A stretch of DNA of 64,000 nt from assembly GCA_963920525.1 (NCBI GenBank), contig OY986439.1, positions 29,317,819 to 29,381,818 on the forward strand. The letters run 5' to 3'. The position numbers and the translations under genes are program-made. Shown here one piece after another: positions 1 through 64,000 of the stretch. The DNA comes from Dichetophora obliterata. Its lineage: Eukaryota > Arthropoda > Insecta > Diptera > Sciomyzidae. Numbering within the stretch: the first letter of the stretch is position 1; every line of letters begins with the position of its first letter. Under the pieces are notes generated by a model. The model was not told the origin of the DNA. It made no database searches and worked only from the letters and a program-made list of their open reading frames with translations.

Positions 1-66
1 TACTTGACACTAAAAAATGTAAACCTATTCATTTATAAAGAAACAAAAACAAAACACAACACATTA

Positions 67-477
67 AGGGTATTCACAATTGCGTTGTTAGTAAAAAACC
101 CACGCTTTACCAAGTAGTTTTTAAATTTTTTGTTGTTTTAAATTAAATCTCTTAAAAAACTAAAGTGTGGTAATTTTAAGTAGCCCAATAGAATGTTTAA
201 CGAACGTGAGTTTTTAAGTTCCATAAACAAGTGATCGGTTGCCAGTTTTTTTCTAATTGCAAAAATTAAAGAACCTCAAAATGCAATTTAAACTTTTTTA
301 TGCCATATATTAATAAAATATATCAAATTGGATAGTTAATTTATTTGCATAGCAACAAAACGCTATGGTGGGAGGCTCCAAACCACAAATTCTATTTTAA
401 AGGGTGCTCATAATTGTAGTTTTTAACTATGGCAAAAAAACCGCAATACCAAGACACCATACAATTGTGAATACCCT
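67..477. mobile_element. MITE-like element with 16-bp terminal inverted repeats
   Basis: AGGGTATTCACAATTG at 67-82 is mirrored exactly by its reverse complement at 462-477. The 411-bp interval has no coding potential. A 4-bp CATT flank on both sides is possible, but the junction is ambiguous by one base. The superfamily cannot be assigned. Confidence 0.55.
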
Positions 478-1022
478 CATTGTTAACAAAAAAAACAAAA
501 CTTAAATAATATTAATGACTAGCAAACTCTAATAATTTAAAAAACAAAAATAAAATAAAAAACAGTTTAAGGTATTATTAGATAAATGTTAAACATTTTT
601 TTTTTTTAGACAACGTCTTCATGATTTTTTGTGTTAAAGGCAGATTAAGGTCAGAATATCTGACAATTTTGAATTACATTGTGCCCAATGTTGCAAATTC
701 TTCTAAAACTTTACAAATTATTTGCTCCTGTGATTCACACTAATCGTCCTAACAATCTTTCTCAGCCTCAATAAAAGGTTTTTGTAATTTTATTTATTTA
801 TATCAACTAAAATTTAATATTTTTAATAAAATTTTCTTATATAAAAACCCCAGCATTCCGGTATTTAAATGGTCTTAAGCCATCCGGAATCCCGGGATTG
901 ACTTTTCTAATGCACATGTATACACGGTTAATAGTTAAAGACTACTTTTAAATACAAACTTTGGTTTAAAAGAATTTTTAATCCAAAAATTACTATTTTT
1001 TAACCTCTCTTTAGTTTATTTT
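478..1022. other. Intron-like AT-rich DNA, nothing recognised
   Basis: Very A/T-rich with homopolymer runs. No ORF, RNA gene or repeat structure was supported here. Confidence 0.5.
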
Positions 1023-1062
1023 AGCTGGGGCTCGAACCAACGTTTCTGAAAGGAACTTACTT
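1023..1062 (-). repeat. tRNA-like 3' half (SINE relic)
   Basis: On the minus strand a good RNA polymerase III B-box (GGTTCGAGCCC) is followed by an acceptor-like segment ending in an A-rich tail. The A-box half is not recognisable. The same design recurs at 47626, 57744 and 57952, suggesting a family of old tRNA-derived SINEs rather than a functional tRNA. Confidence 0.4.
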
Positions 1063-1116
1063 GCATTCTTAAACAAAATAAAATCTTTTAAACAATTGAG
1101 TTGGACTACTTTGTAA

Positions 1117-1707
1117 GGTGTTGGATGGGGCGGGTCGATTTAAAAATCGCCCATTGCTCAGTGAAAATCGAATGCTAGGGATCAAAATAAGAAACTTTGC
1201 CCGAGGAACTTTACCTCTAAAACGAATTCTAATGCCCCAACTTTTGACTTTTGTGCCGTAGGATCAAATTTTGAAAAATCCTTCTTTGACCCATTTGAGT
1301 GCCCCATTCGAGTCCAAATGTAAGACCGACCCCCACTAACTTTGGAAGGCCGATCCACCCATGCCAGTGGCACACCCCCTGGCATTTCCAAAAATCACAA
1401 TTTTTGGCACTTTACATGAAAAAATCAGCGTATTGGGGTCGCCACTGGCATAGCTGGATTGGCCATCTAAAGTAAGTCGGGGTCGGTCATACATTTGGAC
1501 TCGATTGGGTCGCTCTAAATAGGTTAAAGAGGGATTTTTTAAAATTTGATCCTACGGGACAAATGTCCAAAGTTGGGGCATTAGAATTCGTTTTAGAGGT
1601 TTAGTTCCTCGGGCAAAGTTTCTTATTTTGATCCCTAGAATACGATTTTCAATGAGCAATGGGCGATTTTTTTGCATCCCCACAAATTGACCCGGCCAAC
1701 ACTGTAG
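1117..1707. mobile_element. Long foldback element, GGGCGGGTC-type ends
   Basis: The stretch from about 1117 to 1370 is repeated in inverted orientation at about 1450-1707, so the element can fold into a roughly 250-bp imperfect stem with a short centre near 1405. Matching blocks include the ATCGCCCATTGCTCA region (about 1145-1160 against 1653-1670), the AAACGAATTCTAATGCCCCA block (about 1218-1240) and the target-like tips GGGCGGGTCGATTT and AAATTGACCCGGCC. The tips resemble those of the element at 15850-16154. No transposase is present. Confidence 0.7.
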
Positions 1708-1852
1708 GACCAGCACATCAAAGGACGTGCGTTCAAATCATAAAATGGTTAGAGTAATTTTTTTATTTTTTTGCCTCCCCACAAATCGACCCGGCCAACA
1801 CTGTTGAACCAGCACATCAAAGGACGTGTGTTCAAATCATAAAATGATTTAT
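1671..1852. repeat. Two tandem copies of a ~99-bp unit
   Basis: The unit beginning GCATCCCCACAAATTGACCC at 1674 recurs at 1773 with few differences. It runs through ACCAGCACATCAAAGGACGT to AAATCATAAAATG. The first copy overlaps the right tip of the foldback element. The GTGCGTTCAAATC part is weakly B-box-like. Confidence 0.6.
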
Positions 1853-1870
1853 GGCACAACTAAAAATTTA

Positions 1871-2012
1871 GGTGTGGATTTTTAGCTTTCCATAATTCTT
1901 AAACGTAGGAAAGAACAAAGAAAGTGAAAAGAACCATGCACGAACCCGGATTCGAACCAGGGACTTTGGGGTTGATAGTCTAGCGCACTCTCCACTAAAC
2001 TACAAAGGCCGA
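1871..2012 (-). mobile_element. tRNA-headed SINE, partial copy 1
   Basis: On the minus strand, 2012 to 1937 reads as a tRNA-like head with A-box-like TAGTTTAGTGG and B-box GGTTCGAATCC. It is followed by the same unrelated body (TTCTTTTCACTTTCTTTG and onward) seen at 4338 and 8859. The match is lost near 1871, so the copy is truncated at its 3' end. Confidence 0.7.
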
Positions 2013-3984
2013 AATTTTAACCTAGAAAGTTATAAAGTATACTTCAGCCAACAACTGATTTTAATTTTCCCTTGAACGGTTCTCAAAAATTTAAATTTCA
2101 GCATCCATGGTTTTGTCGCTGGAGTTAGTTGGTTTGCTTACTCCAAATATGCAAATGCAGCTTATTGTAAGTTCTGCGTTGTCTTTAGCTCTGCTTATGG
2201 CGGCTTTGCATCACAGCCTCTTCGTAATTTACGGCACAAAAAATTTTTAACTAAATAAATTTTTCTGTCCCTTTCATTGTGACTCTTTTAAAGTCAGGAG
2301 TTCTTGAACAATTAACTTTCGAATTAAAGATATGAGTCTAAGCCTGATTTAATTTATGAGGAATGTTTGAAGTTTAAGTAATTTTGGTTTTGGTTTGGAA
2401 TTTAAGTAATTCTGGCCATAACTGCAAGCACTCAAAACCAACGATATCTTGAAAGTGAGAAAGAAATAATAAAGTTAGAAGTTATTTATTTTGAAAATAA
2501 GTATATTATAATACATTATTAAGAGAATATTTAAAAAAACTTTGGTAAAAAATGTTAAGAAATAACGGAGTGCCTCGAAAAAAATTTTTAAATTTTTTGC
2601 CTAATTTTAAAGTTGAAATGTCGATTTTTTGACAAAAAAATTAACCTATTTGGTATTGTAAGTTTGATATTAATTAAAAAATTTTTAAAAACTTAACGTC
2701 AGTTGATAGCTATTTGTATGTAGAAACATGTGTACAACATTTCAAAACGATCGATACAGTAGTTTTTTCGGAATCGTGGTCACCGACTTTAAAAATTACA
2801 TGTTTGGGAAAATCGATTTAAAATTTTTATACTCAAACATACCAGTATGAGTCGCTTGAAACGCTATATCTTCGTTTGTTTTGCTTCGATTTCGAAATTT
2901 TCGAAATTTTGACACTGTACAAACACTGTTGTACAAACTCTCGACATGTGTACATTCAGAAAAACAAATAAAACAAAAAACTGTTTTAAAACCTCACCCC
3001 CTTAATGCTATTACAAAACTTTAAAATTTTCTGCTGCAGATTGGAAGAGCCTTTTTCGGCCTTTAATATCTGGAAAAATTTTGTTTTATACAACTATTCT
3101 ACAGGCTAACATATTTACGAAAAACATGATTTTTTGAGGTTTTTGTAAAATGTTTTAGCTCACTGGCAGCTATCGTAACGGTCAAAATATTTTGGGAATC
3201 GTTATAAAATAGATCAAGGTTAATTTTTAGAGGGGTACAAATGGAACTTTTTTCTAATGGAAGTCGCGGTACCTTAATATATTTACTTACATATGAAGGG
3301 GTTATTGCAAAAACATGATAAGCCACCTAAAACATATTTTTAAACTTTCGACTTCAAAGTTTTGAAACAATGTATATTTGTATGAAGAAATGGATTTAAA
3401 TAAGGAAACAATGACAAATAGGTCCGAAATTTAATAATAAATAGCCAAAATCTCTTCAGTGGTTGCTGGCTATCCATTGAGCTATGTATCAAGCCTGAAA
3501 ATTTTATTTTTTAAATCATGTGGCTTATCACGTTATCCCAGCCCTTCATAGAAAATATATAAAAAACTTAACTTGAAAATTAAATGAAACAAAAACTTGT
3601 ATATTTCAATTTTTTTAATTTTATATAAAAAAATGTTCACCAAAGAGCCCCCCTCTCACGGGTAAATTCTGACTACGACCCTGCTGTATATATTTTAATG
3701 CTTTTTGCGCCCTCTATCGAAAGTTTTTCAAACTTCTGAAAGCTTTTCTTCTATTCCTGGGTTGGAAGAATCTTTAGACTTTATTTCATCAAAATCGTTA
3801 AATTTGTTTACCCACGATCGGCTTAGAACTGGTGAAGTTATACTAAAAAGACAATTTTGAGCGGTTTTTGGGTCCATCTATAAAAAAAAACTTTATGGTA
3901 CCATGACCCTCTCAAAATAAGCTTCAAATGAAAGGCGAATTTTGCAAAATGTTTTTTGTGACCCACCCTAATCTTGCATATATT
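2013..3984. other. Intron-like DNA, nothing recognised
   Basis: AT-rich sequence with only short random ORFs on either strand. No convincing terminal repeats, RNA genes or protein similarity were seen. Confidence 0.45.
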
Positions 3985-4120
3985 ATTTTTGCTTTTCGCC
4001 TTGATAGAGCCTCATCTGTTTTCTGTTTTGTTGCGCTGTTCTAGCTGAGCACAAAAAGAGAAGAATAGAGAGCAACATGGAGTTTATTGAAACTCTCGCA
4101 ACACAAACGCATAAAAATAA
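3985..4120 (+). repeat. Dispersed repeat family D1, copy 1
   Basis: Shares a long interrupted match with 15495-15640, including TTTTCGCCTTG, CTAGCTGAGCAC and AATAGAGAGCAACATG followed by AGTTTATTGAAA. The class is unknown. Confidence 0.55.
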
Positions 4121-4337
4121 AACGATTTAGCACCCAGTAAAAAAACATGCGATCGCTCCTATAAGGAGCAACAAGAGAGCGCTCTTTTACTGTTTTATTC
4201 TATCAAAAAGTGAGCACTTGTGAACTTGTGCTCCTTTACTGTTTTATAAAATCAAAAGGCGAGCAATCAATGAAAAAAAGAACATAAAGTGAGGCATGTG
4301 CTTTGTAAGAAACTCGATCATTATTTTCTGTGAAAAA

Positions 4338-4715
4338 TCGACCATTGTAGTCTAGTGGAGAGTGCGCTAGACTAACAACCCAGAGGTCCCTGGTTCGACT
4401 CCGGGTTCGGGCATGGTTCTTCTTTTCACTTTCTTTGCTCTTTTCTAATTTAAGAATTATGGAAAACTTAAAATCCACAGCTAAATTGTGGAAAACGTGG
4501 AATTAAAGGACAGGAACACAACTAAGGGCTGGAAATGCTTGCCGAGGTTAAGGTGAAATTGAAAGCAATGTCTTTCACGTCTGTTTCGTCTAATCAATAA
4601 TTCACATATGGTTCCAATCAATTCCTCTAGCTAATCTGTCCCTTTCCTTTCACGTCAAAGACCAAACCTTGTTTGTATAAGGCGCATGTTGGTTCTTTGA
4701 TCTTTAAAAAAAAAA
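4338..4715 (+). mobile_element. tRNA-headed SINE, copy 2
   Basis: Begins with a tRNA-like head: A-box TAGTCTAGTGG at 4349 and B-box GGTTCGACTCC near 4393. A body of about 300 bp follows and is shared with 8859-9270. It ends TTGATCTTT plus a short A run. The head resembles Glu/Asp-type tRNAs in the D-arm, but the anticodon stem does not pair well, so this is not a tRNA gene. No target duplication could be fixed. Confidence 0.8.
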
Positions 4716-5247
4716 TCTTTTAAATGTTCCTTTGCTGCTCCATTTGGATCAGTTATTGATCACTCCTTTTGAGCTCCTCTGGGATGTTAAAGGGAGCGCC
4801 ACACTTCCTAGGACATGCAATGTTAAAAGAGAACACCAAATACACCAAGCTTGGATCAATAAGGAGCACTCCCAGATCGCTCATAGGATGATCCACTTTT
4901 TTACTGGGCAATGCTTGGTATTTGGGATGATTTCTTAAAAAACTTAACACTTATGGCCGTGTAACAGGACTGTAACAAACCGAATAAGTTCCTAGTTAAG
5001 CACTTCATGGTCCATTTACAGCAAATAAATCATTTTTACCAGTCACAAATTGAAGATTAAGATTCTAAGACAGAAAGAGAAAAATAACTGGAGTTTTTTA
5101 CTAATCATATACAGTTCGTATTCGTAAAAAAATATATGATTAAAAAATTATGTGCAAAACAAAACAGAAAATTAAAAGAATAAATACAAAATATTGTGAC
5201 AAGATCAATACTGAGAAAAGTGTTTCAAAAATTTTAAATTGATTAAA
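4716..5247. other. Intron-like DNA, nothing recognised
   Basis: AT-rich, with only short random ORFs. The segment near 4910-4950 (GGGATGATTTCTTAAAAAAC) also occurs near 15653, so a small dispersed repeat lies here. Confidence 0.4.
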
Positions 5248-5871
5248 CTACACCTTTTCAAGTTGTACTTCAGAAAATATAAATTTTATTTCAGAAATAT
5301 GAATTATATTTCAGATTTGAGAAATGTAGTTCAGAATCCGTAAATTGTATTTCAGAAAAGTAAATTGTAGTTCAGAATAGTAAGTTGAAATTCGGAATTC
5401 GTTAATTGTATTTCAGAATAGTAAATTTAAGTTCAGAATAATAAATTGAATTTCAGAAAAGTAAATTGTAGTTCAGAATAGTAAGTTGAAATTCAGAAAT
5501 CGTAAGTTGTATTTCAGAATTGTAAAATGTAGTTCAGAAATCATCAATGGTATTTCAGAAATATGACTTGTAGTTCAGAATCTTAATACAATTTACGCGT
5601 TCTGAATTTGAACTTTCTATTCTGAACTACAATTTACTTTTCTGAAACATAATTTATTATTCTGATCTACAATTTACTATTCTGAAATACAATTAACGAA
5701 TTCTGAATTTCAACTTGCTATTCTGAACTACAATTTACTTTTCTGAAATAAAATTTACGGATTCTGAACTACATTTCAAAATTCTGAAATGCAACTTAAG
5801 CTTTTTGAAATAAAAGTTATTAATCTGAAATAAAATTTACGTTTTCTGAACTACAACTTGAAAAGGTGTAG
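5248..5871. mobile_element. Foldback element built of ~20-bp tandem subunits
   Basis: The ends are a nearly perfect inverted repeat: CTACACCTTTTCAAGTTGTA at 5248-5267 and its complement at 5852-5871, continuing about 9 more bases with one mismatch. Between them the left half (to about 5585) is about 15 degenerate copies of a 20-23-bp unit (TTCAGAATAGTAAATTGTA). The right half is about 11 copies of the same unit inverted (TACAATTTACTATTCTGAA). The whole element can fold on itself. No ORF is present. Confidence 0.8.
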
Positions 5872-5981
5872 CTAAAAATGTTTACAATACACAAAAAAAT
5901 TGCAAATTTTTAGCCGAAAGAAATTTCAGAAGTTTTGTTGTGTCACTTTTTTTTTAAATAAAATCCGTTAAATTGAACACA

Positions 5982-6230
5982 TCTGTGGTCACAAGGAATA
6001 ACGACTAAACTCAAAGTATCGTAAGAAACGATATATTAATTGCACGAACTACGACCCATTTTTTTGAAATACATGAACCGTTAAGCAGAAAATATGTGCA
6101 GACATAAGTGATGATCAATTCTGGGAAAAAAATGGATATCTGCATACTTCCAAAAATTGACATTAAAGTAAATTCCATATCGCTTTTTTACGATATTTTG
6201 AGTTTTGTCATTATTCCTTCTGACCACAGA
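5982..6230. mobile_element. MITE, TCTGTGGTCA-type ends, copy 1
   Basis: Terminal inverted repeats of about 53 bp with several mismatches begin TCTGTGGTCA at 5982 and end TGACCACAGA at 6230. The inner arms carry AACTCAAAGTATCGTA and its near complement. There is no coding capacity. The terminus is shared with 13115-13360. Confidence 0.75.
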
Positions 6231-6321
6231 TTTCATGTTCGTTTTTCATATCAAAATCACTATTTTTATCATTTTAAATGATATTTTTCAAAAAATAAGC
6301 ACTTTCCCTATAGAAAACTTT

Positions 6322-6490
6322 AATTAAATATACTTATTAGAATTTCGAAAAGAAAGTACCCCCATAACGGGCTCTAGCACAAATATGATATTATAATACT
6401 TTTTTTATTAAAATCGGCCCAGTACTTATGGAGCACACTGGCTAATGTAAATTTACACTTCAATTTTATATAAAAGTGAATATATATAGA
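6322..6490 (+). repeat. Dispersed repeat family D2, copy 1
   Basis: Matches 15690-15847: TAGCACAAATATGATAT, a TTTTT/AAAAT stretch, GGCCCAGTACTT and CACTTCAATTTTATATAA. Both copies end in a short GATA-type simple repeat. The second copy is where the long AGATAGATAT satellite begins. Confidence 0.6.
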
Positions 6491-8568
6491 TAGATTTAGA
6501 TGGCATCCATTACAAACATATTAAATTTATGTAAATGGAAACCTTTAAATATCTCGATGCTAACATAAATGGACTTAGGCCACTCATGTACAATTCTTGA
6601 ACTTTCAAATGTTTTAATTACTTCATTTCAACCATCGTGTTTTCCAGGGGGGCCCTACCCCCCTTTGTATGCCCCTGCACGGATTGCATACAAAGTAGCA
6701 TTTGACTTGGTCTAATGAATATACAAAATATATTTTTTTTTATGAAAAAGTTTTCGAACTTGTTCATTTATGACGTCAAAATTATTAACTTCAGTAATAA
6801 AATACAAATAATCCATAACTTAAACGACAAAACCACCTCTCCGTCGCTCGAAATTGGTAGGTATCACTAATAGCTTTCAAGCTTTTCCAATAAATTTTAC
6901 TCTAGAAACAACCGGGAAACTGTCGCTTTCAGCGACATTTATTGTTGTCATTCATCTCTTAGAGATTAGAAGTGCTTAAATTATAAATAATATTGGGGCT
7001 GATTTGTCAAAAGCTAGAATGATTACCATAAAGTAGATAAATAAGCTTAGCTGACTACAAGGATGGCGGATGCTAAAATTATGGGGGTGCCTTAACAAAT
7101 TGCGCTGCAAAAATATTGCTTCGAATTTGAAAAAAAAAACAACCTCAAGTGTTGTGCAAGACCAGCTGATGTGGGGATTAGAGGACATAAACGATGGTAA
7201 ACAACCAGGCATTCATCACTTTTTGTCGTTGCCGTTGATGTTCTTTTAACATTTTATTCAATACACAAGGGAAATCAACAACATTTAAACTTATCGACAT
7301 TCATTCTCGAGAAAAAAACAACAATAACAACCCAAACAACAACTCATAATCCACGCTAAATCCAGAAATCAAACATGTTTTACATTTTCTGTGGGAGAGC
7401 AACTCTCTACCAGAAATACACAAGGCACCAAGGGGCCTTGATTAACCGTGTCTTATCAATAACACCGTTTGGTGGTGTTCAAAGCTAACCGCTTCCGTTG
7501 AGCCATACAATCAATCAAAATAAAATTAAGTAAAAACTTGATGCACAAAGCTGTGGAATTTTCGGCTATGCCTGATGTAGAAAAATGTATTCTATTTCGT
7601 GTCTTGCTCAAAGCAATTTTCGGCAGTTAAGCCGGTTAAATAAATTTTCAAAATCTTCAAGAAATCCCAGCTTTACCTACTACAAAAGCTAAAACGTAAA
7701 TAGCTGCTTTATTAAGTTAAACTAGTTTTAATGATTATATTAATCTTACTTTTGATTTCACTGGCAAACAGAATTGTGCCCCTGACTGTCATAATGATTA
7801 ATTGCCAACGCCTAGTGTTGCCACAGTTAATTTAATCCGTAGCTGTGAATTTGCCACAGAAACTAACGAATGTTATTAATACATCAAATGCTAGATTTGA
7901 CCCTTCTTTATCTATATTTAATGCAGATAGATTTTTTATCAGTCAACTAATTAAAGGTTTGATGGTAGCAAACGTGATGCATACACGGACGCACTTTATT
8001 TGATAAAGGTTACCGATTTTCACTTTTTATTATTCATGAGGTCAAGTGTGCATGTCAGACATGCGTGCCTTGAACTACATTCCAACTGGTTTAAGCAGGG
8101 AAAAAATGTGACATAAGTGAAAAAATGTTTTACAAAATTTTATTTAATCTTTACGTTAACACATAAGCCTAATCTATCTTTTTTTCGTTACAGATACTTC
8201 AAGATTAAAACAAAAAATCTTTTAAATTTAAACTATAAGTAATATTGTAATGTCAAATAAATTAAATAATCTAATAATTGATCGATATTCGGTCAAAGTC
8301 ATGTGTAATTGAACATTTGGTTGTGAAAATAGCCACCTTTCAGTTAGAACACTAGCTTCTGGCGAAGCAAAAACTCGTTCATTTCTATGGTGCATTTCGA
8401 CAAACTATCGAACACCAATGAATATTGAAATAAATTAAGAAGCAACTAGAACAGATGGCAACCTTGATAGAGTTGATGGCGGTGATCTAAAATGGCCTAC
8501 TGCTTTGAAGTGTCATATGATTAGCAGCCATACAATTCATAAGAATGAATTCGAGGATCTGCACATTC
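6491..8568. other. Intron-like DNA, nothing recognised
   Basis: No supported gene, RNA or transposon was found. It holds scattered short ORFs of 60-80 codons without family resemblance. Confidence 0.45.
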
Positions 8569-8748
8569 ATATGCTAGTTTAAACAGTGAGTTGATCACAG
8601 CTTAATCACTCAAAGACTACTGAAGGGGAAAATGTAGCGATTTCCGAAACAGACTGTCTAGTCAGCTAAGTGATTGACTCTATACAGAGTTGGTGTTGTT
8701 GTTGTTGCCTTCTTAAAAACTTACTTGATCTAAAGCTCACAATTTTAA
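8569..8748 (-). repeat. Dispersed repeat family D3, copy 1
   Basis: Read on the minus strand this matches 41496-41684, 56649-56843 and 58328-58415: AGATCAAGTAAGTTT, AAGAAGGCAACAACAACAAC, AGAGTCAATCAC and CTGTTTCGGA. The copies diverge by clear substitutions and small indels. Class not assigned. Confidence 0.7.
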
Positions 8749-8858
8749 TTTATATAAGTAATAATGTTTATGTAACTTGCAAAGTAAAATATGTGTTCTC
8801 TGAAAGTTTCTCAGTCCCGTATCAGATTTTAATGGTTTAAAGAAACTTGTTTACTTGT

Positions 8859-9238
8859 CGGCCTTTTTAGTCTAGTGGAGAGTGCGCTAGACTCTCAACC
8901 CAGAGGTCCCTGGTTCGAATCCGGGCTCGGGCATGGTTCTTTTCACTTTCTTTGTTCTTTCCTACATATAAGAATTATGGAAAACTGAAAATCCACAGCT
9001 ACAATTGTGGAGAATGTGGAATTAAAGGAATGGAAACAACTAAGGGCTGGAAATGCTTGCCGAGGTTAAGGCATAACACTAGCCTCGGTTAAAAGCAATT
9101 CAAATTGACTTTCACGGTTGTTTCGCCTAATCAATAATTCACGTATTGTTCCAATAAATTCCTCTAAATAAATCTATCCCTTTCCTTTCAGGTCAAAGAC
9201 CAAACCTTGTTTGTATAAGGCGCATGCCTTGGTTCTTT

Positions 9239-9269
<31 letters not shown>

Positions 9270-9270
9270 A
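8859..9270 (+). mobile_element. tRNA-headed SINE, copy 3 with long poly(A)
   Basis: The best copy of the family: A-box TAGTCTAGTGG at 8869-8879, B-box GGTTCGAATCC near 8913, then a body of about 330 bp ending CTTTGATCTTT and a 25-base poly(A) tract at 9246-9270. The internal pol III promoter plus A tail is the typical structure of a SINE mobilised by a LINE. Relative to 4338-4715 it has an extra stretch of about 20 bp near 9080. Confidence 0.85.
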
Positions 9271-9696
9271 TCCACCAATTTTAATACAAAATTTAAAGAA
9301 AATTTTGTAAAAATAAGCAATAACTTTTTTCGATTATTTCAAAAGAAGAATGGTCAATTGTTAACTTTTTCTTATAAAATTTGAAAATATTACATTGCAT
9401 TTATAGTTTCAGGTCATTTTTGAAGTGAAACTTCTAATGAGACTGTTTAGTAATGTTAAAAAATAAATCGGAAGTAAAATATAGGTAAAGCTGCTCATAC
9501 ACAGGAGGATGAAACTCGGAATATTGGTAGATAGAATACATATCTGATATCGATTCTACCAAAATATAAGAGTGACACGCTTTCGAAACCATGGTACTAT
9601 ATATCAAATTACATAAAATTTGGAAATTCGGCAAAAAAGATGAACCGAAAAGTAAACTCTAAAAAATATATAATAGAGTTCTATCCACACTTATGC
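9271..9696. other. Intron-like AT-rich DNA, nothing recognised
   Basis: No feature beyond low-complexity A/T runs. Confidence 0.45.
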
Positions 9697-9704
9697 GATG
9701 GAAC

Positions 9705-10861
9705 CAGTGATGCCAATAAATTTTTAATAAAATCCCTACCGAATCTCAAAAAAAATCCCTACTTTTCCCAAAGCAAATATAATTTTTCCTTACAATTTTC
9801 TCTAAATTTTTTTTTTCATAGCTTTAGCTCAAAGTTTTCCCACAGCAAATCACATTTTGGGAGGTTTTTCGAAAAATATTTCAATTGCTTTTGGCCTTTT
9901 AATGGAAACTACGTCTTTTTGTTGAAATTTGCTTTGAGAAAGCATCAGGAGATAAGATTTGAGATTTAAGATTCAGGTAAAAAGGAGACCTGAAAGCATC
10001 CGTTTCAATTTTTTCGAGCCATCCCTAGAATTCACCGATATCCAGCCAGCTGTTGTTAAATTTTTATTTTCTGTACTTAGCACGCCGCTTCGCAACAACT
10101 GTTTCAAGAGAAGATGAATCGGAAGAATTGTTAATTTTTCTAAAAACAATTTCATTGAGAATTTTTATGACATTTGATTTTCATTCATTAATTCAGACTC
10201 TGATTTTGTGTTTTTGTATAACAATTTATTCAGTAAATTAGATCTTGTGGAAATATGAAATCGCGTCAAAATTATAATTAACTCTTGAGAAGGCGCGCAT
10301 GAGCATTTTGCTCACGCAATTTTTAAATGGATAAAATTCCTCTTTGTTATTAACATTATTGCACGCATTATGTCGAGTATCTTTGGTAACGGTTGTTCTC
10401 CGCGTCTTGGCAAGTTTTTGCTGAGGTGAGTGCACGATTGGAGCTGTAGGTATGCGGTTTAAAAACTACAATAATTCCTCAATAAGCACAATGCTCACGC
10501 GCGACAATCCATGCTACTCTGCGAGGCGCGCCTTCTCCAGGGTCAAGCATGCTCGGTGACAAATGAGTAAGCTCAAGCACAAAGTTCTTTAAAAGTCTTG
10601 CTGGTCAGTGGGTGTGTTCAAGCATATGTGAAGATTTAACATGCTCAGATTATTCACACTGAAACAATTTCAAAATCAATTAAAGAAATTATATGCGAAC
10701 ATAAAAAGAAACTTTTTTGAAAAATAAAGAGACAAATTTTATATTTTTAAAACTCCCTACATTTAAGCAAATATTGAAAATATGTTCTTTATTTCCTACA
10801 CCTCAAATTGAAGGCTGAATTTCCCTACTCGTAGTCTCTTTTCCCACTATTGGCATCACTG
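9705..10861. mobile_element. Non-autonomous hAT element with 8-bp target duplication
   Basis: The terminal inverted repeat CAGTGATGCCAATA at 9705-9718 matches its complement at 10848-10861. The element is flanked by an exact 8-bp direct repeat GATGGAAC at 9697-9704 and 10862-10869. CAG-type tips with 8-bp duplications are characteristic of the hAT superfamily. The 1157-bp interior has no transposase; ORFs up to 109 codons inside look random. CCCTAC-containing motifs recur near both ends and could be subterminal transposase-binding repeats. A second inverted-repeat unit lies inside at 10285-10541. Confidence 0.85.
10285..10541. repeat. Inverted-repeat unit nested in the hAT element
   Basis: GAGAAGGCGCGC at about 10287-10298 is mirrored by GCGCGCCTTCTC at 10526-10537. 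Both arms contain GCTCACGC/GCGTGAGC blocks. It is much more GC-rich than its surroundings. It may be a nested MITE or part of the hAT interior. Confidence 0.5.
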
Positions 10862-10869
10862 GATGGAAC

Positions 10870-12231
10870 TTGGATTGTAGTCAAATAGGTTTGTAACAAA
10901 AAATCTGTCGAAAAGTTCTAGTGAAAAATTTGTAAGTACTCTGGGAAAAAGAAAATTGGTTCTTTTGGTTAAGGGCTTTCGGCGGTTTTTGGTACGGTTT
11001 ATAGTTTAATGGTATGGAATGATGACTCATGATATGACAGTATGACTATGATCATACGACTATGATCATATGACTATGATATGACAGTACGGTATTATGA
11101 TGGATTTCGTAAAATGGCTGTCATGCGAGATGCATGGTATTATGGTGTAGGACAGGCACGCTAGAGGCTAGAACCCCTTCCCCCTCCCGAAATAAAGAAT
11201 TTTAACGAGCTTCGAGAGAAACACTCAGCATAACATGAAAAAAAAAATAAAAAGACTCAATTTAAAACATTTATTGTGAAAAGACTATAATATATAAACT
11301 TGAAAATTTTTTAAAGTACACTGAAGGACTATGTGTACAAATTGAATGGAACTATGTTTATATTAAATGAATTTGTTTTTTAAATAGGGCTTGAAAAAAT
11401 TTCATTTAACTTAAACTCAAATGTTTGTACAGTTCAATTAAAACCAAATTTTTTTTTTTCAAAACAATGTTTTTAAATATACTTTTATAGTAAACATTTA
11501 CAGTTAGCATTTGTTAAAATAAAATATTTAAAAGAAAAACTTTAGTATTGAAAACAAATATTTTAAAACGTAATTTAAAATATCGTTCTTAAATTAAAAA
11601 CAATAAAATTAAATCGCCATTTTTCGATTCCATTTTTTTAATTTTTTTCGAGTTTTCGACGTTATATTCGTAATTAGTGACCCCCGGAATCCCTCGAATG
11701 CCTTATTTTAACTCCATTCGATGAAGTATGGGTTTATTACGGCTTAAAATAATTACATATTTTAAACATTAAAGTAATAAATTACTTTTTATTTCATCTA
11801 ATGTTAATTATTTGTAAAACCTATTTAAAAAATATTTTCACACAATCAAATGTAAAATCAGGGTTTTTCTCAGCTTGATCTCAATTATCTAGCAACTATT
11901 GTCCAAGATTCTACTGAATATAATTTTTCAATTTAAACTCAGATAGCGATGTATTGGTTTTGTTATTGTAGTGAAATAATAAGAGAAAATTAAAAAAAAA
12001 ATAATTGAGTTTTTAGTTGAAAATTTAATACGCTTATTTTTTAATTTTGTTTTGTAGAAACGCAAAAGCGTTAAATTTTTATTTTAAAATTTTTTGTTTA
12101 ATTTTAAAGTATGTTTATATTCTCAGTGTAAGTAATATAAAAAATATTCCAAAATGAATTTTTTGTTTGTTTTTAATTGTATCTTCTTCTCGATAGGTGG
12201 CATAAAAAAGCAATCCTTTTCAGCTGGCCTA
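10870..12231. other. Intron-like DNA with a short low-complexity patch
   Basis: No gene. Around 11020-11110 lies a degenerate ATGATATGAC/TATGATCATA repeat patch. The rest is AT-rich and unassigned. Confidence 0.45.
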
Positions 12232-12501
12232 AAAATATTTTGGTCCCGATTTATCGTAAAACAAAAATCAAGTGCATTTTAATAAGAATACTTGTAGCTA
12301 CAACCTTTACTAGAATTTTTAAGTTTGGCCTAGTAGGAAAAATTTAGCACGACTTTTTAAAAAATGCTGTAATTTTCAACGCTTTTTATCCCCGTAGCGG
12401 GGGAAATTTGTAACTAAGACACATAATACTAGTTAAGGTTGTCGTAATCTTATTAATATGCACTTTGATTTTTTTTTCCGATAAACTGGGGCTAAAATAT
12501 G
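12232..12501. mobile_element. Foldback/MITE-like element
   Basis: Arms of about 75-80 bp, at 12232-12313 and 12428-12501, are imperfect inverted repeats. They include AATATTTTGG(T)CCC against GGGGCTAAAATAT, a TTTATCG block, AAAATCAAGTGCAT against ATGCACTTTGATTTT, and ACAACCTTTACTAG against CTAGTTAAGGTTGT. No coding capacity. Confidence 0.65.
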
Positions 12502-13110
12502 TTGACACGGGCTGCAATGGACTACTTGTTCTTTGAAACAAAAATAATTTTTTTATTTACGTAAAAAAAATTTTAAGTTTCTTTGTATTGTAGTCTTTTT
12601 ACAATAAATATCAATGCTAGATGAATTCTTTGAATCCTTGAAATCTTGAATTCTTGAATCCATAACTTTTAAATTCTTAAAGAACACACTCTCATTTCAT
12701 ATCGTTGGAAAGGTAATAGAACGTAAAAAAAATGAAAATAATGAAAATTATAACGCCTGTTGCTGGCATGGTATTAAACTTTGAAATTAATAATGGGTCA
12801 TGTAACTGCAATTTTTTAAAAAGTTAAATATTTTTCCCTCAAAATTAAATTTCCAATGATACCCTATTTACGAAAATCGCAAATAAATTGACTGAGCTAC
12901 GTTGTCTCAAAATTAATCCTATTTTGGCATTCGCATGGCTATGGTTCCGCCTAAGAAATCTCAAAACCTTAAACTCCGAATTTGATTTTCTAAACAATAA
13001 ACTAACCTAAGCACAAAATTTTAGCCAAATCGAAGGTGGTCAGTGCAACTGATATTACACTTCAATGTGAAATGGGCGACATATTGAAAACAATTTGTTC
13101 CTACTTTGAC
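12502..13110. other. Intron-like DNA, nothing recognised
   Basis: A small TTGAATTCTTGAATCC-type microduplication lies near 12630-12660. Otherwise unassigned. Confidence 0.4.
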
Positions 13111-13114
13111 AAAT

Positions 13115-13360
13115 CTGTGGTCAAAAGCACTAAGCGCTTAAGTCAAAAATTGCTGTTTCGAGTAATCTCGTGTTAAAGTTTTCAATCGCCATATGAATTG
13201 TATGAAAGAGTCTTTTGTTTTTGTGTCATAACTTTGGCTAGGGTCATGCTAGAAGCTCCAGATTTTGTGTGCTTATAAAGCTATATGCTTGAAACACATC
13301 TACATCAATAACTCAGTTTTGTCTTAAGTCGACTTAAGCGCTTAGTGCTTTTGACCACAG
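13115..13360. mobile_element. MITE, CTGTGGTCA-type ends, copy 2
   Basis: The arms at 13114-13144 and 13331-13361 are a perfect 31-bp inverted repeat, beginning CTGTGGTCAAAAGCACTAAG. Taking the element as 13115-13360, it is flanked by AAAT on both sides (13111-13114, 13361-13364), a plausible 4-bp target duplication. The first bases CTGTGGTCA are the same as in the element at 5982-6230, although the interiors differ. Confidence 0.8.
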
Positions 13361-15105
13361 AAATGCAAATGCTTTATGCAAATTTTTGTATAACATATTG
13401 CTAAAAATTGGTTAAAAATTGCATGGAATATTTTTTAAATTTTGTATGAAAAATCATGCATTAATATTAAAGGCATCGTGTTGAATTTAAAAACGTGATG
13501 ATTTTTCCAGTGTATCAATTGATTTTGATACACCAATTTTGATACCAAAAATATTTTGTACCCCATATTTGTAGGCTCTACTTGAAACAGACAAATCGAC
13601 CTGTAACATTTATATATCCATAAGTTATATATCCATCAATACGCCGATTCCTGAAGATTGGTGCAACGTTGCCAGTTTCATTCACTTTCCGCAAACCCTC
13701 GTTTTCGTTGTTTCGAAAACCCAAAACATGCATGAGAAGTAAAACTGGAAAAGAAAGGCTCAATGCGTTAATTTTTTTAAATTTTCACAGGGATGTGGAA
13801 GTGTTCATGGAAGAAATTTTAAATGCATTAGCCCAAAAAAAATATGTACAATTATTATATATTATTTAAAAAAATAAAAATTAGAATAAGTTTAAACAAA
13901 AAAAAATTAAAACCCCCGAAATTTTTTTCTGGGTACGCGCCTGGTGTAGTATGATGATACGATATGGTATGGCGCCATGATGGTATGATACGTGTAAAGG
14001 AATGATCCAATGGAGTAATGGTATTTCATTTTATAATGCAATCGTATGATGGTGCTTCATCAGTCTGATAGTATATTAGGAAGGGCTTTAAAATATGAGT
14101 GTGATGATATGGTTTGATGGCATGGTATGATGGTATTTTATGAAAATGAAGGTATATTTTGATGGTATGGTTTGATTGTATGGTTTGATGAGTTTAGTAT
14201 GGTAAGAATGTATTATGTATGATATGATGGAATGTTAAGATTGTATCATTTGATATTTATATTTTTACTTCTCTTTTCAACTACTGCTTATACTACTATG
14301 TCTACTAATATTTTCCATTATTACTTTAATTTATACTTCTATTTCCACATCAATTTTAAATACTTTATCACCAACTGCTTTCTATTATTACTTCTTTTTA
14401 TACTTCTATTTCCAATTACTATTTCCGACTACTATTTCTGCTACTATTTTCTACTACGTATGGAAGTCAGATATGATCTGATAGTTTTTTATGTAATGAT
14501 ACACATTTGTTAATTCGTCTACTATTTTCTGCTACTATTTTGTACATTACTTCTACTACCATTTTCTACAAATATTTTCATTACTTCTTTTACTACTATT
14601 TTTCATCTGGACAGAGCACTTATCGCTCACGAGTCATCGGTTGTTTGTATGGTCTCTAAACTGATCTCAACATTCTGTATTCCGTGAAAGAAAAATGCAC
14701 TTCAGTTCAGAAGCTCTCCTATAGTCTAGACTAATATATGGTCTACTCTAGTCTCTCTAGATCTACTAACCTCTCAGTTGTTGTTACTGCTTACAATCAT
14801 GGCATTTTTTCGCTGGGCATGGTTGAGTTTTCTTCACTCCTTTACGCATCTTACCTAAAAAGAAAAAAATAAAGTACTTATACATCAAAACAACGATTTG
14901 CAAGTCAGAAATATTTTAATATAAAAACAATGAGTTACAGAATCAAATTGACATTGTCCAGCTTTCAGAAAAATGATTTGTACATTTTACTTGTCTTGGT
15001 ATCGACCCAGTACGGAGGAATCGACCACGCAAGACTTAAGCAGGGTCCTAAAGGCCACCCGTTATACATACATGTCGTTATTCCTTGCTAAGGCTAATTA
15101 AGTCC
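13361..15105. repeat. Intron-like DNA with low-complexity TGGTATGA and CTACTATTTT tracts
   Basis: From about 13940 to 14230 a degenerate ATGGTATGATGG repeat dominates. From about 14265 to 14600 the strand becomes strongly pyrimidine-rich (ACTACTATTTTC-type repeats). These give a spurious 93-codon ORF rich in F, Y and L. No gene is supported. Confidence 0.55.
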
Positions 15106-15415
15106 TGTCTCAGCAAGGTTGTGGTATTGGCGACTATGATAAAGGATGCTCTCGAACTTTTGTGCAAATATGGTTCCACACATTTTCGATTGGATTGATA
15201 TCAGTACTTTGGGAAGGTGCTTCCGTGACTTGGGACAATTAAAGAATAGCCAATATTGCACCCGAAAAATTATCGAAAATGTCGACAATTGTTTTGATAA
15301 AAAGGCCAATCATCGCAAAGATCCAGTGTATCAACACTTCTGGGTAAATTTTCCTTTAGAATGCCAAAATAAGCATTTTGATTCATTATCCCTTTCATGA
15401 AATGCAATGATCCTG
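15106..15415 (-). pseudogene. Tc1-like transposase C-terminal relic
   Basis: On the minus strand one frame (about 15222 to 15140) reads PSQSTDINPIENVW, close to the PSQSPDLNPIENVW signature around the third catalytic residue of Tc1-family (DD34E) transposases. Upstream sequence is compatible with the rest of the catalytic domain but is broken by stops and frameshifts. No terminal repeats were identified. Old and inactive. Confidence 0.6.
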
Positions 15416-15494
15416 GTCAAACCTCAAACTACAAACGATGGTCTTTTTTTCTTTTGTTTTATAAAAAATGGTCTTTTGGTGAATGGTGTATCTC

Positions 15495-15640
15495 ACTTTT
15501 CGCCTTGCTCGATGCTTATCTGTTTTTTTTTTTTTTGCTCTGTGCTAGCTGAGCACGAAGAGGAAGAGAAAAATAGAGAGCAACATGAAGTTTATTGAAA
15601 TTCTCACAACTCAAACGCGTCAAAGGTCAACGAATAAGCA
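15495..15640 (+). repeat. Dispersed repeat family D1, copy 2
   Basis: Second copy of the repeat at 3985-4120 (TTTTCGCCTTG, GCTAGCTGAGCAC, AATAGAGAGCAACATG). A 16-T run splits the 5' part. Confidence 0.55.
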
Positions 15641-15689
15641 ATGCGTGGCAGCTGGGATGATTTCTTAAAAAACTTAATACCTTAATTAA

Positions 15690-15847
15690 GCATACTTATT
15701 AAAATTTTGCACGAAAAATACCCTTAAAAAATCTATAGCACAAATATGATATCTTAAATTTTTTTTTTCATAAAAATTGGCCCAGTACTTTGCAATAAAG
15801 TCGTCACTTTAAATGTTCACTTCAATTTTATATAATAGTATAGATAT
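15690..15847 (+). repeat. Dispersed repeat family D2, copy 2
   Basis: Matches 6322-6490. Its terminal GATA-type simple sequence is interrupted by the MITE at 15850 and then continues as the long satellite at 16157. Confidence 0.6.
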
Positions 15848-15849
15848 TA

Positions 15850-16154
15850 GGGCGGGTCAATTTGTATGGACGAATTTTTTGGTGGTCTGGCTCAGCGAAA
15901 TTCGTAAAATACATGTAATTTCAAGACTTTTTCTCCACTACAGCATATACAAATTCTGAAAAAAAGCTGTGCGGACTTTCGTAAATAGATTTTGTTCTCA
16001 ATTATAAAATATGAATGTATGAATGTATGTGTATGAATCTATTTACGAAAGTCCGCCCAGCTTTTTTTCAGAATTTGTATATGCTGTAGTGGAGAAAAAG
16101 TCTTGAAATTACATGTATTTTACGAATTTCGCTGAGCCAGAATTTGACCCGCCC
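15850..16154. mobile_element. Palindromic MITE with TA target site (Tc1/mariner-type)
   Basis: The element begins GGGCGGGTCAATTTG and ends with GACCCGCCC, flanked by TA at 15848-15849 and 16155-16156. Almost the entire 305 bp is an inverted repeat: about 15880-16000 mirrors 16030-16145, for example TTCGTAAAATACATGTAATT and its complement, and CTTTCGTAAATAGATT and its complement. A TA duplication is the hallmark of Tc1/mariner transposition. No transposase is encoded. Confidence 0.8.
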
Positions 16155-16156
16155 TA

Positions 16157-16930
16157 ATAGATATAGATATAGATAGATATAGATAGATATAGATAGATAT
16201 AGATAGATATAGATAGATATAGATAGATATAGATAGATATAGATAGATATAGATAGATATAGATAGATATAGATAGATATAGATAGATATAGATAGATAT
16301 AGATAGATATAGATAGATATAGATAGATATAGATAGATATAGATAGATATAGATAGATATAGATAGATATAGATAGATATAGATAGATATAGATAGATAT
16401 AGATAGATATAGATAGATATAGATAGATATAGATAGATATAGATAGATATAGATAGATATAGATAGATATAGATAGATATAGATAGATATAGATAGATAT
16501 AGATAGATATAGATAGATATAGATAGATATAGATAGATATAGATAGATATAGATAGATATAGATAGATATAGATAGATATAGATAGATATAGATAGATAT
16601 AGATAGATATAGATAGATATAGATAGATATAGATAGATATAGATAGATATAGATAGATATAGATAGATATAGATAGATATAGATAGATATAGATAGATAT
16701 AGATAGATATAGATAGATATAGATAGATATAGATAGATATAGATAGATATAGATAGATATAGATAGATATAAATAGATATAGTTAGATATAGATAGATAT
16801 AGATAGATATAGATAGATATAGATAGATATAGATAGATATAGATAGATATAGATAGATATAGATAGATATAGATAGATATAGATAGATATAGATAGATAT
16901 AGATAGATATAGATAGATATAGATAGATAT
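16157..16930. repeat. Decanucleotide satellite (AGATAGATAT)n, ~77 copies
   Basis: Almost perfect 10-bp periodicity over 774 bp, with a single divergent patch near 16771-16785. The 268-codon minus-strand ORF (YIYLYLSIS repeats) is a by-product of a 10-bp unit with no stop in that frame and is not a gene. Any assembly length should be treated as approximate. Confidence 0.97.
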
Positions 16931-17670
16931 GTAAGTATCTATACTACAAAGATTTTGCACTCGAAATGGTTTACTCGAAAACCAGAATTGGAATCAAAAT
17001 TACTAAAACGTGTGGAACCAAAATTGCTTAGCATTTGAATACGTGTGAGTTTTTTAATGAATTTTTGGATTTTTCAAAAAAAATAGTTCAATTCGATCAA
17101 GAAATGATTAAAAAAATTTCAAAAAATTTCATGCAATGGGCCAATTCTCAGCATTTTTTGGTCAAAATGGACTTTTCACAACAAACATTATCAAAAAATA
17201 GAGCATGACAATGCAAAAAAAAAACATTTTAAAAAAACCCATTTTCGAAAACTTACGTTTTTTAATCTCTACAATAAACATTGCAAATCCGACCAAAAGG
17301 AACATTTTTTTAGAGAAAAGAGCTCCACTAGCTCAAATTCTACGGTCATTTAATTTTTTCCCACAGTGCGACACAAAAATTCCTAAATACTACATAAGGT
17401 GCAATAAATATTCATATACAATGGCTTCGAGCGACCCAAAATAATCACATAAAAATAAAAAATGAATCAAGTAGGTGTCAAATAACAGAGAACAGACAAT
17501 AAACTGCATTTTAACTGAAATTTGTATCAACTGATTTATTATAATTTGTGAGAAATTAGTTGATTTTAATGATAAATGTTAACATAGCATTCTTACGCTT
17601 ATCTAAACCACTTTTTATCATAAATAACTTAAATATTTTATTTTCTCTTTCTCTCTCTTTCACTTCACAG
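16931..17670 (+). other. Netrin intron, upstream side, with 3' splice site
   Basis: Unremarkable AT-rich intron. The last 40 bases form a strong pyrimidine tract (TTTTCTCTTTCTCTCTCTTT, 17641-17660) ending CACTTCACAG at 17670, a canonical acceptor for the netrin exon. Confidence 0.8.
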
Positions 17671-17859
17671 TCTGCAACTGCAATGGACACGCTCGTCAGT
17701 GCCGCTTCAACATGGAACTCTTTAAACTCTCTGGTCGCGAATCCGGTGGCGTCTGTCAAAATTGTCGTCACTCTACAACCGGTCGACACTGTCATTACTG
17801 CAAAGAGGGCTTCTATCGTGATCCAACTAAGCCATTAAATAATCGACGCGTCTGCAAAC
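17671..17859 (+). CDS. Netrin internal exon (laminin EGF-like domain)
   Basis: This exon encodes an extracellular LE domain of a netrin, the secreted laminin-related axon guidance cue that binds Frazzled/DCC and Unc-5 receptors. All eight cysteines of a laminin-type EGF module are present, in the motifs [41 protein letters not shown] and RRVCK. The CRFNMEL/KLSG/GGVC signature is specific to the second LE repeat of netrin-1-like netrins. The exon is 189 bp, starts after CACTTCACAG and ends before GTGAGTTT. It begins with two bases of a split codon and ends with one base, so both introns are phase 1 and the exon is symmetric. No other netrin exon is visible, so the flanking introns run beyond the window. 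Drosophila has NetA and NetB; one exon does not let me choose. Confidence 0.93.
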
Positions 17860-20001
17860 GTGAGTTTAAATCAAGTTTTCTATTCTTCTTATTAACTGAT
17901 GAAGACTAACCTTAGCTTAAGCTAAGTTGGTAGTTATCTCTGCGACAGCCAACCAGTTAGTGGTTTGGTCGGGCACTTAATTTGAACGGCGTGATTTGCA
18001 TCGCCACTTACTTAAGTTGACATTTTAATGGCGCCTCTTAATATCATATTAAACAACAAATATTTTTAATGAATTAATTTAAATAAGCTGAAGTTCGTGA
18101 GTTGCGCTAAAAGTCGACAATATGTCAAAGTGTTGGCGGCATGCGACAATGTGCGGCACTTGCTTATTTGATGGCCAATGCAATTAATGCTGCTGCCACT
18201 TAATTAAAATGGCATGAATATTAATGAAGAATGATTGAAAAAATTTGTAGCTATTTAAAAAGTTAATTTGTAACAAAAGTTGTGCAACTTTTGTTGATAA
18301 GATGGATGACTTCGGTTTACATTCTGCGCGAGAGAAATTAAATTCATGCAGATTTATGCAAGAGTCACATGCAAAGAACACACAAAATAAGATTGAGTAA
18401 ACGAAATTCACACTTTATGAGCTACAGTGGGCACAAAAATCCAACTAAAGACATGTTAAAGAGAAAAATATGGTTTTTAACGATAAAATCTTATAAAATC
18501 ATAATTTAAAGATAATTCAACATTGTTTTGTGAAGACAAAAACATTTTAGAGTCCAAGTGGGTCAGCGGCATGGGTCGTTTGACGACAAAATTAAACACT
18601 AACAACTGTGTAGTTTATTCATTCTACCATCCCACTACACAACCAGTTCACACCATAAACTGACAACAATGAAAAAGCCAAAGTAATAATTCAAAATTAA
18701 CAAGTACAACTTTAAACATGTCGGCTTAGTTTTATGTTTTTGTTTTATTTCTTCTGTGCTATAGTTTATTTTGACCACACTTCAAACTGTTAAATGTGAA
18801 ACGAACCTAATGCTACTCCAGTGGTTGGGTCACCACAGACTCTGGCCCCCAAACATATCCGCCACATGATGTGGCACGCTTTGTTTATCACAGAGTTATT
18901 AACAAAATATTGCTGCTGAAAGTGGAGCGTGTTGCAGGCAAGTGGCAACACTTTGTTTGGTTTGTGTTTCATTTTTCTCATGTTCTGTTATTGTAACAGT
19001 TGTTGTTGTTGTTGTTGTTTTAGTTGTCACAACAGTTTATTTTTTCGTGTAGTTTTAATTTTGGCACAAGTGCTTTCGTGACAAATGTTTGCATTTCGAC
19101 TTAACAACAAAAATAAATAGTTTTTGTTATTGTTTTTCGAGGGGGTGTCTGTTTTGTTCTGTTAAGTTTTAAGTATCTGTTATATGGCAGCACTGAGTGT
19201 GGCCACTTGTTATTAGTTTTTGTGGCGTGTGGCGTTAAGTATTGTTTGTAATGAAATTTTTGTCTTCAGTTTTACGTTGTTTAAAAAGTAAAATAAGCGT
19301 ATTACATGGCATTTGGAATATTTACTACAAAGTTGTTACAATAATTTTTAGTGTTAGAGGAAAATTCCATAAATGCTTATGTTTGAATTTTGAATTTGCC
19401 GCAGTTACAAAATGAAGTCATTAATAAATTTTGTACAAAAACATAACAAAACATGTATCACTCCTTTCCTAATTTCTATCAAACGTCCTTTATGTAATAC
19501 AAAATATATATAAGTCAAATTAAATCAGTTTAGGAAAATTTGGTTTTTTTGGTTAACTCATTAACCCTTTGATGACCACTGGCACATCGGTGACCTTTAT
19601 ACCTTAGCATTTTTAATAAAAAAACCATAGAATCGATTTTACTCAAGTAGGTATCATTCATTAAGTAATGAATGTTGCTATCAAAAAGTACCAAATTTTT
19701 AAGTGAAGTAAGCTTGCCTACCAGACAACCCCAAAATTTAAATATCTTAACTGTGTCTCCTCTTCTTCTTGTTTCAGTATTTTGGTGGGTCGGGGGAGCT
19801 ATAGATCCAACATTTTTGAGGAGAAGTTGGGAGGAACCTTCTTCTTTCCAAAAAAAAAAGAAAAGATATTCCATCCGCGCTACCACTTAATCTGAAACAA
19901 CCTCTTTGTTCCAATGGTCGTCAACGGTAAAAATCAGTGACATTATAATTTGATGGCAAGTGAATTTATTTAGAAAAAAAATTTTTTACATTTTTAATTT
20001 A
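17860..20001 (+). other. Netrin intron, downstream side, 5' splice site at 17860
   Basis: The donor is GTGAGT at 17860-17865. The following 2 kb are ordinary intron with a short (GTT)n tract at about 19001-19020. No gene or element was recognised before the target duplication of element A. Confidence 0.7.
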
Positions 20002-20006
20002 CACAT
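20002..20006. repeat. 5-bp target duplication of element A (left)
   Basis: CACAT directly abuts the left LTR and is repeated at 40145-40149 immediately after the right LTR. Confidence 0.85.
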
Positions 20007-20572
20007 TGTTGTAATCGGTGCTATTTTTATCGCCAAATTGCTCCGGTCATAGGGGGCGGGAGCAATTTAGCGCGTAAAAATAACACGCGCGCGCGATGAT
20101 AGGCTTTCGGTAGCCTACCATCTTGAGGTTAGAGTTAGGAGCTAAAATTGAGGAGAAGAAGTTGTGCTCCTCATTAACCACCAAAGGTTGTAGGGATCTC
20201 TGTTAAATGAAGAGTATCATTTAACAGAAATAACTCCACAAAATTTGGTTATTAATTAGGGGGTAATTAATAACAAATTAAGTAGTGCGTTTTTGAACAT
20301 ATTTATTACCTTATCGGCTGGTGGTTGAAATGAGAAGCAGGAAAATTAACAAAAGAGAATATGTACATTGCAATTTCAAGTAAGCTTAAGGACCAGCTTT
20401 TAAGCTGGGTTTAGTTTACAGTATTTTAAGTTCATAATTTAAACTTTCAATTAAAGCCGCAGGCTTGAGCTGCGTTTAGTTACAAAAGTAAATTTAAGAA
20501 TAAAAGTAAAAGAGTAAATTCATAAACTTCATTTATATGAAAACCATTTGGATACGCATCGGGGCGTAGACA
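20007..20572 (-). repeat. Element A 3' LTR (566 bp)
   Basis: On the plus strand it starts TGTTGTAATCGG and ends GCGTAGACA; on the element's own strand it also runs TG...CA. It contains palindromic motifs (CCAGCTTTTAAGCTGG at about 20395, and a GCAGGCTTGAGCTGC hairpin near 20459), a TATAAAT near the start of the minus-strand LTR, and an AATAAA on the minus strand near 20305. The same sequence flanks the right end in two pieces. Confidence 0.93.
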
Positions 20573-20590
20573 TGCCGCCCGCCTTGCACT
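20573..20590 (-). promoter_or_regulatory. Candidate polypurine tract of element A
   Basis: Immediately before the 3' LTR on the minus strand is AAGGCGGGCGGCA. It is purine-rich though interrupted by C residues. In a retrotransposon the tract that primes plus-strand DNA synthesis lies here. Confidence 0.6.
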
Positions 20591-20598
20591 AGTGCAAT

Positions 20599-21115
20599 TT
20601 ACAAGATACTCTGCAGCCGCTGAAGCTCACGGATGGCGTTTAAAAGGTGTTCCCGTGGACTTTCGCTGCGATTGGTGCCAGTCGATCGTGTACATGCCCT
20701 GGAGCGCCCGGTTGGCTGAGGCGACTGTAGTCGTTGGCGAGGCCGTGAGCGCCCTTCCGAAGCGTTAGGCTGTACCCGTTGACGTACAGGCGAAGGCGAC
20801 GGACTGACTCTTCGTCCCAGTCGGTGAGCTATGCCGCTTGCTCTCTTCTTGGTGGTTTTGCCGGCTCGCCGGTTTGAGTCGGACTGGATCGTGATGCGTT
20901 TTTGGTTCGCATGCAGCATCGAGTGGTGGAGACCCTTGCACACATTGCACACGGCTTTGGACGTACATCTTCCGGCTGTATGGGAGCGAGCGAGGCAGTT
21001 CGAACAATAGCCATGTCGAACCACGGCCTGGCGACGGTGCAGGACAGACATGGCCTTAAATTTTTTGCAGAATCGGATGGAATGTCGCCGCTGGCACAGT
21101 TGACATTCATAAAGC
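20599..21115 (-). CDS. Element A zinc-knuckle protein, exon 2
   Basis: The exon opens after a textbook acceptor (branch-like CACTAATA, then CGGTTTCTTTCTCTAG at about 21116-21131, minus strand) and stays open for 517 nt to the stop next to the polypurine stretch. It encodes three Cys/His modules: CQLCQRRHSIRFC (CX2CX3HX4C), CSNCLARSHTAGRC (CX2CX4HX4C) and CNVCKGLHHSMLH. A Ser/Arg/Pro-rich basic tail follows, then a C-terminal leucine-rich helix (REHLLNAIRELQRLQSIL). NCLA-x-SH and C-x2-C-x3-HH-x2-LH spacings are typical of BEL/Pao-type Gag nucleocapsid regions, which bind nucleic acid. The first complete codons before the internal Met at 21051 already contain a zinc module, so a start at that Met would cut the domain. 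Joined to exon 1 the product is 180 aa. No protease or polymerase follows. Confidence 0.75.
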
Positions 21116-23404
21116 CTAGAGAAAGAAACCGAAAAGTTTATTAGTGCATGGCATAATTGTAGAGAGAACTATGTTAGCTGGGTTATTGAATGACTAGGGA
21201 TAAGTCATGTACGAGTGAGAAGTGAGAGTATAGTGTAGCATTGATTGAGTGAGAGCTAGAATAAACATGAGAGATATGAGTAACTAAAAAATGTAACTAG
21301 ACGGTGAGCTGATGTTTGGGAGTTACAAGGGATAAGAGACATATGAGTGAGAAGTGCGAGTGTACTGTATAAATAGAGGGATTATGTGAGGTGAGAGACC
21401 CATGACTAGAGATGAGTGATTCTGAAAGTGAGATGAAAAGAGAGTCGGAGAAGTTTCGAGAGGAGAAGAAAGTATTCGTATTTCATAAGTATTGCTCGGG
21501 ATGGCAACTCTGAAATATCGGGAAAGTTTTAAGAAGTAAAGAAAAGTCTTCATATTTCATAAGTATTGCGCGAGGTTGGCAACTCTGAAGTATAAAAAGA
21601 CGAATTTTGAGAACTTAAGAGAGTATTCAGAAGTTGCGCGGAGTTGGCAACTCTGAAGTATCGTCGGACTTGTTTGGAGAGAAGTGAAGAGTCGTAGAGT
21701 CTTGAAGTAAAGATGTCAGTATAAAAATGTTGAGAATTGCCCGGGTTGGCAATTTTGAAAGAAAGTCAGGAGTATTTGGAGCAGAGATAGAGAACATTAA
21801 AGTGTATTTACAATATTCAGTAGTTGCGCGGGGTTGGCAACTCTGAAGTAGAAAAAAGAAGAGTTTTGAGATAAGATGTGAGGAGTTGAAATATTCAGAA
21901 TTGCTCGGGGTTGGCAATTCGGAAATAAAATCAGGTGCATGTGGAGAAAAAGAGAGAAAATGAGAGTATTTAAAAATATCCAGAAGTTACGCGGGATTGG
22001 CAACTCTGAATATACGTTGAAAATTTTGTAGAACAGATGTAAAGAGCTGCAAATATTCAGAATTGCTCGGGGTTGGCAATTCTGAAATATCGTCTGAAGG
22101 TGTTGAGAACAAAGAGATAAAATTAATAGTAGTTATAAATATTCAGAAATTGCGCCGGGTTGGCAACACTGAATCGTCGTCAGGAATTTTGGATAAAAGA
22201 GGAAGAACACAAGATTATGGTTAACATATTCAGAATTGCTCGGGTTGGCAGTTCTGAAATCGCTTCAGAAGTTTAAACACAGAGAAAGAGGCTGAGAGTG
22301 CAATTTAACGAACTCTAATTCGGCTTGAGTTAATTAGAGTTACTTCTCCCGCCTTTTCTGTGAATTCTCTGCTATTAATAAACCATCGCTTTAAGCATAT
22401 GCTCAATTTGCTCGAGTTTGGTTAGTCTACCATATCGGGAAAAGTTTTTCAGAGAATTTTCTCACAATACTTTTACACATAATACTTTTATACATAATGA
22501 AAGTGTTCAGAAGTCGCGTGGGATGGCAACTCTGAATATAAGAGAGAAGAGATGAGATGACGCAAAAAATTTGAGAGAAAATTTTTTGCTTGATTGAAAT
22601 TAAGAGTATCTAGAAGTTGCGCAGGGTTGGCAACTCTTAAAATATCGGGATAAGTTTTCGAGAAAAGATGTAAACAGCTGAAATATTCAGAATTGCTCAG
22701 GGTTGGCAATTCTGAAATAAAGTGTATTTAGAGGAAAGAGAGAGACCATAGGAGTGTTTAAAAATATTCAGAAGTTGCGCGGGGTTGGCAACTCAGAGGT
22801 AAAGTAGAAGTATTGAAAACAGGACGCGAGTATTCAGCATTTCGTATTGCCCCTGGTAGCATCTCTGAGGTATAGTTGAAATATCGTGAACAGGAACCAA
22901 GTAATCAGCAGTTGCGCGGGATTGGCAACTCTCGCGCGGCTGATCCTCCCCGATTTTTATTGACACTTGTGCGGTCAGCCGTGAGAATGGCGAAGAATTT
23001 AACGTTGCGCGAGTATGGCAACTGAAAAATCATGAAGAGTCCGGAGAAAGCGTAAGCAACCTAGTGAACATTTTTAGAGTATTCAGAGTTACACGAGTTT
23101 GGCAACTCTTAAATATTAGGAGCATTTTTTGAGATCGTAGGCAGAGAAGTAGAGCGTATTTAACTTACTCAGAATTGCACGGGGTTGGCAACTCTGAATT
23201 TTCGAAATTGTTGAGAAACAATTTTTTTTTTCAATAAAAATGTTTTAGAATGAGTTTCGATAAATAGTGTATTTTTCATATATGTTCAGAAATTCAGATT
23301 TGATCGGAGTTGGCAACTCTGAATTTTCCGCGATTTGTCCAGAGAAAAATCTTCAAATTCTTTAATAAACACCTTTTTGAGTGTTTATTAAACTCTCCTT
23401 GCAC

Positions 23405-23938
23405 GGAGTTGGCAACTCTGAATTTGTTATAAAAAATATTGAGAATTTTTTATAACAAAGAGTGTAGAGGAAAAAAAATTTTTTCTTCAGCTTCAATGCT
23501 TTTGAAAAAAAAAATTGAGATATTCAGCGTTGCACGGAGTTGGCAACTCTGAATTTTGTATAAAAAATATTGAGAATTTTTTATAACAAAGAGTGTAGAG
23601 AAAACAAATTTTTTTCCTTCAGCTTCAATGCTTTTGAGAAAACAAATTGAAATATTCAGCGTTGCGCGGAGTTGGCAACTCTGAATTTTGTATAAAAAAT
23701 ATTGAGAATTTTTTATAACAAAGAGTGTAGAGGAAAAAAAAATTTTTTCTTCAGCTTCAGTGCTTTTGAGAAAAAAAATTGAAATATTCAGCGTTGCACT
23801 GAGTTGGCAACTCTGAATTTTGTATAAAAAAAATATTGAGAATTTTTTTATAACAAAGAGTGCAGTGAAAAAAAAAATTTTTTTTTTCTTCAGCTTCAAT
23901 GCTTTTGAGAAAAAAAAATTTAGATACTCAGTGTTGCT
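23405..23938. repeat. Four tandem ~132-bp higher-order units
   Basis: GGAGTTGGCAACTCTGAATT recurs at 23405, 23536 and 23668, and with changes at about 23800 and 23939. Each is followed by AAAAAATATTGAGAATTTTT, CTTCAGCTTCAATGCTTTTG and the next hairpin arm. Similarity is high, so this amplification is younger than the rest of the array. It creates a spurious 166-codon minus-strand ORF. Confidence 0.88.
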
Positions 23939-23960
23939 CGGAGTTGGCAACTCTGAATTT

Positions 23961-24225
23961 CGTAAAAACTTATTGAGAATTTTAAGCCAGAGAATGTAAT
24001 AAAATCGTAAAAATATTGAGAATTTTTAACCAGAGAATTTAATAAAAATCGTAAAAATATTGAGAATTTTTAACCAGAGAATTTAATAAAAACCGTCAAA
24101 ATATTGAGAATTTTTAACCAGAGAATTTAATAAAAATCGTCAAAATATTGAGAATTTTTAACCAGAGAATTTAATAAAAATCGTCAAAATATTGAGAATT
24201 TTTAACCAGAGAAAGTAATAAAAAA
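23961..24225. repeat. Six tandem 44-bp units without the hairpin core
   Basis: Units of AATATTGAGAATTTTTAACC, AGAGAATTTAATAAAAATCG (plus a few bases) repeat with few differences. They derive from the spacer of the 132-bp unit. Confidence 0.85.
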
Positions 24226-24821
24226 TTTTCCTTCAGCTGCAGGGCTTACGAAAAAATTAGCGATGTTCAGCGTTGCTCGGGGTTGGCAACTCTGAATTTC
24301 GTAAAAAATATCGAAAAATTTTTTTAAAGACAAGTGGGGAAAATTCTTTTGCTGCCGAGTGTACTTTGTTTGGTATTATATAAGTGAGGCAACGGAGCTT
24401 TTTTTTCCTATAATATGAGTGTATGAGTGTGTGTGTGTGTGGTTTGCGAGTTGGTGCAAAAATATATATATGGAGAATATATTTTTAAAAAAAATACCTT
24501 CCGCCCTTGGGACTCCCAACAAGGGTCACTCCAGGTTGCTACGAAATGCAGCTAGATCTGCTGCTGCAACGCAATGCTGTGCTTTTTGCAGCCGTTGATA
24601 GCACCACCGAAAAAAAATGGAAATCGTGGGCACTGTTGGGATCTTTTTGAGGTTAGATGCTAAATTTTAGATGCGTTTTAATTTGGTAACTTGCCAAACT
24701 TAGCCGCTGCCACTGTTGTGCACACAAAGAGATTGGCGCTGCTTTTTTTTCTTTTTGTTCTTTGTTGTCTCGGTTGCTTTGCACAATTAAAAAATTTATT
24801 GAATTCTGTGTTGTTGCTTTT

Positions 24822-25290
24822 TTTTTCACAATCACTTATTGGCACTTAATTTTATTGAATTTATTTAATAAATACGCTGTTTGTGTTCTATTTAGAAGTT
24901 TTCTTGAGTTTCAGTATATTTATTTTATGAGGTATTAAAACGAATGAAATTATAAACGCCAATAGTTTATAGAGCTAAAATGAAACGCAACGCACGACGG
25001 TTGGAAAGAGAATGTGCGATTTCTATGATTTTCTTTTGATGCTTGTTTTTTAGCACACACACAAACTCAAAGTTATGACTTTCAATTTTTTTTTCACAAT
25101 CACTTATTGGCACTTAATTTTATTGAATTTATTTAATAAATCCGCTGCTTGTGTTTTACTTAGAAGTTTTATTGAGTTTCAGCAACTTTATTTTTTGAGG
25201 TATTAAAACCAATGAAATTATAAACGCCAATAGTTTATCGAGCTAAAAGAAACGCAATGCACGACGGTTGTAAAGAGAATGTGCGATTTC
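24822..25290. repeat. Direct duplication of ~205 bp flanking the LINE site
   Basis: The block at 24822-25023 (from TTTTTTTTCACAATCACTTA to GAGAATGTGCGATTTC) recurs at 25085-25290 with about a dozen differences. It lies in the element A intron. The LINE inserted just right of the second copy. Confidence 0.85.
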
Positions 25291-25304
25291 GTTGCCGGTT
25301 TGCG

Positions 25305-25319
25305 CTTGACCACGACACT
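25305..25319. repeat. 15-bp target duplication of the LINE (3' side)
   Basis: CTTGACCACGACACT here and at 30732-30746 are identical. They bracket the LINE exactly, as expected for target-primed reverse transcription. Confidence 0.92.
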
Positions 25320-25783
25320 CAATTTCAATTTCAATTTTTATTGAGACTTTGCTTTTCTAATGACATAAATTTAATACAGTACAATGTTTATGCTAGGCAT
25401 ATAAAGATTTTAGACTATAATGTTTTATCTAAAATGAATGACTTAACTAGGGATACAAGCTTCATGCTTCGATATGAAGTGATTAAAACAGGGTTGCTGT
25501 TAATACAATAGTTGATTGCAAATTAAAATTTATATGAGTGTTGCTCAAGACTCAACAATGACTTTTAGAGGAATTATCTCAAATTCTTACAGCTATCTAT
25601 ATACATTATATTCCTTAAAAATAAATAACCAACAAGTAAATACATTGAGAGGTATTTTTACTAAAATATTGTTAAGGAATTACTTAACTATATGAAGGGC
25701 ACAATATGGATTACTTTAAAGAAGATTTAAATTTTGTAATTAATGATTAACATGAATATAATATGAATATGTAAAATATATCG

Positions 25784-28687
25784 TTAGCCTCTATGTGTAT
25801 TAGGAGAAGTGCTATTATAAAAATCGGGCAAGGACGGAGCTTCCGTCAAGTTATCCAAATGAATGATACCCATTGGGGATAAATAACCCGAGTCAGACCA
25901 ATGTAAATCCAATTCTCGCCTATATATTTCGTTCATGAGAATGTTCTCGTGATATTCTAAGCTGTTAACAAATCTCCTTTGAAGCTGAAAGGCATAATGA
26001 CAAAGGGGTGTTACGAGAGCTCTATTATAAATGTAGTTATTAGAAAATCTTTTTGTTCGTGATTGAAAACTTCTGTCGACGCAAAGTCTAAGGACTTTTC
26101 TTTCCACTATTTCAAGCTCCTTAGCTACCGTTGGCGAAATCGTGAACCAAATTGGGAACGCGTATAAGATGGCAGATCGAATACTCACTTTATAAATCAG
26201 AAGCTTAGTCTTTTGACTTAGAAATTTACTATGAAACAATCTAGCAAAAAGTGCTTTTATCATATTAGCTTTTTTTATCACCAATCTGGCATGCTCGTTG
26301 AATTTAAAAAGCTTATTAAAATTAATTCCCAGATATTTGATACTATTTTTAAATGGAATGTTTGCTCCGTTGAGGGAAAGAATTAAAGATTTACTTTCAG
26401 GAACAACTTTTTTGTTGCATTTCCCAGAGGCATTTCTAATACATATGGCTTGGGATTTTGAGGCGTTAATATTGATACCCCACCTAAGGTAATAATTGTT
26501 AATAGAATTTAAATGAAGCTTAACTGAATGCAAAGCATCAATCGGAGATTTATTGTGGGCATAGATTAAGGAATCATCTGCATATAGTATACTTTTACTA
26601 TCATTTAATTCATGTGGAAAGTCATGGATGAGAATATTATACAGAAACGGCGCAAGAATGGACCCTTGAGGTACTCCACTTTTAATAATACCTATGTCTG
26701 AATTGACTTCGTTAATATGAATTTGGAAAGTTCTATCTGAAAAAAAACTGAAGAAGATTTTAATAATAAAAGGATCGAAACCAATGTTTATTAGTTTATA
26801 TAAAATACCTTTATGAAAAGCCCTGTCAAAAGCTTTCTCAATATCAAGTGAAACAATAACGGTACAAGATTGATCTCTCAGATTGCAGACAACATCATCA
26901 TGAAGCTTAAGAAGAGCATTAACAGTTGAATGGCCTTTTTTGAAACCAAATTGATGGTCTGGTATGAAATCAAAGTTTATGTTCTCATCCATCTTAATTT
27001 TGATAATTTTCTCAAAAAGTTTACCCAGGTTGGATAACAAAGATATTGGTCTGAAGTTATTTAATTCAAACGAGTGTGGGTTTTTTTTTATGGGAAGAAT
27101 AAAGGCTAATTTCCATTTTACAGGAAAATATCCATTATTAATACAATTGTTATATATGATTGCGAGCGCTGTAAAAACTGAACTAGGGAATTTTTTAATT
27201 ATAAAATTAGAAATTAGGTCTGGGCCAGATGATTTTTTAGAGTTTGATAACTTGACAATATTTTGAAGGATTTCTGGATTTGTGAAATGTGTATTCGCAG
27301 TATTTTGAATTGAATTAAAATTGGAATTGAAAATAAAAATAGGATTAGCACAAGAAGAGATTACTGAATCAATAGAAGAGTCAATGACGTCAAAATTAGC
27401 TGTAATTGGAATGTTTTCTCTATAAATGTTTGTATATCGTTCCCTGAAGGCAACAGCAATTTGAAAGCTATCTTGAATAATATTATTATCGATGACTATT
27501 TTGCTGCAGAATTTATTATTTTTTTTGTTTAAAAATCTATACAGCTCTTTGTATGCGGTCGGACCAGGGTTAATTTTTTGAAGTTTTTGATTTAATAAAG
27601 TAGCTTGAAATGTTTTAACTTGATTTTTGATCATGTTATTTAGTAATTTTATTTGAATTGAAATAAGATTATATTCATAACTTTTACGATTAAAATCACG
27701 GTGATAGATTCTTTTCAAATTCTTTTGCCATTGATACTTGGTTCTATAAAGTATTTTAATATTATCTGGTAGAAGAAATTTATTATTTTTAATAACTAGA
27801 TCTTCAGAGTGATTTTTAGTTACAGAGTTAATGTTGTGTGTTAGAACGTCAATTGCGTGATCAATTTCCGAGTTAGATAGATTTCTGTCAGAAGGGGGCG
27901 TTATCGCAGCTTGTACAGCATTTAAGTCTTCACGGAAATTCTCCCAATTAGTGTTTTTAAACGAGGTGAAAGATCTTGGAGTATTAACTACAAAGTCAAA
28001 GGTGGGAATAGAGAGTTTAAGGTGTAAAGGGAAATGATCTGAGAAAGTAGGAAGACTTGAAATTGAGAAGTTTGTATTTATGAGATCAACCAGGTTAGAG
28101 CTTATCAAAAAGTGATCGAGAAAAGAAGAACCATTTGGATAAGAGGGATTTATGTCGCAGATTCTATGAAAATCAATAGCTGAATCTTGAGTCCAGTTAT
28201 ATAGTGTTTTTCCATTTATATTTTCAAGTGAATCGCCCCAAGCGATACTTTTGGCATTAAAATCGCCGCCAAAAATAGTGCCATGAAAAGAACTGGAGAA
28301 ATTTTTTATTACAGATAGAGCTTGGTACATACCCACAAAAGGCACATTTGAAGGAAAATAAACGCTACCTAATAGAAATTTTTTTAGGTCAGAGCCTACA
28401 TTTAAATGTAACAATATAAAAGTATTTGGAAAATTTAAATCAGGAATTGTGATAGGGGAATATTTGAAATGAGATTTTAGTAAAATACCAACTCCCGGAG
28501 GAGAGCAATGATGAATAAAGTTGTAATTATCCATATTGATTTTGTTTTTATAGGAAATATGCGTCTCTTGTATGAACGCTATATCTATATTATTTCGAAT
28601 AAGAGTTGAAAGTAAGTCTACCTTACGACTTTTGTCAAGTAATGACCTAACGTTGAAAGTGAGGATTGACAGAGAGTTATGGCCCAT
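25784..28687 (-). CDS. LINE ORF2: APE endonuclease / reverse transcriptase
   Basis: A 967-aa protein that nicks target DNA and reverse-transcribes the element RNA at the nick. The N-terminal 220 residues are an apurinic-endonuclease-like domain: TFNVRSLL near residue 10, the metal-binding QETH near 40, GGDFNAKS near 140 and SDHFPLHLKL near 215. The reverse transcriptase spans about 470-760: NNFRPISLLS, VSLDIEKAFD (first catalytic Asp), SGVPQGSILAPFLYN near 669 and YADD near 700. About 200 further residues follow, with no RNase H signature seen. Jockey-clade ORF2 proteins are usually around 900 aa, so this is full length. The ATG at 28687 overlaps the end of ORF1 by 11 bp in another frame, suggesting coupled termination-reinitiation. 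No stops or frameshifts. Confidence 0.96.
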   Translation of the reverse strand: MGHNSLSILTFNVRSLLDKSRKVDLLSTLIRNNIDIAFIQETHISYKNKINMDNYNFIHHCSPPGVGILLKSHFKYSPITIPDLNFPNTFILLHLNVGSDLKKFLLGSVYFPSNVPFVGMYQALSVIKNFSSSFHGTIFGGDFNAKSIAWGDSLENINGKTLYNWTQDSAIDFHRICDINPSYPNGSSFLDHFLISSNLVDLINTNFSISSLPTFSDHFPLHLKLSIPTFDFVVNTPRSFTSFKNTNWENFREDLNAVQAAITPPSDRNLSNSEIDHAIDVLTHNINSVTKNHSEDLVIKNNKFLLPDNIKILYRTKYQWQKNLKRIYHRDFNRKSYEYNLISIQIKLLNNMIKNQVKTFQATLLNQKLQKINPGPTAYKELYRFLNKKNNKFCSKIVIDNNIIQDSFQIAVAFRERYTNIYRENIPITANFDVIDSSIDSVISSCANPIFIFNSNFNSIQNTANTHFTNPEILQNIVKLSNSKKSSGPDLISNFIIKKFPSSVFTALAIIYNNCINNGYFPVKWKLAFILPIKKNPHSFELNNFRPISLLSNLGKLFEKIIKIKMDENINFDFIPDHQFGFKKGHSTVNALLKLHDDVVCNLRDQSCTVIVSLDIEKAFDRAFHKGILYKLINIGFDPFIIKIFFSFFSDRTFQIHINEVNSDIGIIKSGVPQGSILAPFLYNILIHDFPHELNDSKSILYADDSLIYAHNKSPIDALHSVKLHLNSINNYYLRWGININASKSQAICIRNASGKCNKKVVPESKSLILSLNGANIPFKNSIKYLGINFNKLFKFNEHARLVIKKANMIKALFARLFHSKFLSQKTKLLIYKVSIRSAILYAFPIWFTISPTVAKELEIVERKVLRLCVDRSFQSRTKRFSNNYIYNRALVTPLCHYAFQLQRRFVNSLEYHENILMNEIYRRELDLHWSDSGYLSPMGIIHLDNLTEAPSLPDFYNSTSPNTHRG

Positions 28688-30326
28688 AAAACATAAGAAC
28701 TTCTTTTAATAAGAGCATATACTCGGATTTAGCTTCTTCTTTTGGAAGTGACTTAAATTTATATAAAAAATTTCTTATTTTTTCTTCAAGCGAAGTTAAA
28801 GATGGCTCTTGAAAGTGCCGTGCTAGATTAAGGAATTCATCAATGAGTGGCGATTTATGAGAAAATTTTAAAGTATTGGGTTGCGAATAAAAATGACTAG
28901 CATATGATTTTTCAGGAGTTTTGCGATTAAACGTTGCCTCAACAACATTGCGTTCTGCAGTAAGCAGTTTTTTTTTGTTTTCAATTAGTGAGTTTTTTTT
29001 CTTTTGTAAATATATTTTAAAAGCTGGACACCCTCTATAATTGGAGGGGTGGCCAACATTTTTACAGTTGACACAATAGGGTTTAGAAGGGTCATCCAGA
29101 GCTCTACCACACGAACCTGGTTCATGTTCCTCATTGCATTTGACACACGCAAATTTTTTGTTGCAGTTTTTTGCGATATGCCCCCACTGTTGGCAACGTT
29201 TACATTGAATCACTAATCTATTAGCTTTGGGTGCTTCCCAAGAAATTACTTGACTTAAAATGAATTTAACTTTTAAAAGATCTTTTATTGACCCGCCAGG
29301 GACCAAGGTTATTAGAAATAACCCAGAGTCAATATTATTTGCCTTGGAATTGCGCGTAATAAATTTGTTAACTCCTGCAACTAAACCCGGAACTTGTGAT
29401 TCAAGATCCTTTTTAATGTCTTCGACAACAGTTTTATAATAGAGCCCTCGCAGCACCATTGTAGGCTGTCTAAATTCAGGAGGGGTAAAAGAAAAAGAAT
29501 CCACACCCTTGCTTTTAAGTAGATCCATCATCTCAGTGTAAACAGCAATATCCTTAAACAGAATTTTGCTTTTATATTTATTTTTATTTATTATTTTGAA
29601 TTCAATTTTGGGGGTTTTGGAGTTCAATTGACTGACTAAGCTGTCAATATCGACATTAAATAAAAAAATCGGAGGACAAAATGAATTTTTGTTTTGCTTG
29701 ACAGATAGCCCAGTGTCTCTACCCGAAGTATTTATAACATGACTATTATTATTTAATAAGTTAGAATTATTAGTAAAATTGACATTAGAACCAGTAGACT
29801 TATCAAGAATGTCCGCGCTAGTCCGGGAAGGAATTGTGATGTCCAGATCTCCGAGAATTGCAAATCGATTTTGAGATTCAAGCGTTAAATGAGTAGAAGA
29901 TTTAGAATAATCAGATGATCTTTTGAGCCGCTTTTGTTCAACTTGAGTGAATCCATCGGCATCATCTGAACTCTTTGAAGAAATGTTGTTGTTGTTGTTG
30001 TTGGTGTTGAATTGCATCAACATTTCAGCTGCGTTTATCGTACCAGGCGACGATACATTTGTATAATCCATGTTGGACGGAATATCACTAGTGACTCCTT
30101 GCCAAGAGCAGCCTGCTTCGAATTCGGAGCGATGTATTGATGTTTTGTTTAATGTTGGGAGGTCGACGTTATTTGCATCGCTCAGTGTTTTACGCGTTAA
30201 TAAAGATGGCTTTGAAAAAGCGACGCTGTTCTTTTTTATGCCGCCATTTTGTGAATACCGACGATTTTCGGGAGGCTTTGCTTTTTTGTGTACACGCACA
30301 CTTGAAGCGCCGTACAGTTTGAACAT
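28677..30326 (-). CDS. LINE ORF1: Gag-like RNA-binding protein
   Basis: A 549-aa nucleic-acid-binding protein expected to package LINE RNA into ribonucleoprotein particles. Three zinc knuckles lie at about residues 374-435: CKRCQQWGHIAKNC (CX2CX4HX4C), CVKCNEEHEPGSC (CX2CX3HX4C) and CVNCKNVGHPSNYRGC (CX2CX3HX6C). This spacing set is the one used by Jockey, Doc, F and the fly telomeric LINEs. The region before the knuckles (about 215-370) matches the usual RRM-like part of these Gag proteins. The N-terminal third is Ser/Asn-rich and low-complexity. The frame is intact and ends in TAA overlapping the ORF2 ATG. Confidence 0.94.
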   Translation of the reverse strand: MFKLYGASSVRVHKKAKPPENRRYSQNGGIKKNSVAFSKPSLLTRKTLSDANNVDLPTLNKTSIHRSEFEAGCSWQGVTSDIPSNMDYTNVSSPGTINAAEMLMQFNTNNNNNNISSKSSDDADGFTQVEQKRLKRSSDYSKSSTHLTLESQNRFAILGDLDITIPSRTSADILDKSTGSNVNFTNNSNLLNNNSHVINTSGRDTGLSVKQNKNSFCPPIFLFNVDIDSLVSQLNSKTPKIEFKIINKNKYKSKILFKDIAVYTEMMDLLKSKGVDSFSFTPPEFRQPTMVLRGLYYKTVVEDIKKDLESQVPGLVAGVNKFITRNSKANNIDSGLFLITLVPGGSIKDLLKVKFILSQVISWEAPKANRLVIQCKRCQQWGHIAKNCNKKFACVKCNEEHEPGSCGRALDDPSKPYCVNCKNVGHPSNYRGCPAFKIYLQKKKNSLIENKKKLLTAERNVVEATFNRKTPEKSYASHFYSQPNTLKFSHKSPLIDEFLNLARHFQEPSLTSLEEKIRNFLYKFKSLPKEEAKSEYMLLLKEVLMFYGP

Positions 30327-30731
30327 TCGAGAATCACTTTATGCTGAATCGAATAGTCCTATGACAAGTTTATTATTTTTAAAGATATTATGTTCTTTTA
30401 AAATTTTTAAACACTTCACTGAAAACATTTGAAGTTGTTTTATCAAATTTTTGTTTGTGTGTCTTTGGCTTTGTCGCCGACACGGCACTTTTTTTAGAGT
30501 TAAAAATTTTCAGCTGCACTTGTAAGGCACTTTAAGTTAGCTGTATTAGCTGCGAAGCTGCTGAACTTTAATATTGGCATAAACTATGCACAACTGCTTA
30601 AAAAGAACATGCAGTTGAAGAATAATGATTTTAGATCACTTTTGAATGTTTTTTAATTTTCACTTGGCGAAATTATTGAACAGACAAAAAATTTTTAGCA
30701 TCCAATCGCAATGGCTTCCACGAATCGAAAT

Positions 30732-30746
30732 CTTGACCACGACACT
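30732..30746. repeat. 15-bp target duplication of the LINE (5' side)
   Basis: Identical to 25305-25319; fixes the LINE 5' end at 30731. Confidence 0.92.
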
Positions 30747-30908
30747 TATTTCTTCGATTCTACTTTCTACTCTCATAGAGAGAATGACTTTTTACTGCGA
30801 TTGCTGTTGAAAAAGATTTGTGGCGAGTTGCATGCAGCCTGCCACCGACCCCACACTCTCACAACTCCACACCTTCAAAAAAAAAAACAACACAATTGGC
30901 AGCTTTCC

Positions 30909-30914
30909 GCTCAC
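30909..30914 (-). promoter_or_regulatory. Predicted 5' splice site of the element A gene
   Basis: AAGAG followed by GTGAGC on the minus strand matches the donor consensus well. It sits 26 nt after the first good ATG downstream of the primer binding site. Confidence 0.65.
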
Positions 30915-30940
30915 CTCTTTCCTTTCCCTGTGGTTGGCAT
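30915..30940 (-). CDS. Element A zinc-knuckle protein, exon 1
   Basis: ATG at 30940 opens a 26-nt coding exon of 8 codons plus two bases, in a leader of about 170 nt after the primer binding site. The two leftover bases (AG) are completed by the G that begins exon 2 at 21115, so the reading frame continues directly into the first zinc module. The encoded start is short and basic (MPTTGKGK). I infer the pairing from frame agreement, the strong donor and the strong acceptor. No transcript evidence is available here. Confidence 0.62.
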
Positions 30941-31098
30941 ACTTTGTAGTTGATTGATGTGTAGGAACCAAATGTTGCCTCTGTTTATGGATGATGCTGA
31001 AATTGTAGAGCTTAATTATTTATTTAGGGTTAATACATTTTATGGGTTTTGAATGGATACACCAGTGGAGTATGTAATCCATTGCGGTTCTGGGTGAA

Positions 31099-31110
31099 CT
31101 CGAAGGACCA
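31099..31110 (-). promoter_or_regulatory. Primer binding site of element A
   Basis: TGGTCCTTCGAG begins directly after the terminal CA of the 5' LTR on the minus strand. TGG at this position pairs with the CCA end of a tRNA primer. The primer tRNA was not identified. Confidence 0.8.
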
Positions 31111-31197
31111 TGTTGTAATCGGTGCTATTTTTATCGCCAAATTGCTCCGGTCATAGGGGGCGGGAGCAATTTAGCGCGTAAAAATAACACGCGCGCG
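31111..31197 (-). repeat. Element A 5' LTR, inner fragment
   Basis: The first 87 bp of the plus-strand LTR sequence match 20007-20093. The LTR is then interrupted by the errantivirus and resumes at 39662. It includes one copy of the CGCG target duplication. Confidence 0.93.
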
Positions 31198-31957
31198 AGT
31201 TATGTTCCTTGCTTAGAGCAGTTTGATTGAAACACACTTTTCTTTTCTGCTGTAAACTTAGAACTGAACTTTATTACAACTCTTTCTTAAAATCTAACCA
31301 ATTCGTTTTCGAAATGTAAATGTGTAAAAGTATGTAAAGATATAAATGGAAGAAATACAATTGTAAAATAGGAGAAATGTAATGTATGTAAAAGAAATAC
31401 AATGTGGTTAATATGTAAAAGTTAATAGTCGCAAAGTGTTGCCTAATTTATAGTTGCAACATAATATCAAAAATGCAAGGGTTTCATTTTAATGTCTTGT
31501 GGTTAATATGTAGAATAAATAATCGTAAAATGTTGCCCAATTTATGGTTGCAACATAATATCAGAAATGCAAGAGTTTGATTTTAATGTTATATTTTAAA
31601 ATTGAACCTATTTTAATAGTTGCGATTTATGAGGAAAAAAATAAAGAAAGAGTGTAAATAAAATTGGAACACTTAAAATATCTTATTGATTACGCTGCAC
31701 TTTAAGTAGTGCAGTGGGGCTTATTATGTTGTTGTTTCTGGTGCTATTGTTGTGGGTGCCGAGATTTAATTGCCGTTTGTGCTGTTGTTGTAAATGTAGT
31801 AACGATGTCTTTGACTTGTTGGTTAATTTGGTATTGTTGTTGTGTTTGTTGTAATTGTTACTGTAAGTGTTGCAGCGGCGTATTGAGCCTCGATGGTTTG
31901 GGTGGTGGCTGAGAAGTATATGTATTTGTTGTTGTCGTTTGAGTGGGGGTCGTAACT
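31198..31957 (-). repeat. Errantivirus 3' LTR (760 bp)
   Basis: Same length as 38902-39661 and no difference noticed by eye. On the minus strand AATAAA lies at 31275-31270, about 70 nt before the LTR end. The last codons of env lie inside it. An internal ~95-bp block is tandemly duplicated (about 31404-31500 and 31498-31590: TGGTTAATATGTA..., GTTGCAACATAATATCA). Confidence 0.95.
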
Positions 31958-33549
31958 CCTCCCCCCCCAGTATGAAGTGAGGGCCATAAAGATTGTGCAG
32001 TGGCCCTTACGAAATTGGTTTGCGGTGTATAAATTGATGCCATTATTTTCCTAGGGACGTAAATGAAGATCAGGACAAGGATTACAATTAACGTATATTG
32101 CAGTGCGTCTTGGGCATATGTAATTGTGCTGAGGTGTTTAACTGATGCGTAGCTTTCGATTTGATGGTCGCGAAGTTTTTCCAAGTTTAGGGCTTCGGTT
32201 ACTGACAGGGCTTGTATTCCTGAGTGTGTTATTGGCAGGATATGTATCTCGTCCCAGAAAATTCCAACATTGCTCTTGTAGATGATACCTCTTATAGCGA
32301 TGTCGCAGTTCTGGAAATGAATAGCACCGGTACCTTCAACTGTGTATTGTCTTTGACTGCAAGTAGAATTTATTAGTGTATAGGGTATATTAATATAGAC
32401 GATAAAGTTGGCTTCTGGCTGGAAGATTGTTGTTATCTTTCCGAGGTCATACAGGTCGCAGTGTCCAGGTTGATTTTGCATGAGCTGCCCCAGGCATTTA
32501 GATTCTTGAGTGTTTTCTTTTTGGATTGGTTTTTGGCAAAAGTATATTTTAGATATTCTTTGGCATGTTTTGTCGAAAAACTGAATTGTTTTGTTATTGT
32601 AAGTTATGTATGATTTTGTTATTATTTGCTTTGTTATGTTTATAGGGGTAGGTATAATATGATATAGCTGATAATTTTCTGTATAAAGATTAGGTATTTG
32701 AACATTGAATATGACATTAGAATGATTATAATATGCTTGTAATTGTAATAGTTCGTATATTTCTTCATCTGTTTCAATTTTAATGGATTGATTAATCATA
32801 TAATTTCTAATTTCTTGTAACTCTTTTTGGTTTAATATAAGCTTGGATATAATGTTTAGTTTGGCTAATAGTATGGCTTCTGCTATGTCTGTGATATGAT
32901 TGAATAAAATATCTATATTGTAGTTAAGTTGGTTAAGATATTGCATTTCTTCTAGAATATTTTCATTTCTTTTAATTTTATTGGCTGTTTCTTTTGAATA
33001 TTTGTTTACAAATTTTTCAATTGTGCTATGTTCATTATTCATGTGTTCAGTAATATTTTTAAATCTTGCGATCATTTGCATATTCAATTTGTTTTGATTG
33101 ACCGATTCTTTTTGTAAGTTTTCTTCATTTTCTTTTAATTTTGTTATTTCATTATTTAAATTTTGTGCATCAACCGCATCCATGTTTCCTGTAATAAACT
33201 TTACTACTGATCCTAGTCCATTCAAGATACCCCTTTTTTGTCTAGCAACAGGTGATAGTGTTTGAATTTTATTCTTTAGTTCGAAAAGTTTCATTTCAGT
33301 TACTTTTATAAGATTTGGTTGTATACCTTGTGCTTTAATTTCAGTAAAGGTAGTGGATAATTTGTTAATGTTTTCATGGTATTTGTCTAGGTCGATTATA
33401 TGGATTAAATTGTTATACCCTTTTACTACTCGTGCCGGTCCGAGTCTGAGTGGAATTATACCTTGGTTATCTTTGACGTTATGAATCTCTATTAACTGTC
33501 CAATGACCAGTTGTACCCTAAAAAGTGAAAATATACAAATATAATGCAA
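31858..33549 (-). CDS. env: Errantivirus env: class I-like fusion glycoprotein
   Basis: A 563-aa envelope precursor of the insect errantivirus type, related to baculovirus F proteins, expected to be made from a spliced RNA and to mediate cell-to-cell transfer. Visible features: a hydrophobic N-terminus (about 1-18) that may act as signal peptide; a furin site RQKR at 103-106 followed by a glycine-rich fusion-peptide-like segment (GILNGLGSVVKFITG); long amphipathic helices (about 115-240); several N-glycosylation sequons; and a membrane segment near 485-500 (IVILVLIFIYV). The frame does not stop before the polypurine tract: it reads through it and about 33 codons into the 3' LTR, giving a Pro/Thr-rich tail. 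The frame is intact. The ATG starts 48 nt after pol ends. Confidence 0.9.
   Translation of the reverse strand: MHYICIFSLFRVQLVIGQLIEIHNVKDNQGIIPLRLGPARVVKGYNNLIHIIDLDKYHENINKLSTTFTEIKAQGIQPNLIKVTEMKLFELKNKIQTLSPVARQKRGILNGLGSVVKFITGNMDAVDAQNLNNEITKLKENEENLQKESVNQNKLNMQMIARFKNITEHMNNEHSTIEKFVNKYSKETANKIKRNENILEEMQYLNQLNYNIDILFNHITDIAEAILLAKLNIISKLILNQKELQEIRNYMINQSIKIETDEEIYELLQLQAYYNHSNVIFNVQIPNLYTENYQLYHIIPTPINITKQIITKSYITYNNKTIQFFDKTCQRISKIYFCQKPIQKENTQESKCLGQLMQNQPGHCDLYDLGKITTIFQPEANFIVYINIPYTLINSTCSQRQYTVEGTGAIHFQNCDIAIRGIIYKSNVGIFWDEIHILPITHSGIQALSVTEALNLEKLRDHQIESYASVKHLSTITYAQDALQYTLIVILVLIFIYVPRKIMASIYTPQTNFVRATAQSLWPSLHTGGGGVTTPTQTTTTNTYTSQPPPKPSRLNTPLQHLQ
31958..31968 (-). promoter_or_regulatory. 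Errantivirus polypurine tract
   Basis: GGGGGGGGAGG on the minus strand directly abuts the 3' LTR. It lies within the env reading frame. Confidence 0.9.
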
Positions 33550-33597
33550 GCTAAAAGTGCCTATTGGAAAAAAAAATTCGAGGTATAATGTTAAAAT

Positions 33598-36500
33598 TTA
33601 TGGTTTATTTTGTTTTCTTAGTTTGGATTTGTGTAATTTTTGGTCTTTTATTGTGGTTAATGTGACTTTTTTATTGCGTTTTACTTTATGTTTTGTGAAT
33701 CTAGGAGTCATTTTATTTCTTCTATTTTCTTTTCTAAATATGGTTTTGTTGCTGTCGAAATTTTCGGGTTCGTCTCTAGTTACATTGATTTTATCTATGT
33801 TAAGGCTTGTAATTTGTTTAAGCTGTTCACATATTTTTGGGTATAGAATCTCCTGATATTCTTTTAACTTTTGAAGGTATTCGTGTTCATTGTGAAATGA
33901 AATTATGTTATTGAATTTGTATGTTCTGCCAAAAAATAACTCGTAGGGAGTGTGTTTGGTGGCGGAGTGAATTGCGTTATTGTAAGTTATAAATGTTTCT
34001 GCTAAAATTTCGTCATGTTCAAGAGATAGATTGTTTTCTTTTCGAGTTGTAAGTAAAATTCTGTAAATTTCAGTTAAAGTGGAATGCATACGCTCTACTG
34101 GAGAATTACTACTCGATTGTTGGAATGACGTAAAATGCAGTTCTATTTGGTACTGACGACAGAAGTCCTTAAATATATTTGCCATAAATTCTTGACCTTG
34201 GTCACATACAATTTTTCGAGGTGTACCGTAAACACTGATGTATGTTTTTAATGCTTTTAGGATGGATACGCTATTTTTCGATTGTAGATTATAACCTGCT
34301 CCGAACTTAGAAAATTTGTCAATTATTGTTAAGATAGGGTGATTGTTAATTGTATATATATCGATGTGCAAAATATCGAGTGGCTTAATAGGTGTTTCTG
34401 GTTTTTCAAATTTTGTTTTAGGGGGATTCCTATCGTATTTTTGAGTTTTGCAGGTTTCGCAGTTATTAATTGTTTGTGTGATTTTATTTTTCATAAATGG
34501 AAAGTAGTACTTTCTTTTGAGATGCAAATGTGTTTCATTTATTCCTCTATGGTTATGTCGATTGTGATAATCCCTAATCAACTGTTCTTGTTCGTCGCTT
34601 TGTGTTATGTCCTGTAATATTTCCATGCAGCGTATTACACGGAATATTTGGGTATGTGAAAAATATTTGGAGTATACATCCTGGACTATTCTGAATGTAT
34701 CGTCATCCGTATAGATGGCAGATAATTTATTAGGTGCCATATAGTTTTTTAAAATTTGAGTAATACTGTCTTCATTAAAATTAGTTTTTCGGATTATGCG
34801 TCTTTGTTTATTTCTAAATGGAATTTCGACTGTGATTTCAGGTGCTTGGCTTGATATTTGTAGAATTATTTGTAGATTAAAATCGTTTAGTGGTTTTTCG
34901 GAAATAGCTATTCCATCGTTGAGATTTTCTATAGCAGAGTGAATTGTGCTTCCGTTTGTAGCGTGATTAGATTCTGTATCGTTAATGTTTACGTCCACGT
35001 TAGTGTTTGGTTTATCCTGTATTATTCTGCTTAAAGCGTCGGCATTTGAATTAAGCTTTCCCTTTTTATAGACTATCTCGTAATCATACTCCTCTAATTT
35101 AAGGCGCCAGCGAATGAGTTTAGAGTTGGGTTCTTTCAAACTCATAAGCCAGGTTAGAGGTCTATGGTCAGTAACTATCTTGAATTTTCTACCATAAAGG
35201 TATGGCCGAAAGTACTTAGTCGCCCACATAATGGCGAGTAACTCTTTTTCTATAGTAGAATAATTTGTTTCCGAGTCGGAAAGCGTTCTACTCGCGTAGC
35301 AAACTGGCTTATCACTGCCTATAGTGCCTTGGGATAAGACTGCGCCTAGAGCATAATTACTAGCGTCTGTTGTGAGAATAAACGGTTTGGAGAAGTCTGG
35401 ATACTGCAGTATTGGGTCATTTGTTAAAAGGTGTCTACATGTATTGAATGCCTGTATATATCGATCATTAATTACGATTTTCTTGTCTTTTTTTAGGCAC
35501 TCAGTAAGAGGTTTTATAAGTTTTGATAGATCTTTAATGAATTTTCGGTAATAACCTAGTAACCCAAGAAAAGCTTTAATTTGTTTCCTAGTTTGCGGAA
35601 TTGGATAATTTTGGATGGCTTCTATTTTGGAAGGATTTGGTTTGATACCATCTGTTGATACAATGTGTCCCAGGAACGCTACTTCTTTATGCAGGAACTC
35701 TGACTTGTCTAGTTGGATTTTGAAGTTTGCCGAACGTAATTTTTCAAAAACTTTTTCAAGACTTTCAAGATGTTCTTGAAGAGAAGTTGAGTAGATTATT
35801 ATATCATCTAGGTAGACAAGACAAATTTTTCCTACTAATTCTCTAAGAACATTGTCCATCACTCTCTGAAACGTTGATGGAGCGTTCTTTAGACCGAATG
35901 GCATTCTTATGTATTCATAGTGACCACCTTCTACTGTGAACGCAGTTTTTTGTATATGTTTATGATGCATTTCTATTTGATGAAAACCGCTTGCTAAGTC
36001 AAGCGTAGAAAAATATACACATTTACCTAGTTTATCCAGAATTTCATTTATATTGGGGAACGGGTACCTATCTGATATTGTTTTTTCATTAAGCTTCCGA
36101 TAGTCTATGACGAGGCGCCACTTTTGTTTTCCACTGGAGTCCTTTTTCTTTGGAACGATCCAAACGGGAGAACTCCAAGGGGAATAGCTATGGCGGATTA
36201 TTCCCTGTTGAAGCATTTTTGCGATTTGACATTGTACCTCGTCTTTGTGGACGTATGGATATCTGTACGATTTGGTGTAAATTGGAATGTCATCTGTTGT
36301 GGATATTTTGTGCTTAATTTCGTTGGAGAATGTTAATTGTTCTCCTTCTTTGTAGAATACGTCGTTATTTTTCTTACAGAGTTTCAATAACTTTTGTTTT
36401 TCTTCTGAATTCAGATGGTCTAATCTGAGAATTTCTGATAAGTCTACAAAGTGGTTTGGGTCATAAGTATTATCTGGGTTTATATTATTTAATTCGACAA

Positions 36501-37164
36501 AGTCAGAAGTGTTGTAAGTGTTTACTTTAAGAGGCTGTTCAAGAAAAAGGGATTGTTCATTTTCAGAAAAATTTATTACTTCCAGTGAAGCAACCCAGTT
36601 TTTTGATTCGTATATACCTTCTGATATAACTAAGTTAGGTTTAAGTTCTGTGTTTCTGAGATAAATTGATCCATTTTGAGTGTCTACTGGCAATTCAATA
36701 ACTGTTTTAGATCTAGGTGCAATCAAGTATTTTTTTGATATTATATTTGGTTTAAATTGTAGATTAATAGTTGAGTTTTGTGTATTAAGTGATTTGCTAA
36801 CAAGATTAACTGTTGCACCGAGTTGAGTAAGGGCATCAAGTCCGATTAGTCCATCGAAATAATTATGGAATTTGAAGAGAAGGAATATGAGATTACCGCG
36901 TTGATTGAATTCACGAAATATAGGTAATGATACTTGCTCATTAAGAGTATATTTTCCAAGTATAGTAGAGATTGAAGTTAATTTACATTTTTTAATATCG
37001 TCCTTATGTATGAATTCGGGATTAATAAATGAGGCTGACGCTCCCGTATCTATAAGAAATCTCAATGGTCTACCAAAAGGGGATGATATGTTAACATATG
37101 CTAGCTCAGATCCATGTCTATTTACGTCTATGTATCCTGTTGGTTCGGTGAGGCTGATCGGAAA
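33598..37164 (-). CDS. pol: Errantivirus pol: protease, reverse transcriptase, RNase H, integrase
   Basis: About 1188 residues when entered by -1 shift from gag. Domains in order: aspartic protease (LIDTGAS near residue 40); reverse transcriptase (RLVIDYRKLN near 350, RMPFGLKNAPSTFQ near 420, catalytic YLDD near 450, LGYYRKFI near 530); RNase H (TTDAS near 596, then ATKYFRPYLYG and TDHRPLTWL); integrase zinc domain HX3H...CX2C (866-901); and the integrase core with HIDIY near 933, CDQGQE near 987 and PVERMHS near 1022 carrying the D, D and E. A basic tail ends the protein. The first in-frame start-like codon is a TTG at 37065, but the frame is open upstream to the shift site, and the protease lies too close to that TTG for it to be the real start. 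No stops or frameshifts. Confidence 0.95.
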   Translation of the reverse strand, partial: FPISLTEPTGYIDVNRHGSELAYVNISSPFGRPLRFLIDTGASASFINPEFIHKDDIKKCKLTSISTILGKYTLNEQVSLPIFREFNQRGNLIFLLFKFHNYFDGLIGLDALTQLGATVNLVSKSLNTQNSTINLQFKPNIISKKYLIAPRSKTVIELPVDTQNGSIYLRNTELKPNLVISEGIYESKNWVASLEVINFSENEQSLFLEQPLKVNTYNTSDFVELNNINPDNTYDPNHFVDLSEILRLDHLNSEEKQKLLKLCKKNNDVFYKEGEQLTFSNEIKHKISTTDDIPIYTKSYRYPYVHKDEVQCQIAKMLQQGIIRHSYSPWSSPVWIVPKKKDSSGKQKWRLVIDYRKLNEKTISDRYPFPNINEILDKLGKCVYFSTLDLASGFHQIEMHHKHIQKTAFTVEGGHYEYIRMPFGLKNAPSTFQRVMDNVLRELVGKICLVYLDDIIIYSTSLQEHLESLEKVFEKLRSANFKIQLDKSEFLHKEVAFLGHIVSTDGIKPNPSKIEAIQNYPIPQTRKQIKAFLGLLGYYRKFIKDLSKLIKPLTECLKKDKKIVINDRYIQAFNTCRHLLTNDPILQYPDFSKPFILTTDASNYALGAVLSQGTIGSDKPVCYASRTLSDSETNYSTIEKELLAIMWATKYFRPYLYGRKFKIVTDHRPLTWLMSLKEPNSKLIRWRLKLEEYDYEIVYKKGKLNSNADALSRIIQDKPNTNVDVNINDTESNHATNGSTIHSAIENLNDGIAISEKPLNDFNLQIILQISSQAPEITVEIPFRNKQRRIIRKTNFNEDSITQILKNYMAPNKLSAIYTDDDTFRIVQDVYSKYFSHTQIFRVIRCMEILQDITQSDEQEQLIRDYHNRHNHRGINETHLHLKRKYYFPFMKNKITQTINNCETCKTQKYDRNPPKTKFEKPETPIKPLDILHIDIYTINNHPILTIIDKFSKFGAGYNLQSKNSVSILKALKTYISVYGTPRKIVCDQGQEFMANIFKDFCRQYQIELHFTSFQQSSSNSPVERMHSTLTEIYRILLTTRKENNLSLEHDEILAETFITYNNAIHSATKHTPYELFFGRTYKFNNIISFHNEHEYLQKLKEYQEILYPKICEQLKQITSLNIDKINVTRDEPENFDSNKTIFRKENRRNKMTPRFTKHKVKRNKKVTLTTIKDQKLHKSKLRKQNKP

Positions 37165-38429
37165 AAATTTTGATCATCTTCAATGTTATTGATGTCTTCT
37201 ATTGAGTCATCTGTATATTGATCTAATTGTTGTTGGTAAGAGGTATTGGGGCGTTGGGTCCTTGGATTTTTATTTATGTTATGAAATTCTTCTGTTCTTG
37301 GTCTTGTCATCCTGGAAAATTTAGAACGCATGCTTACATCGGAATTATTATTCCTTTGAGATACAGTGGAGTTTTTAGTGTTTGTAAAACCTGAACTTGT
37401 GTCCATTGGTTCTGGTTGTGGTTGTCTGGCAGAAAATGACGAATTGTTATTATTGTTGTGGTTATTTCTAAAAGGGTTATGATTAGGATTAAACCTATTG
37501 TATGTTGGTGGGTTATTAAATCGGGACTGGTTTGGGTTATATGTGTTTTGGTAGTAATTTGATGTGTTTGGATTATAGTTAGACGTATTTGGTGTAAAGT
37601 TACGTGGGTTTTGCATTCTTGCTGGATATTTATTGAACGTATTATATGGCTTATATTGTTTACTCTGATATGTGTTTCTTTCTGATCTCATGTAATGAAT
37701 ATTTTGTTCTTTTATACAGTAGGCTAAAGCAGTGGCCAAGGATTCTGGCCTCATAGCCCTAATGTTTGAGCCAAGTGGCTCTCTAAGACCACTTAAAAAT
37801 GAGTTTAGACACATTTCCGCAAATAGTTCTTTTTTTGCTGCTACAACATTTTGATCACTTTCGTGTATCAAAATATTGTTGCACAGTGTAGCCTGAATTT
37901 CTATTATTTCACTGAAAAAATTTTCTACAGTTTTGTTGTATTGTCGTAAGTTGTGTAAATCCCTAATAAGTGAAGTCTCCGATCTTTTGTCAGAGTAATG
38001 CAGAATTAAGTTAGTTTTTATGTTTTCCCAATTGAGTGACGTTCCGTACATATTTAGTACTTCGTTTGCCTGACCGACTATCTTATTTCGTATTGCCCTT
38101 AGTAGTATTTGTCCTTGAGGCGTATGACTAGCACCTCTTGTATGTAACAATATTTCCTCTACGTTATTTAGAAATTCGTATAGTAGTCGAGGATTGCCAT
38201 CATATTGAGGCAAATCCTTTATTGCATCTGGAATGCGAAGTGACTGAAAAATATCCACATATACAGGGGCAGGGGTGGGAAGGGTTGGGATGGGGGCTGT
38301 ATTTTCCATAGTAAATTCTCTACTTGGTTCTTCTAGAATTGAACTAAGGCTTCTGCTTTTAAAAAGATTACTGAGGGAAACTGAATAGGGCTGATTTTCT
38401 GCACGTTTTTTCTGGGTTTTTTTCCACAT
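37128..38429 (-). CDS. gag: Errantivirus gag: capsid precursor
   Basis: A 433-aa structural protein that assembles particles. The central part (about 60-240) has the errantivirus/gypsy capsid look, with PQYDGNPRLLYEFLNNVEEILL and RDLHNLRQYNKTVENFFSEI motifs. The C-terminal part (about 260-370) is strongly Asn/Tyr/Pro-rich. No Cys-His zinc knuckle is present; basic Arg/Asn-rich sequence may take over RNA binding, as is usual for errantivirus Gag. The ATG at 38429 follows a leader of about 470 nt after the primer binding site. The last 43 nt overlap the pol frame, where the slippery site lies. Confidence 0.92.
   Translation of the reverse strand: MWKKTQKKRAENQPYSVSLSNLFKSRSLSSILEEPSREFTMENTAPIPTLPTPAPVYVDIFQSLRIPDAIKDLPQYDGNPRLLYEFLNNVEEILLHTRGASHTPQGQILLRAIRNKIVGQANEVLNMYGTSLNWENIKTNLILHYSDKRSETSLIRDLHNLRQYNKTVENFFSEIIEIQATLCNNILIHESDQNVVAAKKELFAEMCLNSFLSGLREPLGSNIRAMRPESLATALAYCIKEQNIHYMRSERNTYQSKQYKPYNTFNKYPARMQNPRNFTPNTSNYNPNTSNYYQNTYNPNQSRFNNPPTYNRFNPNHNPFRNNHNNNNNSSFSARQPQPEPMDTSSGFTNTKNSTVSQRNNNSDVSMRSKFSRMTRPRTEEFHNINKNPRTQRPNTSYQQQLDQYTDDSIEDINNIEDDQNFFRSASPNQQDT
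37164..37170 (-). promoter_or_regulatory. Probable -1 ribosomal frameshift site (A AAT TTT)
   Basis: On the minus strand the heptamer A-AAT-TTT is in the correct X-XXY-YYZ phase with the gag codons. The -1 frame is open from here into pol, and gag stops 36 nt later. No downstream pseudoknot was modelled. Confidence 0.8.
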
Positions 38430-38892
38430 GAATTTTTTTCTTTGTTCTTTTTTTTTTATTGAATAAAATTGTTAACGTATTGAAATTTTTCTTTTCTTAT
38501 CCCCTTTTATTGAAAAAATTTATTTGTTTTATTTTTAAGCTTTGTTTTATTTAATTATTTTTCAGTTTTCGACTTACATGCTTCCAACGATGATGATGAT
38601 TAACTGCTTTAGCTGCATGATGCTTGTTGTTCGCTAGTCGTCCTTTCAGAGCGTTGAGTTCCAATGGCGATTAAAAGTTGATACTTAACCGATCTTGTGA
38701 AAAAAAAAATGTGCTGATATTCAGTCAACACTTATTTCAGAATATTATGTATCGATATTCTCTCGATAATAACTTCTGATAATTACAATAATTTTAGTTC
38801 GATATTCTTTCGAACAATTATTTTATCACTTATTCTTCAAATAAGAAGGATACTGATTATTCACTATTCACAAGATGGTTCGCCAAGCCGTA
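38430..38892 (-). other. Errantivirus leader between primer site and gag
   Basis: About 460 nt of AT-rich untranslated leader. No long ORF. Packaging signals and the env splice donor would be expected here but were not identified. Confidence 0.5.
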
Positions 38893-38902
38893 GACTGCGC
38901 CA
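38893..38902 (-). promoter_or_regulatory. Errantivirus primer binding site (tRNA-Ser type)
   Basis: TGGCGCAGTC on the minus strand, sharing its first T with the last LTR base. It complements the 3' end of fly serine tRNA (GACTGCGCCA), the primer used by 17.6 and 297. Confidence 0.88.
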
Positions 38903-39661
38903 GTTATGTTCCTTGCTTAGAGCAGTTTGATTGAAACACACTTTTCTTTTCTGCTGTAAACTTAGAACTGAACTTTATTACAACTCTTTCTTAAAATCTA
39001 ACCAATTCGTTTTCGAAATGTAAATGTGTAAAAGTATGTAAAGATATAAATGGAAGAAATACAATTGTAAAATAGGAGAAATGTAATGTATGTAAAAGAA
39101 ATACAATGTGGTTAATATGTAAAAGTTAATAGTCGCAAAGTGTTGCCTAATTTATAGTTGCAACATAATATCAAAAATGCAAGGGTTTCATTTTAATGTC
39201 TTGTGGTTAATATGTAGAATAAATAATCGTAAAATGTTGCCCAATTTATGGTTGCAACATAATATCAGAAATGCAAGAGTTTGATTTTAATGTTATATTT
39301 TAAAATTGAACCTATTTTAATAGTTGCGATTTATGAGGAAAAAAATAAAGAAAGAGTGTAAATAAAATTGGAACACTTAAAATATCTTATTGATTACGCT
39401 GCACTTTAAGTAGTGCAGTGGGGCTTATTATGTTGTTGTTTCTGGTGCTATTGTTGTGGGTGCCGAGATTTAATTGCCGTTTGTGCTGTTGTTGTAAATG
39501 TAGTAACGATGTCTTTGACTTGTTGGTTAATTTGGTATTGTTGTTGTGTTTGTTGTAATTGTTACTGTAAGTGTTGCAGCGGCGTATTGAGCCTCGATGG
39601 TTTGGGTGGTGGCTGAGAAGTATATGTATTTGTTGTTGTCGTTTGAGTGGGGGTCGTAACT
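38902..39661 (-). repeat. Errantivirus 5' LTR (760 bp)
   Basis: Starts AGTTATGTTCC and ends GTCGTAACT on the plus strand, equal in length to 31198-31957. The promoter should lie here, in minus orientation. Confidence 0.95.
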
Positions 39662-40144
39662 CGCGCGATGATAGGCTTTCGGTAGCCTACCATCTTGAGG
39701 TTAGAGTTAGGAGCTAAAATTGAGGAGAAGAAGTTGTGCTCCTCATTAACCACCAAAGGTTGTAGGGATCTCTGTTAAATGAAGAGTATCATTTAACAGA
39801 AATGACTCCACAAAATTTGGTTATTAATCAGGGGGTAATTAATAACAAATTAAAAGGTGCGTTTTTGAACATATTTATTACCTTATCGGCTGGTGGTTGA
39901 AATGAGAAGCAGGAAAATTAACAAAAGAGAATATGTACATTGCAATTTCAAGTAAGCTTAAGGCCCAGCTTTTAAGCTGGGTTTAGTTTACAGTATTTTA
40001 AGTTCATAATTTAAACTTTCAATTAAAGCCGCAGGCTTGAGCTGCGTTTAGTTACAAAAGTAAATTTAAGAATAAAAGTAAAAGAGTAAATTCATAAACT
40101 TCATTTATATGAAAACCATTTGGATACGCATCGGGGCGTAGACA
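39662..40144 (-). repeat. Element A 5' LTR, outer fragment
   Basis: Continues the LTR interrupted at 31197, matching about 20090-20572 with about six substitutions (for example AAATGACT for AAATAACT, and AAGGCCCAG for AAGGACCAG). It begins with the second copy of CGCG. Confidence 0.93.
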
Positions 40145-40149
40145 CACAT
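40145..40149. repeat. 5-bp target duplication of element A (right)
   Basis: CACAT, matching 20002-20006. Confidence 0.85.
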
Positions 40150-40620
40150 CATTACAGTCATTTTTTGTGATAATTTTCGAAATAATTTCAATCATTGGTG
40201 AAGCAAAATGATTTTTACAAAAGACACAAGTAGCATTTGTTCGACAGTCCTTGCCTTGTTTGAAGCAGACAATGCATCTTTTACGTCCCGTTTCACTTTT
40301 GCAGAGATAATGACCGGACAGTGAGGCGACTTCTGCAATTTTGAATCGCTAAGGTCCCACTTTTACAGCTGCTTTGCGGTCTCTTGTGGTTGCTGAATAA
40401 ATCGATCATTTGAGTAGCCAGCTGGGCGCAGAACTCCAATGTGGATATAGAAAATGTTCGATTGAAGTGGAGATAGAACATTAGACCCCAAAAATATGGA
40501 ACGATTTCATCCACTTGATCACAGCCACACCATTTGCCACCACGTAGTGGAAGTCGCCTCGTTTGAATTTCTTGTCTGCGCCAATTTTAGGCATTTGTTT
40601 CTTCATTGTTTAATCATTAT
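40150..40620 (-). pseudogene. piggyBac-like transposase C-terminal relic
   Basis: Read on the minus strand, 40620-40520 gives a KRGDFHYVVANGVAVIKWM-like segment resembling the GxxDYR...VKWxDN region of piggyBac transposases. After frameshifts, 40320-40200 gives GRKRCIVCFKQGKDC and CVFCKNHF, resembling their C-terminal cysteine-rich zinc domain. Frameshifts and the truncated N-terminus make it a dead relic. Element A inserted just past the zinc domain. Assignment is by motif only. Confidence 0.58.
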
Positions 40621-40660
40621 TCTAAATATCACTATTAATCGTCCTTCACACTGAAACATT

Positions 40661-41226
40661 GTATAGAAGTAAAATACTCAGTTCAGAAAAATATTTTTTT
40701 TTCTAAAAACAATAAAATCGATAAAAGATGAAAAGGTTCCTACCAGAATTTTAGCTTAAAAGTGTTTTTCAATGTAGGTATATTCAATTGGTACTACACC
40801 CAAATTTCGATCTATCGTCCTTGTTACCGAAATTTGGGCCGAAGTGCAAAAAATCATGGTTTTTGTAGGAAGTCAGAATTCCACAACCCAAAACTTCTTC
40901 CAAAAAAAGGATACATCCTAGATTTTAGATATGTAATAGCCTAGGACCATATAATGATTTAAATTTTTATTTGCAAAATCGTTATCTACTGTACTTCACA
41001 TCGTAAAGTGTGCTAGAAGTAAAATACATACTCAGTTCAGAAAAATTTTGTGAATGGAAAATTCCAAAAAGTTATATCCTGAATTTTTGTTCAAAAGAGT
41101 ATTTTAATGTAAAAAATATATGCTCAAGTCCCGGTATATCGTAATTAGTATCGAAATTTGACCAAAGTGCAGAAAAAAGTTGAATTGTGTATGAAAGTCA
41201 GAATTTCACATGCAAAAATTTTGGAT
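40661..41226. repeat. Degenerate tandem repeat of ~358 bp (under two copies)
   Basis: TAGAAGTAAAATAC...TCAGTTCAGAAAAAT near 40665 recurs near 41020. GAAGTGCAAAAAA...AGTCAGAATTCCACA near 40833 recurs as AAGTGCAGAAAAAA...AGTCAGAATTTCACA near 41165. Heavily diverged. Confidence 0.6.
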
Positions 41227-41232
41227 ATGCTA

Positions 41233-41402
41233 TCTTACTTACTACTTACTTACTTAGTTGGCGCTACAACCGTATGTCGGTCTTGGCCTCATCTAAGAAT
41301 TTGCGCCAGCCATTTCTGTCTTTCGCTTGCTGGCGCCAGTTGGAAATGCCAAGCCTCGTCAGGTTGTCCTCTACTTGGTCTTTCCAACGAAGATGCTCTT
41401 TC
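41233..41402 (-). pseudogene. 5'-truncated LINE, ORF2 C-terminus and 3' tail
   Basis: On the minus strand an open stretch reads HLRWKDQVEDNLTRLGISNW, then ...QQAKDRNGWRKFLDEAKTDIRL and a stop. It is followed by a short UTR and a (TAAG)-type tail at 41233-41256. RLGxxNWRxxAxDRxxWR is the usual extreme C-terminus of several insect LINE families. Only the last 50 or so codons remain. Confidence 0.68.
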
Positions 41403-41495
41403 GTACATTTTGCTAACTTTTTGATCATTCTACTGTGTATGGATAGTTGATTTTACATAATAAATTGTGATATAATTTGATTTTGCATGATGTTT

Positions 41496-41684
41496 AATTA
41501 TAAGCTTTTTAGATCAAGTAAGTTTTGAAGAAGGCAACAACAACAACAAATCTGTATAAAGTCATTCACACAGCAGACTACAAAGACTGTTTCGGAAGGT
41601 GCTACCCTATCCATCTTCAGTATTCTTACATGACCAAATTACTGTTTAAGTTTTCTATGATTTGACATTTGTTCGAATAAATTC
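41496..41684 (+). repeat. Dispersed repeat family D3, copy 2
   Basis: TTAGATCAAGTAAGTTTTGA, GAAGGCAACAACAACAACAA, CACACAGCAGACTA, CTGTTTCGGAAGG and TTTGACATTTGTTCGAATAA are shared with 56649-56843. Confidence 0.75.
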
Positions 41685-41763
41685 TTTGAAATCATAAGTG
41701 GTTCAAGCAGAAGTTATTATTTAATCAAAGCCTTAAACTCTACCAGGGATTTGGTTCGTTGTA

Positions 41764-42672
41764 AAAAGTCCGCCATCTAACATTTTTTTTTTCCAACTAG
41801 TGCTTATTTCGTAAATGGTAACACTTAGCTCATGTCTGATTTGACAGATAACTAGTTTTATTCTTCCGCTGAACGAATATGGTTGTGTATTTGCTTGAAC
41901 AACGCTGGGAAATATTGCGACATTACTTTGAAAATCAAGATGCCGATTTTGCCAAAAAAATCATTTTTTCAGATGTAGCTCATTTTGATCTTGGCGGATA
42001 TGTAAACAAGCAAAATTGTCGCATTTGGGCACAGAAACCCCGCACCCATACATTGAAAAGCCGCTGCACCCAAAACGAGTCACTGTTTGGTGCGGATTTT
42101 GGTCCAGAGGCCTAATTGGGCCATTTTTCTTCGAAAATGAGCAAGGAGTGGCCGTTACAGTCAATGGCGATCGTTATCGGGCCATGTTGAACAAATTTTT
42201 GTTCACAAAAATTGAAAAGGAGGATATTGGCAACATTTGGTTTCAACAGGACGGCGCTACGTGCCACACAGCCGAAGCTACACTCGATGTTTTGCGCCCT
42301 GTTTTTGAAGATCGCATTATCAGCCGCAGAGCTGATGTCGTTTGGCCACCTCGAAGCTGCGATTTGACACCGTTGGACTATTATTTGTGGGGTAAGTGTT
42401 ACGCCGACAAGCCAGAGACAATTGACGTTTTAAAGGACAATATTCGTGAAGCCATTGGTGAAATACAGCTGCACACAATCGATAATGTGCTTAAAAATTG
42501 GACCGATCGTGTAGGCTACTGCATGTCCAGCCGAGGCAGCCATTTGAATGAAATAATTTTTCATTATTAACCGGAAGGATTGTTCTTTCAAATAAAAAAA
42601 GAAATTTGGGAAAATATTTAGTAGTTTTTTTTACAGAATTTTCAGAAAAAAAAAGTTATTTGGCAGACCCTT
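41764..42672 (+). mobile_element. Mariner-like element, DD41D (rosa-like), internally deleted
   Basis: Flanked by TA at 41762-41763 and 42673-42674. Imperfect terminal inverted repeats of about 28 bp run AAAAGTCCGCCATCTAAC plus a T-run on the left and, complemented, AAGGGTCTGCCAAATAAC plus a T-run on the right. At 909 bp it is shorter than the 1.2-1.3 kb usual for mariners. The transposase gene lacks the part between the N-terminus and the first catalytic Asp, explaining the difference. Confidence 0.85.
41879..42570 (+). pseudogene. DD41D mariner transposase pseudogene
   Basis: The product of an intact copy would cut and rejoin element ends at TA. Here an N-terminal start (VYLLEQRWEILRHYFEN) runs straight into the catalytic core (IIFSD-AHF, first Asp), so roughly 130 residues including the DNA-binding part are missing. 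One base is lost near 42028, moving the remainder (KPLHPKRVTVWCGFW, WFQQDGATCHTA with the second Asp, WPPRSCDLTPLDYYLWG with the third) into another frame. I count 41 residues between the Asp of QQDGATCH and the Asp of PLDYYLW, which is the DD41D spacing of rosa-type elements rather than DD34D mariner or DD34E Tc1. A small loss after LWG is also likely. Inactive. Confidence 0.85.
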
Positions 42673-43090
42673 TAGCTAGTTACCTCTTCTTCTTTCACTT
42701 TTCTCTATGGAGTTCAAAGAATTTCCCGAAATTTACCAATGAATTGTGAAGATAGTTTTGTACTTCCGCTAGAAAGCTAAGATTATTTTATTAATTGAAC
42801 AGTAATTTCAATTTTTTTTCTTATTCTGGCTCTACAATGGAAAGGTTATTTTTGATAATTAATTGTGATCAATGCATTGATTTAACATGCTTTTTAATTA
42901 TGAGCTTTAATTATGAGTAATAATTAAATTTTTTATTCGGCAAATGATAACAAAATGTTTAAGAAGAAATTAACCATAAAAAAATCTTAATGCAAACGAT
43001 TAACCTTAGTGTTAGTCTAAAAAGTCCAATTTTAATTGTTAATTTTCAACCCATTTTTCTTATCTGGCTGGGTGGTGGAAATTTTGCAAT
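42673..43090. other. Intron-like DNA, nothing recognised
   Basis: AT-rich. No supported feature. Confidence 0.45.
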
Positions 43091-43345
43091 AGTGAATGAA
43101 ATATTTATTTGTAGCAATACATAAATGCCTACCGTTTCCTTTTTAAAGATTATTTTATTTAAATATTGCCCGCGTATACGCCTGAGGTGGTACTTTTTCC
43201 AGTATTTCGGCCGGTATCTCGCCAATGGGAGCTGTAGTGATGTCTTCCAGGACTGCAATTGTGGCTGGCATGTCCCTGTACACGAGATACTTCACGCAGC
43301 CCCACAAACAAATATTCTAGTGGGCGCCCATTCCAAGCATAACGC
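43091..43345 (-). pseudogene. Tc1/mariner-superfamily C-terminal relic
   Basis: On the minus strand, shifted frames give PLEYLFVG/ICLWGCVKYLVYRDMPATIAVLEDIT and ...IGEIPAEILEKV, which resembles the region after the third catalytic residue (LWGxVKxxVYxxxPxTIxxLxxxI) of mariner-related transposases. It is broken by frameshifts, and no termini were identified. Confidence 0.5.
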
Positions 43346-43570
43346 AAAATGGGTCCGTCTCATGGCTTTCGATTTGTTTTATTTTTCGGCTATAGGTTCC
43401 TATTAAATTCGAAGAACATAAGTTCATTTATTTTTTTTTATCGCCATTCGTTAAAAAGTTATGGACCTTTCAATTCTGCTAATCTTCCGAAAACGCCAGA
43501 ATTGGAAAATTTTTGGTTAATTGTAACTACGTCAGTATCTACGTCATTTATATCCAATTTTTATAAATTA

Positions 43571-44551
43571 CACTCTAAATAATAATTGCAAATTTACTAT
43601 CAATATCATACTAATTTTTTGTTGAAATTCCAACTAATGTGTAATTTTACTTTTAATATTATATTGATCTTTGAGTTTTTACCACTAAACACAATTCTTA
43701 GCAAAATTAAACAACAAATGTTGAACTTTGCTGCAATATCAATTGCAATGTTTTATATTACTAAATAAATTGAATTAAAATTGAGCAGATACTTTCAACA
43801 CATGCTCATTCGAGTCGGCTTGTCAGTGAGTGAAGATCACTCTTTAAAAATTTTCTGGTTTTAATTAAAAAAGTTTAGTAAAAATAAGTTTTTCGATAGA
43901 AGTTTGTTAAGTGTTAAGTTGTTAACAGTTAAATGAAAACAACATGTTAATAAATAAATAAAGACCTTTAAAAAAAAACAAAAAATGCCTGGGTTTCATT
44001 TGTCTACCTCTTTAGGATACTGAGAAGAAATTCTGTATGCAAGTGTCTGTTCTGCGTTTTGGTATTTCAAGTACCAATTTATTTGAGAATTGTCATAAAA
44101 AAAATCAAAATATGATATATCTCTGCACTACCGCCAAAAATATTAAGTTATAATATATATTAAAATATGTTTTAATGTTATAAGGAATGCTTAAAAAAAA
44201 CTTATTCGCTTGAATAACAGCAGAAATTTGTAAATACTACATTAATTGTATTAAAACTACGTAAAACTTGTTGAATTTTACTAACATAAGGGTAGTAATT
44301 TTAAAATAGTACTACATATATTGTAGAAACATTAAATAATTTATGTTTAATTTCGCTACAATATCAATATTATTGCTTTAATATTACTATATATTTTTAT
44401 CAAAATTAAACACTATTTGTTGAATTTCACTACATATATAAACAAACAACATGTTGAATTAAATAAGAGTGCGTAAGTTTACTGCAGTTATGGTAGCTAA
44501 CCTGTTGCCTACAACTATTGCAGTAAATTTCAACAAAAACTTTTTAGAGTG
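43571..44551. mobile_element. MITE-like element, CACTCTAAA tips, TA target
   Basis: TACACTCTAAA at 43569-43579 pairs with TTTAGAGTGTA at 44543-44553. The inner arm AAATTTACT near 43590 also has its complement (AGTAAATTT) near 44522. TA at both junctions fits a Tc1/mariner-type duplication. Many internal copies of AATTAAACA...TTGTTGAA and CTACAATATCAA motifs appear on both sides. No transposase. Confidence 0.6.
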
Positions 44552-44555
44552 TAGG

Positions 44556-45208
44556 TACTCTTAGAAAGGTATTAGAAAGTAGTTTCTGGTAAAAATATGT
44601 AACTTTAAAATTTGGGATGTTAGGGCTGCCAACATATTAAAAAAAAAAATTATTTGCCAATTTCTCAAAAAACGCGTAATTTTTTTCGATTTTTTATTTT
44701 TTAAATTTGAAGAAAAATGTTGCCTTTAAGTCAATCACAATTTTATGATGGAGCTTTTATATGTTTTTTCGCAATTTTAATTTTTGTGCACATACCTTAT
44801 CATTTTGAGGCAATTTATCGCCTATAAATTTCATAATGGTAAAGATATTTGCAAAATTTAATCTGCAAAATGGTTTGTCTTATAAGGACCAACATTTTAT
44901 CCATAAGTTTCGATGACTTTACACTTGACCTTGGTAGAGAAAACTGGTAAATACCGAAAAAAAAATATTTTTAATGTTTTTTTACTTTTATTTGTAAAAG
45001 GGTGAACAAAATTTTGTTTCAAGATTGAAATATTGAATATTATTATATTCTAACTGATTTTGTTCCAAAAAGTTTAAAAATAGGTCTCAAAACAAAAAAG
45101 TTATGATGGTTTGATCAGCTGATGCATGATACAAAGAGCTACAGGTAAAGTATTCCCGGCGCAACAAACAAAATTTACTGCGCACCTCGTCATTGGTGCT
45201 CGTCAAAT
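44556..45208. other. Intron-like DNA, nothing recognised
   Basis: AT-rich. Nothing supported. Confidence 0.4.
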
Positions 45209-46391
45209 CCCAGTGTGCCAAACGGATCTGTTACGTATCCGTAACGAACTCACTTCTTCGTACATTTTGTCCGAAACGGATTGCGAACGGATCCTTTTTC
45301 GTATGAAATTCCTCTCTCCGTTACGGACTTCAGTTACGAATCCGTTTCGGACTTCAGGTACGAATCCGTTTCGGACTTCAGTTACGAATCCGTTTCGGAC
45401 TTCAGATACGAATCCATTTCGGACTTCATATACGAAACAGACGTTTCATACTCTTTTTTTTTTTTAAATAATGCGAACTCGCAACGGACTCGTTTGACGC
45501 ATATAGCTACAGATGTTAAAAATATAGGTTTTCTAAACAAGTTTGACGCATTCAAATTCGAAAACTTTTTGCAGGAAATTAAACGTAAATTAAAACAAAA
45601 AAAATTATTTTATAATCAAATTTATAAGAGAGTAGTGGAGGCTAGTTTAAATGGTAAAAGAAATAATTGAAAATATCAAACAAACGAGTACAATGTTGGT
45701 GAGTTCCAGGATGGCTCATACTTGTTTCTTCAAACAGCTAAACATTATTTTTCATTGAAGCATCCCAATAACTTTTACTGCTATAATGACAAAGCGTACA
45801 AAATTCACGCAATTAAAAAAGTTTCCGAAAAATATCTTGTGTACGGCTATCCGATAGTCACATTTAACTTGATCACTAATGATAATTATTTAAAAATTCT
45901 GACAAGTACTTTTCTTCGATTTGAAGGAGAGCTTGAGGAGCACGAGCCTAATGAAATAAAAAAGTTGTTTAAAATAAAAATAAGTACACAATTGTATTTC
46001 GTATCCCTAATCCACTGAAAATAAAATAAGAAATTGTAAAACAAATTTAAGACTGTCTTTTATGTTAACGTTGTGGTTGTTCGTTACGGATTCGTAACGG
46101 GTTCGTAACGGGTCCGTCAAAACATAAGAGCGATTCCTCTCAAAAATACGAATTGCTTTTTCCATTTTTTCGGATCCGCCTCGAACTCAGAACGGACTTC
46201 AGAAACGAATCCGTAACGGACTTCAGATACGAATCCGTTTCGGACTTCATACACAAATCCGTTTCAGACTCTTTTGGCGGATTCGTAACGGGTTCGTAAC
46301 GGGTCCGTCGAAACATAAGAAAGCGTAGTGCGTACTGACGGACTCGTAACGGGTTCGTAACGGATCAGCATCCGTTTTTGTGCACATTGGG
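45209..46391. mobile_element. Unclassified inverted-repeat element with ATCCGTTTCGGACTTC subrepeats
   Basis: The ends are related inverted repeats (CCCAGTGTGC...AACGGAT at 45209 and, complemented, CCCAATGTGC...AACGGAT at 46391). Inside both ends lie tandem about 21-bp repeats of ATCCGTTTCGGACTTCAG type (45320-45430 and 46170-46260) and TTCGTAACGGGT repeats, giving a GC-richer, foldback-like layout. Two open stretches lie between them. No target duplication was found, so the superfamily stays open. Confidence 0.55.
45465..46018 (+). pseudogene. Unidentified ORF remnants in the 45-kb element
   Basis: Two adjacent frames: one ends at 45670 with a basic helical segment (KFENFLQEIKRKLKQKK); the next runs from about 45691 to 46018 (NVGEFQDGSYLFLQTAK... 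to ...KIKISTQLYFVSLIH). They are separated by stops and a frame change and could be the broken C-terminal part of one element-encoded protein. I do not recognise the family. Confidence 0.4.
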
Positions 46392-46800
46392 ATGTGACAC
46401 TTGATGAATACATTCAAAAGAAAATGTAGAAAAGTGACGAAGATAGCAAAATGAAAACGAACAAACAGTCAAAATTCTGTCAAGCACATCAAGCAACGTA
46501 GCCGCTTTTTGTGTAAATCGGTAAAAAGGGGAAAAAGCACTCCTACAAAATATGCAAATTTTTCTTCTCAAACAGTACTAAAAAATATATTTACTTTATT
46601 TTGGACATGTGCTTTATATAACAATATTTATTTCATTTCAGTAAAACAAGTTTTCATAAGAAAATGTAGGCATTTTAAAATCTTTATACCCTATGAATAA
46701 ATTGTGACTACGATTCAACCAAGGAACACCTTGCACGTCACAGCAAAGATGGCGGACATGCATGATGTATTAAAAAATCCTCTGGAACTGAATATCGTTG
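46392..46800. other. Intron-like DNA, nothing recognised
   Basis: No supported feature. The minus-strand 68-codon ORF here looks random. Confidence 0.4.
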
Positions 46801-47540
46801 AGTTTTATTCTCCCTATTATTGATGGGAATAAAACTGTGTAACTTTTGTGTGCCGGTTATAGCTTGCACATTTTTAAATTTTGACATCAACTCAGCTTCA
46901 ACATCTTCAAAAGACTCTTTTGAGCAAAACCGATAACATATTGTTGACTCATTCGTAAAGCTCTCTCGCGTTTGTTAATTGGTTTTCAAATGGTCTTTGA
47001 AGACTGGCTCTCATGGCATTTCGTTTAAAAGCTCCACCGATGCCATCACACGGCCCCTTACCATGCGATGTGCCAAGCCATGAGGTCAATTTTTGAAAAA
47101 AAGTGTTGCCGTATGCGTGAAATGGACGTGGGCTCAAATCGCATGATCTTGGCGGCCAATGGACTGCCCTAAAACATGAGATTAACTGCTCACCAAACTT
47201 GCCTCTCATGCCGTGTGGCACATGTCAACCAAGTCCAATTCTTCCATTTTGGGCAAAAAAAATCGTCATCATCGTACGGTACCTTGCTCCATTGACTATA
47301 ACATTGCTATTTTCATTATTTTTGAAAAAGTACGGTGCAATGATGCCGCCAGCCTACAAACTGCACCAAACAGTTCATTTTTCAAGATACATTGGCAGCT
47401 ATTGAACTGCCTCTGGCTACTCTTCAGACCAAATTTGGCAATTCTGTTTGTTAACGTACTCATTGAGCTAAGCATGAGTTTCGTCGCTGAAGACAATTTT
47501 TCGATAAAAAAACACATTTCTCACACAGCACGATGATTTT
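46800..47540 (-). pseudogene. Chimeric transposase relic: DD41D mariner core joined to an HGKGPCDGIGG segment
   Basis: On the minus strand, 47520-47160 carries a decayed DD41D-type core (FSDETH, EYVNKQNCQIW, TVWCSL, GGIIAPYFF, VNGARYR, HWPPRSCDLSP) with several stops and a lost second-Asp region. Directly after CDLSP, near 47120, the similarity ends. A clean open stretch continues as SWLGTSHGKGPCDGIGGAFK and RNAMRASLQRPFENQLTNA. The SHGKGxxDGIGGxxKR-like motif is one I associate with uncharacterised transposon-like insect proteins, but I cannot name the family. The joint may be a nested insertion or recombination scar. Confidence 0.6.
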
Positions 47541-47625
47541 CAAGCGCTGTTTGTTTGTTTTTTAGTGCATTTGTGGTGAAATATCAAACTTTTCTGAGAA
47601 TTTTTCAATGAAAAAAAAAATTCTG

Positions 47626-47700
47626 TCTGAGCTGGGGCTTAAACCGCGGATCTTTAGCTTACGGCCAAGGCACTCTACCTGAAGGCTGCGTCCACCAAAA
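47626..47700 (-). repeat. tRNA-like segment (SINE head relic)
   Basis: Minus strand: TTCAGGTAGAGTGCCTTGG (A-box-like region), an anticodon-arm-like middle, then B-box GGTTTAAGCCC and an acceptor-like CAGCTCAGACAGAA followed by a T-run. Stems are imperfect, so this is a tRNA-derived repeat, not a tRNA gene. Confidence 0.5.
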
Positions 47701-49650
47701 AACCGTACAGTGAAACCAACATTAAAAATTTAGTTTTGCGTGTTTTGTATTCTGTATAAAGTTCTTTTTAGAGGTTTTCGGAAAAAACAAAACAATTATA
47801 TGGAGGAAAAATATAAAGCATAATTTACACAAGTTTAAAAAAAAAATTAATTTAGCTAAAATATTAAAGAGATTACACAAAAAGGGTTTTTGTTTCCAAA
47901 AGAAAAAATAAAAATCCGTGTATGATTTTTTTTAAAGGAACAGAAAAAATAAAAGTCAGAAACTGATTTTGACTGAAAAATAAAAATTGAAAAATAATAG
48001 TTAAATTAGCTAGAAAAAAATAAAAGTCCGAAATAATTGTTATTTTATCCCTGCAGTAAAAATCACTTTCTATGAGTTAAAAATTTTTTGTTCTGTTAAA
48101 AAATAACAGTTAAAGTTTGATTTTAGGACTTTTTTCGGACATCATAACGATTGCGTAAAGATATTTCAATGTGATTATTTTAATAAAGACCATATGTTTA
48201 CGATATCTGCAAGACCATGATTTTTTTGAAAAAATTTTTTGATGACCGTTATCCTATTGATAACAGTCCCTGTTTTTTTGGCATTTCAATGTTTTGAGTT
48301 GTGTTTAACGGCAGATTCAAAAGTAGGGCTAAGTAAAAAAATGTTGGAATAAAGATTATGGGCTAACTACACCGATGATGTTTATTTGGTCTTGAAGTGG
48401 ATTGAAATAGCTTTTGTCTTGTAGTTCGATTCTTTACAATGAAAAGAAAAAACTAAATAAACCTAGAATTAACAGTAAATATTATAGTTGGATTACCATA
48501 AATCCGAAGATCCTATTAAAAAAAAAGAATATACATAAAAAATTTAACTGAAATAAAAATAAAGGCCGACTGTATTGATTGCCCATTATTGTCTCTTACA
48601 GGCCTCTTTTATTGAGTAACCTTCTGATATTGTTATGAGCAGATATTCTTAAGCAATGCAAAACTTCTACTATAAAATGCATATAAATTCTGCCAAAATA
48701 AGAGATTGTTAAGCATCATCTGGTTTCTTCAGTTTTCCTACCAAAGGACTTCAACTCAACTTGAGTTTAAGTGGCAACATCTATAAGCCGCTTTTATTAA
48801 GATAAGCTTATAAATTAACTTGTTTTATAATGATATTAAAGTCAGACTAAGTCTGAATTAAAATTGTTTAACAGCTTTTTGGATGATTTTAGTTATGGAA
48901 ATTTTCTTTTGAACGCTTTCGATAAACAAAATAGTCGCTTTTAAGAAAATAAAATATACTTCATGCCTTACTTGCGATAAAATTTTTTAAGTCTACAATT
49001 TTAACTATGTTAAAGTTTCAGAAGCAAGTTGTTAAAACCATTAAAATGTAACATTAAAATTTTAAAAGATGCCTTTTGTGTTAATTGTATCAAATTTATC
49101 TGCTGTTTTAATTTTGTTAAAGTCAATTAAACGCTTAAATGAACTCATTTTGCATAAGCTATAGTGTCAAGCTCATTCCTTCCGCTACTTCCAAGAAACC
49201 CATGGATAACCTTGCTATAAAATTGCTTTTAAATTAATAATGCAAAAAAACGAAACGCGATATTTTAGGATTAACGTACGTTAATGAATACCTGAAATGA
49301 ATACAAAATTTATTGATTTTAATTAACAACGTGAATCATGATGCGACTAAATTGGAACAAAAGTTTAACACATTCAATTTAAAATACACAGTTATAAAAA
49401 TGACTGTAAAATTAAAGGGCAAAATATTTTAGGAATAAGTCAGCGACTCATGGAAAGTTAACAGATAAAGAAACATGAAAATTTACGTTGAATTGAAACA
49501 CAACAGAAAACAGCAGGAGTTAATAAATTAAATAAGGAAACTTGACTCAATATGGCGGCAACGCTAGTGGACCCATCAAAGCATACAATCACATGATACC
49601 TATTAAACAAAACCCTTCGCTCCCAGTTGAAATAAGAGCCCTGCTGTATG
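47701..49650. other. Intron-like DNA, nothing recognised
   Basis: AT-rich with degenerate AAAAATAAAAGTC-type microrepeats near 47930-48040. No gene supported. Confidence 0.45.
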
Positions 49651-49883
49651 TCTGCAGGCAACATGCCTCGGAAGCTCAGCAGACATGCTAGCCTCATGCT
49701 GCATTCATCACACGGTATTAATTCTGCATTCATACCATGAGATGCATGCTGCATTGCTGCTACGGCCGTTCATTTGGCAGACATGCTGTCCTATCGAAAT
49801 GCCTATGCTTATCGAAAAAAAAAATAAGCTAGTATGGAGGCGAGCATGTCTGCTGAACTTCCAACCCATGTTGCCGGCAGTTG
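49651..49883. mobile_element. Foldback/MITE-like element rich in GCAGACATGCT
   Basis: TCTGCAGGCAACATG...GGAAGCTCAGCAGACATGCT...GCCTC (49651-49697) is mirrored imperfectly by GAGGCGAGCATGTCTGCTGA, ACTTCC...CATGTTGCCGGCAG (49837-49883). The interior is GC-richer than its surroundings and non-coding. Confidence 0.6.
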
Positions 49884-51173
49884 AAAAATGACCACTATCC
49901 GGAGACTTGAACATCGGTCGCGTGAGTGTGAGTGTGAGTGCATCAGCTTATCTATTCGGCCATCGCAGCTGTCTAATCTTCGCTTAATTTTCTTCATTAA
50001 GAACAAACGTACGAGCACAGAGAAAGAAAATTAACGCGTTTGCTTTGTTATTATAAGCAATTAATGCAAAAAACAGAACAAAATCACTAAAAAAACAGAA
50101 CAAATTAGAGAAAAAACAAAAACAAAACTAAAAGTAGTTAAGAAAAATATAACAATTATATCTCTGCTGGGATTTCAATATACTTCTCAAGATTCCAAAA
50201 AAAACAAGAATAAAAACTTAAGCCCTAACCAACTGAGCCATTCGTACTGTTGTGATGTTTTTGAAATAATATACATAACAAAATTGTTGTGTCGGCGAAT
50301 TACAACAATCATAAAAATATTGGAGTTGTTGTCCCTTAAAATTAAACGGAATTTTGCATTGGCAAACATGATACTTTTGGTAATGCACCTCACTTAGACG
50401 TAAAGATGAAGTTTTAAGAATTTCAAAAAATAGACTCTAAGCATAGCATTAAAATTATAACCTGCCACATTCCTTCCATTGGCATTAATGCTTTGTTTTA
50501 CATCTAAAGTGAACACTTATTTTTTCCTCTTAAAGCAATACACTTTTTTAGTCTTGATGCATAATTTTCAGTCTTAATTTAAATTTTTAATTTAATTACA
50601 ATTTTTGGTATGCAAACAAATTTTGTAATGGAATATTGTCCTTAGCAATGAGCATAGATTTTAAAAATAACCTAAAGACTTTCATGGTTAATTCATACAA
50701 AATTTACGCTTAATCAAAATTGGATAGACTTCGAGGGTGCTACAGTTCCCTAGAGTTGTTAAAATTTTTCATAATTTTTAACTCCTTAAGTTCTCTGAAA
50801 CAGGCGGAATAAACCTAATTCGACTGTTTTAAAAATAAAATCCCAAATAATTCTAACCTGGTTCCATGCGAATTTTTTCAAAGGTTGTAAATTTTTCCAT
50901 AATTTCCAACACAAATAATTACACCTAGCGGGTTATTTATTTTGAAATGAGTAAAAAGCTTTAATAATGGTTGCTTTACTGATAATTTCAATTTATTTTT
51001 TAAAATGTTACATTAAACTATTTTAAAATATTAAAATGTTTGTAATTTTAATGAATTTCATGCAAAAATTATTTCTGGGTAACGTTATCAAAAAAAATTT
51101 CAGTTCGGTCAAAATTTGAATAACATCATACCACACCATTTTTTATCATACCATTTATATTTTCGCAGCATAT
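49884..51173. other. Intron-like DNA, nothing recognised
   Basis: No supported feature. A short GTGAGTGTGAGTGTGAGTG run lies at about 49922-49940. Confidence 0.45.
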
Positions 51174-51909
51174 AAACATAACATAGCAAACATAACATAA
51201 CATAACTTAACATAACATAACATAACATAACATAACATAACATAACATAGCATAACATAACATAACATAACATAACATAACATAACATAACATAACATAA
51301 CATAACATAACATAACATAACATAACATAACATAACATAACATAACATAACATAACATAACATAACATAACATAACATAACATAACATAACATAACATAA
51401 CATAACATAACATAACATAACATAACATAACATAACATAACATAACATAACATAACATAACATAACATAACATAACATAACATAACATAACATAACATAA
51501 CATAACATAACATAACATAACATAACATAACATAACATAACATAACATAACATAACATAACATAACATAACATAACATAACATAACATAACATAACATAA
51601 CATAACATAACATAACATAACATAACATAACATAACATAACATAACATAACATAACATAACATAACATAACATAACATAACATAACATAACATAACATAA
51701 CATAACATAACATAACATAACATAACATAACATAACATAACATAACATAACATAACATAACATAACATAACATAACATAACATAACATAACATAACATAA
51801 CATAACATAACATAACATAACATAACATAACATAACATAACATAACATAACATAAAATAAAATAACATAACATAACATAACATAACATAACATGACATGA
51901 CATAACATT
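51174..51909. repeat. Pentanucleotide repeat (CATAA)n, ~735 bp
   Basis: About 147 nearly perfect copies, with a few variants near both edges (CATAG, CTTAA, CATAAAATAAAATAA, CATGA). Three minus-strand ORFs of 233-270 codons (YVMLC repeats) arise because the 5-bp unit has no stop on that strand in any frame. None is a gene. Confidence 0.97.
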
Positions 51910-52799
51910 TTTGTTTCTCATTCCCTATTTTTCACAATGGTTATTGAAAACACCAAAAACCACGTCTTACATGATTGTATTCATCCTAAAGGACCAAAAA
52001 GTTTAAGTTTTCGGAAAAAATTTTTCTTCAATCTGTACTCCGCAATTGAATTTTCAAGTAATCTTTCTAGCTCAAGGATTGAAATAATACCAATATGAAT
52101 TGTTATTTTTTTGTTAAAAAGTATTTGTTTTGTGAATAAGTAAAAATTTCCGAAAAAAAAACTTGATCCAATTAAAAACAAAAATTTTGGCTGAAAATTA
52201 TATAAAATTGTTTTCTTCAAATCCTATACAAATACTTGTAAGAAATTTGTTTTGTTTGAAAGTTTGTTGTTGCAAACTTTTTTGTTTCACATAAACTTTT
52301 GTTCTGATGTAACTTTAACCCCTGGTGAAGCAGGTTTTTGGACTTTCATTTGCATATTTCAAGAGTAAGTGTGAATATGTTGAGTTCAAAAGGGTCATGT
52401 TTAGAAAAAAAAATTTAGTTCACATAAATGTTAACATATGTTTAGAATTTTAAACGACTGAAATAAAATGTTTGTCAGACAAATATAACAAAGTTTAAAC
52501 ACTAGTAAGTTTTTTGAGAAAATTCAAAAATGAATCTAAAAGTTTTGAAAAAATTCACTCGTATTCAGACATTTTTGTTTGATCACAATTTTATTTCAAT
52601 CGTTAAAAATTCAAAAAAATGTTTGTTGACTGCATTTTTTATCTAAACTTGATCCTTTTGAGGTAGTATTATGATCCTAAAGGTCAACAAAAGGCAATTT
52701 TATTTTAAAAAAAACTAAATTGAGACACACTTAAGACACACTTGAGACACACCAATAAGGCCCATTGTGGTATCACAGGGTTGATTTCCATTCTCTATT
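51910..52799. other. Intron-like DNA, nothing recognised
   Basis: AT-rich. No supported feature. Confidence 0.45.
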
Positions 52800-53042
52800 T
52801 AAACCAGCTTGAGCTGTTCATAAAGCTTAGGATTCAGTATACCGATAATTCCGAGAGTTCTTCAAGGTCCTTGAAAAACCAGTTGTTTAAGTGAAGAAGA
52901 CGTTTTTGAGCAAGCGCTGGGCAAGTGCAGAGTAAATGTACTGTAGATACTTCTTCTTCTTTTTAATCTCTACAGTTGCTGAAAAAGTCGTTGTGGGGGA
53001 TGCCCAACCTATGATCATGTCTGCCGATCAGGCAGTGCCCTA
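52800..53042 (-). pseudogene. LINE relic: RNase H-side C-terminus with Cys/His motif
   Basis: Minus strand: GHCLIGRHDHRLGIPHNDFF, SNCRD, then after a stop and frame change EEEVSTVHLLCTCPALAQKR and LLHLNNWFFKDLEELSELSVY. The GHxxIGxHxxRLGIPxNxFCxxC...EExxxHLLCxCPALxxxR pattern is the C-terminal region of RNase H-bearing insect LINEs (I/R1/LOA-like). Only about 80 codons survive, with stops. Confidence 0.7.
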
Positions 53043-53060
53043 TAAAGACCCCTACCATGG

Positions 53061-56000
53061 TAATAATTTGATCTGTACTAAGGGAAATGAGTTCTTTTTA
53101 ACGCTTAAGGGTAAGGGAAATGAGTTCTTTTGAGCGCTTTGAGCCATATTTGCCATGTTAAGTTACAATTGTTTCCCGTTAGCCATATCTTGTTAAGTAT
53201 AGTTATCTCTTGCTACGTATACTATATGTATAGTTATACTGACAAGAAAATGGAGCTGAATTTTTACACGAGCCTTGTCACCACCACTTTGGGATCATTT
53301 CAATATTTTCATATTGGCCGCTCTTTAAGCTCACTTACAACAACTTCAATATTTCCGTGTATGTTGTAATTCGAGGAATTGACTTTGTTGACGCATAGCG
53401 CTGCAAAAAATATGACGAGATTTCATAACATTATATGTAAAACACATGTTGTAGAATCCCAAAAGTCTTACGCCAGCTCCCATTTTTCAATCCTTTAGTT
53501 AAAAGTTTTAATTAAGAAACTTGGTTTTCAATAAAAATGTGTCTTTTTTATAAAATTTTGTTAAAATAATCAAAAATCCGGCTTGACAAATTGCAAGGTA
53601 ACTTTATTACGAACATTTTTAAAAAAATGTATTCCCAGAAACTCTATTTGGGTGGAACAGTACGGTACTATCGGCACTACAAATATCTATCTTTCTTTAT
53701 AAATTCCTAGTTTTATCCTCATAACTTAGAGTTTTCTAGATCTGCACACCACCGAGCCATCGGAAGTATCACTACAAAGGATTTATGTAATTTTAAATTA
53801 ATTAAATTTGGGACAATCTATGGCTGCTACTGGTTTAGGCAAATACATAGCACTAGTATAAAAGCCTATCCTACTACAGGTCCTCCGCACACTTCCTTTT
53901 TGGAGCCATTTACCGAAAGCACTTTTTTTTCTTTTGTAAGCTTCATTTTGTATTCACTTGGTTTTTGCAAAATACAAATGTACCACTTTAAATAACACTT
54001 TAAGTATTGAAGCAGTGTTGAAAAATTAGTTCAAGTGTAAAAGTGCAAAACGTCGAGTTTGGTGCATGGTTGAAATAATATTCATACACAACTATACAAA
54101 CTGACCTTGCAACCATCATATACGTAACAAATCGACTCAAATCGAATCAAAAGAATTTCAATAAATTCGCCATAAGTTTTTTTAAAAGGAGTAGCTGATT
54201 TACCCGGTGTTAATTAAAAAGTTATATATCTTTACTCCAAATTGTTGACCTTTATTTTTCATCGCCGAACATACTAAGGTCCTCAAATTCATCAAACACC
54301 TTAAACGTTTAAGGTAAATAATCTGCCATGCAAACATTTTCAAAGTTATATCATTGCAATTTGGTAATTGCACACCTTTGTGGTAAGTAACATTCTTGGT
54401 TTAGATGTTTGGATTAGAAAAATTTCGTTTTCAATAGGAATGCAAGTTTCTTAAAATTTCCAAGAAATTGACACCACAAAAATTTTCGTACCTGAAACAC
54501 ACAAAAAGTTTTTTAGCACTAATTTTATTTTTTGATGAAATAGAAAAAAAAATCAATCAAAAACGAAAGTGCTTTCTTTGAAAGTGAATAACTCGTTCAT
54601 GCTACCGAGGATTGCACTAATTTTTTTTTTTGTTGTTTGAAATTTTAATTTGAATTGTCCGTCCAATCGTGTTTCAATCTTTTTTATTTTCGTTTACCTT
54701 CTAATTTTTATAATTTACCAAAAACAACCTTAACGAATTTGTTTATTTTACAAAAAAACATTGGTAAAATATTTGTTGTTGGAAAAATATTCAAAACCAA
54801 AAATGGATTTTTCGATGTTCTTTCATATGGTATGCATAAATGTAGGGTTGATTTAAAGTTTCTATCGTAAAAATTTAAAAACTTTTTATACTATCGAAAA
54901 ATCAAGCCATCATAAAAATTTAAGATTTTTTTTTATATTTTTTATTCATTTTTTATTTTTGTAATTTTGTTTGCATAAAAAGTAATGGTTTAGTGAAAGA
55001 ATCATGGAAATTTCTAAATTTGTTTCTGAGTTATACTCTCAAATGCCCCTTTAAACACTGCCACAGCTACAACATCACCACTTACCGGGTCAAACTTTAA
55101 AAAAAAACCATCAACAGACCCACACACCAAATTTTATCAAAATCAGTCCAGCCGTTTAGGAAGAGTTCAGTGACAAAAATGTACAGAAGAATTTTATATA
55201 CCTATATAGATGAAAAGAAGAGGTAGTTAGATCAAAAACATACTATTGTCAAAACCCAATATTGTCACTGATTAGTATCAAATATATTTTCTGTGCATAC
55301 TTTCAGGCTGAACATTTTTGAGAACAGTTTGAGGGATATTGGGCACGGAGCAGCGCGCTTGCCTTTTATATATTAAGATTAGCCTCTAAGGAATTAACTT
55401 TCGATCACCTTTACTAAGCTTATTTCTGAAATTTACTTATTAAATCATCATTTATATATAAAAGCAAACGTTTCGCTACCAATTTTTATTCAACTAAATG
55501 AAAGTTGATTCACAACTACCGTATCCCCTCCTCCTTTTTCGTGCCACACACCATTTGTGCCATTACTCAACCCTACCTTCCTGCCACGTCTTTGCTTAAC
55601 TTTGATTTGGCATTGATGATTCCTCTTGCAATATTTATGATTTGTTTACACATTACAAACAAACTAAAATAAATGTTCTCTTAAATTCAGAAATAACAAC
55701 AATTTCAAAATTAGAATAAATAGAAATCTATTTATTCCACATGTAGCCAACTTCAAGGCAGACATTTGCCAGCAGTTGAGTTTCTGAAAAGCCATAGCAA
55801 TAACATACACCTGAAATATCATAATAATACACTGTAAAAATAAGCCATACTCGTACTTCCAATGCAATTGCTTAAAACCAAAGTGTTTTCAAAGAAATCT
55901 AGCAATTAAAAAAACATTTTATAACCAAATTCGAAATATTAACAAGAATTACTCAGAAACCAAAAAAAAAATATTGTAAATAAAGAAAATTGGAAATATC

Positions 56001-56648
56001 ATTTACAAATTTAACTAATTAGAGAGAATTTGAAAATTCTTAAATAAATTTAAGCAAAAACAAATAAATTTCAAGAAAAGCAAATAAATAAACAGCTTGA
56101 CTTCTATTCGATATTGCATACGTTACGATTTTACTACGTAGATATCTATAGAGATGGCGTAATTCATAATTTTACTGAATTCAGACATTTTTGCATTGTA
56201 CTTTGTTTGAATTTGTGTGTTTCATAAATTTTCTGCTGCAGTCAGTTACAGTAAATCTATTTATTATATAAAAGTTCGGCAATTTTAAACATAACTACAT
56301 ATAAATAATATTTGCTTTGATTTTATTAAAGATCTAATAATTAATATTTGTTGATATTTTAATAAGGCAAAGTTGTTTTCCTTTGGAACTAAATATATTT
56401 TGTACGGACACAGCTTCCGGTGCTCCGTAGGTATTGTGTTTATTTTGAAATATTTTCACTTAAATCTACTTAATAGCATTCCTAATGACTTTCGGCGTGT
56501 GTAAATAAATATCAAAAATTCAATAAAATTGCATGCAAATTGTGGACCTAAGCACATTCTAGGGCTTGTTTAAAATTATTTTAATAAAATTGTAAAATAA
56601 ATTTAGATCTACAATTTTCGTTATGATACAACAACAAAAAACTCCACT
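53061..56648. other. Intron-like DNA; one possible retroposon 3' end near 55120-55210
   Basis: No gene is supported in this 3.6 kb. Near 55130-55205 the sequence ATCAAAATCAGTCCAGCCGT...TTTTATATACCTATATAGAT looks like the shared 3' end of RTE-type LINEs or their SINEs, similar in style to repeat D2. Everything else is unassigned. Confidence 0.4.
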
Positions 56649-56843
56649 TTCTTAGATCAAGTAAGTTTGAAGAAGGCAAAATAAACAACAACAACAACTC
56701 TGCATAGAGTCAATCACACAGCAGACTAGACAGAACTGTTTCGGAGGCTGCTAAGCCTTGCTCTTCATCAGTCTTGAGTGGTTAAGCTGTGACCAACCCA
56801 CTGTTTAAGTCTTATATGATTTGACACTTGTTCGAATAAATTC
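56649..56843 (+). repeat. Dispersed repeat family D3, copy 3
   Basis: Longest copy: TTAGATCAAGTAAGTTTGAA, AACAACAACAACAACTCTG, AGAGTCAATCACACAGCAGA, CTGTTTCGGAGGCTGC and GACACTTGTTCGAATAAATT. Confidence 0.75.
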
Positions 56844-56960
56844 GCAAGAATTTTAATGTTCTCATCGCTCATTTAATCATATGACATTTAAAGCAGTAAT
56901 TTAACCCAGTGGGCAATTTAACTAGTGTTACGCAAAAGATCGCATGCTAGTTGTGCTTCT

Positions 56961-57557
56961 ACCCAGCAAAAAAGTGCTTCCAAAATAAGGTAAAGTGGAA
57001 GGGAAAGTCTTGAATTCCATCCCTTCCACTTTCATACCCACAAGGCATTCTTTTAGCGTATGCATGTCATTGGGAGGAATGCTTTCCTTAGTCTTCTCCA
57101 GAAGTGCATCCAGAATTTTTTCAATGGAAGATTTCTTTGAGCTCTTAAATGAAAGGATTCTAGTAGGTGTTAGGTAGGATTCTAGTAGGGGAAAATATCC
57201 CTTTATCCCGATTTTCTCGCGATTTTAGTGTTGGAAATGGGAAGTGTTTGGATTTTGTTGGGGGCTTAGAAAAATCCACGTAAATATCCATTCTCCATAT
57301 TTTCACGGCATTTTAGTGTTTGAAGTAGGAAGTGGTTGCGTTTTGTTGGAGGTTTGAAAAATCCCACGGAAACTGAAAAAACATCTGAAAAAAGAATTGA
57401 AATTAAATGCTATTTAAGACAAGTGGTTTATGAGAATGCTTCTTAAAAGCACTTCTTGATAAGGCTTAGAAAAAGCACAATTGCATCTATAGAATGTCTT
57501 CTGGAAGCAATGTCCCTAAGAATGCATGTCACATTTGTAACTAAAATTTTGCTGGGT
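56961..57557. mobile_element. MITE with ACCCAGCAAAA tips and internal hairpin
   Basis: ACCCAGCAAAA at 56961 is mirrored by TTTTGCTGGGT ending at 57557. Inside, AAAGTGGAAGGGA (from 56993) and TCCCTTCCACTTT (to 57032) form a perfect 13-bp hairpin. Two near-repeats (TTTTAGTGTTGGAAATGGGA near 57223 and TTTTAGTGTTTGAAGTAGGA near 57311) also occur. The 60-codon ORF here is not a gene. No target duplication is clear. Confidence 0.6.
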
Positions 57558-57654
57558 ATTGGCGTCAATATACCTTCCATGCTCGCTGTATTGATGAGTG
57601 CTTCTGTAAGGCCTACCTTTTGAAGGTTTGAAGTCTTTTCATATTATTTTATAT

Positions 57655-57995
57655 GAACAAATTTTTTAAAAAATTTAGAAAAAATTATAAATGATCAGAT
57701 CAATTTAAAAAAAAAATAATGAAAAAATTTTTTTATCCGAGTTGGGTCTCGAATCCAGGTCTCCGAAATCTAACGCAGTACATATCATATTAAATGAAAA
57801 CATTTATATGAAAAAATTCTTAGTCTTTTCTATTATTTTTGTAGGAAAAAATTTTAGAAAAAAAATAAAAAAAAAATTAAATGAACAGAACTTTGTAAAA
57901 AATGTAAATATTGAAAAAAATACAAACAAAATTTTTTTTTTGGTCCGAACTGGGTCTCGAACCAGCTCTCCCGAAAGCTTACTTTCATTTGTAAT
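57655..57995 (-). repeat. Two tandem tRNA-like 3' halves with A/T-rich spacers
   Basis: Minus strand B-boxes GGATTCGAGACCC (57743-57755) and GGTTCGAGACCC (57952-57963). The second is followed by AGTTCGGACCA and an A run, resembling a tRNA acceptor end with CCA. The intervals around both are alike (AAATGAACAGA.../AAATGATCAGA..., poly-A/T), so this is a roughly 205-bp duplication of a SINE-like unit. Confidence 0.5.
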
Positions 57996-58023
57996 GATGC
58001 AAAATATGCTCAAGTTTGTTAAG

Positions 58024-58096
58024 AACTGCGGTAGTCAAGTGGATAAGGTGTCGGACCGCCACGTGAGAGGAATTTCCTTGGTTAAAATCCAGATAT
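58024..58096 (+). repeat. tRNA-like sequence with A- and B-box
   Basis: TAGTCAAGTGGATAAGGTG (A-box and D-arm like, 58032-58050), then GTCGGACCGCCACGTGAGAG and B-box-like GGTTAAAATCC at 58080-58090. It resembles an Arg/Ser-type tRNA at the 5' side. The T-arm is degenerate and the acceptor stem does not close, so it is probably a SINE head or pseudo-tRNA. Confidence 0.5.
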
Positions 58097-58327
58097 TATC
58101 AGTAGTTTTTTATTTTAAGTTGATATTTATATTGCTTTTCATTTAACGTGCATTATTAAAAAGGGCTTCTGGCAGAGCTCTTTAGGGTCGCGAGAGAGGA
58201 AGGCCTAGAACATTTTCTCGTTTCATATAAAAAAGTTAATGGGCTTAGATATGACTGCGGAAGGGCTAAAAAATCAATATGATGGTCTGCTAGCAGCACT
58301 TCGAAGCCCTGCTTTTGCCCACTGCGA

Positions 58328-58415
58328 AGTGTGATTGGCTCTACACAGAGTTTTTGTTGCTGTTGTTATTGCCTTCTTCAAACTTACTTGATCTAAAAAG
58401 CTCACAATTAAAATC
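58328..58415 (-). repeat. Dispersed repeat family D3, copy 4 (partial)
   Basis: Minus strand: AATTGTGAGCTTTTTAGATC, AAGTAAGTTTGAAGAAGGCA, then AACAACAGCAACAAAAACTC and AGAGCCAATCACAC. Confidence 0.7.
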
Positions 58416-61241
58416 ATATACAAATTCAATTATTATTTTTGAAAATCGAACTTTCAATAAAACTAATTACTTCAGATAGTTAGGAGCAAGGTTTTAATAA
58501 TTGTTGATCAATTGTCTCTATTTTACCCGCATCCTTAAATCGAATTATATTTGAATAAGCTTAGTATGCTGTAGGGACGAAAATTTTTGGGCACACGCGA
58601 AATTTTGGTGTAGAGTCAAAATTTTAGTGTGGAAAAAAATCACTTGCTGTTCTGGTTGACAGATACATATTTTTATTGCTGCAATTTTATATCCTATAAA
58701 AAGCAAGACTACACATTAATAAACTATATAAATGCAACAATAAATTTGTAAAATAACAAATTCAACGCTTAAACACACTTTTTGTTAATTTTTTATTGTT
58801 GAAAGGCAAATTTCCGCGCCAATTAAATGTCCGGGGATATAATCAACGGCGAAATTTTGAGATTTCAACTCTGCACTCACGAACGGAAAATTTGGCAGCA
58901 TAGCAATAATTTTTTGCTTCTACAGCGTACCAGCTGGCGAAAAAAAATTTCGCTGCCTGTTCGTTGTCAAAAATCTCAAGTTATTTCTTATGGAAATGTT
59001 ATTTTTCGTTCCTACAGCATACTAAGATATAGAATACAAAAGAATGGAGAAACTATAACTTTTCCAATTCTTAGTGGCTGCATTTAGAGCTTACTTCTGA
59101 ACACGTCCATAATTGCATCTATAATTGACATAATTGACATAATTGCATGTATCCAAATGTCTTTTGGACACAAGCACTAAATCACCTGACCACACTGACA
59201 CTTATAATAACGCACTCAAGACATCTCCTTCGCACACACTGTCAAACATTGACTAACACTGACAGACAGAAGCTATTAATGTATGCGTAACTAAATAGAA
59301 AATTAAAAGCCATAAAATCACAAAGTCACGTGCAAAATACGAGACAAATTGACAAACACATAGCCAAACAGACACACAGACTAAGAAAAGTTGGCTAGAG
59401 AGACATTCATTCACACACACAAATATACATTATGTCAAGCTGACAGCGCGTGTAGTGAACGTGTCGAGAAGCACCTCAAGACGTCAGCCAAAGTCCATTA
59501 AAATTCACACAACCAACAAAGAGTGGCGAAAAGCAACGCTAGTAAAGGAAACAGCTGTAATAAAAGTCCTTACAGGGGTGTGGAGATTGAATATACTCGC
59601 AATACACAGTGAGGGAGTGGTGACTAACCTAACTAAAACGTAAATTAAATTAAATTTAGGAAAACTGCATTCATCAATCTAGCGCAAGCAACAAGCTGTA
59701 AGCAAAAAAAATAAAAAAAAAATAAAGCTATGCCCCAAGGAAGGGTTTTCCACAGTTAGCGCAATATCGCGTTAGAAAGCAGTAGGTGGTGGAATAAAGA
59801 GCAAAGCCATCTTACCCTTGTGCAAGATGAACTTCAAGTCAAAGACAGTTAAAGCAAGATTAATTGAAAACGATGTTGTTCTGGTTGTTCTTTTTGTTGT
59901 TCTTGCACTATGATGACTTGGAGAAGGGGGCAACACATTTGGTGCTGTCGTTGGCAATATTTTGGCTCATTAGTTTTGCATGCCCCGCTGCTTCAGCCAA
60001 ACCAGGGAGGTAACGTTGATGTGTGTCGGTTGCCACAAAAGTTTTTGATAAAAGTTGACAAATTTATGGAAAAGTAAGTAAGCCAAAGTAGCGCGTCCAC
60101 AACAAATCCACCTAAATAGCATTAAATGCTACTATTTAATGCTAGATAAGCAACACTGCGCTGCAGAACTAATTTTTTAGCCTGAGTCAATCAATATTTA
60201 CTTTGGGGGTAGCTTTTCTTTAAAATTTACTACCCACAAGTAACTTGGACAACTTTATGTAAGCTAGCTTTTCGCTCAATCTCCTTTTATTGCTTCCTTC
60301 TTGATAGCCATGACTTGCTGCTGCCTGGGCTCATATTTTGACTTATGACTTGTCATGTTCTTCTTGATTATGCCCCCTTCTTTCTAAATCAGTCAAACGT
60401 AAAATTACTTGTTTTACCGCTTATTTTACCCGCAGCTGACGTCAACTCTGTTCAGTCTAAACTTTCGCTACTACTTTTTAAAAAAAAATAATTTTCTATC
60501 TTTTTACTATCTACTACAACTGTAACTACAACGCTTTCAGTTAAAGTTTTTCAATTTGAACACACACACTTTCGTGCACAGCGCATCAAAATTCCACCTA
60601 TTTTTTCTTATTACTTTTTTACCACACTGCCATATTTTTTACAGGGGATGCCATATTTTTTCATTAGCTACTTGATCCTAGCGCATTATTAATCAATTTA
60701 AAAATCCCTCAAAGTTCTGGTTGGGTATGTTCTTTTTTTTTATTTGGCTTAACTTTGTCTATGCGTTAGTCGCGTGGAAAATTATTTATATTTCTTCTTT
60801 TTTATCGTCTTGTTTCGGAATGTGTGTGTGTTTGTGTGTGTGTCTGCATATTTTCCAAAAATTGCTTTCTTTCTGTTGACTACTTTATTCAGGGTTAAAT
60901 GCCTTATTGAGCGTGAGTTTTTTAAAATATGTTTCATCATCTTGAGCTTCTAGCTAAAATATTGACATTGTATAAAGCATGTTTTCAGAAACGTTAAGTT
61001 ATTGCATTGTGTTTGGTCGATAAATTTCTTGTCTTCCTACTATCGATTTTTTTATGCATAGGCTTTATTTGAATTTATTTATTAAAAAAAGCATTTTATT
61101 TTTGCTGTTGTAAAATTTTGCTTTTAAATTACTTTTTATGAAAGTCAAAATTTAGCAATAATTTTTTTAATTTTCATTTTAATTTTGGACTTCGAGTTTG
61201 ATTTTTATTTTGTCTTTCAATTCGATTTAGACTTGAAATTG
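58416..61241. other. Intron-like DNA, nothing recognised
   Basis: No gene, RNA or transposon supported. There is a small GT-rich tract near 60820-60845. The ORFs at 58827 and 59455 (86 and 62 codons) show no family features. Confidence 0.45.
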
Positions 61242-63070
61242 GACTTAGACTTAGACTTAGACTTAGACTTAGACTCAGACTTAGACTTAGACTTAGACTT
61301 AGACTTAGACTTAGACTTAGACTTAGACTTAGACTTAGACTTAGACTTAGACTTAGACTTAGACTTAGACTTAGACTTAGACTTAGACTTAGACTTAGAC
61401 TTAGACTTAGACTTAGACTTAGACTTAGACTTAGACTTAGACTTAGACTTAGACTTAGACTTAGACTTAGACTTAGACTTAGACTTAGACTTAGACTTAG
61501 ACTTAGACTTAGACTTAGACTTAGACTTAGACTTAGACTTAGACTTAGACTTAGACTTAGACTTAGACTTAGACTTAGACTTAGACTTAGACTTAGACTT
61601 AGACTTAGACTTAGACTTAGACTTAGACTTAGACTTAGACTTAGACTTAGACTTAGACTTAGACTTAGACTTAGACTTAGACTTAGACTTAGACTTAGAC
61701 TTAGACTTAGACTTAGACTTAGACTTAGACTTAGACTTAGACTTAGACTTAGACTTAGACTTAGACTTAGACTTAGACTTAGACTTAGACTTAGACTTAG
61801 ACTTAGACTTAGACTTAGACTTAGACTTAGACTTAGACTTAGACTTAGACTTAGACTTAGACTTAGACTTAGACTTAGACTTAGACTTAGACTTAGACTT
61901 AGACTTAGACTTAGACTTAGACTTAGACTTAGACTTAGACTTAGACTTAGACTTAGACTTAGACTTAGACTTAGACTTAGACTTAGACTTAGACTTAGAC
62001 TTAGACTTAGACTTAGACTTAGACTTAGACTTAGACTTAGACTTAGACTTAGACTTAGACTTAGACTTAGACTTAGACTTAGACTTAGACTTAGACTTAG
62101 ACTTAGACTTAGACTTAGACTTAGACTTAGACTTAGACTTAGACTTAGACTTAGACTTAGACTTAGACTTAGACTTAGACTTAGACTTAGACTTAGACTT
62201 AGACTTAGACTTAGACTTAGACTTAGACTTAGACTTAGACTTAGACTTAGACTTAGACTTAGACTTAGACTTAGACTTAGACTTAGACTTAGACTTAGAC
62301 TTAGACTTAGACTTAGACTTAGACTTAGACTTAGACTTAGACTTAGACTTAGACTTAGACTTAGACTTAGACTTAGACTTAGACTTAGACTTAGACTTAG
62401 ACTTAGACTTAGACTTAGACTTAGACTTAGACTTAGACTTAGACTTAGACTTAGACTTAGACTTAGACTTAGACTTAGACTTAGACTTAGACTTAGACTT
62501 AGACTTAGACTTAGACTTAGACTTAGACTTAGACTTAGACTTAGACTTAGACTTAGACTTAGACTTAGACTTAGACTTAGACTTAGACTTAGACTTAGAC
62601 TTAGACTTAGACTTAGACTTAGACTTAGACTTAGACTTAGACTTAGACTTAGACTTAGACTTAGACTTAGACTTAGACTTAGACTTAGACTTAGACTTAG
62701 ACTTAGACTTAGACTTAGACTTAGACTTAGACTTAGACTTAGACTTAGACTTAGACTTAGACTTAGACTTAGACTTAGACTTAGACTTAGACTTAGACTT
62801 AGACTTAGACTTAGACTTTGACTTAGACTTAGACTTAGACTTAGACTTAGACTTAGACTTAGACTTAGACTTAGACTTAGACTTAGACTTAGACTTAGAC
62901 TTAGACTTAGACTTAGACTTAGACTTAGACTTAGACTTAGACTTAGACTTAGACTTAGACTTAGACTTAGACTTAGACTTAGACTTAGACTTAGACTTAG
63001 ATTTAGACTTAGACTTAGACTTAGACTTAGACTTAGACTTAGACTAAGACTTAGACTTAGACTTAGACTC
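61242..63070. repeat. Hexanucleotide repeat (ACTTAG)n, ~1.83 kb
   Basis: About 305 copies with only about five variant units (for example near 61275, 62815, 63001 and 63045). It is open on both strands because a 6-bp unit preserves frame: plus strand Leu-Asp dipeptides (620 codons), minus strand Ser-Leu dipeptides (634 codons). Neither has gene context. The unit is not the insect telomere repeat TTAGG. Confidence 0.97.
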
Positions 63071-63110
63071 AGTTGCATTTTTGCTTTACTTTAGTCTTTA
63101 GGCTTATGTT

Positions 63111-63351
63111 ATTATGGAGTCCAACAGTCTGCTCAAGTATGATTTAAACTATCAAACATGTAGAATTTGTGTTTAAATCATATAAAATCAACATTATAAA
63201 TAACAAGGTCATTAAGAAAAAACTTTAATCAAATGGTAGAGCACGACCAAACAGAAACAAGCTGAAAATATATCAGCAAAAATCTAAAAACAACTTCAGT
63301 AAGAATGCTTTGTTAGTGGAAGACTTCCAGCAGACTGTTGGACTCCATAAT
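63111..63351. mobile_element. MITE with perfect 23-bp terminal inverted repeats
   Basis: The arm at 63111-63133 (ATTATGGAGTCCAACAGTCT, then GCT) is the exact reverse complement of 63329-63351. The 241-bp element has no ORF. It lies directly beside the ACTTAG array. The outermost bases sit in TTATTA-type sequence, so the exact target duplication is ambiguous. Confidence 0.75.
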
Positions 63352-63494
63352 AATAACCAGTGATTTTCTCCTTTTCATATAGAAAAAACGTTGTTTTTGT
63401 TGTTGTTTCTTTGGAAAGATTCATTAGAACAATAAATTGTTCTAACTTTGACCTAATGCTCAATAAACGATTTTACACTATCAAACAACTAACA

Positions 63495-63626
63495 CTTAGA
63501 CTTTTTATTTTTATATTTAAATGTATTTTTATTTTTATATTTAAACGTATTTTTACTTTTATATTTAAATGTACTTTTTTATTTTTTTTTTTTTTGTTTT
63601 TGTTTTTGTTTTTATTTTTATTTTTA

Positions 63627-63657
<31 letters not shown>

Positions 63658-63697
63658 TTTATTTTTATTTTTATTTTTATTTTTATTTTTATTTTTA

Positions 63698-63728
<31 letters not shown>

Positions 63729-63732
63729 TTTA

Positions 63733-63763
<31 letters not shown>

Positions 63764-63790
63764 TTTATTTTTATTTTATTTTTATTTTTA

Positions 63791-63821
<31 letters not shown>

Positions 63822-63849
63822 TTTATTTTTATTTTTATTTTTATTTTTA

Positions 63850-63880
<31 letters not shown>

Positions 63881-63912
63881 TTTATTTTATTTTTATTTTA
63901 TTTTTATTTTTA

Positions 63913-63943
<31 letters not shown>

Positions 63944-63965
63944 TTTATTTTTATTTTTATTTTTA

Positions 63966-63996
<31 letters not shown>

Positions 63997-64000
63997 TTTA
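63495..64000. repeat. ATTTTT/ATTTT simple repeat reaching the window end
   Basis: Three ~29-bp units (TATTTTTA...TATATTTAAAYGTA) at 63503-63575 lead into a T-run, a few GTTTTT units and then about 400 bp of mixed 6- and 5-bp ATTTTT/ATTTT units that continue past 64000. Confidence 0.93.

What the first reader, a model, noticed from the sequence alone, without database searches (positions are those of the whole stretch)
20007..40144. Candidate undescribed element: a pol-less LTR retrotransposon with a spliced zinc-knuckle gene and an intronic hairpin array
Element A has paired 566-bp LTRs, CACAT duplications and a primer binding site. Its only gene seems to be two exons (30940-30915 and 21115-20599) that join in frame to 180 aa with three Cys/His modules. 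The intron carries about 26 hairpin repeats, so they would be present in genomic RNA but removed from the mRNA. Retroviral packaging signals use the same logic by lying downstream of the splice donor. A plausible model: the zinc-knuckle protein, or the nucleocapsid of an autonomous BEL/Pao helper, recognises the hairpins on unspliced RNA. The function is inference; the architecture is read from the sequence.
Basis: partly seen in the sequence, partly recalled or inferred. Interest (0 to 1): 0.9.

Follow-up and report, generated by a model that had tools for sequence, protein, structure and literature searches.

The report
Gag-pol-less fly retrotransposon with accessory gene
A fly-like genome holds a young BEL/Pao retrotransposon family, some copies of which have lost their replication genes but keep a small, apparently spliced zinc-finger gene and many copies of one RNA hairpin, which makes it a good place to test how such elements select their own RNA.

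Summary
Element A (minus strand, 40144-20007) has 566-bp LTRs, an ATGTG duplication, a primer site and about 24-26 hairpins. An env-bearing gypsy-type element sits in its 5' LTR and a LINE in its intron. In the window's genome (G000, 1.31 Gb), 41 matches of full length to exon 2 stand at 94% identity or more, 40 of them free of stops. All 10 copies examined that keep the leader have the exon-1 ATG and a GTGAG donor in one phase. Eight other fetched LTR pairs (L031-L035, L038-L040) have the array and no gag-pol match. L037 has the same LTRs, exons and knuckle protein plus a BEL/Pao gag-pol frame. Four further families or subfamilies carry the 3' knuckle gene directly behind pol, and related proteins occur in Haematobia, Lucilia and Drosophila. 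So A looks like a mobilised non-autonomous derivative of a BEL/Pao lineage with an accessory gene, a diverged second set of Gag-type knuckles, in the env position. G-U versus A-C counts suggest that the hairpin acts as sense RNA. Splicing, and the hairpin's reader (Gag or accessory protein; packaging or export), are inferred. Eight paper searches listed no description of this gene.

The parts
20007..20572 (-). 3' LTR of element A, 566 bp
   Evidence: 39 further places at 95-97% among the 40 scored of 260 candidates in G000
20573..20585 (-). polypurine tract AAGGCGGGCGGCA next to the 3' LTR
   Evidence: the 25 nt before the 3' LTR are identical in the 11 other same-orientation pairs
20599..21115 (-). 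exon 2: three Cys/His knuckles, basic Ser/Arg/Pro-rich linker, C-terminal helix; 171 complete codons plus stop, accessory gene
21116..21136 (-). 3' splice site with pyrimidine tract, ..TTTCTTTCTCTAG
   Evidence: AG kept in the 18 exon-2 copies examined; upstream changes in L037, L047, L050
21479..24300 (-). hairpin array, 24 strict units (about 26 with degenerate ones); includes 132-bp (23399-23983) and 44-bp (23960-24224) tandem repeats
24350..25317 (-). 5' internal non-coding region with a 163-bp direct repeat (24818-24980 / 25086-25248); this region is repeated more often in L035 and L040
25318..30731 (-). nested LINE (ORF1 553 codons, ORF2 973 codons with endonuclease and RT), 13-bp duplication TGTCGTGGTCAAG; not part of A
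30913..30914 (-). 5' splice site GT (AAAGAG|GTGAGC)
30915..30940 (-). exon 1 coding part, 26 nt from the ATG
31099..31110 (-). primer binding site TGGTCCTTCGAG (tRNA-Tyr by recall)
31111..31197 (-). 3' part of the 5' LTR of A
   Evidence: 87/87
31198..39661 (-). nested env-bearing gypsy-type element B (frames: gag 37131-38471, pol 33601-37173, env with Baculo_F 31861-33597; LTRs AGTTA..TAACT, CGCG duplication); not part of A
39662..40144 (-). 5' part of the 5' LTR of A
   Evidence: 477/483

Best explanation
Element A is a non-autonomous (gag-pol-less) member of a young BEL/Pao family. Gag-pol-bearing members of this and related families carry, between pol and the 3' LTR, an accessory gene apparently made by splicing a short leader exon to a 3' exon. 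Its product is a diverged second set of Gag-type nucleocapsid knuckles with a basic linker and a C-terminal helix. The spliced mRNA would lack the hairpin array; the unspliced, genomic RNA has it. Inferred mechanism: A's unspliced RNA is reverse transcribed from a tRNA primer and integrated by the Gag-Pol of helpers such as L037, and the sense-RNA hairpins are the marks by which zinc knuckles (Gag's, the accessory protein's, or both) pick unspliced RNA for packaging or nuclear export. Losing gag-pol while having 19-27 hairpins instead of the 2-3 of L037 would let A compete for that machinery. Shown: anatomy, copies, shared LTR/primer site/exons, BEL/Pao identity of the partner, purifying selection between families. 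Supported: the hairpin is a sense-RNA structure. Inferred: actual splicing, trans-mobilisation, which protein reads the hairpin and for what step.
For: Paired-LTR copies with target duplications and 0-9 LTR mismatches (L031-L040). Partner L037: 3' LTR 99.8% to pol-less L038, 98.3% over 3.1 kb on the 5' side, 99.0% over 1.3 kb on the 3' side; gag-pol pieces match DUF1759, Peptidase_A17, H2C2 and DUF5641 over cut-off. 10 of 11 gag places at 96% or more have an exon-2 match 5.1-7.1 kb downstream on the same strand. Exon 1/donor in 10 of 10 leader-keeping copies, also where blastn no longer aligns the leader (L032, L033). In L051/L052 the first ATG after the primer site runs 71 nt to AAG|GTAATT, same phase, and the 3' gene follows pol; same order in L053, L054, L056. 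40 of 41 full-length A-type exons open. Exon 2 pN/pS 0.33 over 13 distinct copies; A versus L051 knuckle part pS 0.915, pN 0.244. Hairpin: 97.5% of inner cells paired, outermost inner pair GC14/AU5/GU4/other 1; over 116 distinct units G-U 35 versus A-C 7. Same hairpin in L057, 5' end of the L054 element. L031 copied the primer tRNA beyond the primer site.
Against: No RNA data: splicing rests on conserved signals and phase. L052 has other donor-like sites further down (361, 562), so its donor is chosen by eye. The hairpin's reader is untested. Control: sliding the partner by +3 gives a higher covariation score (0.264 against 0.205) and more pair types, and the count of pairs changed on both sides does not exceed shuffles; only cells paired, cells changed on both sides and the score exceed them. 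L051 has hairpins of another sequence. The contrast in hairpin number rests on one complete helper (L037); the gag-bearing L054 element has at least nine. Helper use is inferred from shared ends. An upstream ATG (leader position 29) precedes exon 1 in the A-type leaders. Selection among pol-less copies (0.28) rests on 14 variable codons, 7 of them with amino-acid change. Confidence lowered from 0.62 to 0.60 on re-check for the +3 control and the single helper.
Confidence: 0.6

Rival explanations
1. Rev/CERV-like export: the accessory protein, made early from spliced RNA, binds the intronic hairpins in the nucleus and exports unspliced RNA through its C-terminal helix (possible NES). Packaging is left to Gag.
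For: 3' gene whose supposed target lies in its intron; basic exon 1 in A, L032, L034 and L052; hydrophobic C-terminal helix kept in A, L051, L053 and L054 and in most database relatives, pLDDT about 86-92. Precedent: CERV of Cer1, spliced, Cys-rich, needed for genomic RNA export (PMC10309623, abstract and passages).
Against: A and L054 share the hairpin but their accessory proteins are 45% identical, no closer than A and L051 (45%), whose hairpin differs. The NES is by eye only. L056's reading lacks the helix.
Confidence: 0.25
2. Packaging signal read by Gag nucleocapsid; the accessory protein is an RNA chaperone or assists assembly in trans and A keeps it only because the copies are young.
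For: The gag 5' piece of the L054/L057 element, which has the same hairpin, is 89% identical in DNA to L037's; the hairpin goes with the gag end. Array larger in the gag-pol-less copies than in L037.
Against: Hairpin and gag 5' end are neighbours, so shared ancestry of that segment explains the link too. Exon 2 may stay under purifying selection among pol-less copies (pN/pS 0.28; small numbers).
Confidence: 0.35
3. The accessory protein is a Gag-like fragment that limits the element in trans (copy-number control or interference, as the yeast Ty1 Gag fragment p22 does; recalled), and pol-less copies spread it.
For: It consists of nucleocapsid-type knuckles without capsid or enzyme.
Against: A very young gag-pol-bearing family keeps it (39 exon-2 rows with one score; LTR pieces printed as 100% over 403 bases), which is odd for a pure inhibitor.
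Confidence: 0.1
4. The hairpins act as DNA (protein binding sites, insulator) or are passive satellite-like expansion by slippage during reverse transcription.
For: LTR-to-LTR distance varies in the L051 type (9.2-11.9 kb in 18 pairs) and repeat number varies between A-type copies; tandem repeats expand easily. Slide +3 control.
Against: G-U 35 versus A-C 7 favours sense RNA; stems kept although spacer lengths differ.
Confidence: 0.12
5. Element A is a decayed BEL copy and the exons are coincidence.
For: This copy is broken by two insertions.
Against: Dozens of copies with open exon 2, kept splice signals and similar LTRs.
Confidence: 0.02

Closest known systems
BEL/Pao LTR retrotransposons (Belpaoviridae)
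   Same: TG..CA LTRs, 5-bp duplications (10 of 11 fetched pairs), and in the partner L037 gag-pol pieces with DUF1759, RT-like match, Pao peptidase A17, integrase H2C2 and DUF5641
   Different: extra 3' zinc-knuckle gene with splice signals, and a hairpin array; A itself lacks gag-pol
Non-autonomous LTR elements: LARD, TRIM, TR-GAG (search listings only; definitions recalled)
   Same: LTRs, primer site, polypurine tract, no pol, helper needed (inferred)
   Different: keeps an accessory gene that is not a full gag, and a large hairpin array
CERV of Cer1, C. elegans (PMC10309623; abstract and passages)
   Same: accessory protein from a spliced mRNA, Cys-rich; genomic RNA must leave the nucleus unspliced
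   Different: Cer1 is gypsy-like; CERV exons 1-3 share gag's frame and it has no obvious homology outside nematodes; no hairpin array in the passages seen
sORF2 of the MDG1 group (PMC11952523; passages only)
   Same: small accessory ORF in an env-less insect LTR retrotransposon
   Different: sORF2 is a transmembrane, fusogen-like protein in MDG1-group elements; here a zinc-knuckle protein in BEL/Pao

Membership tests
BEL/Pao, partner L037 and family L051 | Pao-type pol: A17 peptidase, RT, integrase, DUF5641, with DUF1759 gag | tested here: met
   Pfam on pieces: DUF1759, A17, H2C2, DUF5641 over cut-off in both; RVT_1 27.8 and 28.0 of 29.6, rve 27.1 and 22.9 of 32.6, i.e. below cut-off
BEL/Pao, element A of the window | encodes Pao-type pol | tested here: not met
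   no match to L037's gag-pol pieces by blastn, and by tblastn only the knuckles; filed as a non-autonomous derivative by shared LTR, exons and 3' part
LTR retrotransposon | paired LTRs, target duplication, primer site, polypurine tract | tested here: met
Non-autonomous LTR element mobilised in trans | several copies of one deleted structure at different sites with own duplications | tested here: met
   L031-L035 and L038-L040; use of a helper was not observed
TR-GAG | gag kept (definition recalled) | tested here: not met
   no DUF1759 part; only knuckles
Rev/RRE- or CERV-like export system | protein needed for export of unspliced RNA | not testable with these tools
   needs RNA localisation
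Retroviral-type packaging signal | structured RNA downstream of the major donor, bound by nucleocapsid | tested here: inconclusive
   position and structure found; binding not tested
env gene | membrane-anchored fusion protein | tested here: not met
   no Pfam family over cut-off in exon 2; model shows knuckles, disorder and one C-terminal helix

The most novel reading that the evidence does not exclude
A widespread but overlooked regulatory module of dipteran BEL/Pao elements: a spliced nucleocapsid-like accessory protein and an intron-borne array of RNA hairpins form a Rev/RRE-like or packaging switch that sorts unspliced from spliced RNA, and gag-pol-less copies parasitise it by multiplying the hairpin.
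Probability: 0.27. Interest if true: 0.85.

Novelty: new variant of a known kind. Interest (0 to 1): 0.62.

Why it matters
How LTR elements without env tell genomic RNA from mRNA, and how non-autonomous elements compete for a helper's machinery, are open questions with few natural test systems. Here one genome offers a helper-like copy and pol-less copies with near-identical ends that differ roughly seven- to tenfold in the number of a short hairpin (one helper read), and a conserved accessory protein that would be made only from spliced RNA. The gene would also add a class to the accessory genes of insect LTR retrotransposons.

Tried and rejected
Rfam scan: nothing at gathering score. No tRNA gene found in the window. 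Pfam has no model over cut-off for exon 2. Single-sequence protein search: 81 candidates, none at E <= 0.001; an alignment of five families then found 19. IMG/VR scan: 8 pattern matches, no relative. RNAfold G-U counts over whole units do not separate strands (14 sense, 19 antisense); only the fixed inner-pair count does, made on units found by a loose consensus, with 43 other mismatches, not corrected for relatedness. One search's +3 slide beats the structure on covariation score. The tree (21 rows, 65 columns, 12 of 18 inner branches open, bootstrap not settled) has only two Gag rows of these families; six database rows (P0007, P0010, P0011, P0013, P0014, P0016; two of them read and followed by a protease) group on the accessory side, so the tree does not say from which Gag the accessory knuckles came. 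It dropped P0012, P0015, P0017-P0019 (pattern not matched). Slice errors: the frames of the L053 and L056 accessory pieces were wrong; their identities there are ignored. L058 proved to lie outside the element aimed at. The fuzzy search missed exon 1 in L032/L033; it was seen, where an in-frame start further upstream is also possible. The structure model (mean pLDDT 65.5) was used only for the first knuckles and the helix. Paper searches (accessory gene; non-autonomous elements): no listed paper whose title or abstract start names a spliced zinc-knuckle accessory gene in BEL/Pao; listed papers other than PMC10309623 and PMC11952523 were seen as listings only; most subscription papers are not held.
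Full report
WHAT IS IN THE WINDOW. Element A lies on the minus strand from 40144 to 20007. Its 3' LTR is 20572-20007. Its 5' LTR is cut in two by an env-bearing gypsy-type element B (39661-31198; Pfam gag, protease, RT/RNase H, integrase, Baculo_F), with CGCG on both sides; the two parts match the 3' LTR at 477/483 and 87/87. The outer duplication is ATGTG. A LINE with two frames sits at 30731-25318 with the 13-bp duplication TGTCGTGGTCAAG. What remains of A inside is a leader with a primer site, a non-coding region, the hairpin array and one open frame before the 3' LTR.

THE EXON PAIR IS CONSERVED. G000, the window's genome, has 1.31 Gb in 76 contigs. The LTR has 260 candidate places; 40 were scored, giving 41 matches: the window's own, 39 at 95-97% and one short piece at 73%. 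I fetched 20 regions, chosen by LTR similarity: 11 hold a same-orientation LTR pair (L031-L040, L048), one an inverted pair (L041), eight one LTR only. Target duplications are 5 bp in 10 of the 11 pairs (L038 reads CTAT); LTR mismatches are 0-9 in L031-L040, and 17 with 19 gapped columns in L048. Of these 11 pairs and the window's, 10 keep the leader, and all 10 have an ATG, a short basic open stretch and the donor GTGAG in the same phase (26 nt in eight, 23 nt in L032 and L033). In L032 and L033 the leader gave no blastn match to A's, yet the exon is there. L031 and L048 lack the leader; their LTR is followed by TGGTCCTTCGAGCCGGATA, in L031 with about twenty further nucleotides, which I read as copying of the primer tRNA beyond the primer site; that the tRNA is tRNA-Tyr is recall, not a call. 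The acceptor AG is kept in the 18 exon-2 copies examined (window, L031-L040, L045-L048, L050, and L041 twice). In the genome, 41 matches of 510-513 bases cover residues 1-171 at 94% identity or more, 40 without a stop; one more (C1:130961446, 97%) is shortened inside (150 of 3,395 candidates scored). These include the window and the fetched copies.

A PARTNER WITH GAG-POL EXISTS AND IT IS BEL/PAO. L037 has the same LTRs, leader, exon 1 and exon 2 (protein 100% identical), and between them a frame of 1,799 codons. In pieces it matches DUF1759, Peptidase_A17, H2C2 and DUF5641 over cut-off, RVT_1 (27.8 of 29.6 bits) and rve (27.1 of 32.6) below it. Its 3' LTR is 99.8% identical to that of pol-less L038, and the two agree at 98.3% over 3.1 kb on the 5' side and 99.0% over 1.3 kb on the 3' side. 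Its gag-pol pieces give no blastn match in the window's A, L031-L035, L038-L041 or L048, nor in L042-L045, L047 and L049 (one-LTR stretches); by tblastn the A-type copies match only in the knuckles. Partial gag-pol is present in L036 (first 145 bases of gag, end of pol), L046 and L050. A gag piece of L037 finds 11 full-length places at 96% or more; 10 have an exon-2 match 5.1-7.1 kb downstream, start to start, on the same strand, three of them partial or in two pieces. A rejoins L037 about 12 bases behind the pol stop.

THE ACCESSORY GENE IS OLDER THAN A. Exon-2 matches at 42-48% over the whole length form further families. In L051 (39 rows with one score; its LTR piece is listed in 18 pairs 9.2-11.9 kb apart, each printed as 100% over 403 bases) the knuckle frame lies behind a 1,805-codon BEL gag-pol frame and before the 3' LTR. 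Its leader has a TGGTCCTTCGA primer site, and its first ATG is open for 71 nt to AAG|GTAATT, the same phase; other donor-like sites lie further down. L053, L054 and L056 show the same order: pol end (73-78% identical in protein to L037's), 0.1-0.2 kb gap, knuckle frame (L056 has frame breaks in pol and a different tail). The gene holds Gag-type knuckles: A exon 2 against L037's Gag 44% over 77 residues. In a 65-column tree of 21 rows the five accessory rows and the two Gag rows of L037 and L051 lie on two sides of a 98/97 branch, but six Gag-like rows of another lineage fall on the accessory side, so its exact source is open. An alignment of five families finds 19 database proteins, five named: two from Haematobia irritans and one each from Lucilia cuprina, L. 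sericata and Drosophila takahashii; one contig protein (P0003) carries DUF5641 directly before the knuckles. Of the 13 read, P0007 and P0010 look like ordinary Gag knuckles followed by a protease. Selection: pN/pS 0.33 among 13 distinct A-type sequences; A against L051 pS 0.915 and pN 0.244 in the knuckle part; pol-less copies alone 0.28 over 8 distinct sequences with only 14 variable codons. The model (mean pLDDT 65.5) gives confident residues 1-50, a poor middle and a confident C-terminal helix 153-170 whose hydrophobic pattern recurs in most relatives.

THE HAIRPIN. Strict units: window 24; pol-less pairs L031-L035 and L038-L040 19-27; L036 5; L037 2 (3 with one variant); L048 2. The units are more stable than their shuffles. 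In 24 aligned units 97.5% of inner cells pair, and one pair occurs as GC 14, AU 5, GU 4, other 1; three of five measures exceed 499 of 500 shuffles, two do not, and a slide of +3 columns scores higher on covariation. These units are paralogues, so this may be few events. Over 116 distinct units from all fetched sequence, G-U pairs outnumber A-C mismatches 35 to 7 (43 other mismatches), which points to sense RNA as the paired molecule. L057, the 5' end of the L054 element, has nine such units. Its gag 5' piece is 89% identical in DNA to L037's although the accessory proteins share only 45% and the pol ends 73% in DNA. L051/L052 have 25 matches to a hairpin of another sequence and none of this type. 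So hairpin type goes with the 5'/gag end, not with accessory type. This leans to Gag as reader, but linkage explains it equally.

HOW IT PROBABLY WORKS. Full-length RNA is genome and Gag-Pol mRNA; splicing the leader exon to the 3' exon would remove array and gag-pol and yield the accessory protein, as in retroviral env splicing. The hairpins would mark unspliced RNA. Knuckles of Gag or of the accessory protein read them for packaging or for export; CERV of Cer1 is the nearest tested precedent that I saw for the second (PMC10309623, abstract and passages). A has dropped gag-pol, keeps the splicing unit, and has many more copies of the mark than L037.

LIMITS. No expression data. Only part of the copies could be fetched. 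One complete helper was read. The paper library lacks most subscription journals.

Noticed in passing
L041 (G000:C1:134375299-134382228): A copy with two 3' halves head to head: LTRs in inverted order at both ends, flanked by the same 5 bases AACTG, i.e. seemingly an integrated inverted dimer.
   Followed up: partly
L031, L048 and L057: LTR followed by a longer antisense match to the primer tRNA (TGGTCCTTCGAGCCGGATA..) and then soon by array sequence: a fossil of reverse transcription past the usual stop.
   Followed up: partly
window 39661-31198: Env-bearing gypsy-type element with three long frames (LTR identity 707/708 over the compared stretch) inserted in the 5' LTR of A at CGCG.
   Followed up: partly
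window 61227-63069: 307 copies of TTAGAC at 99% matches; another 6-base array follows at 63502-64000.
   Followed up: no
window 51175-51908 and 16163-16930: Long near-perfect arrays of AACAT (147 copies) and ATAGATATAG (77 copies).
   Followed up: no
window 41989-42567: Open frame that looks like a mariner-type transposase fragment (by recall; no Pfam match at E 0.1).
   Followed up: no
L051 family: 18 LTR pairs with near-identical LTR pieces but 9.2-11.9 kb between them; whether array length causes this was not read in other copies.
   Followed up: partly
L054/L057 against L037: Mosaic: gag 5' piece 89% identical in DNA, pol end 73%, accessory protein 45%: the two ends may have different histories.
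   Followed up: partly
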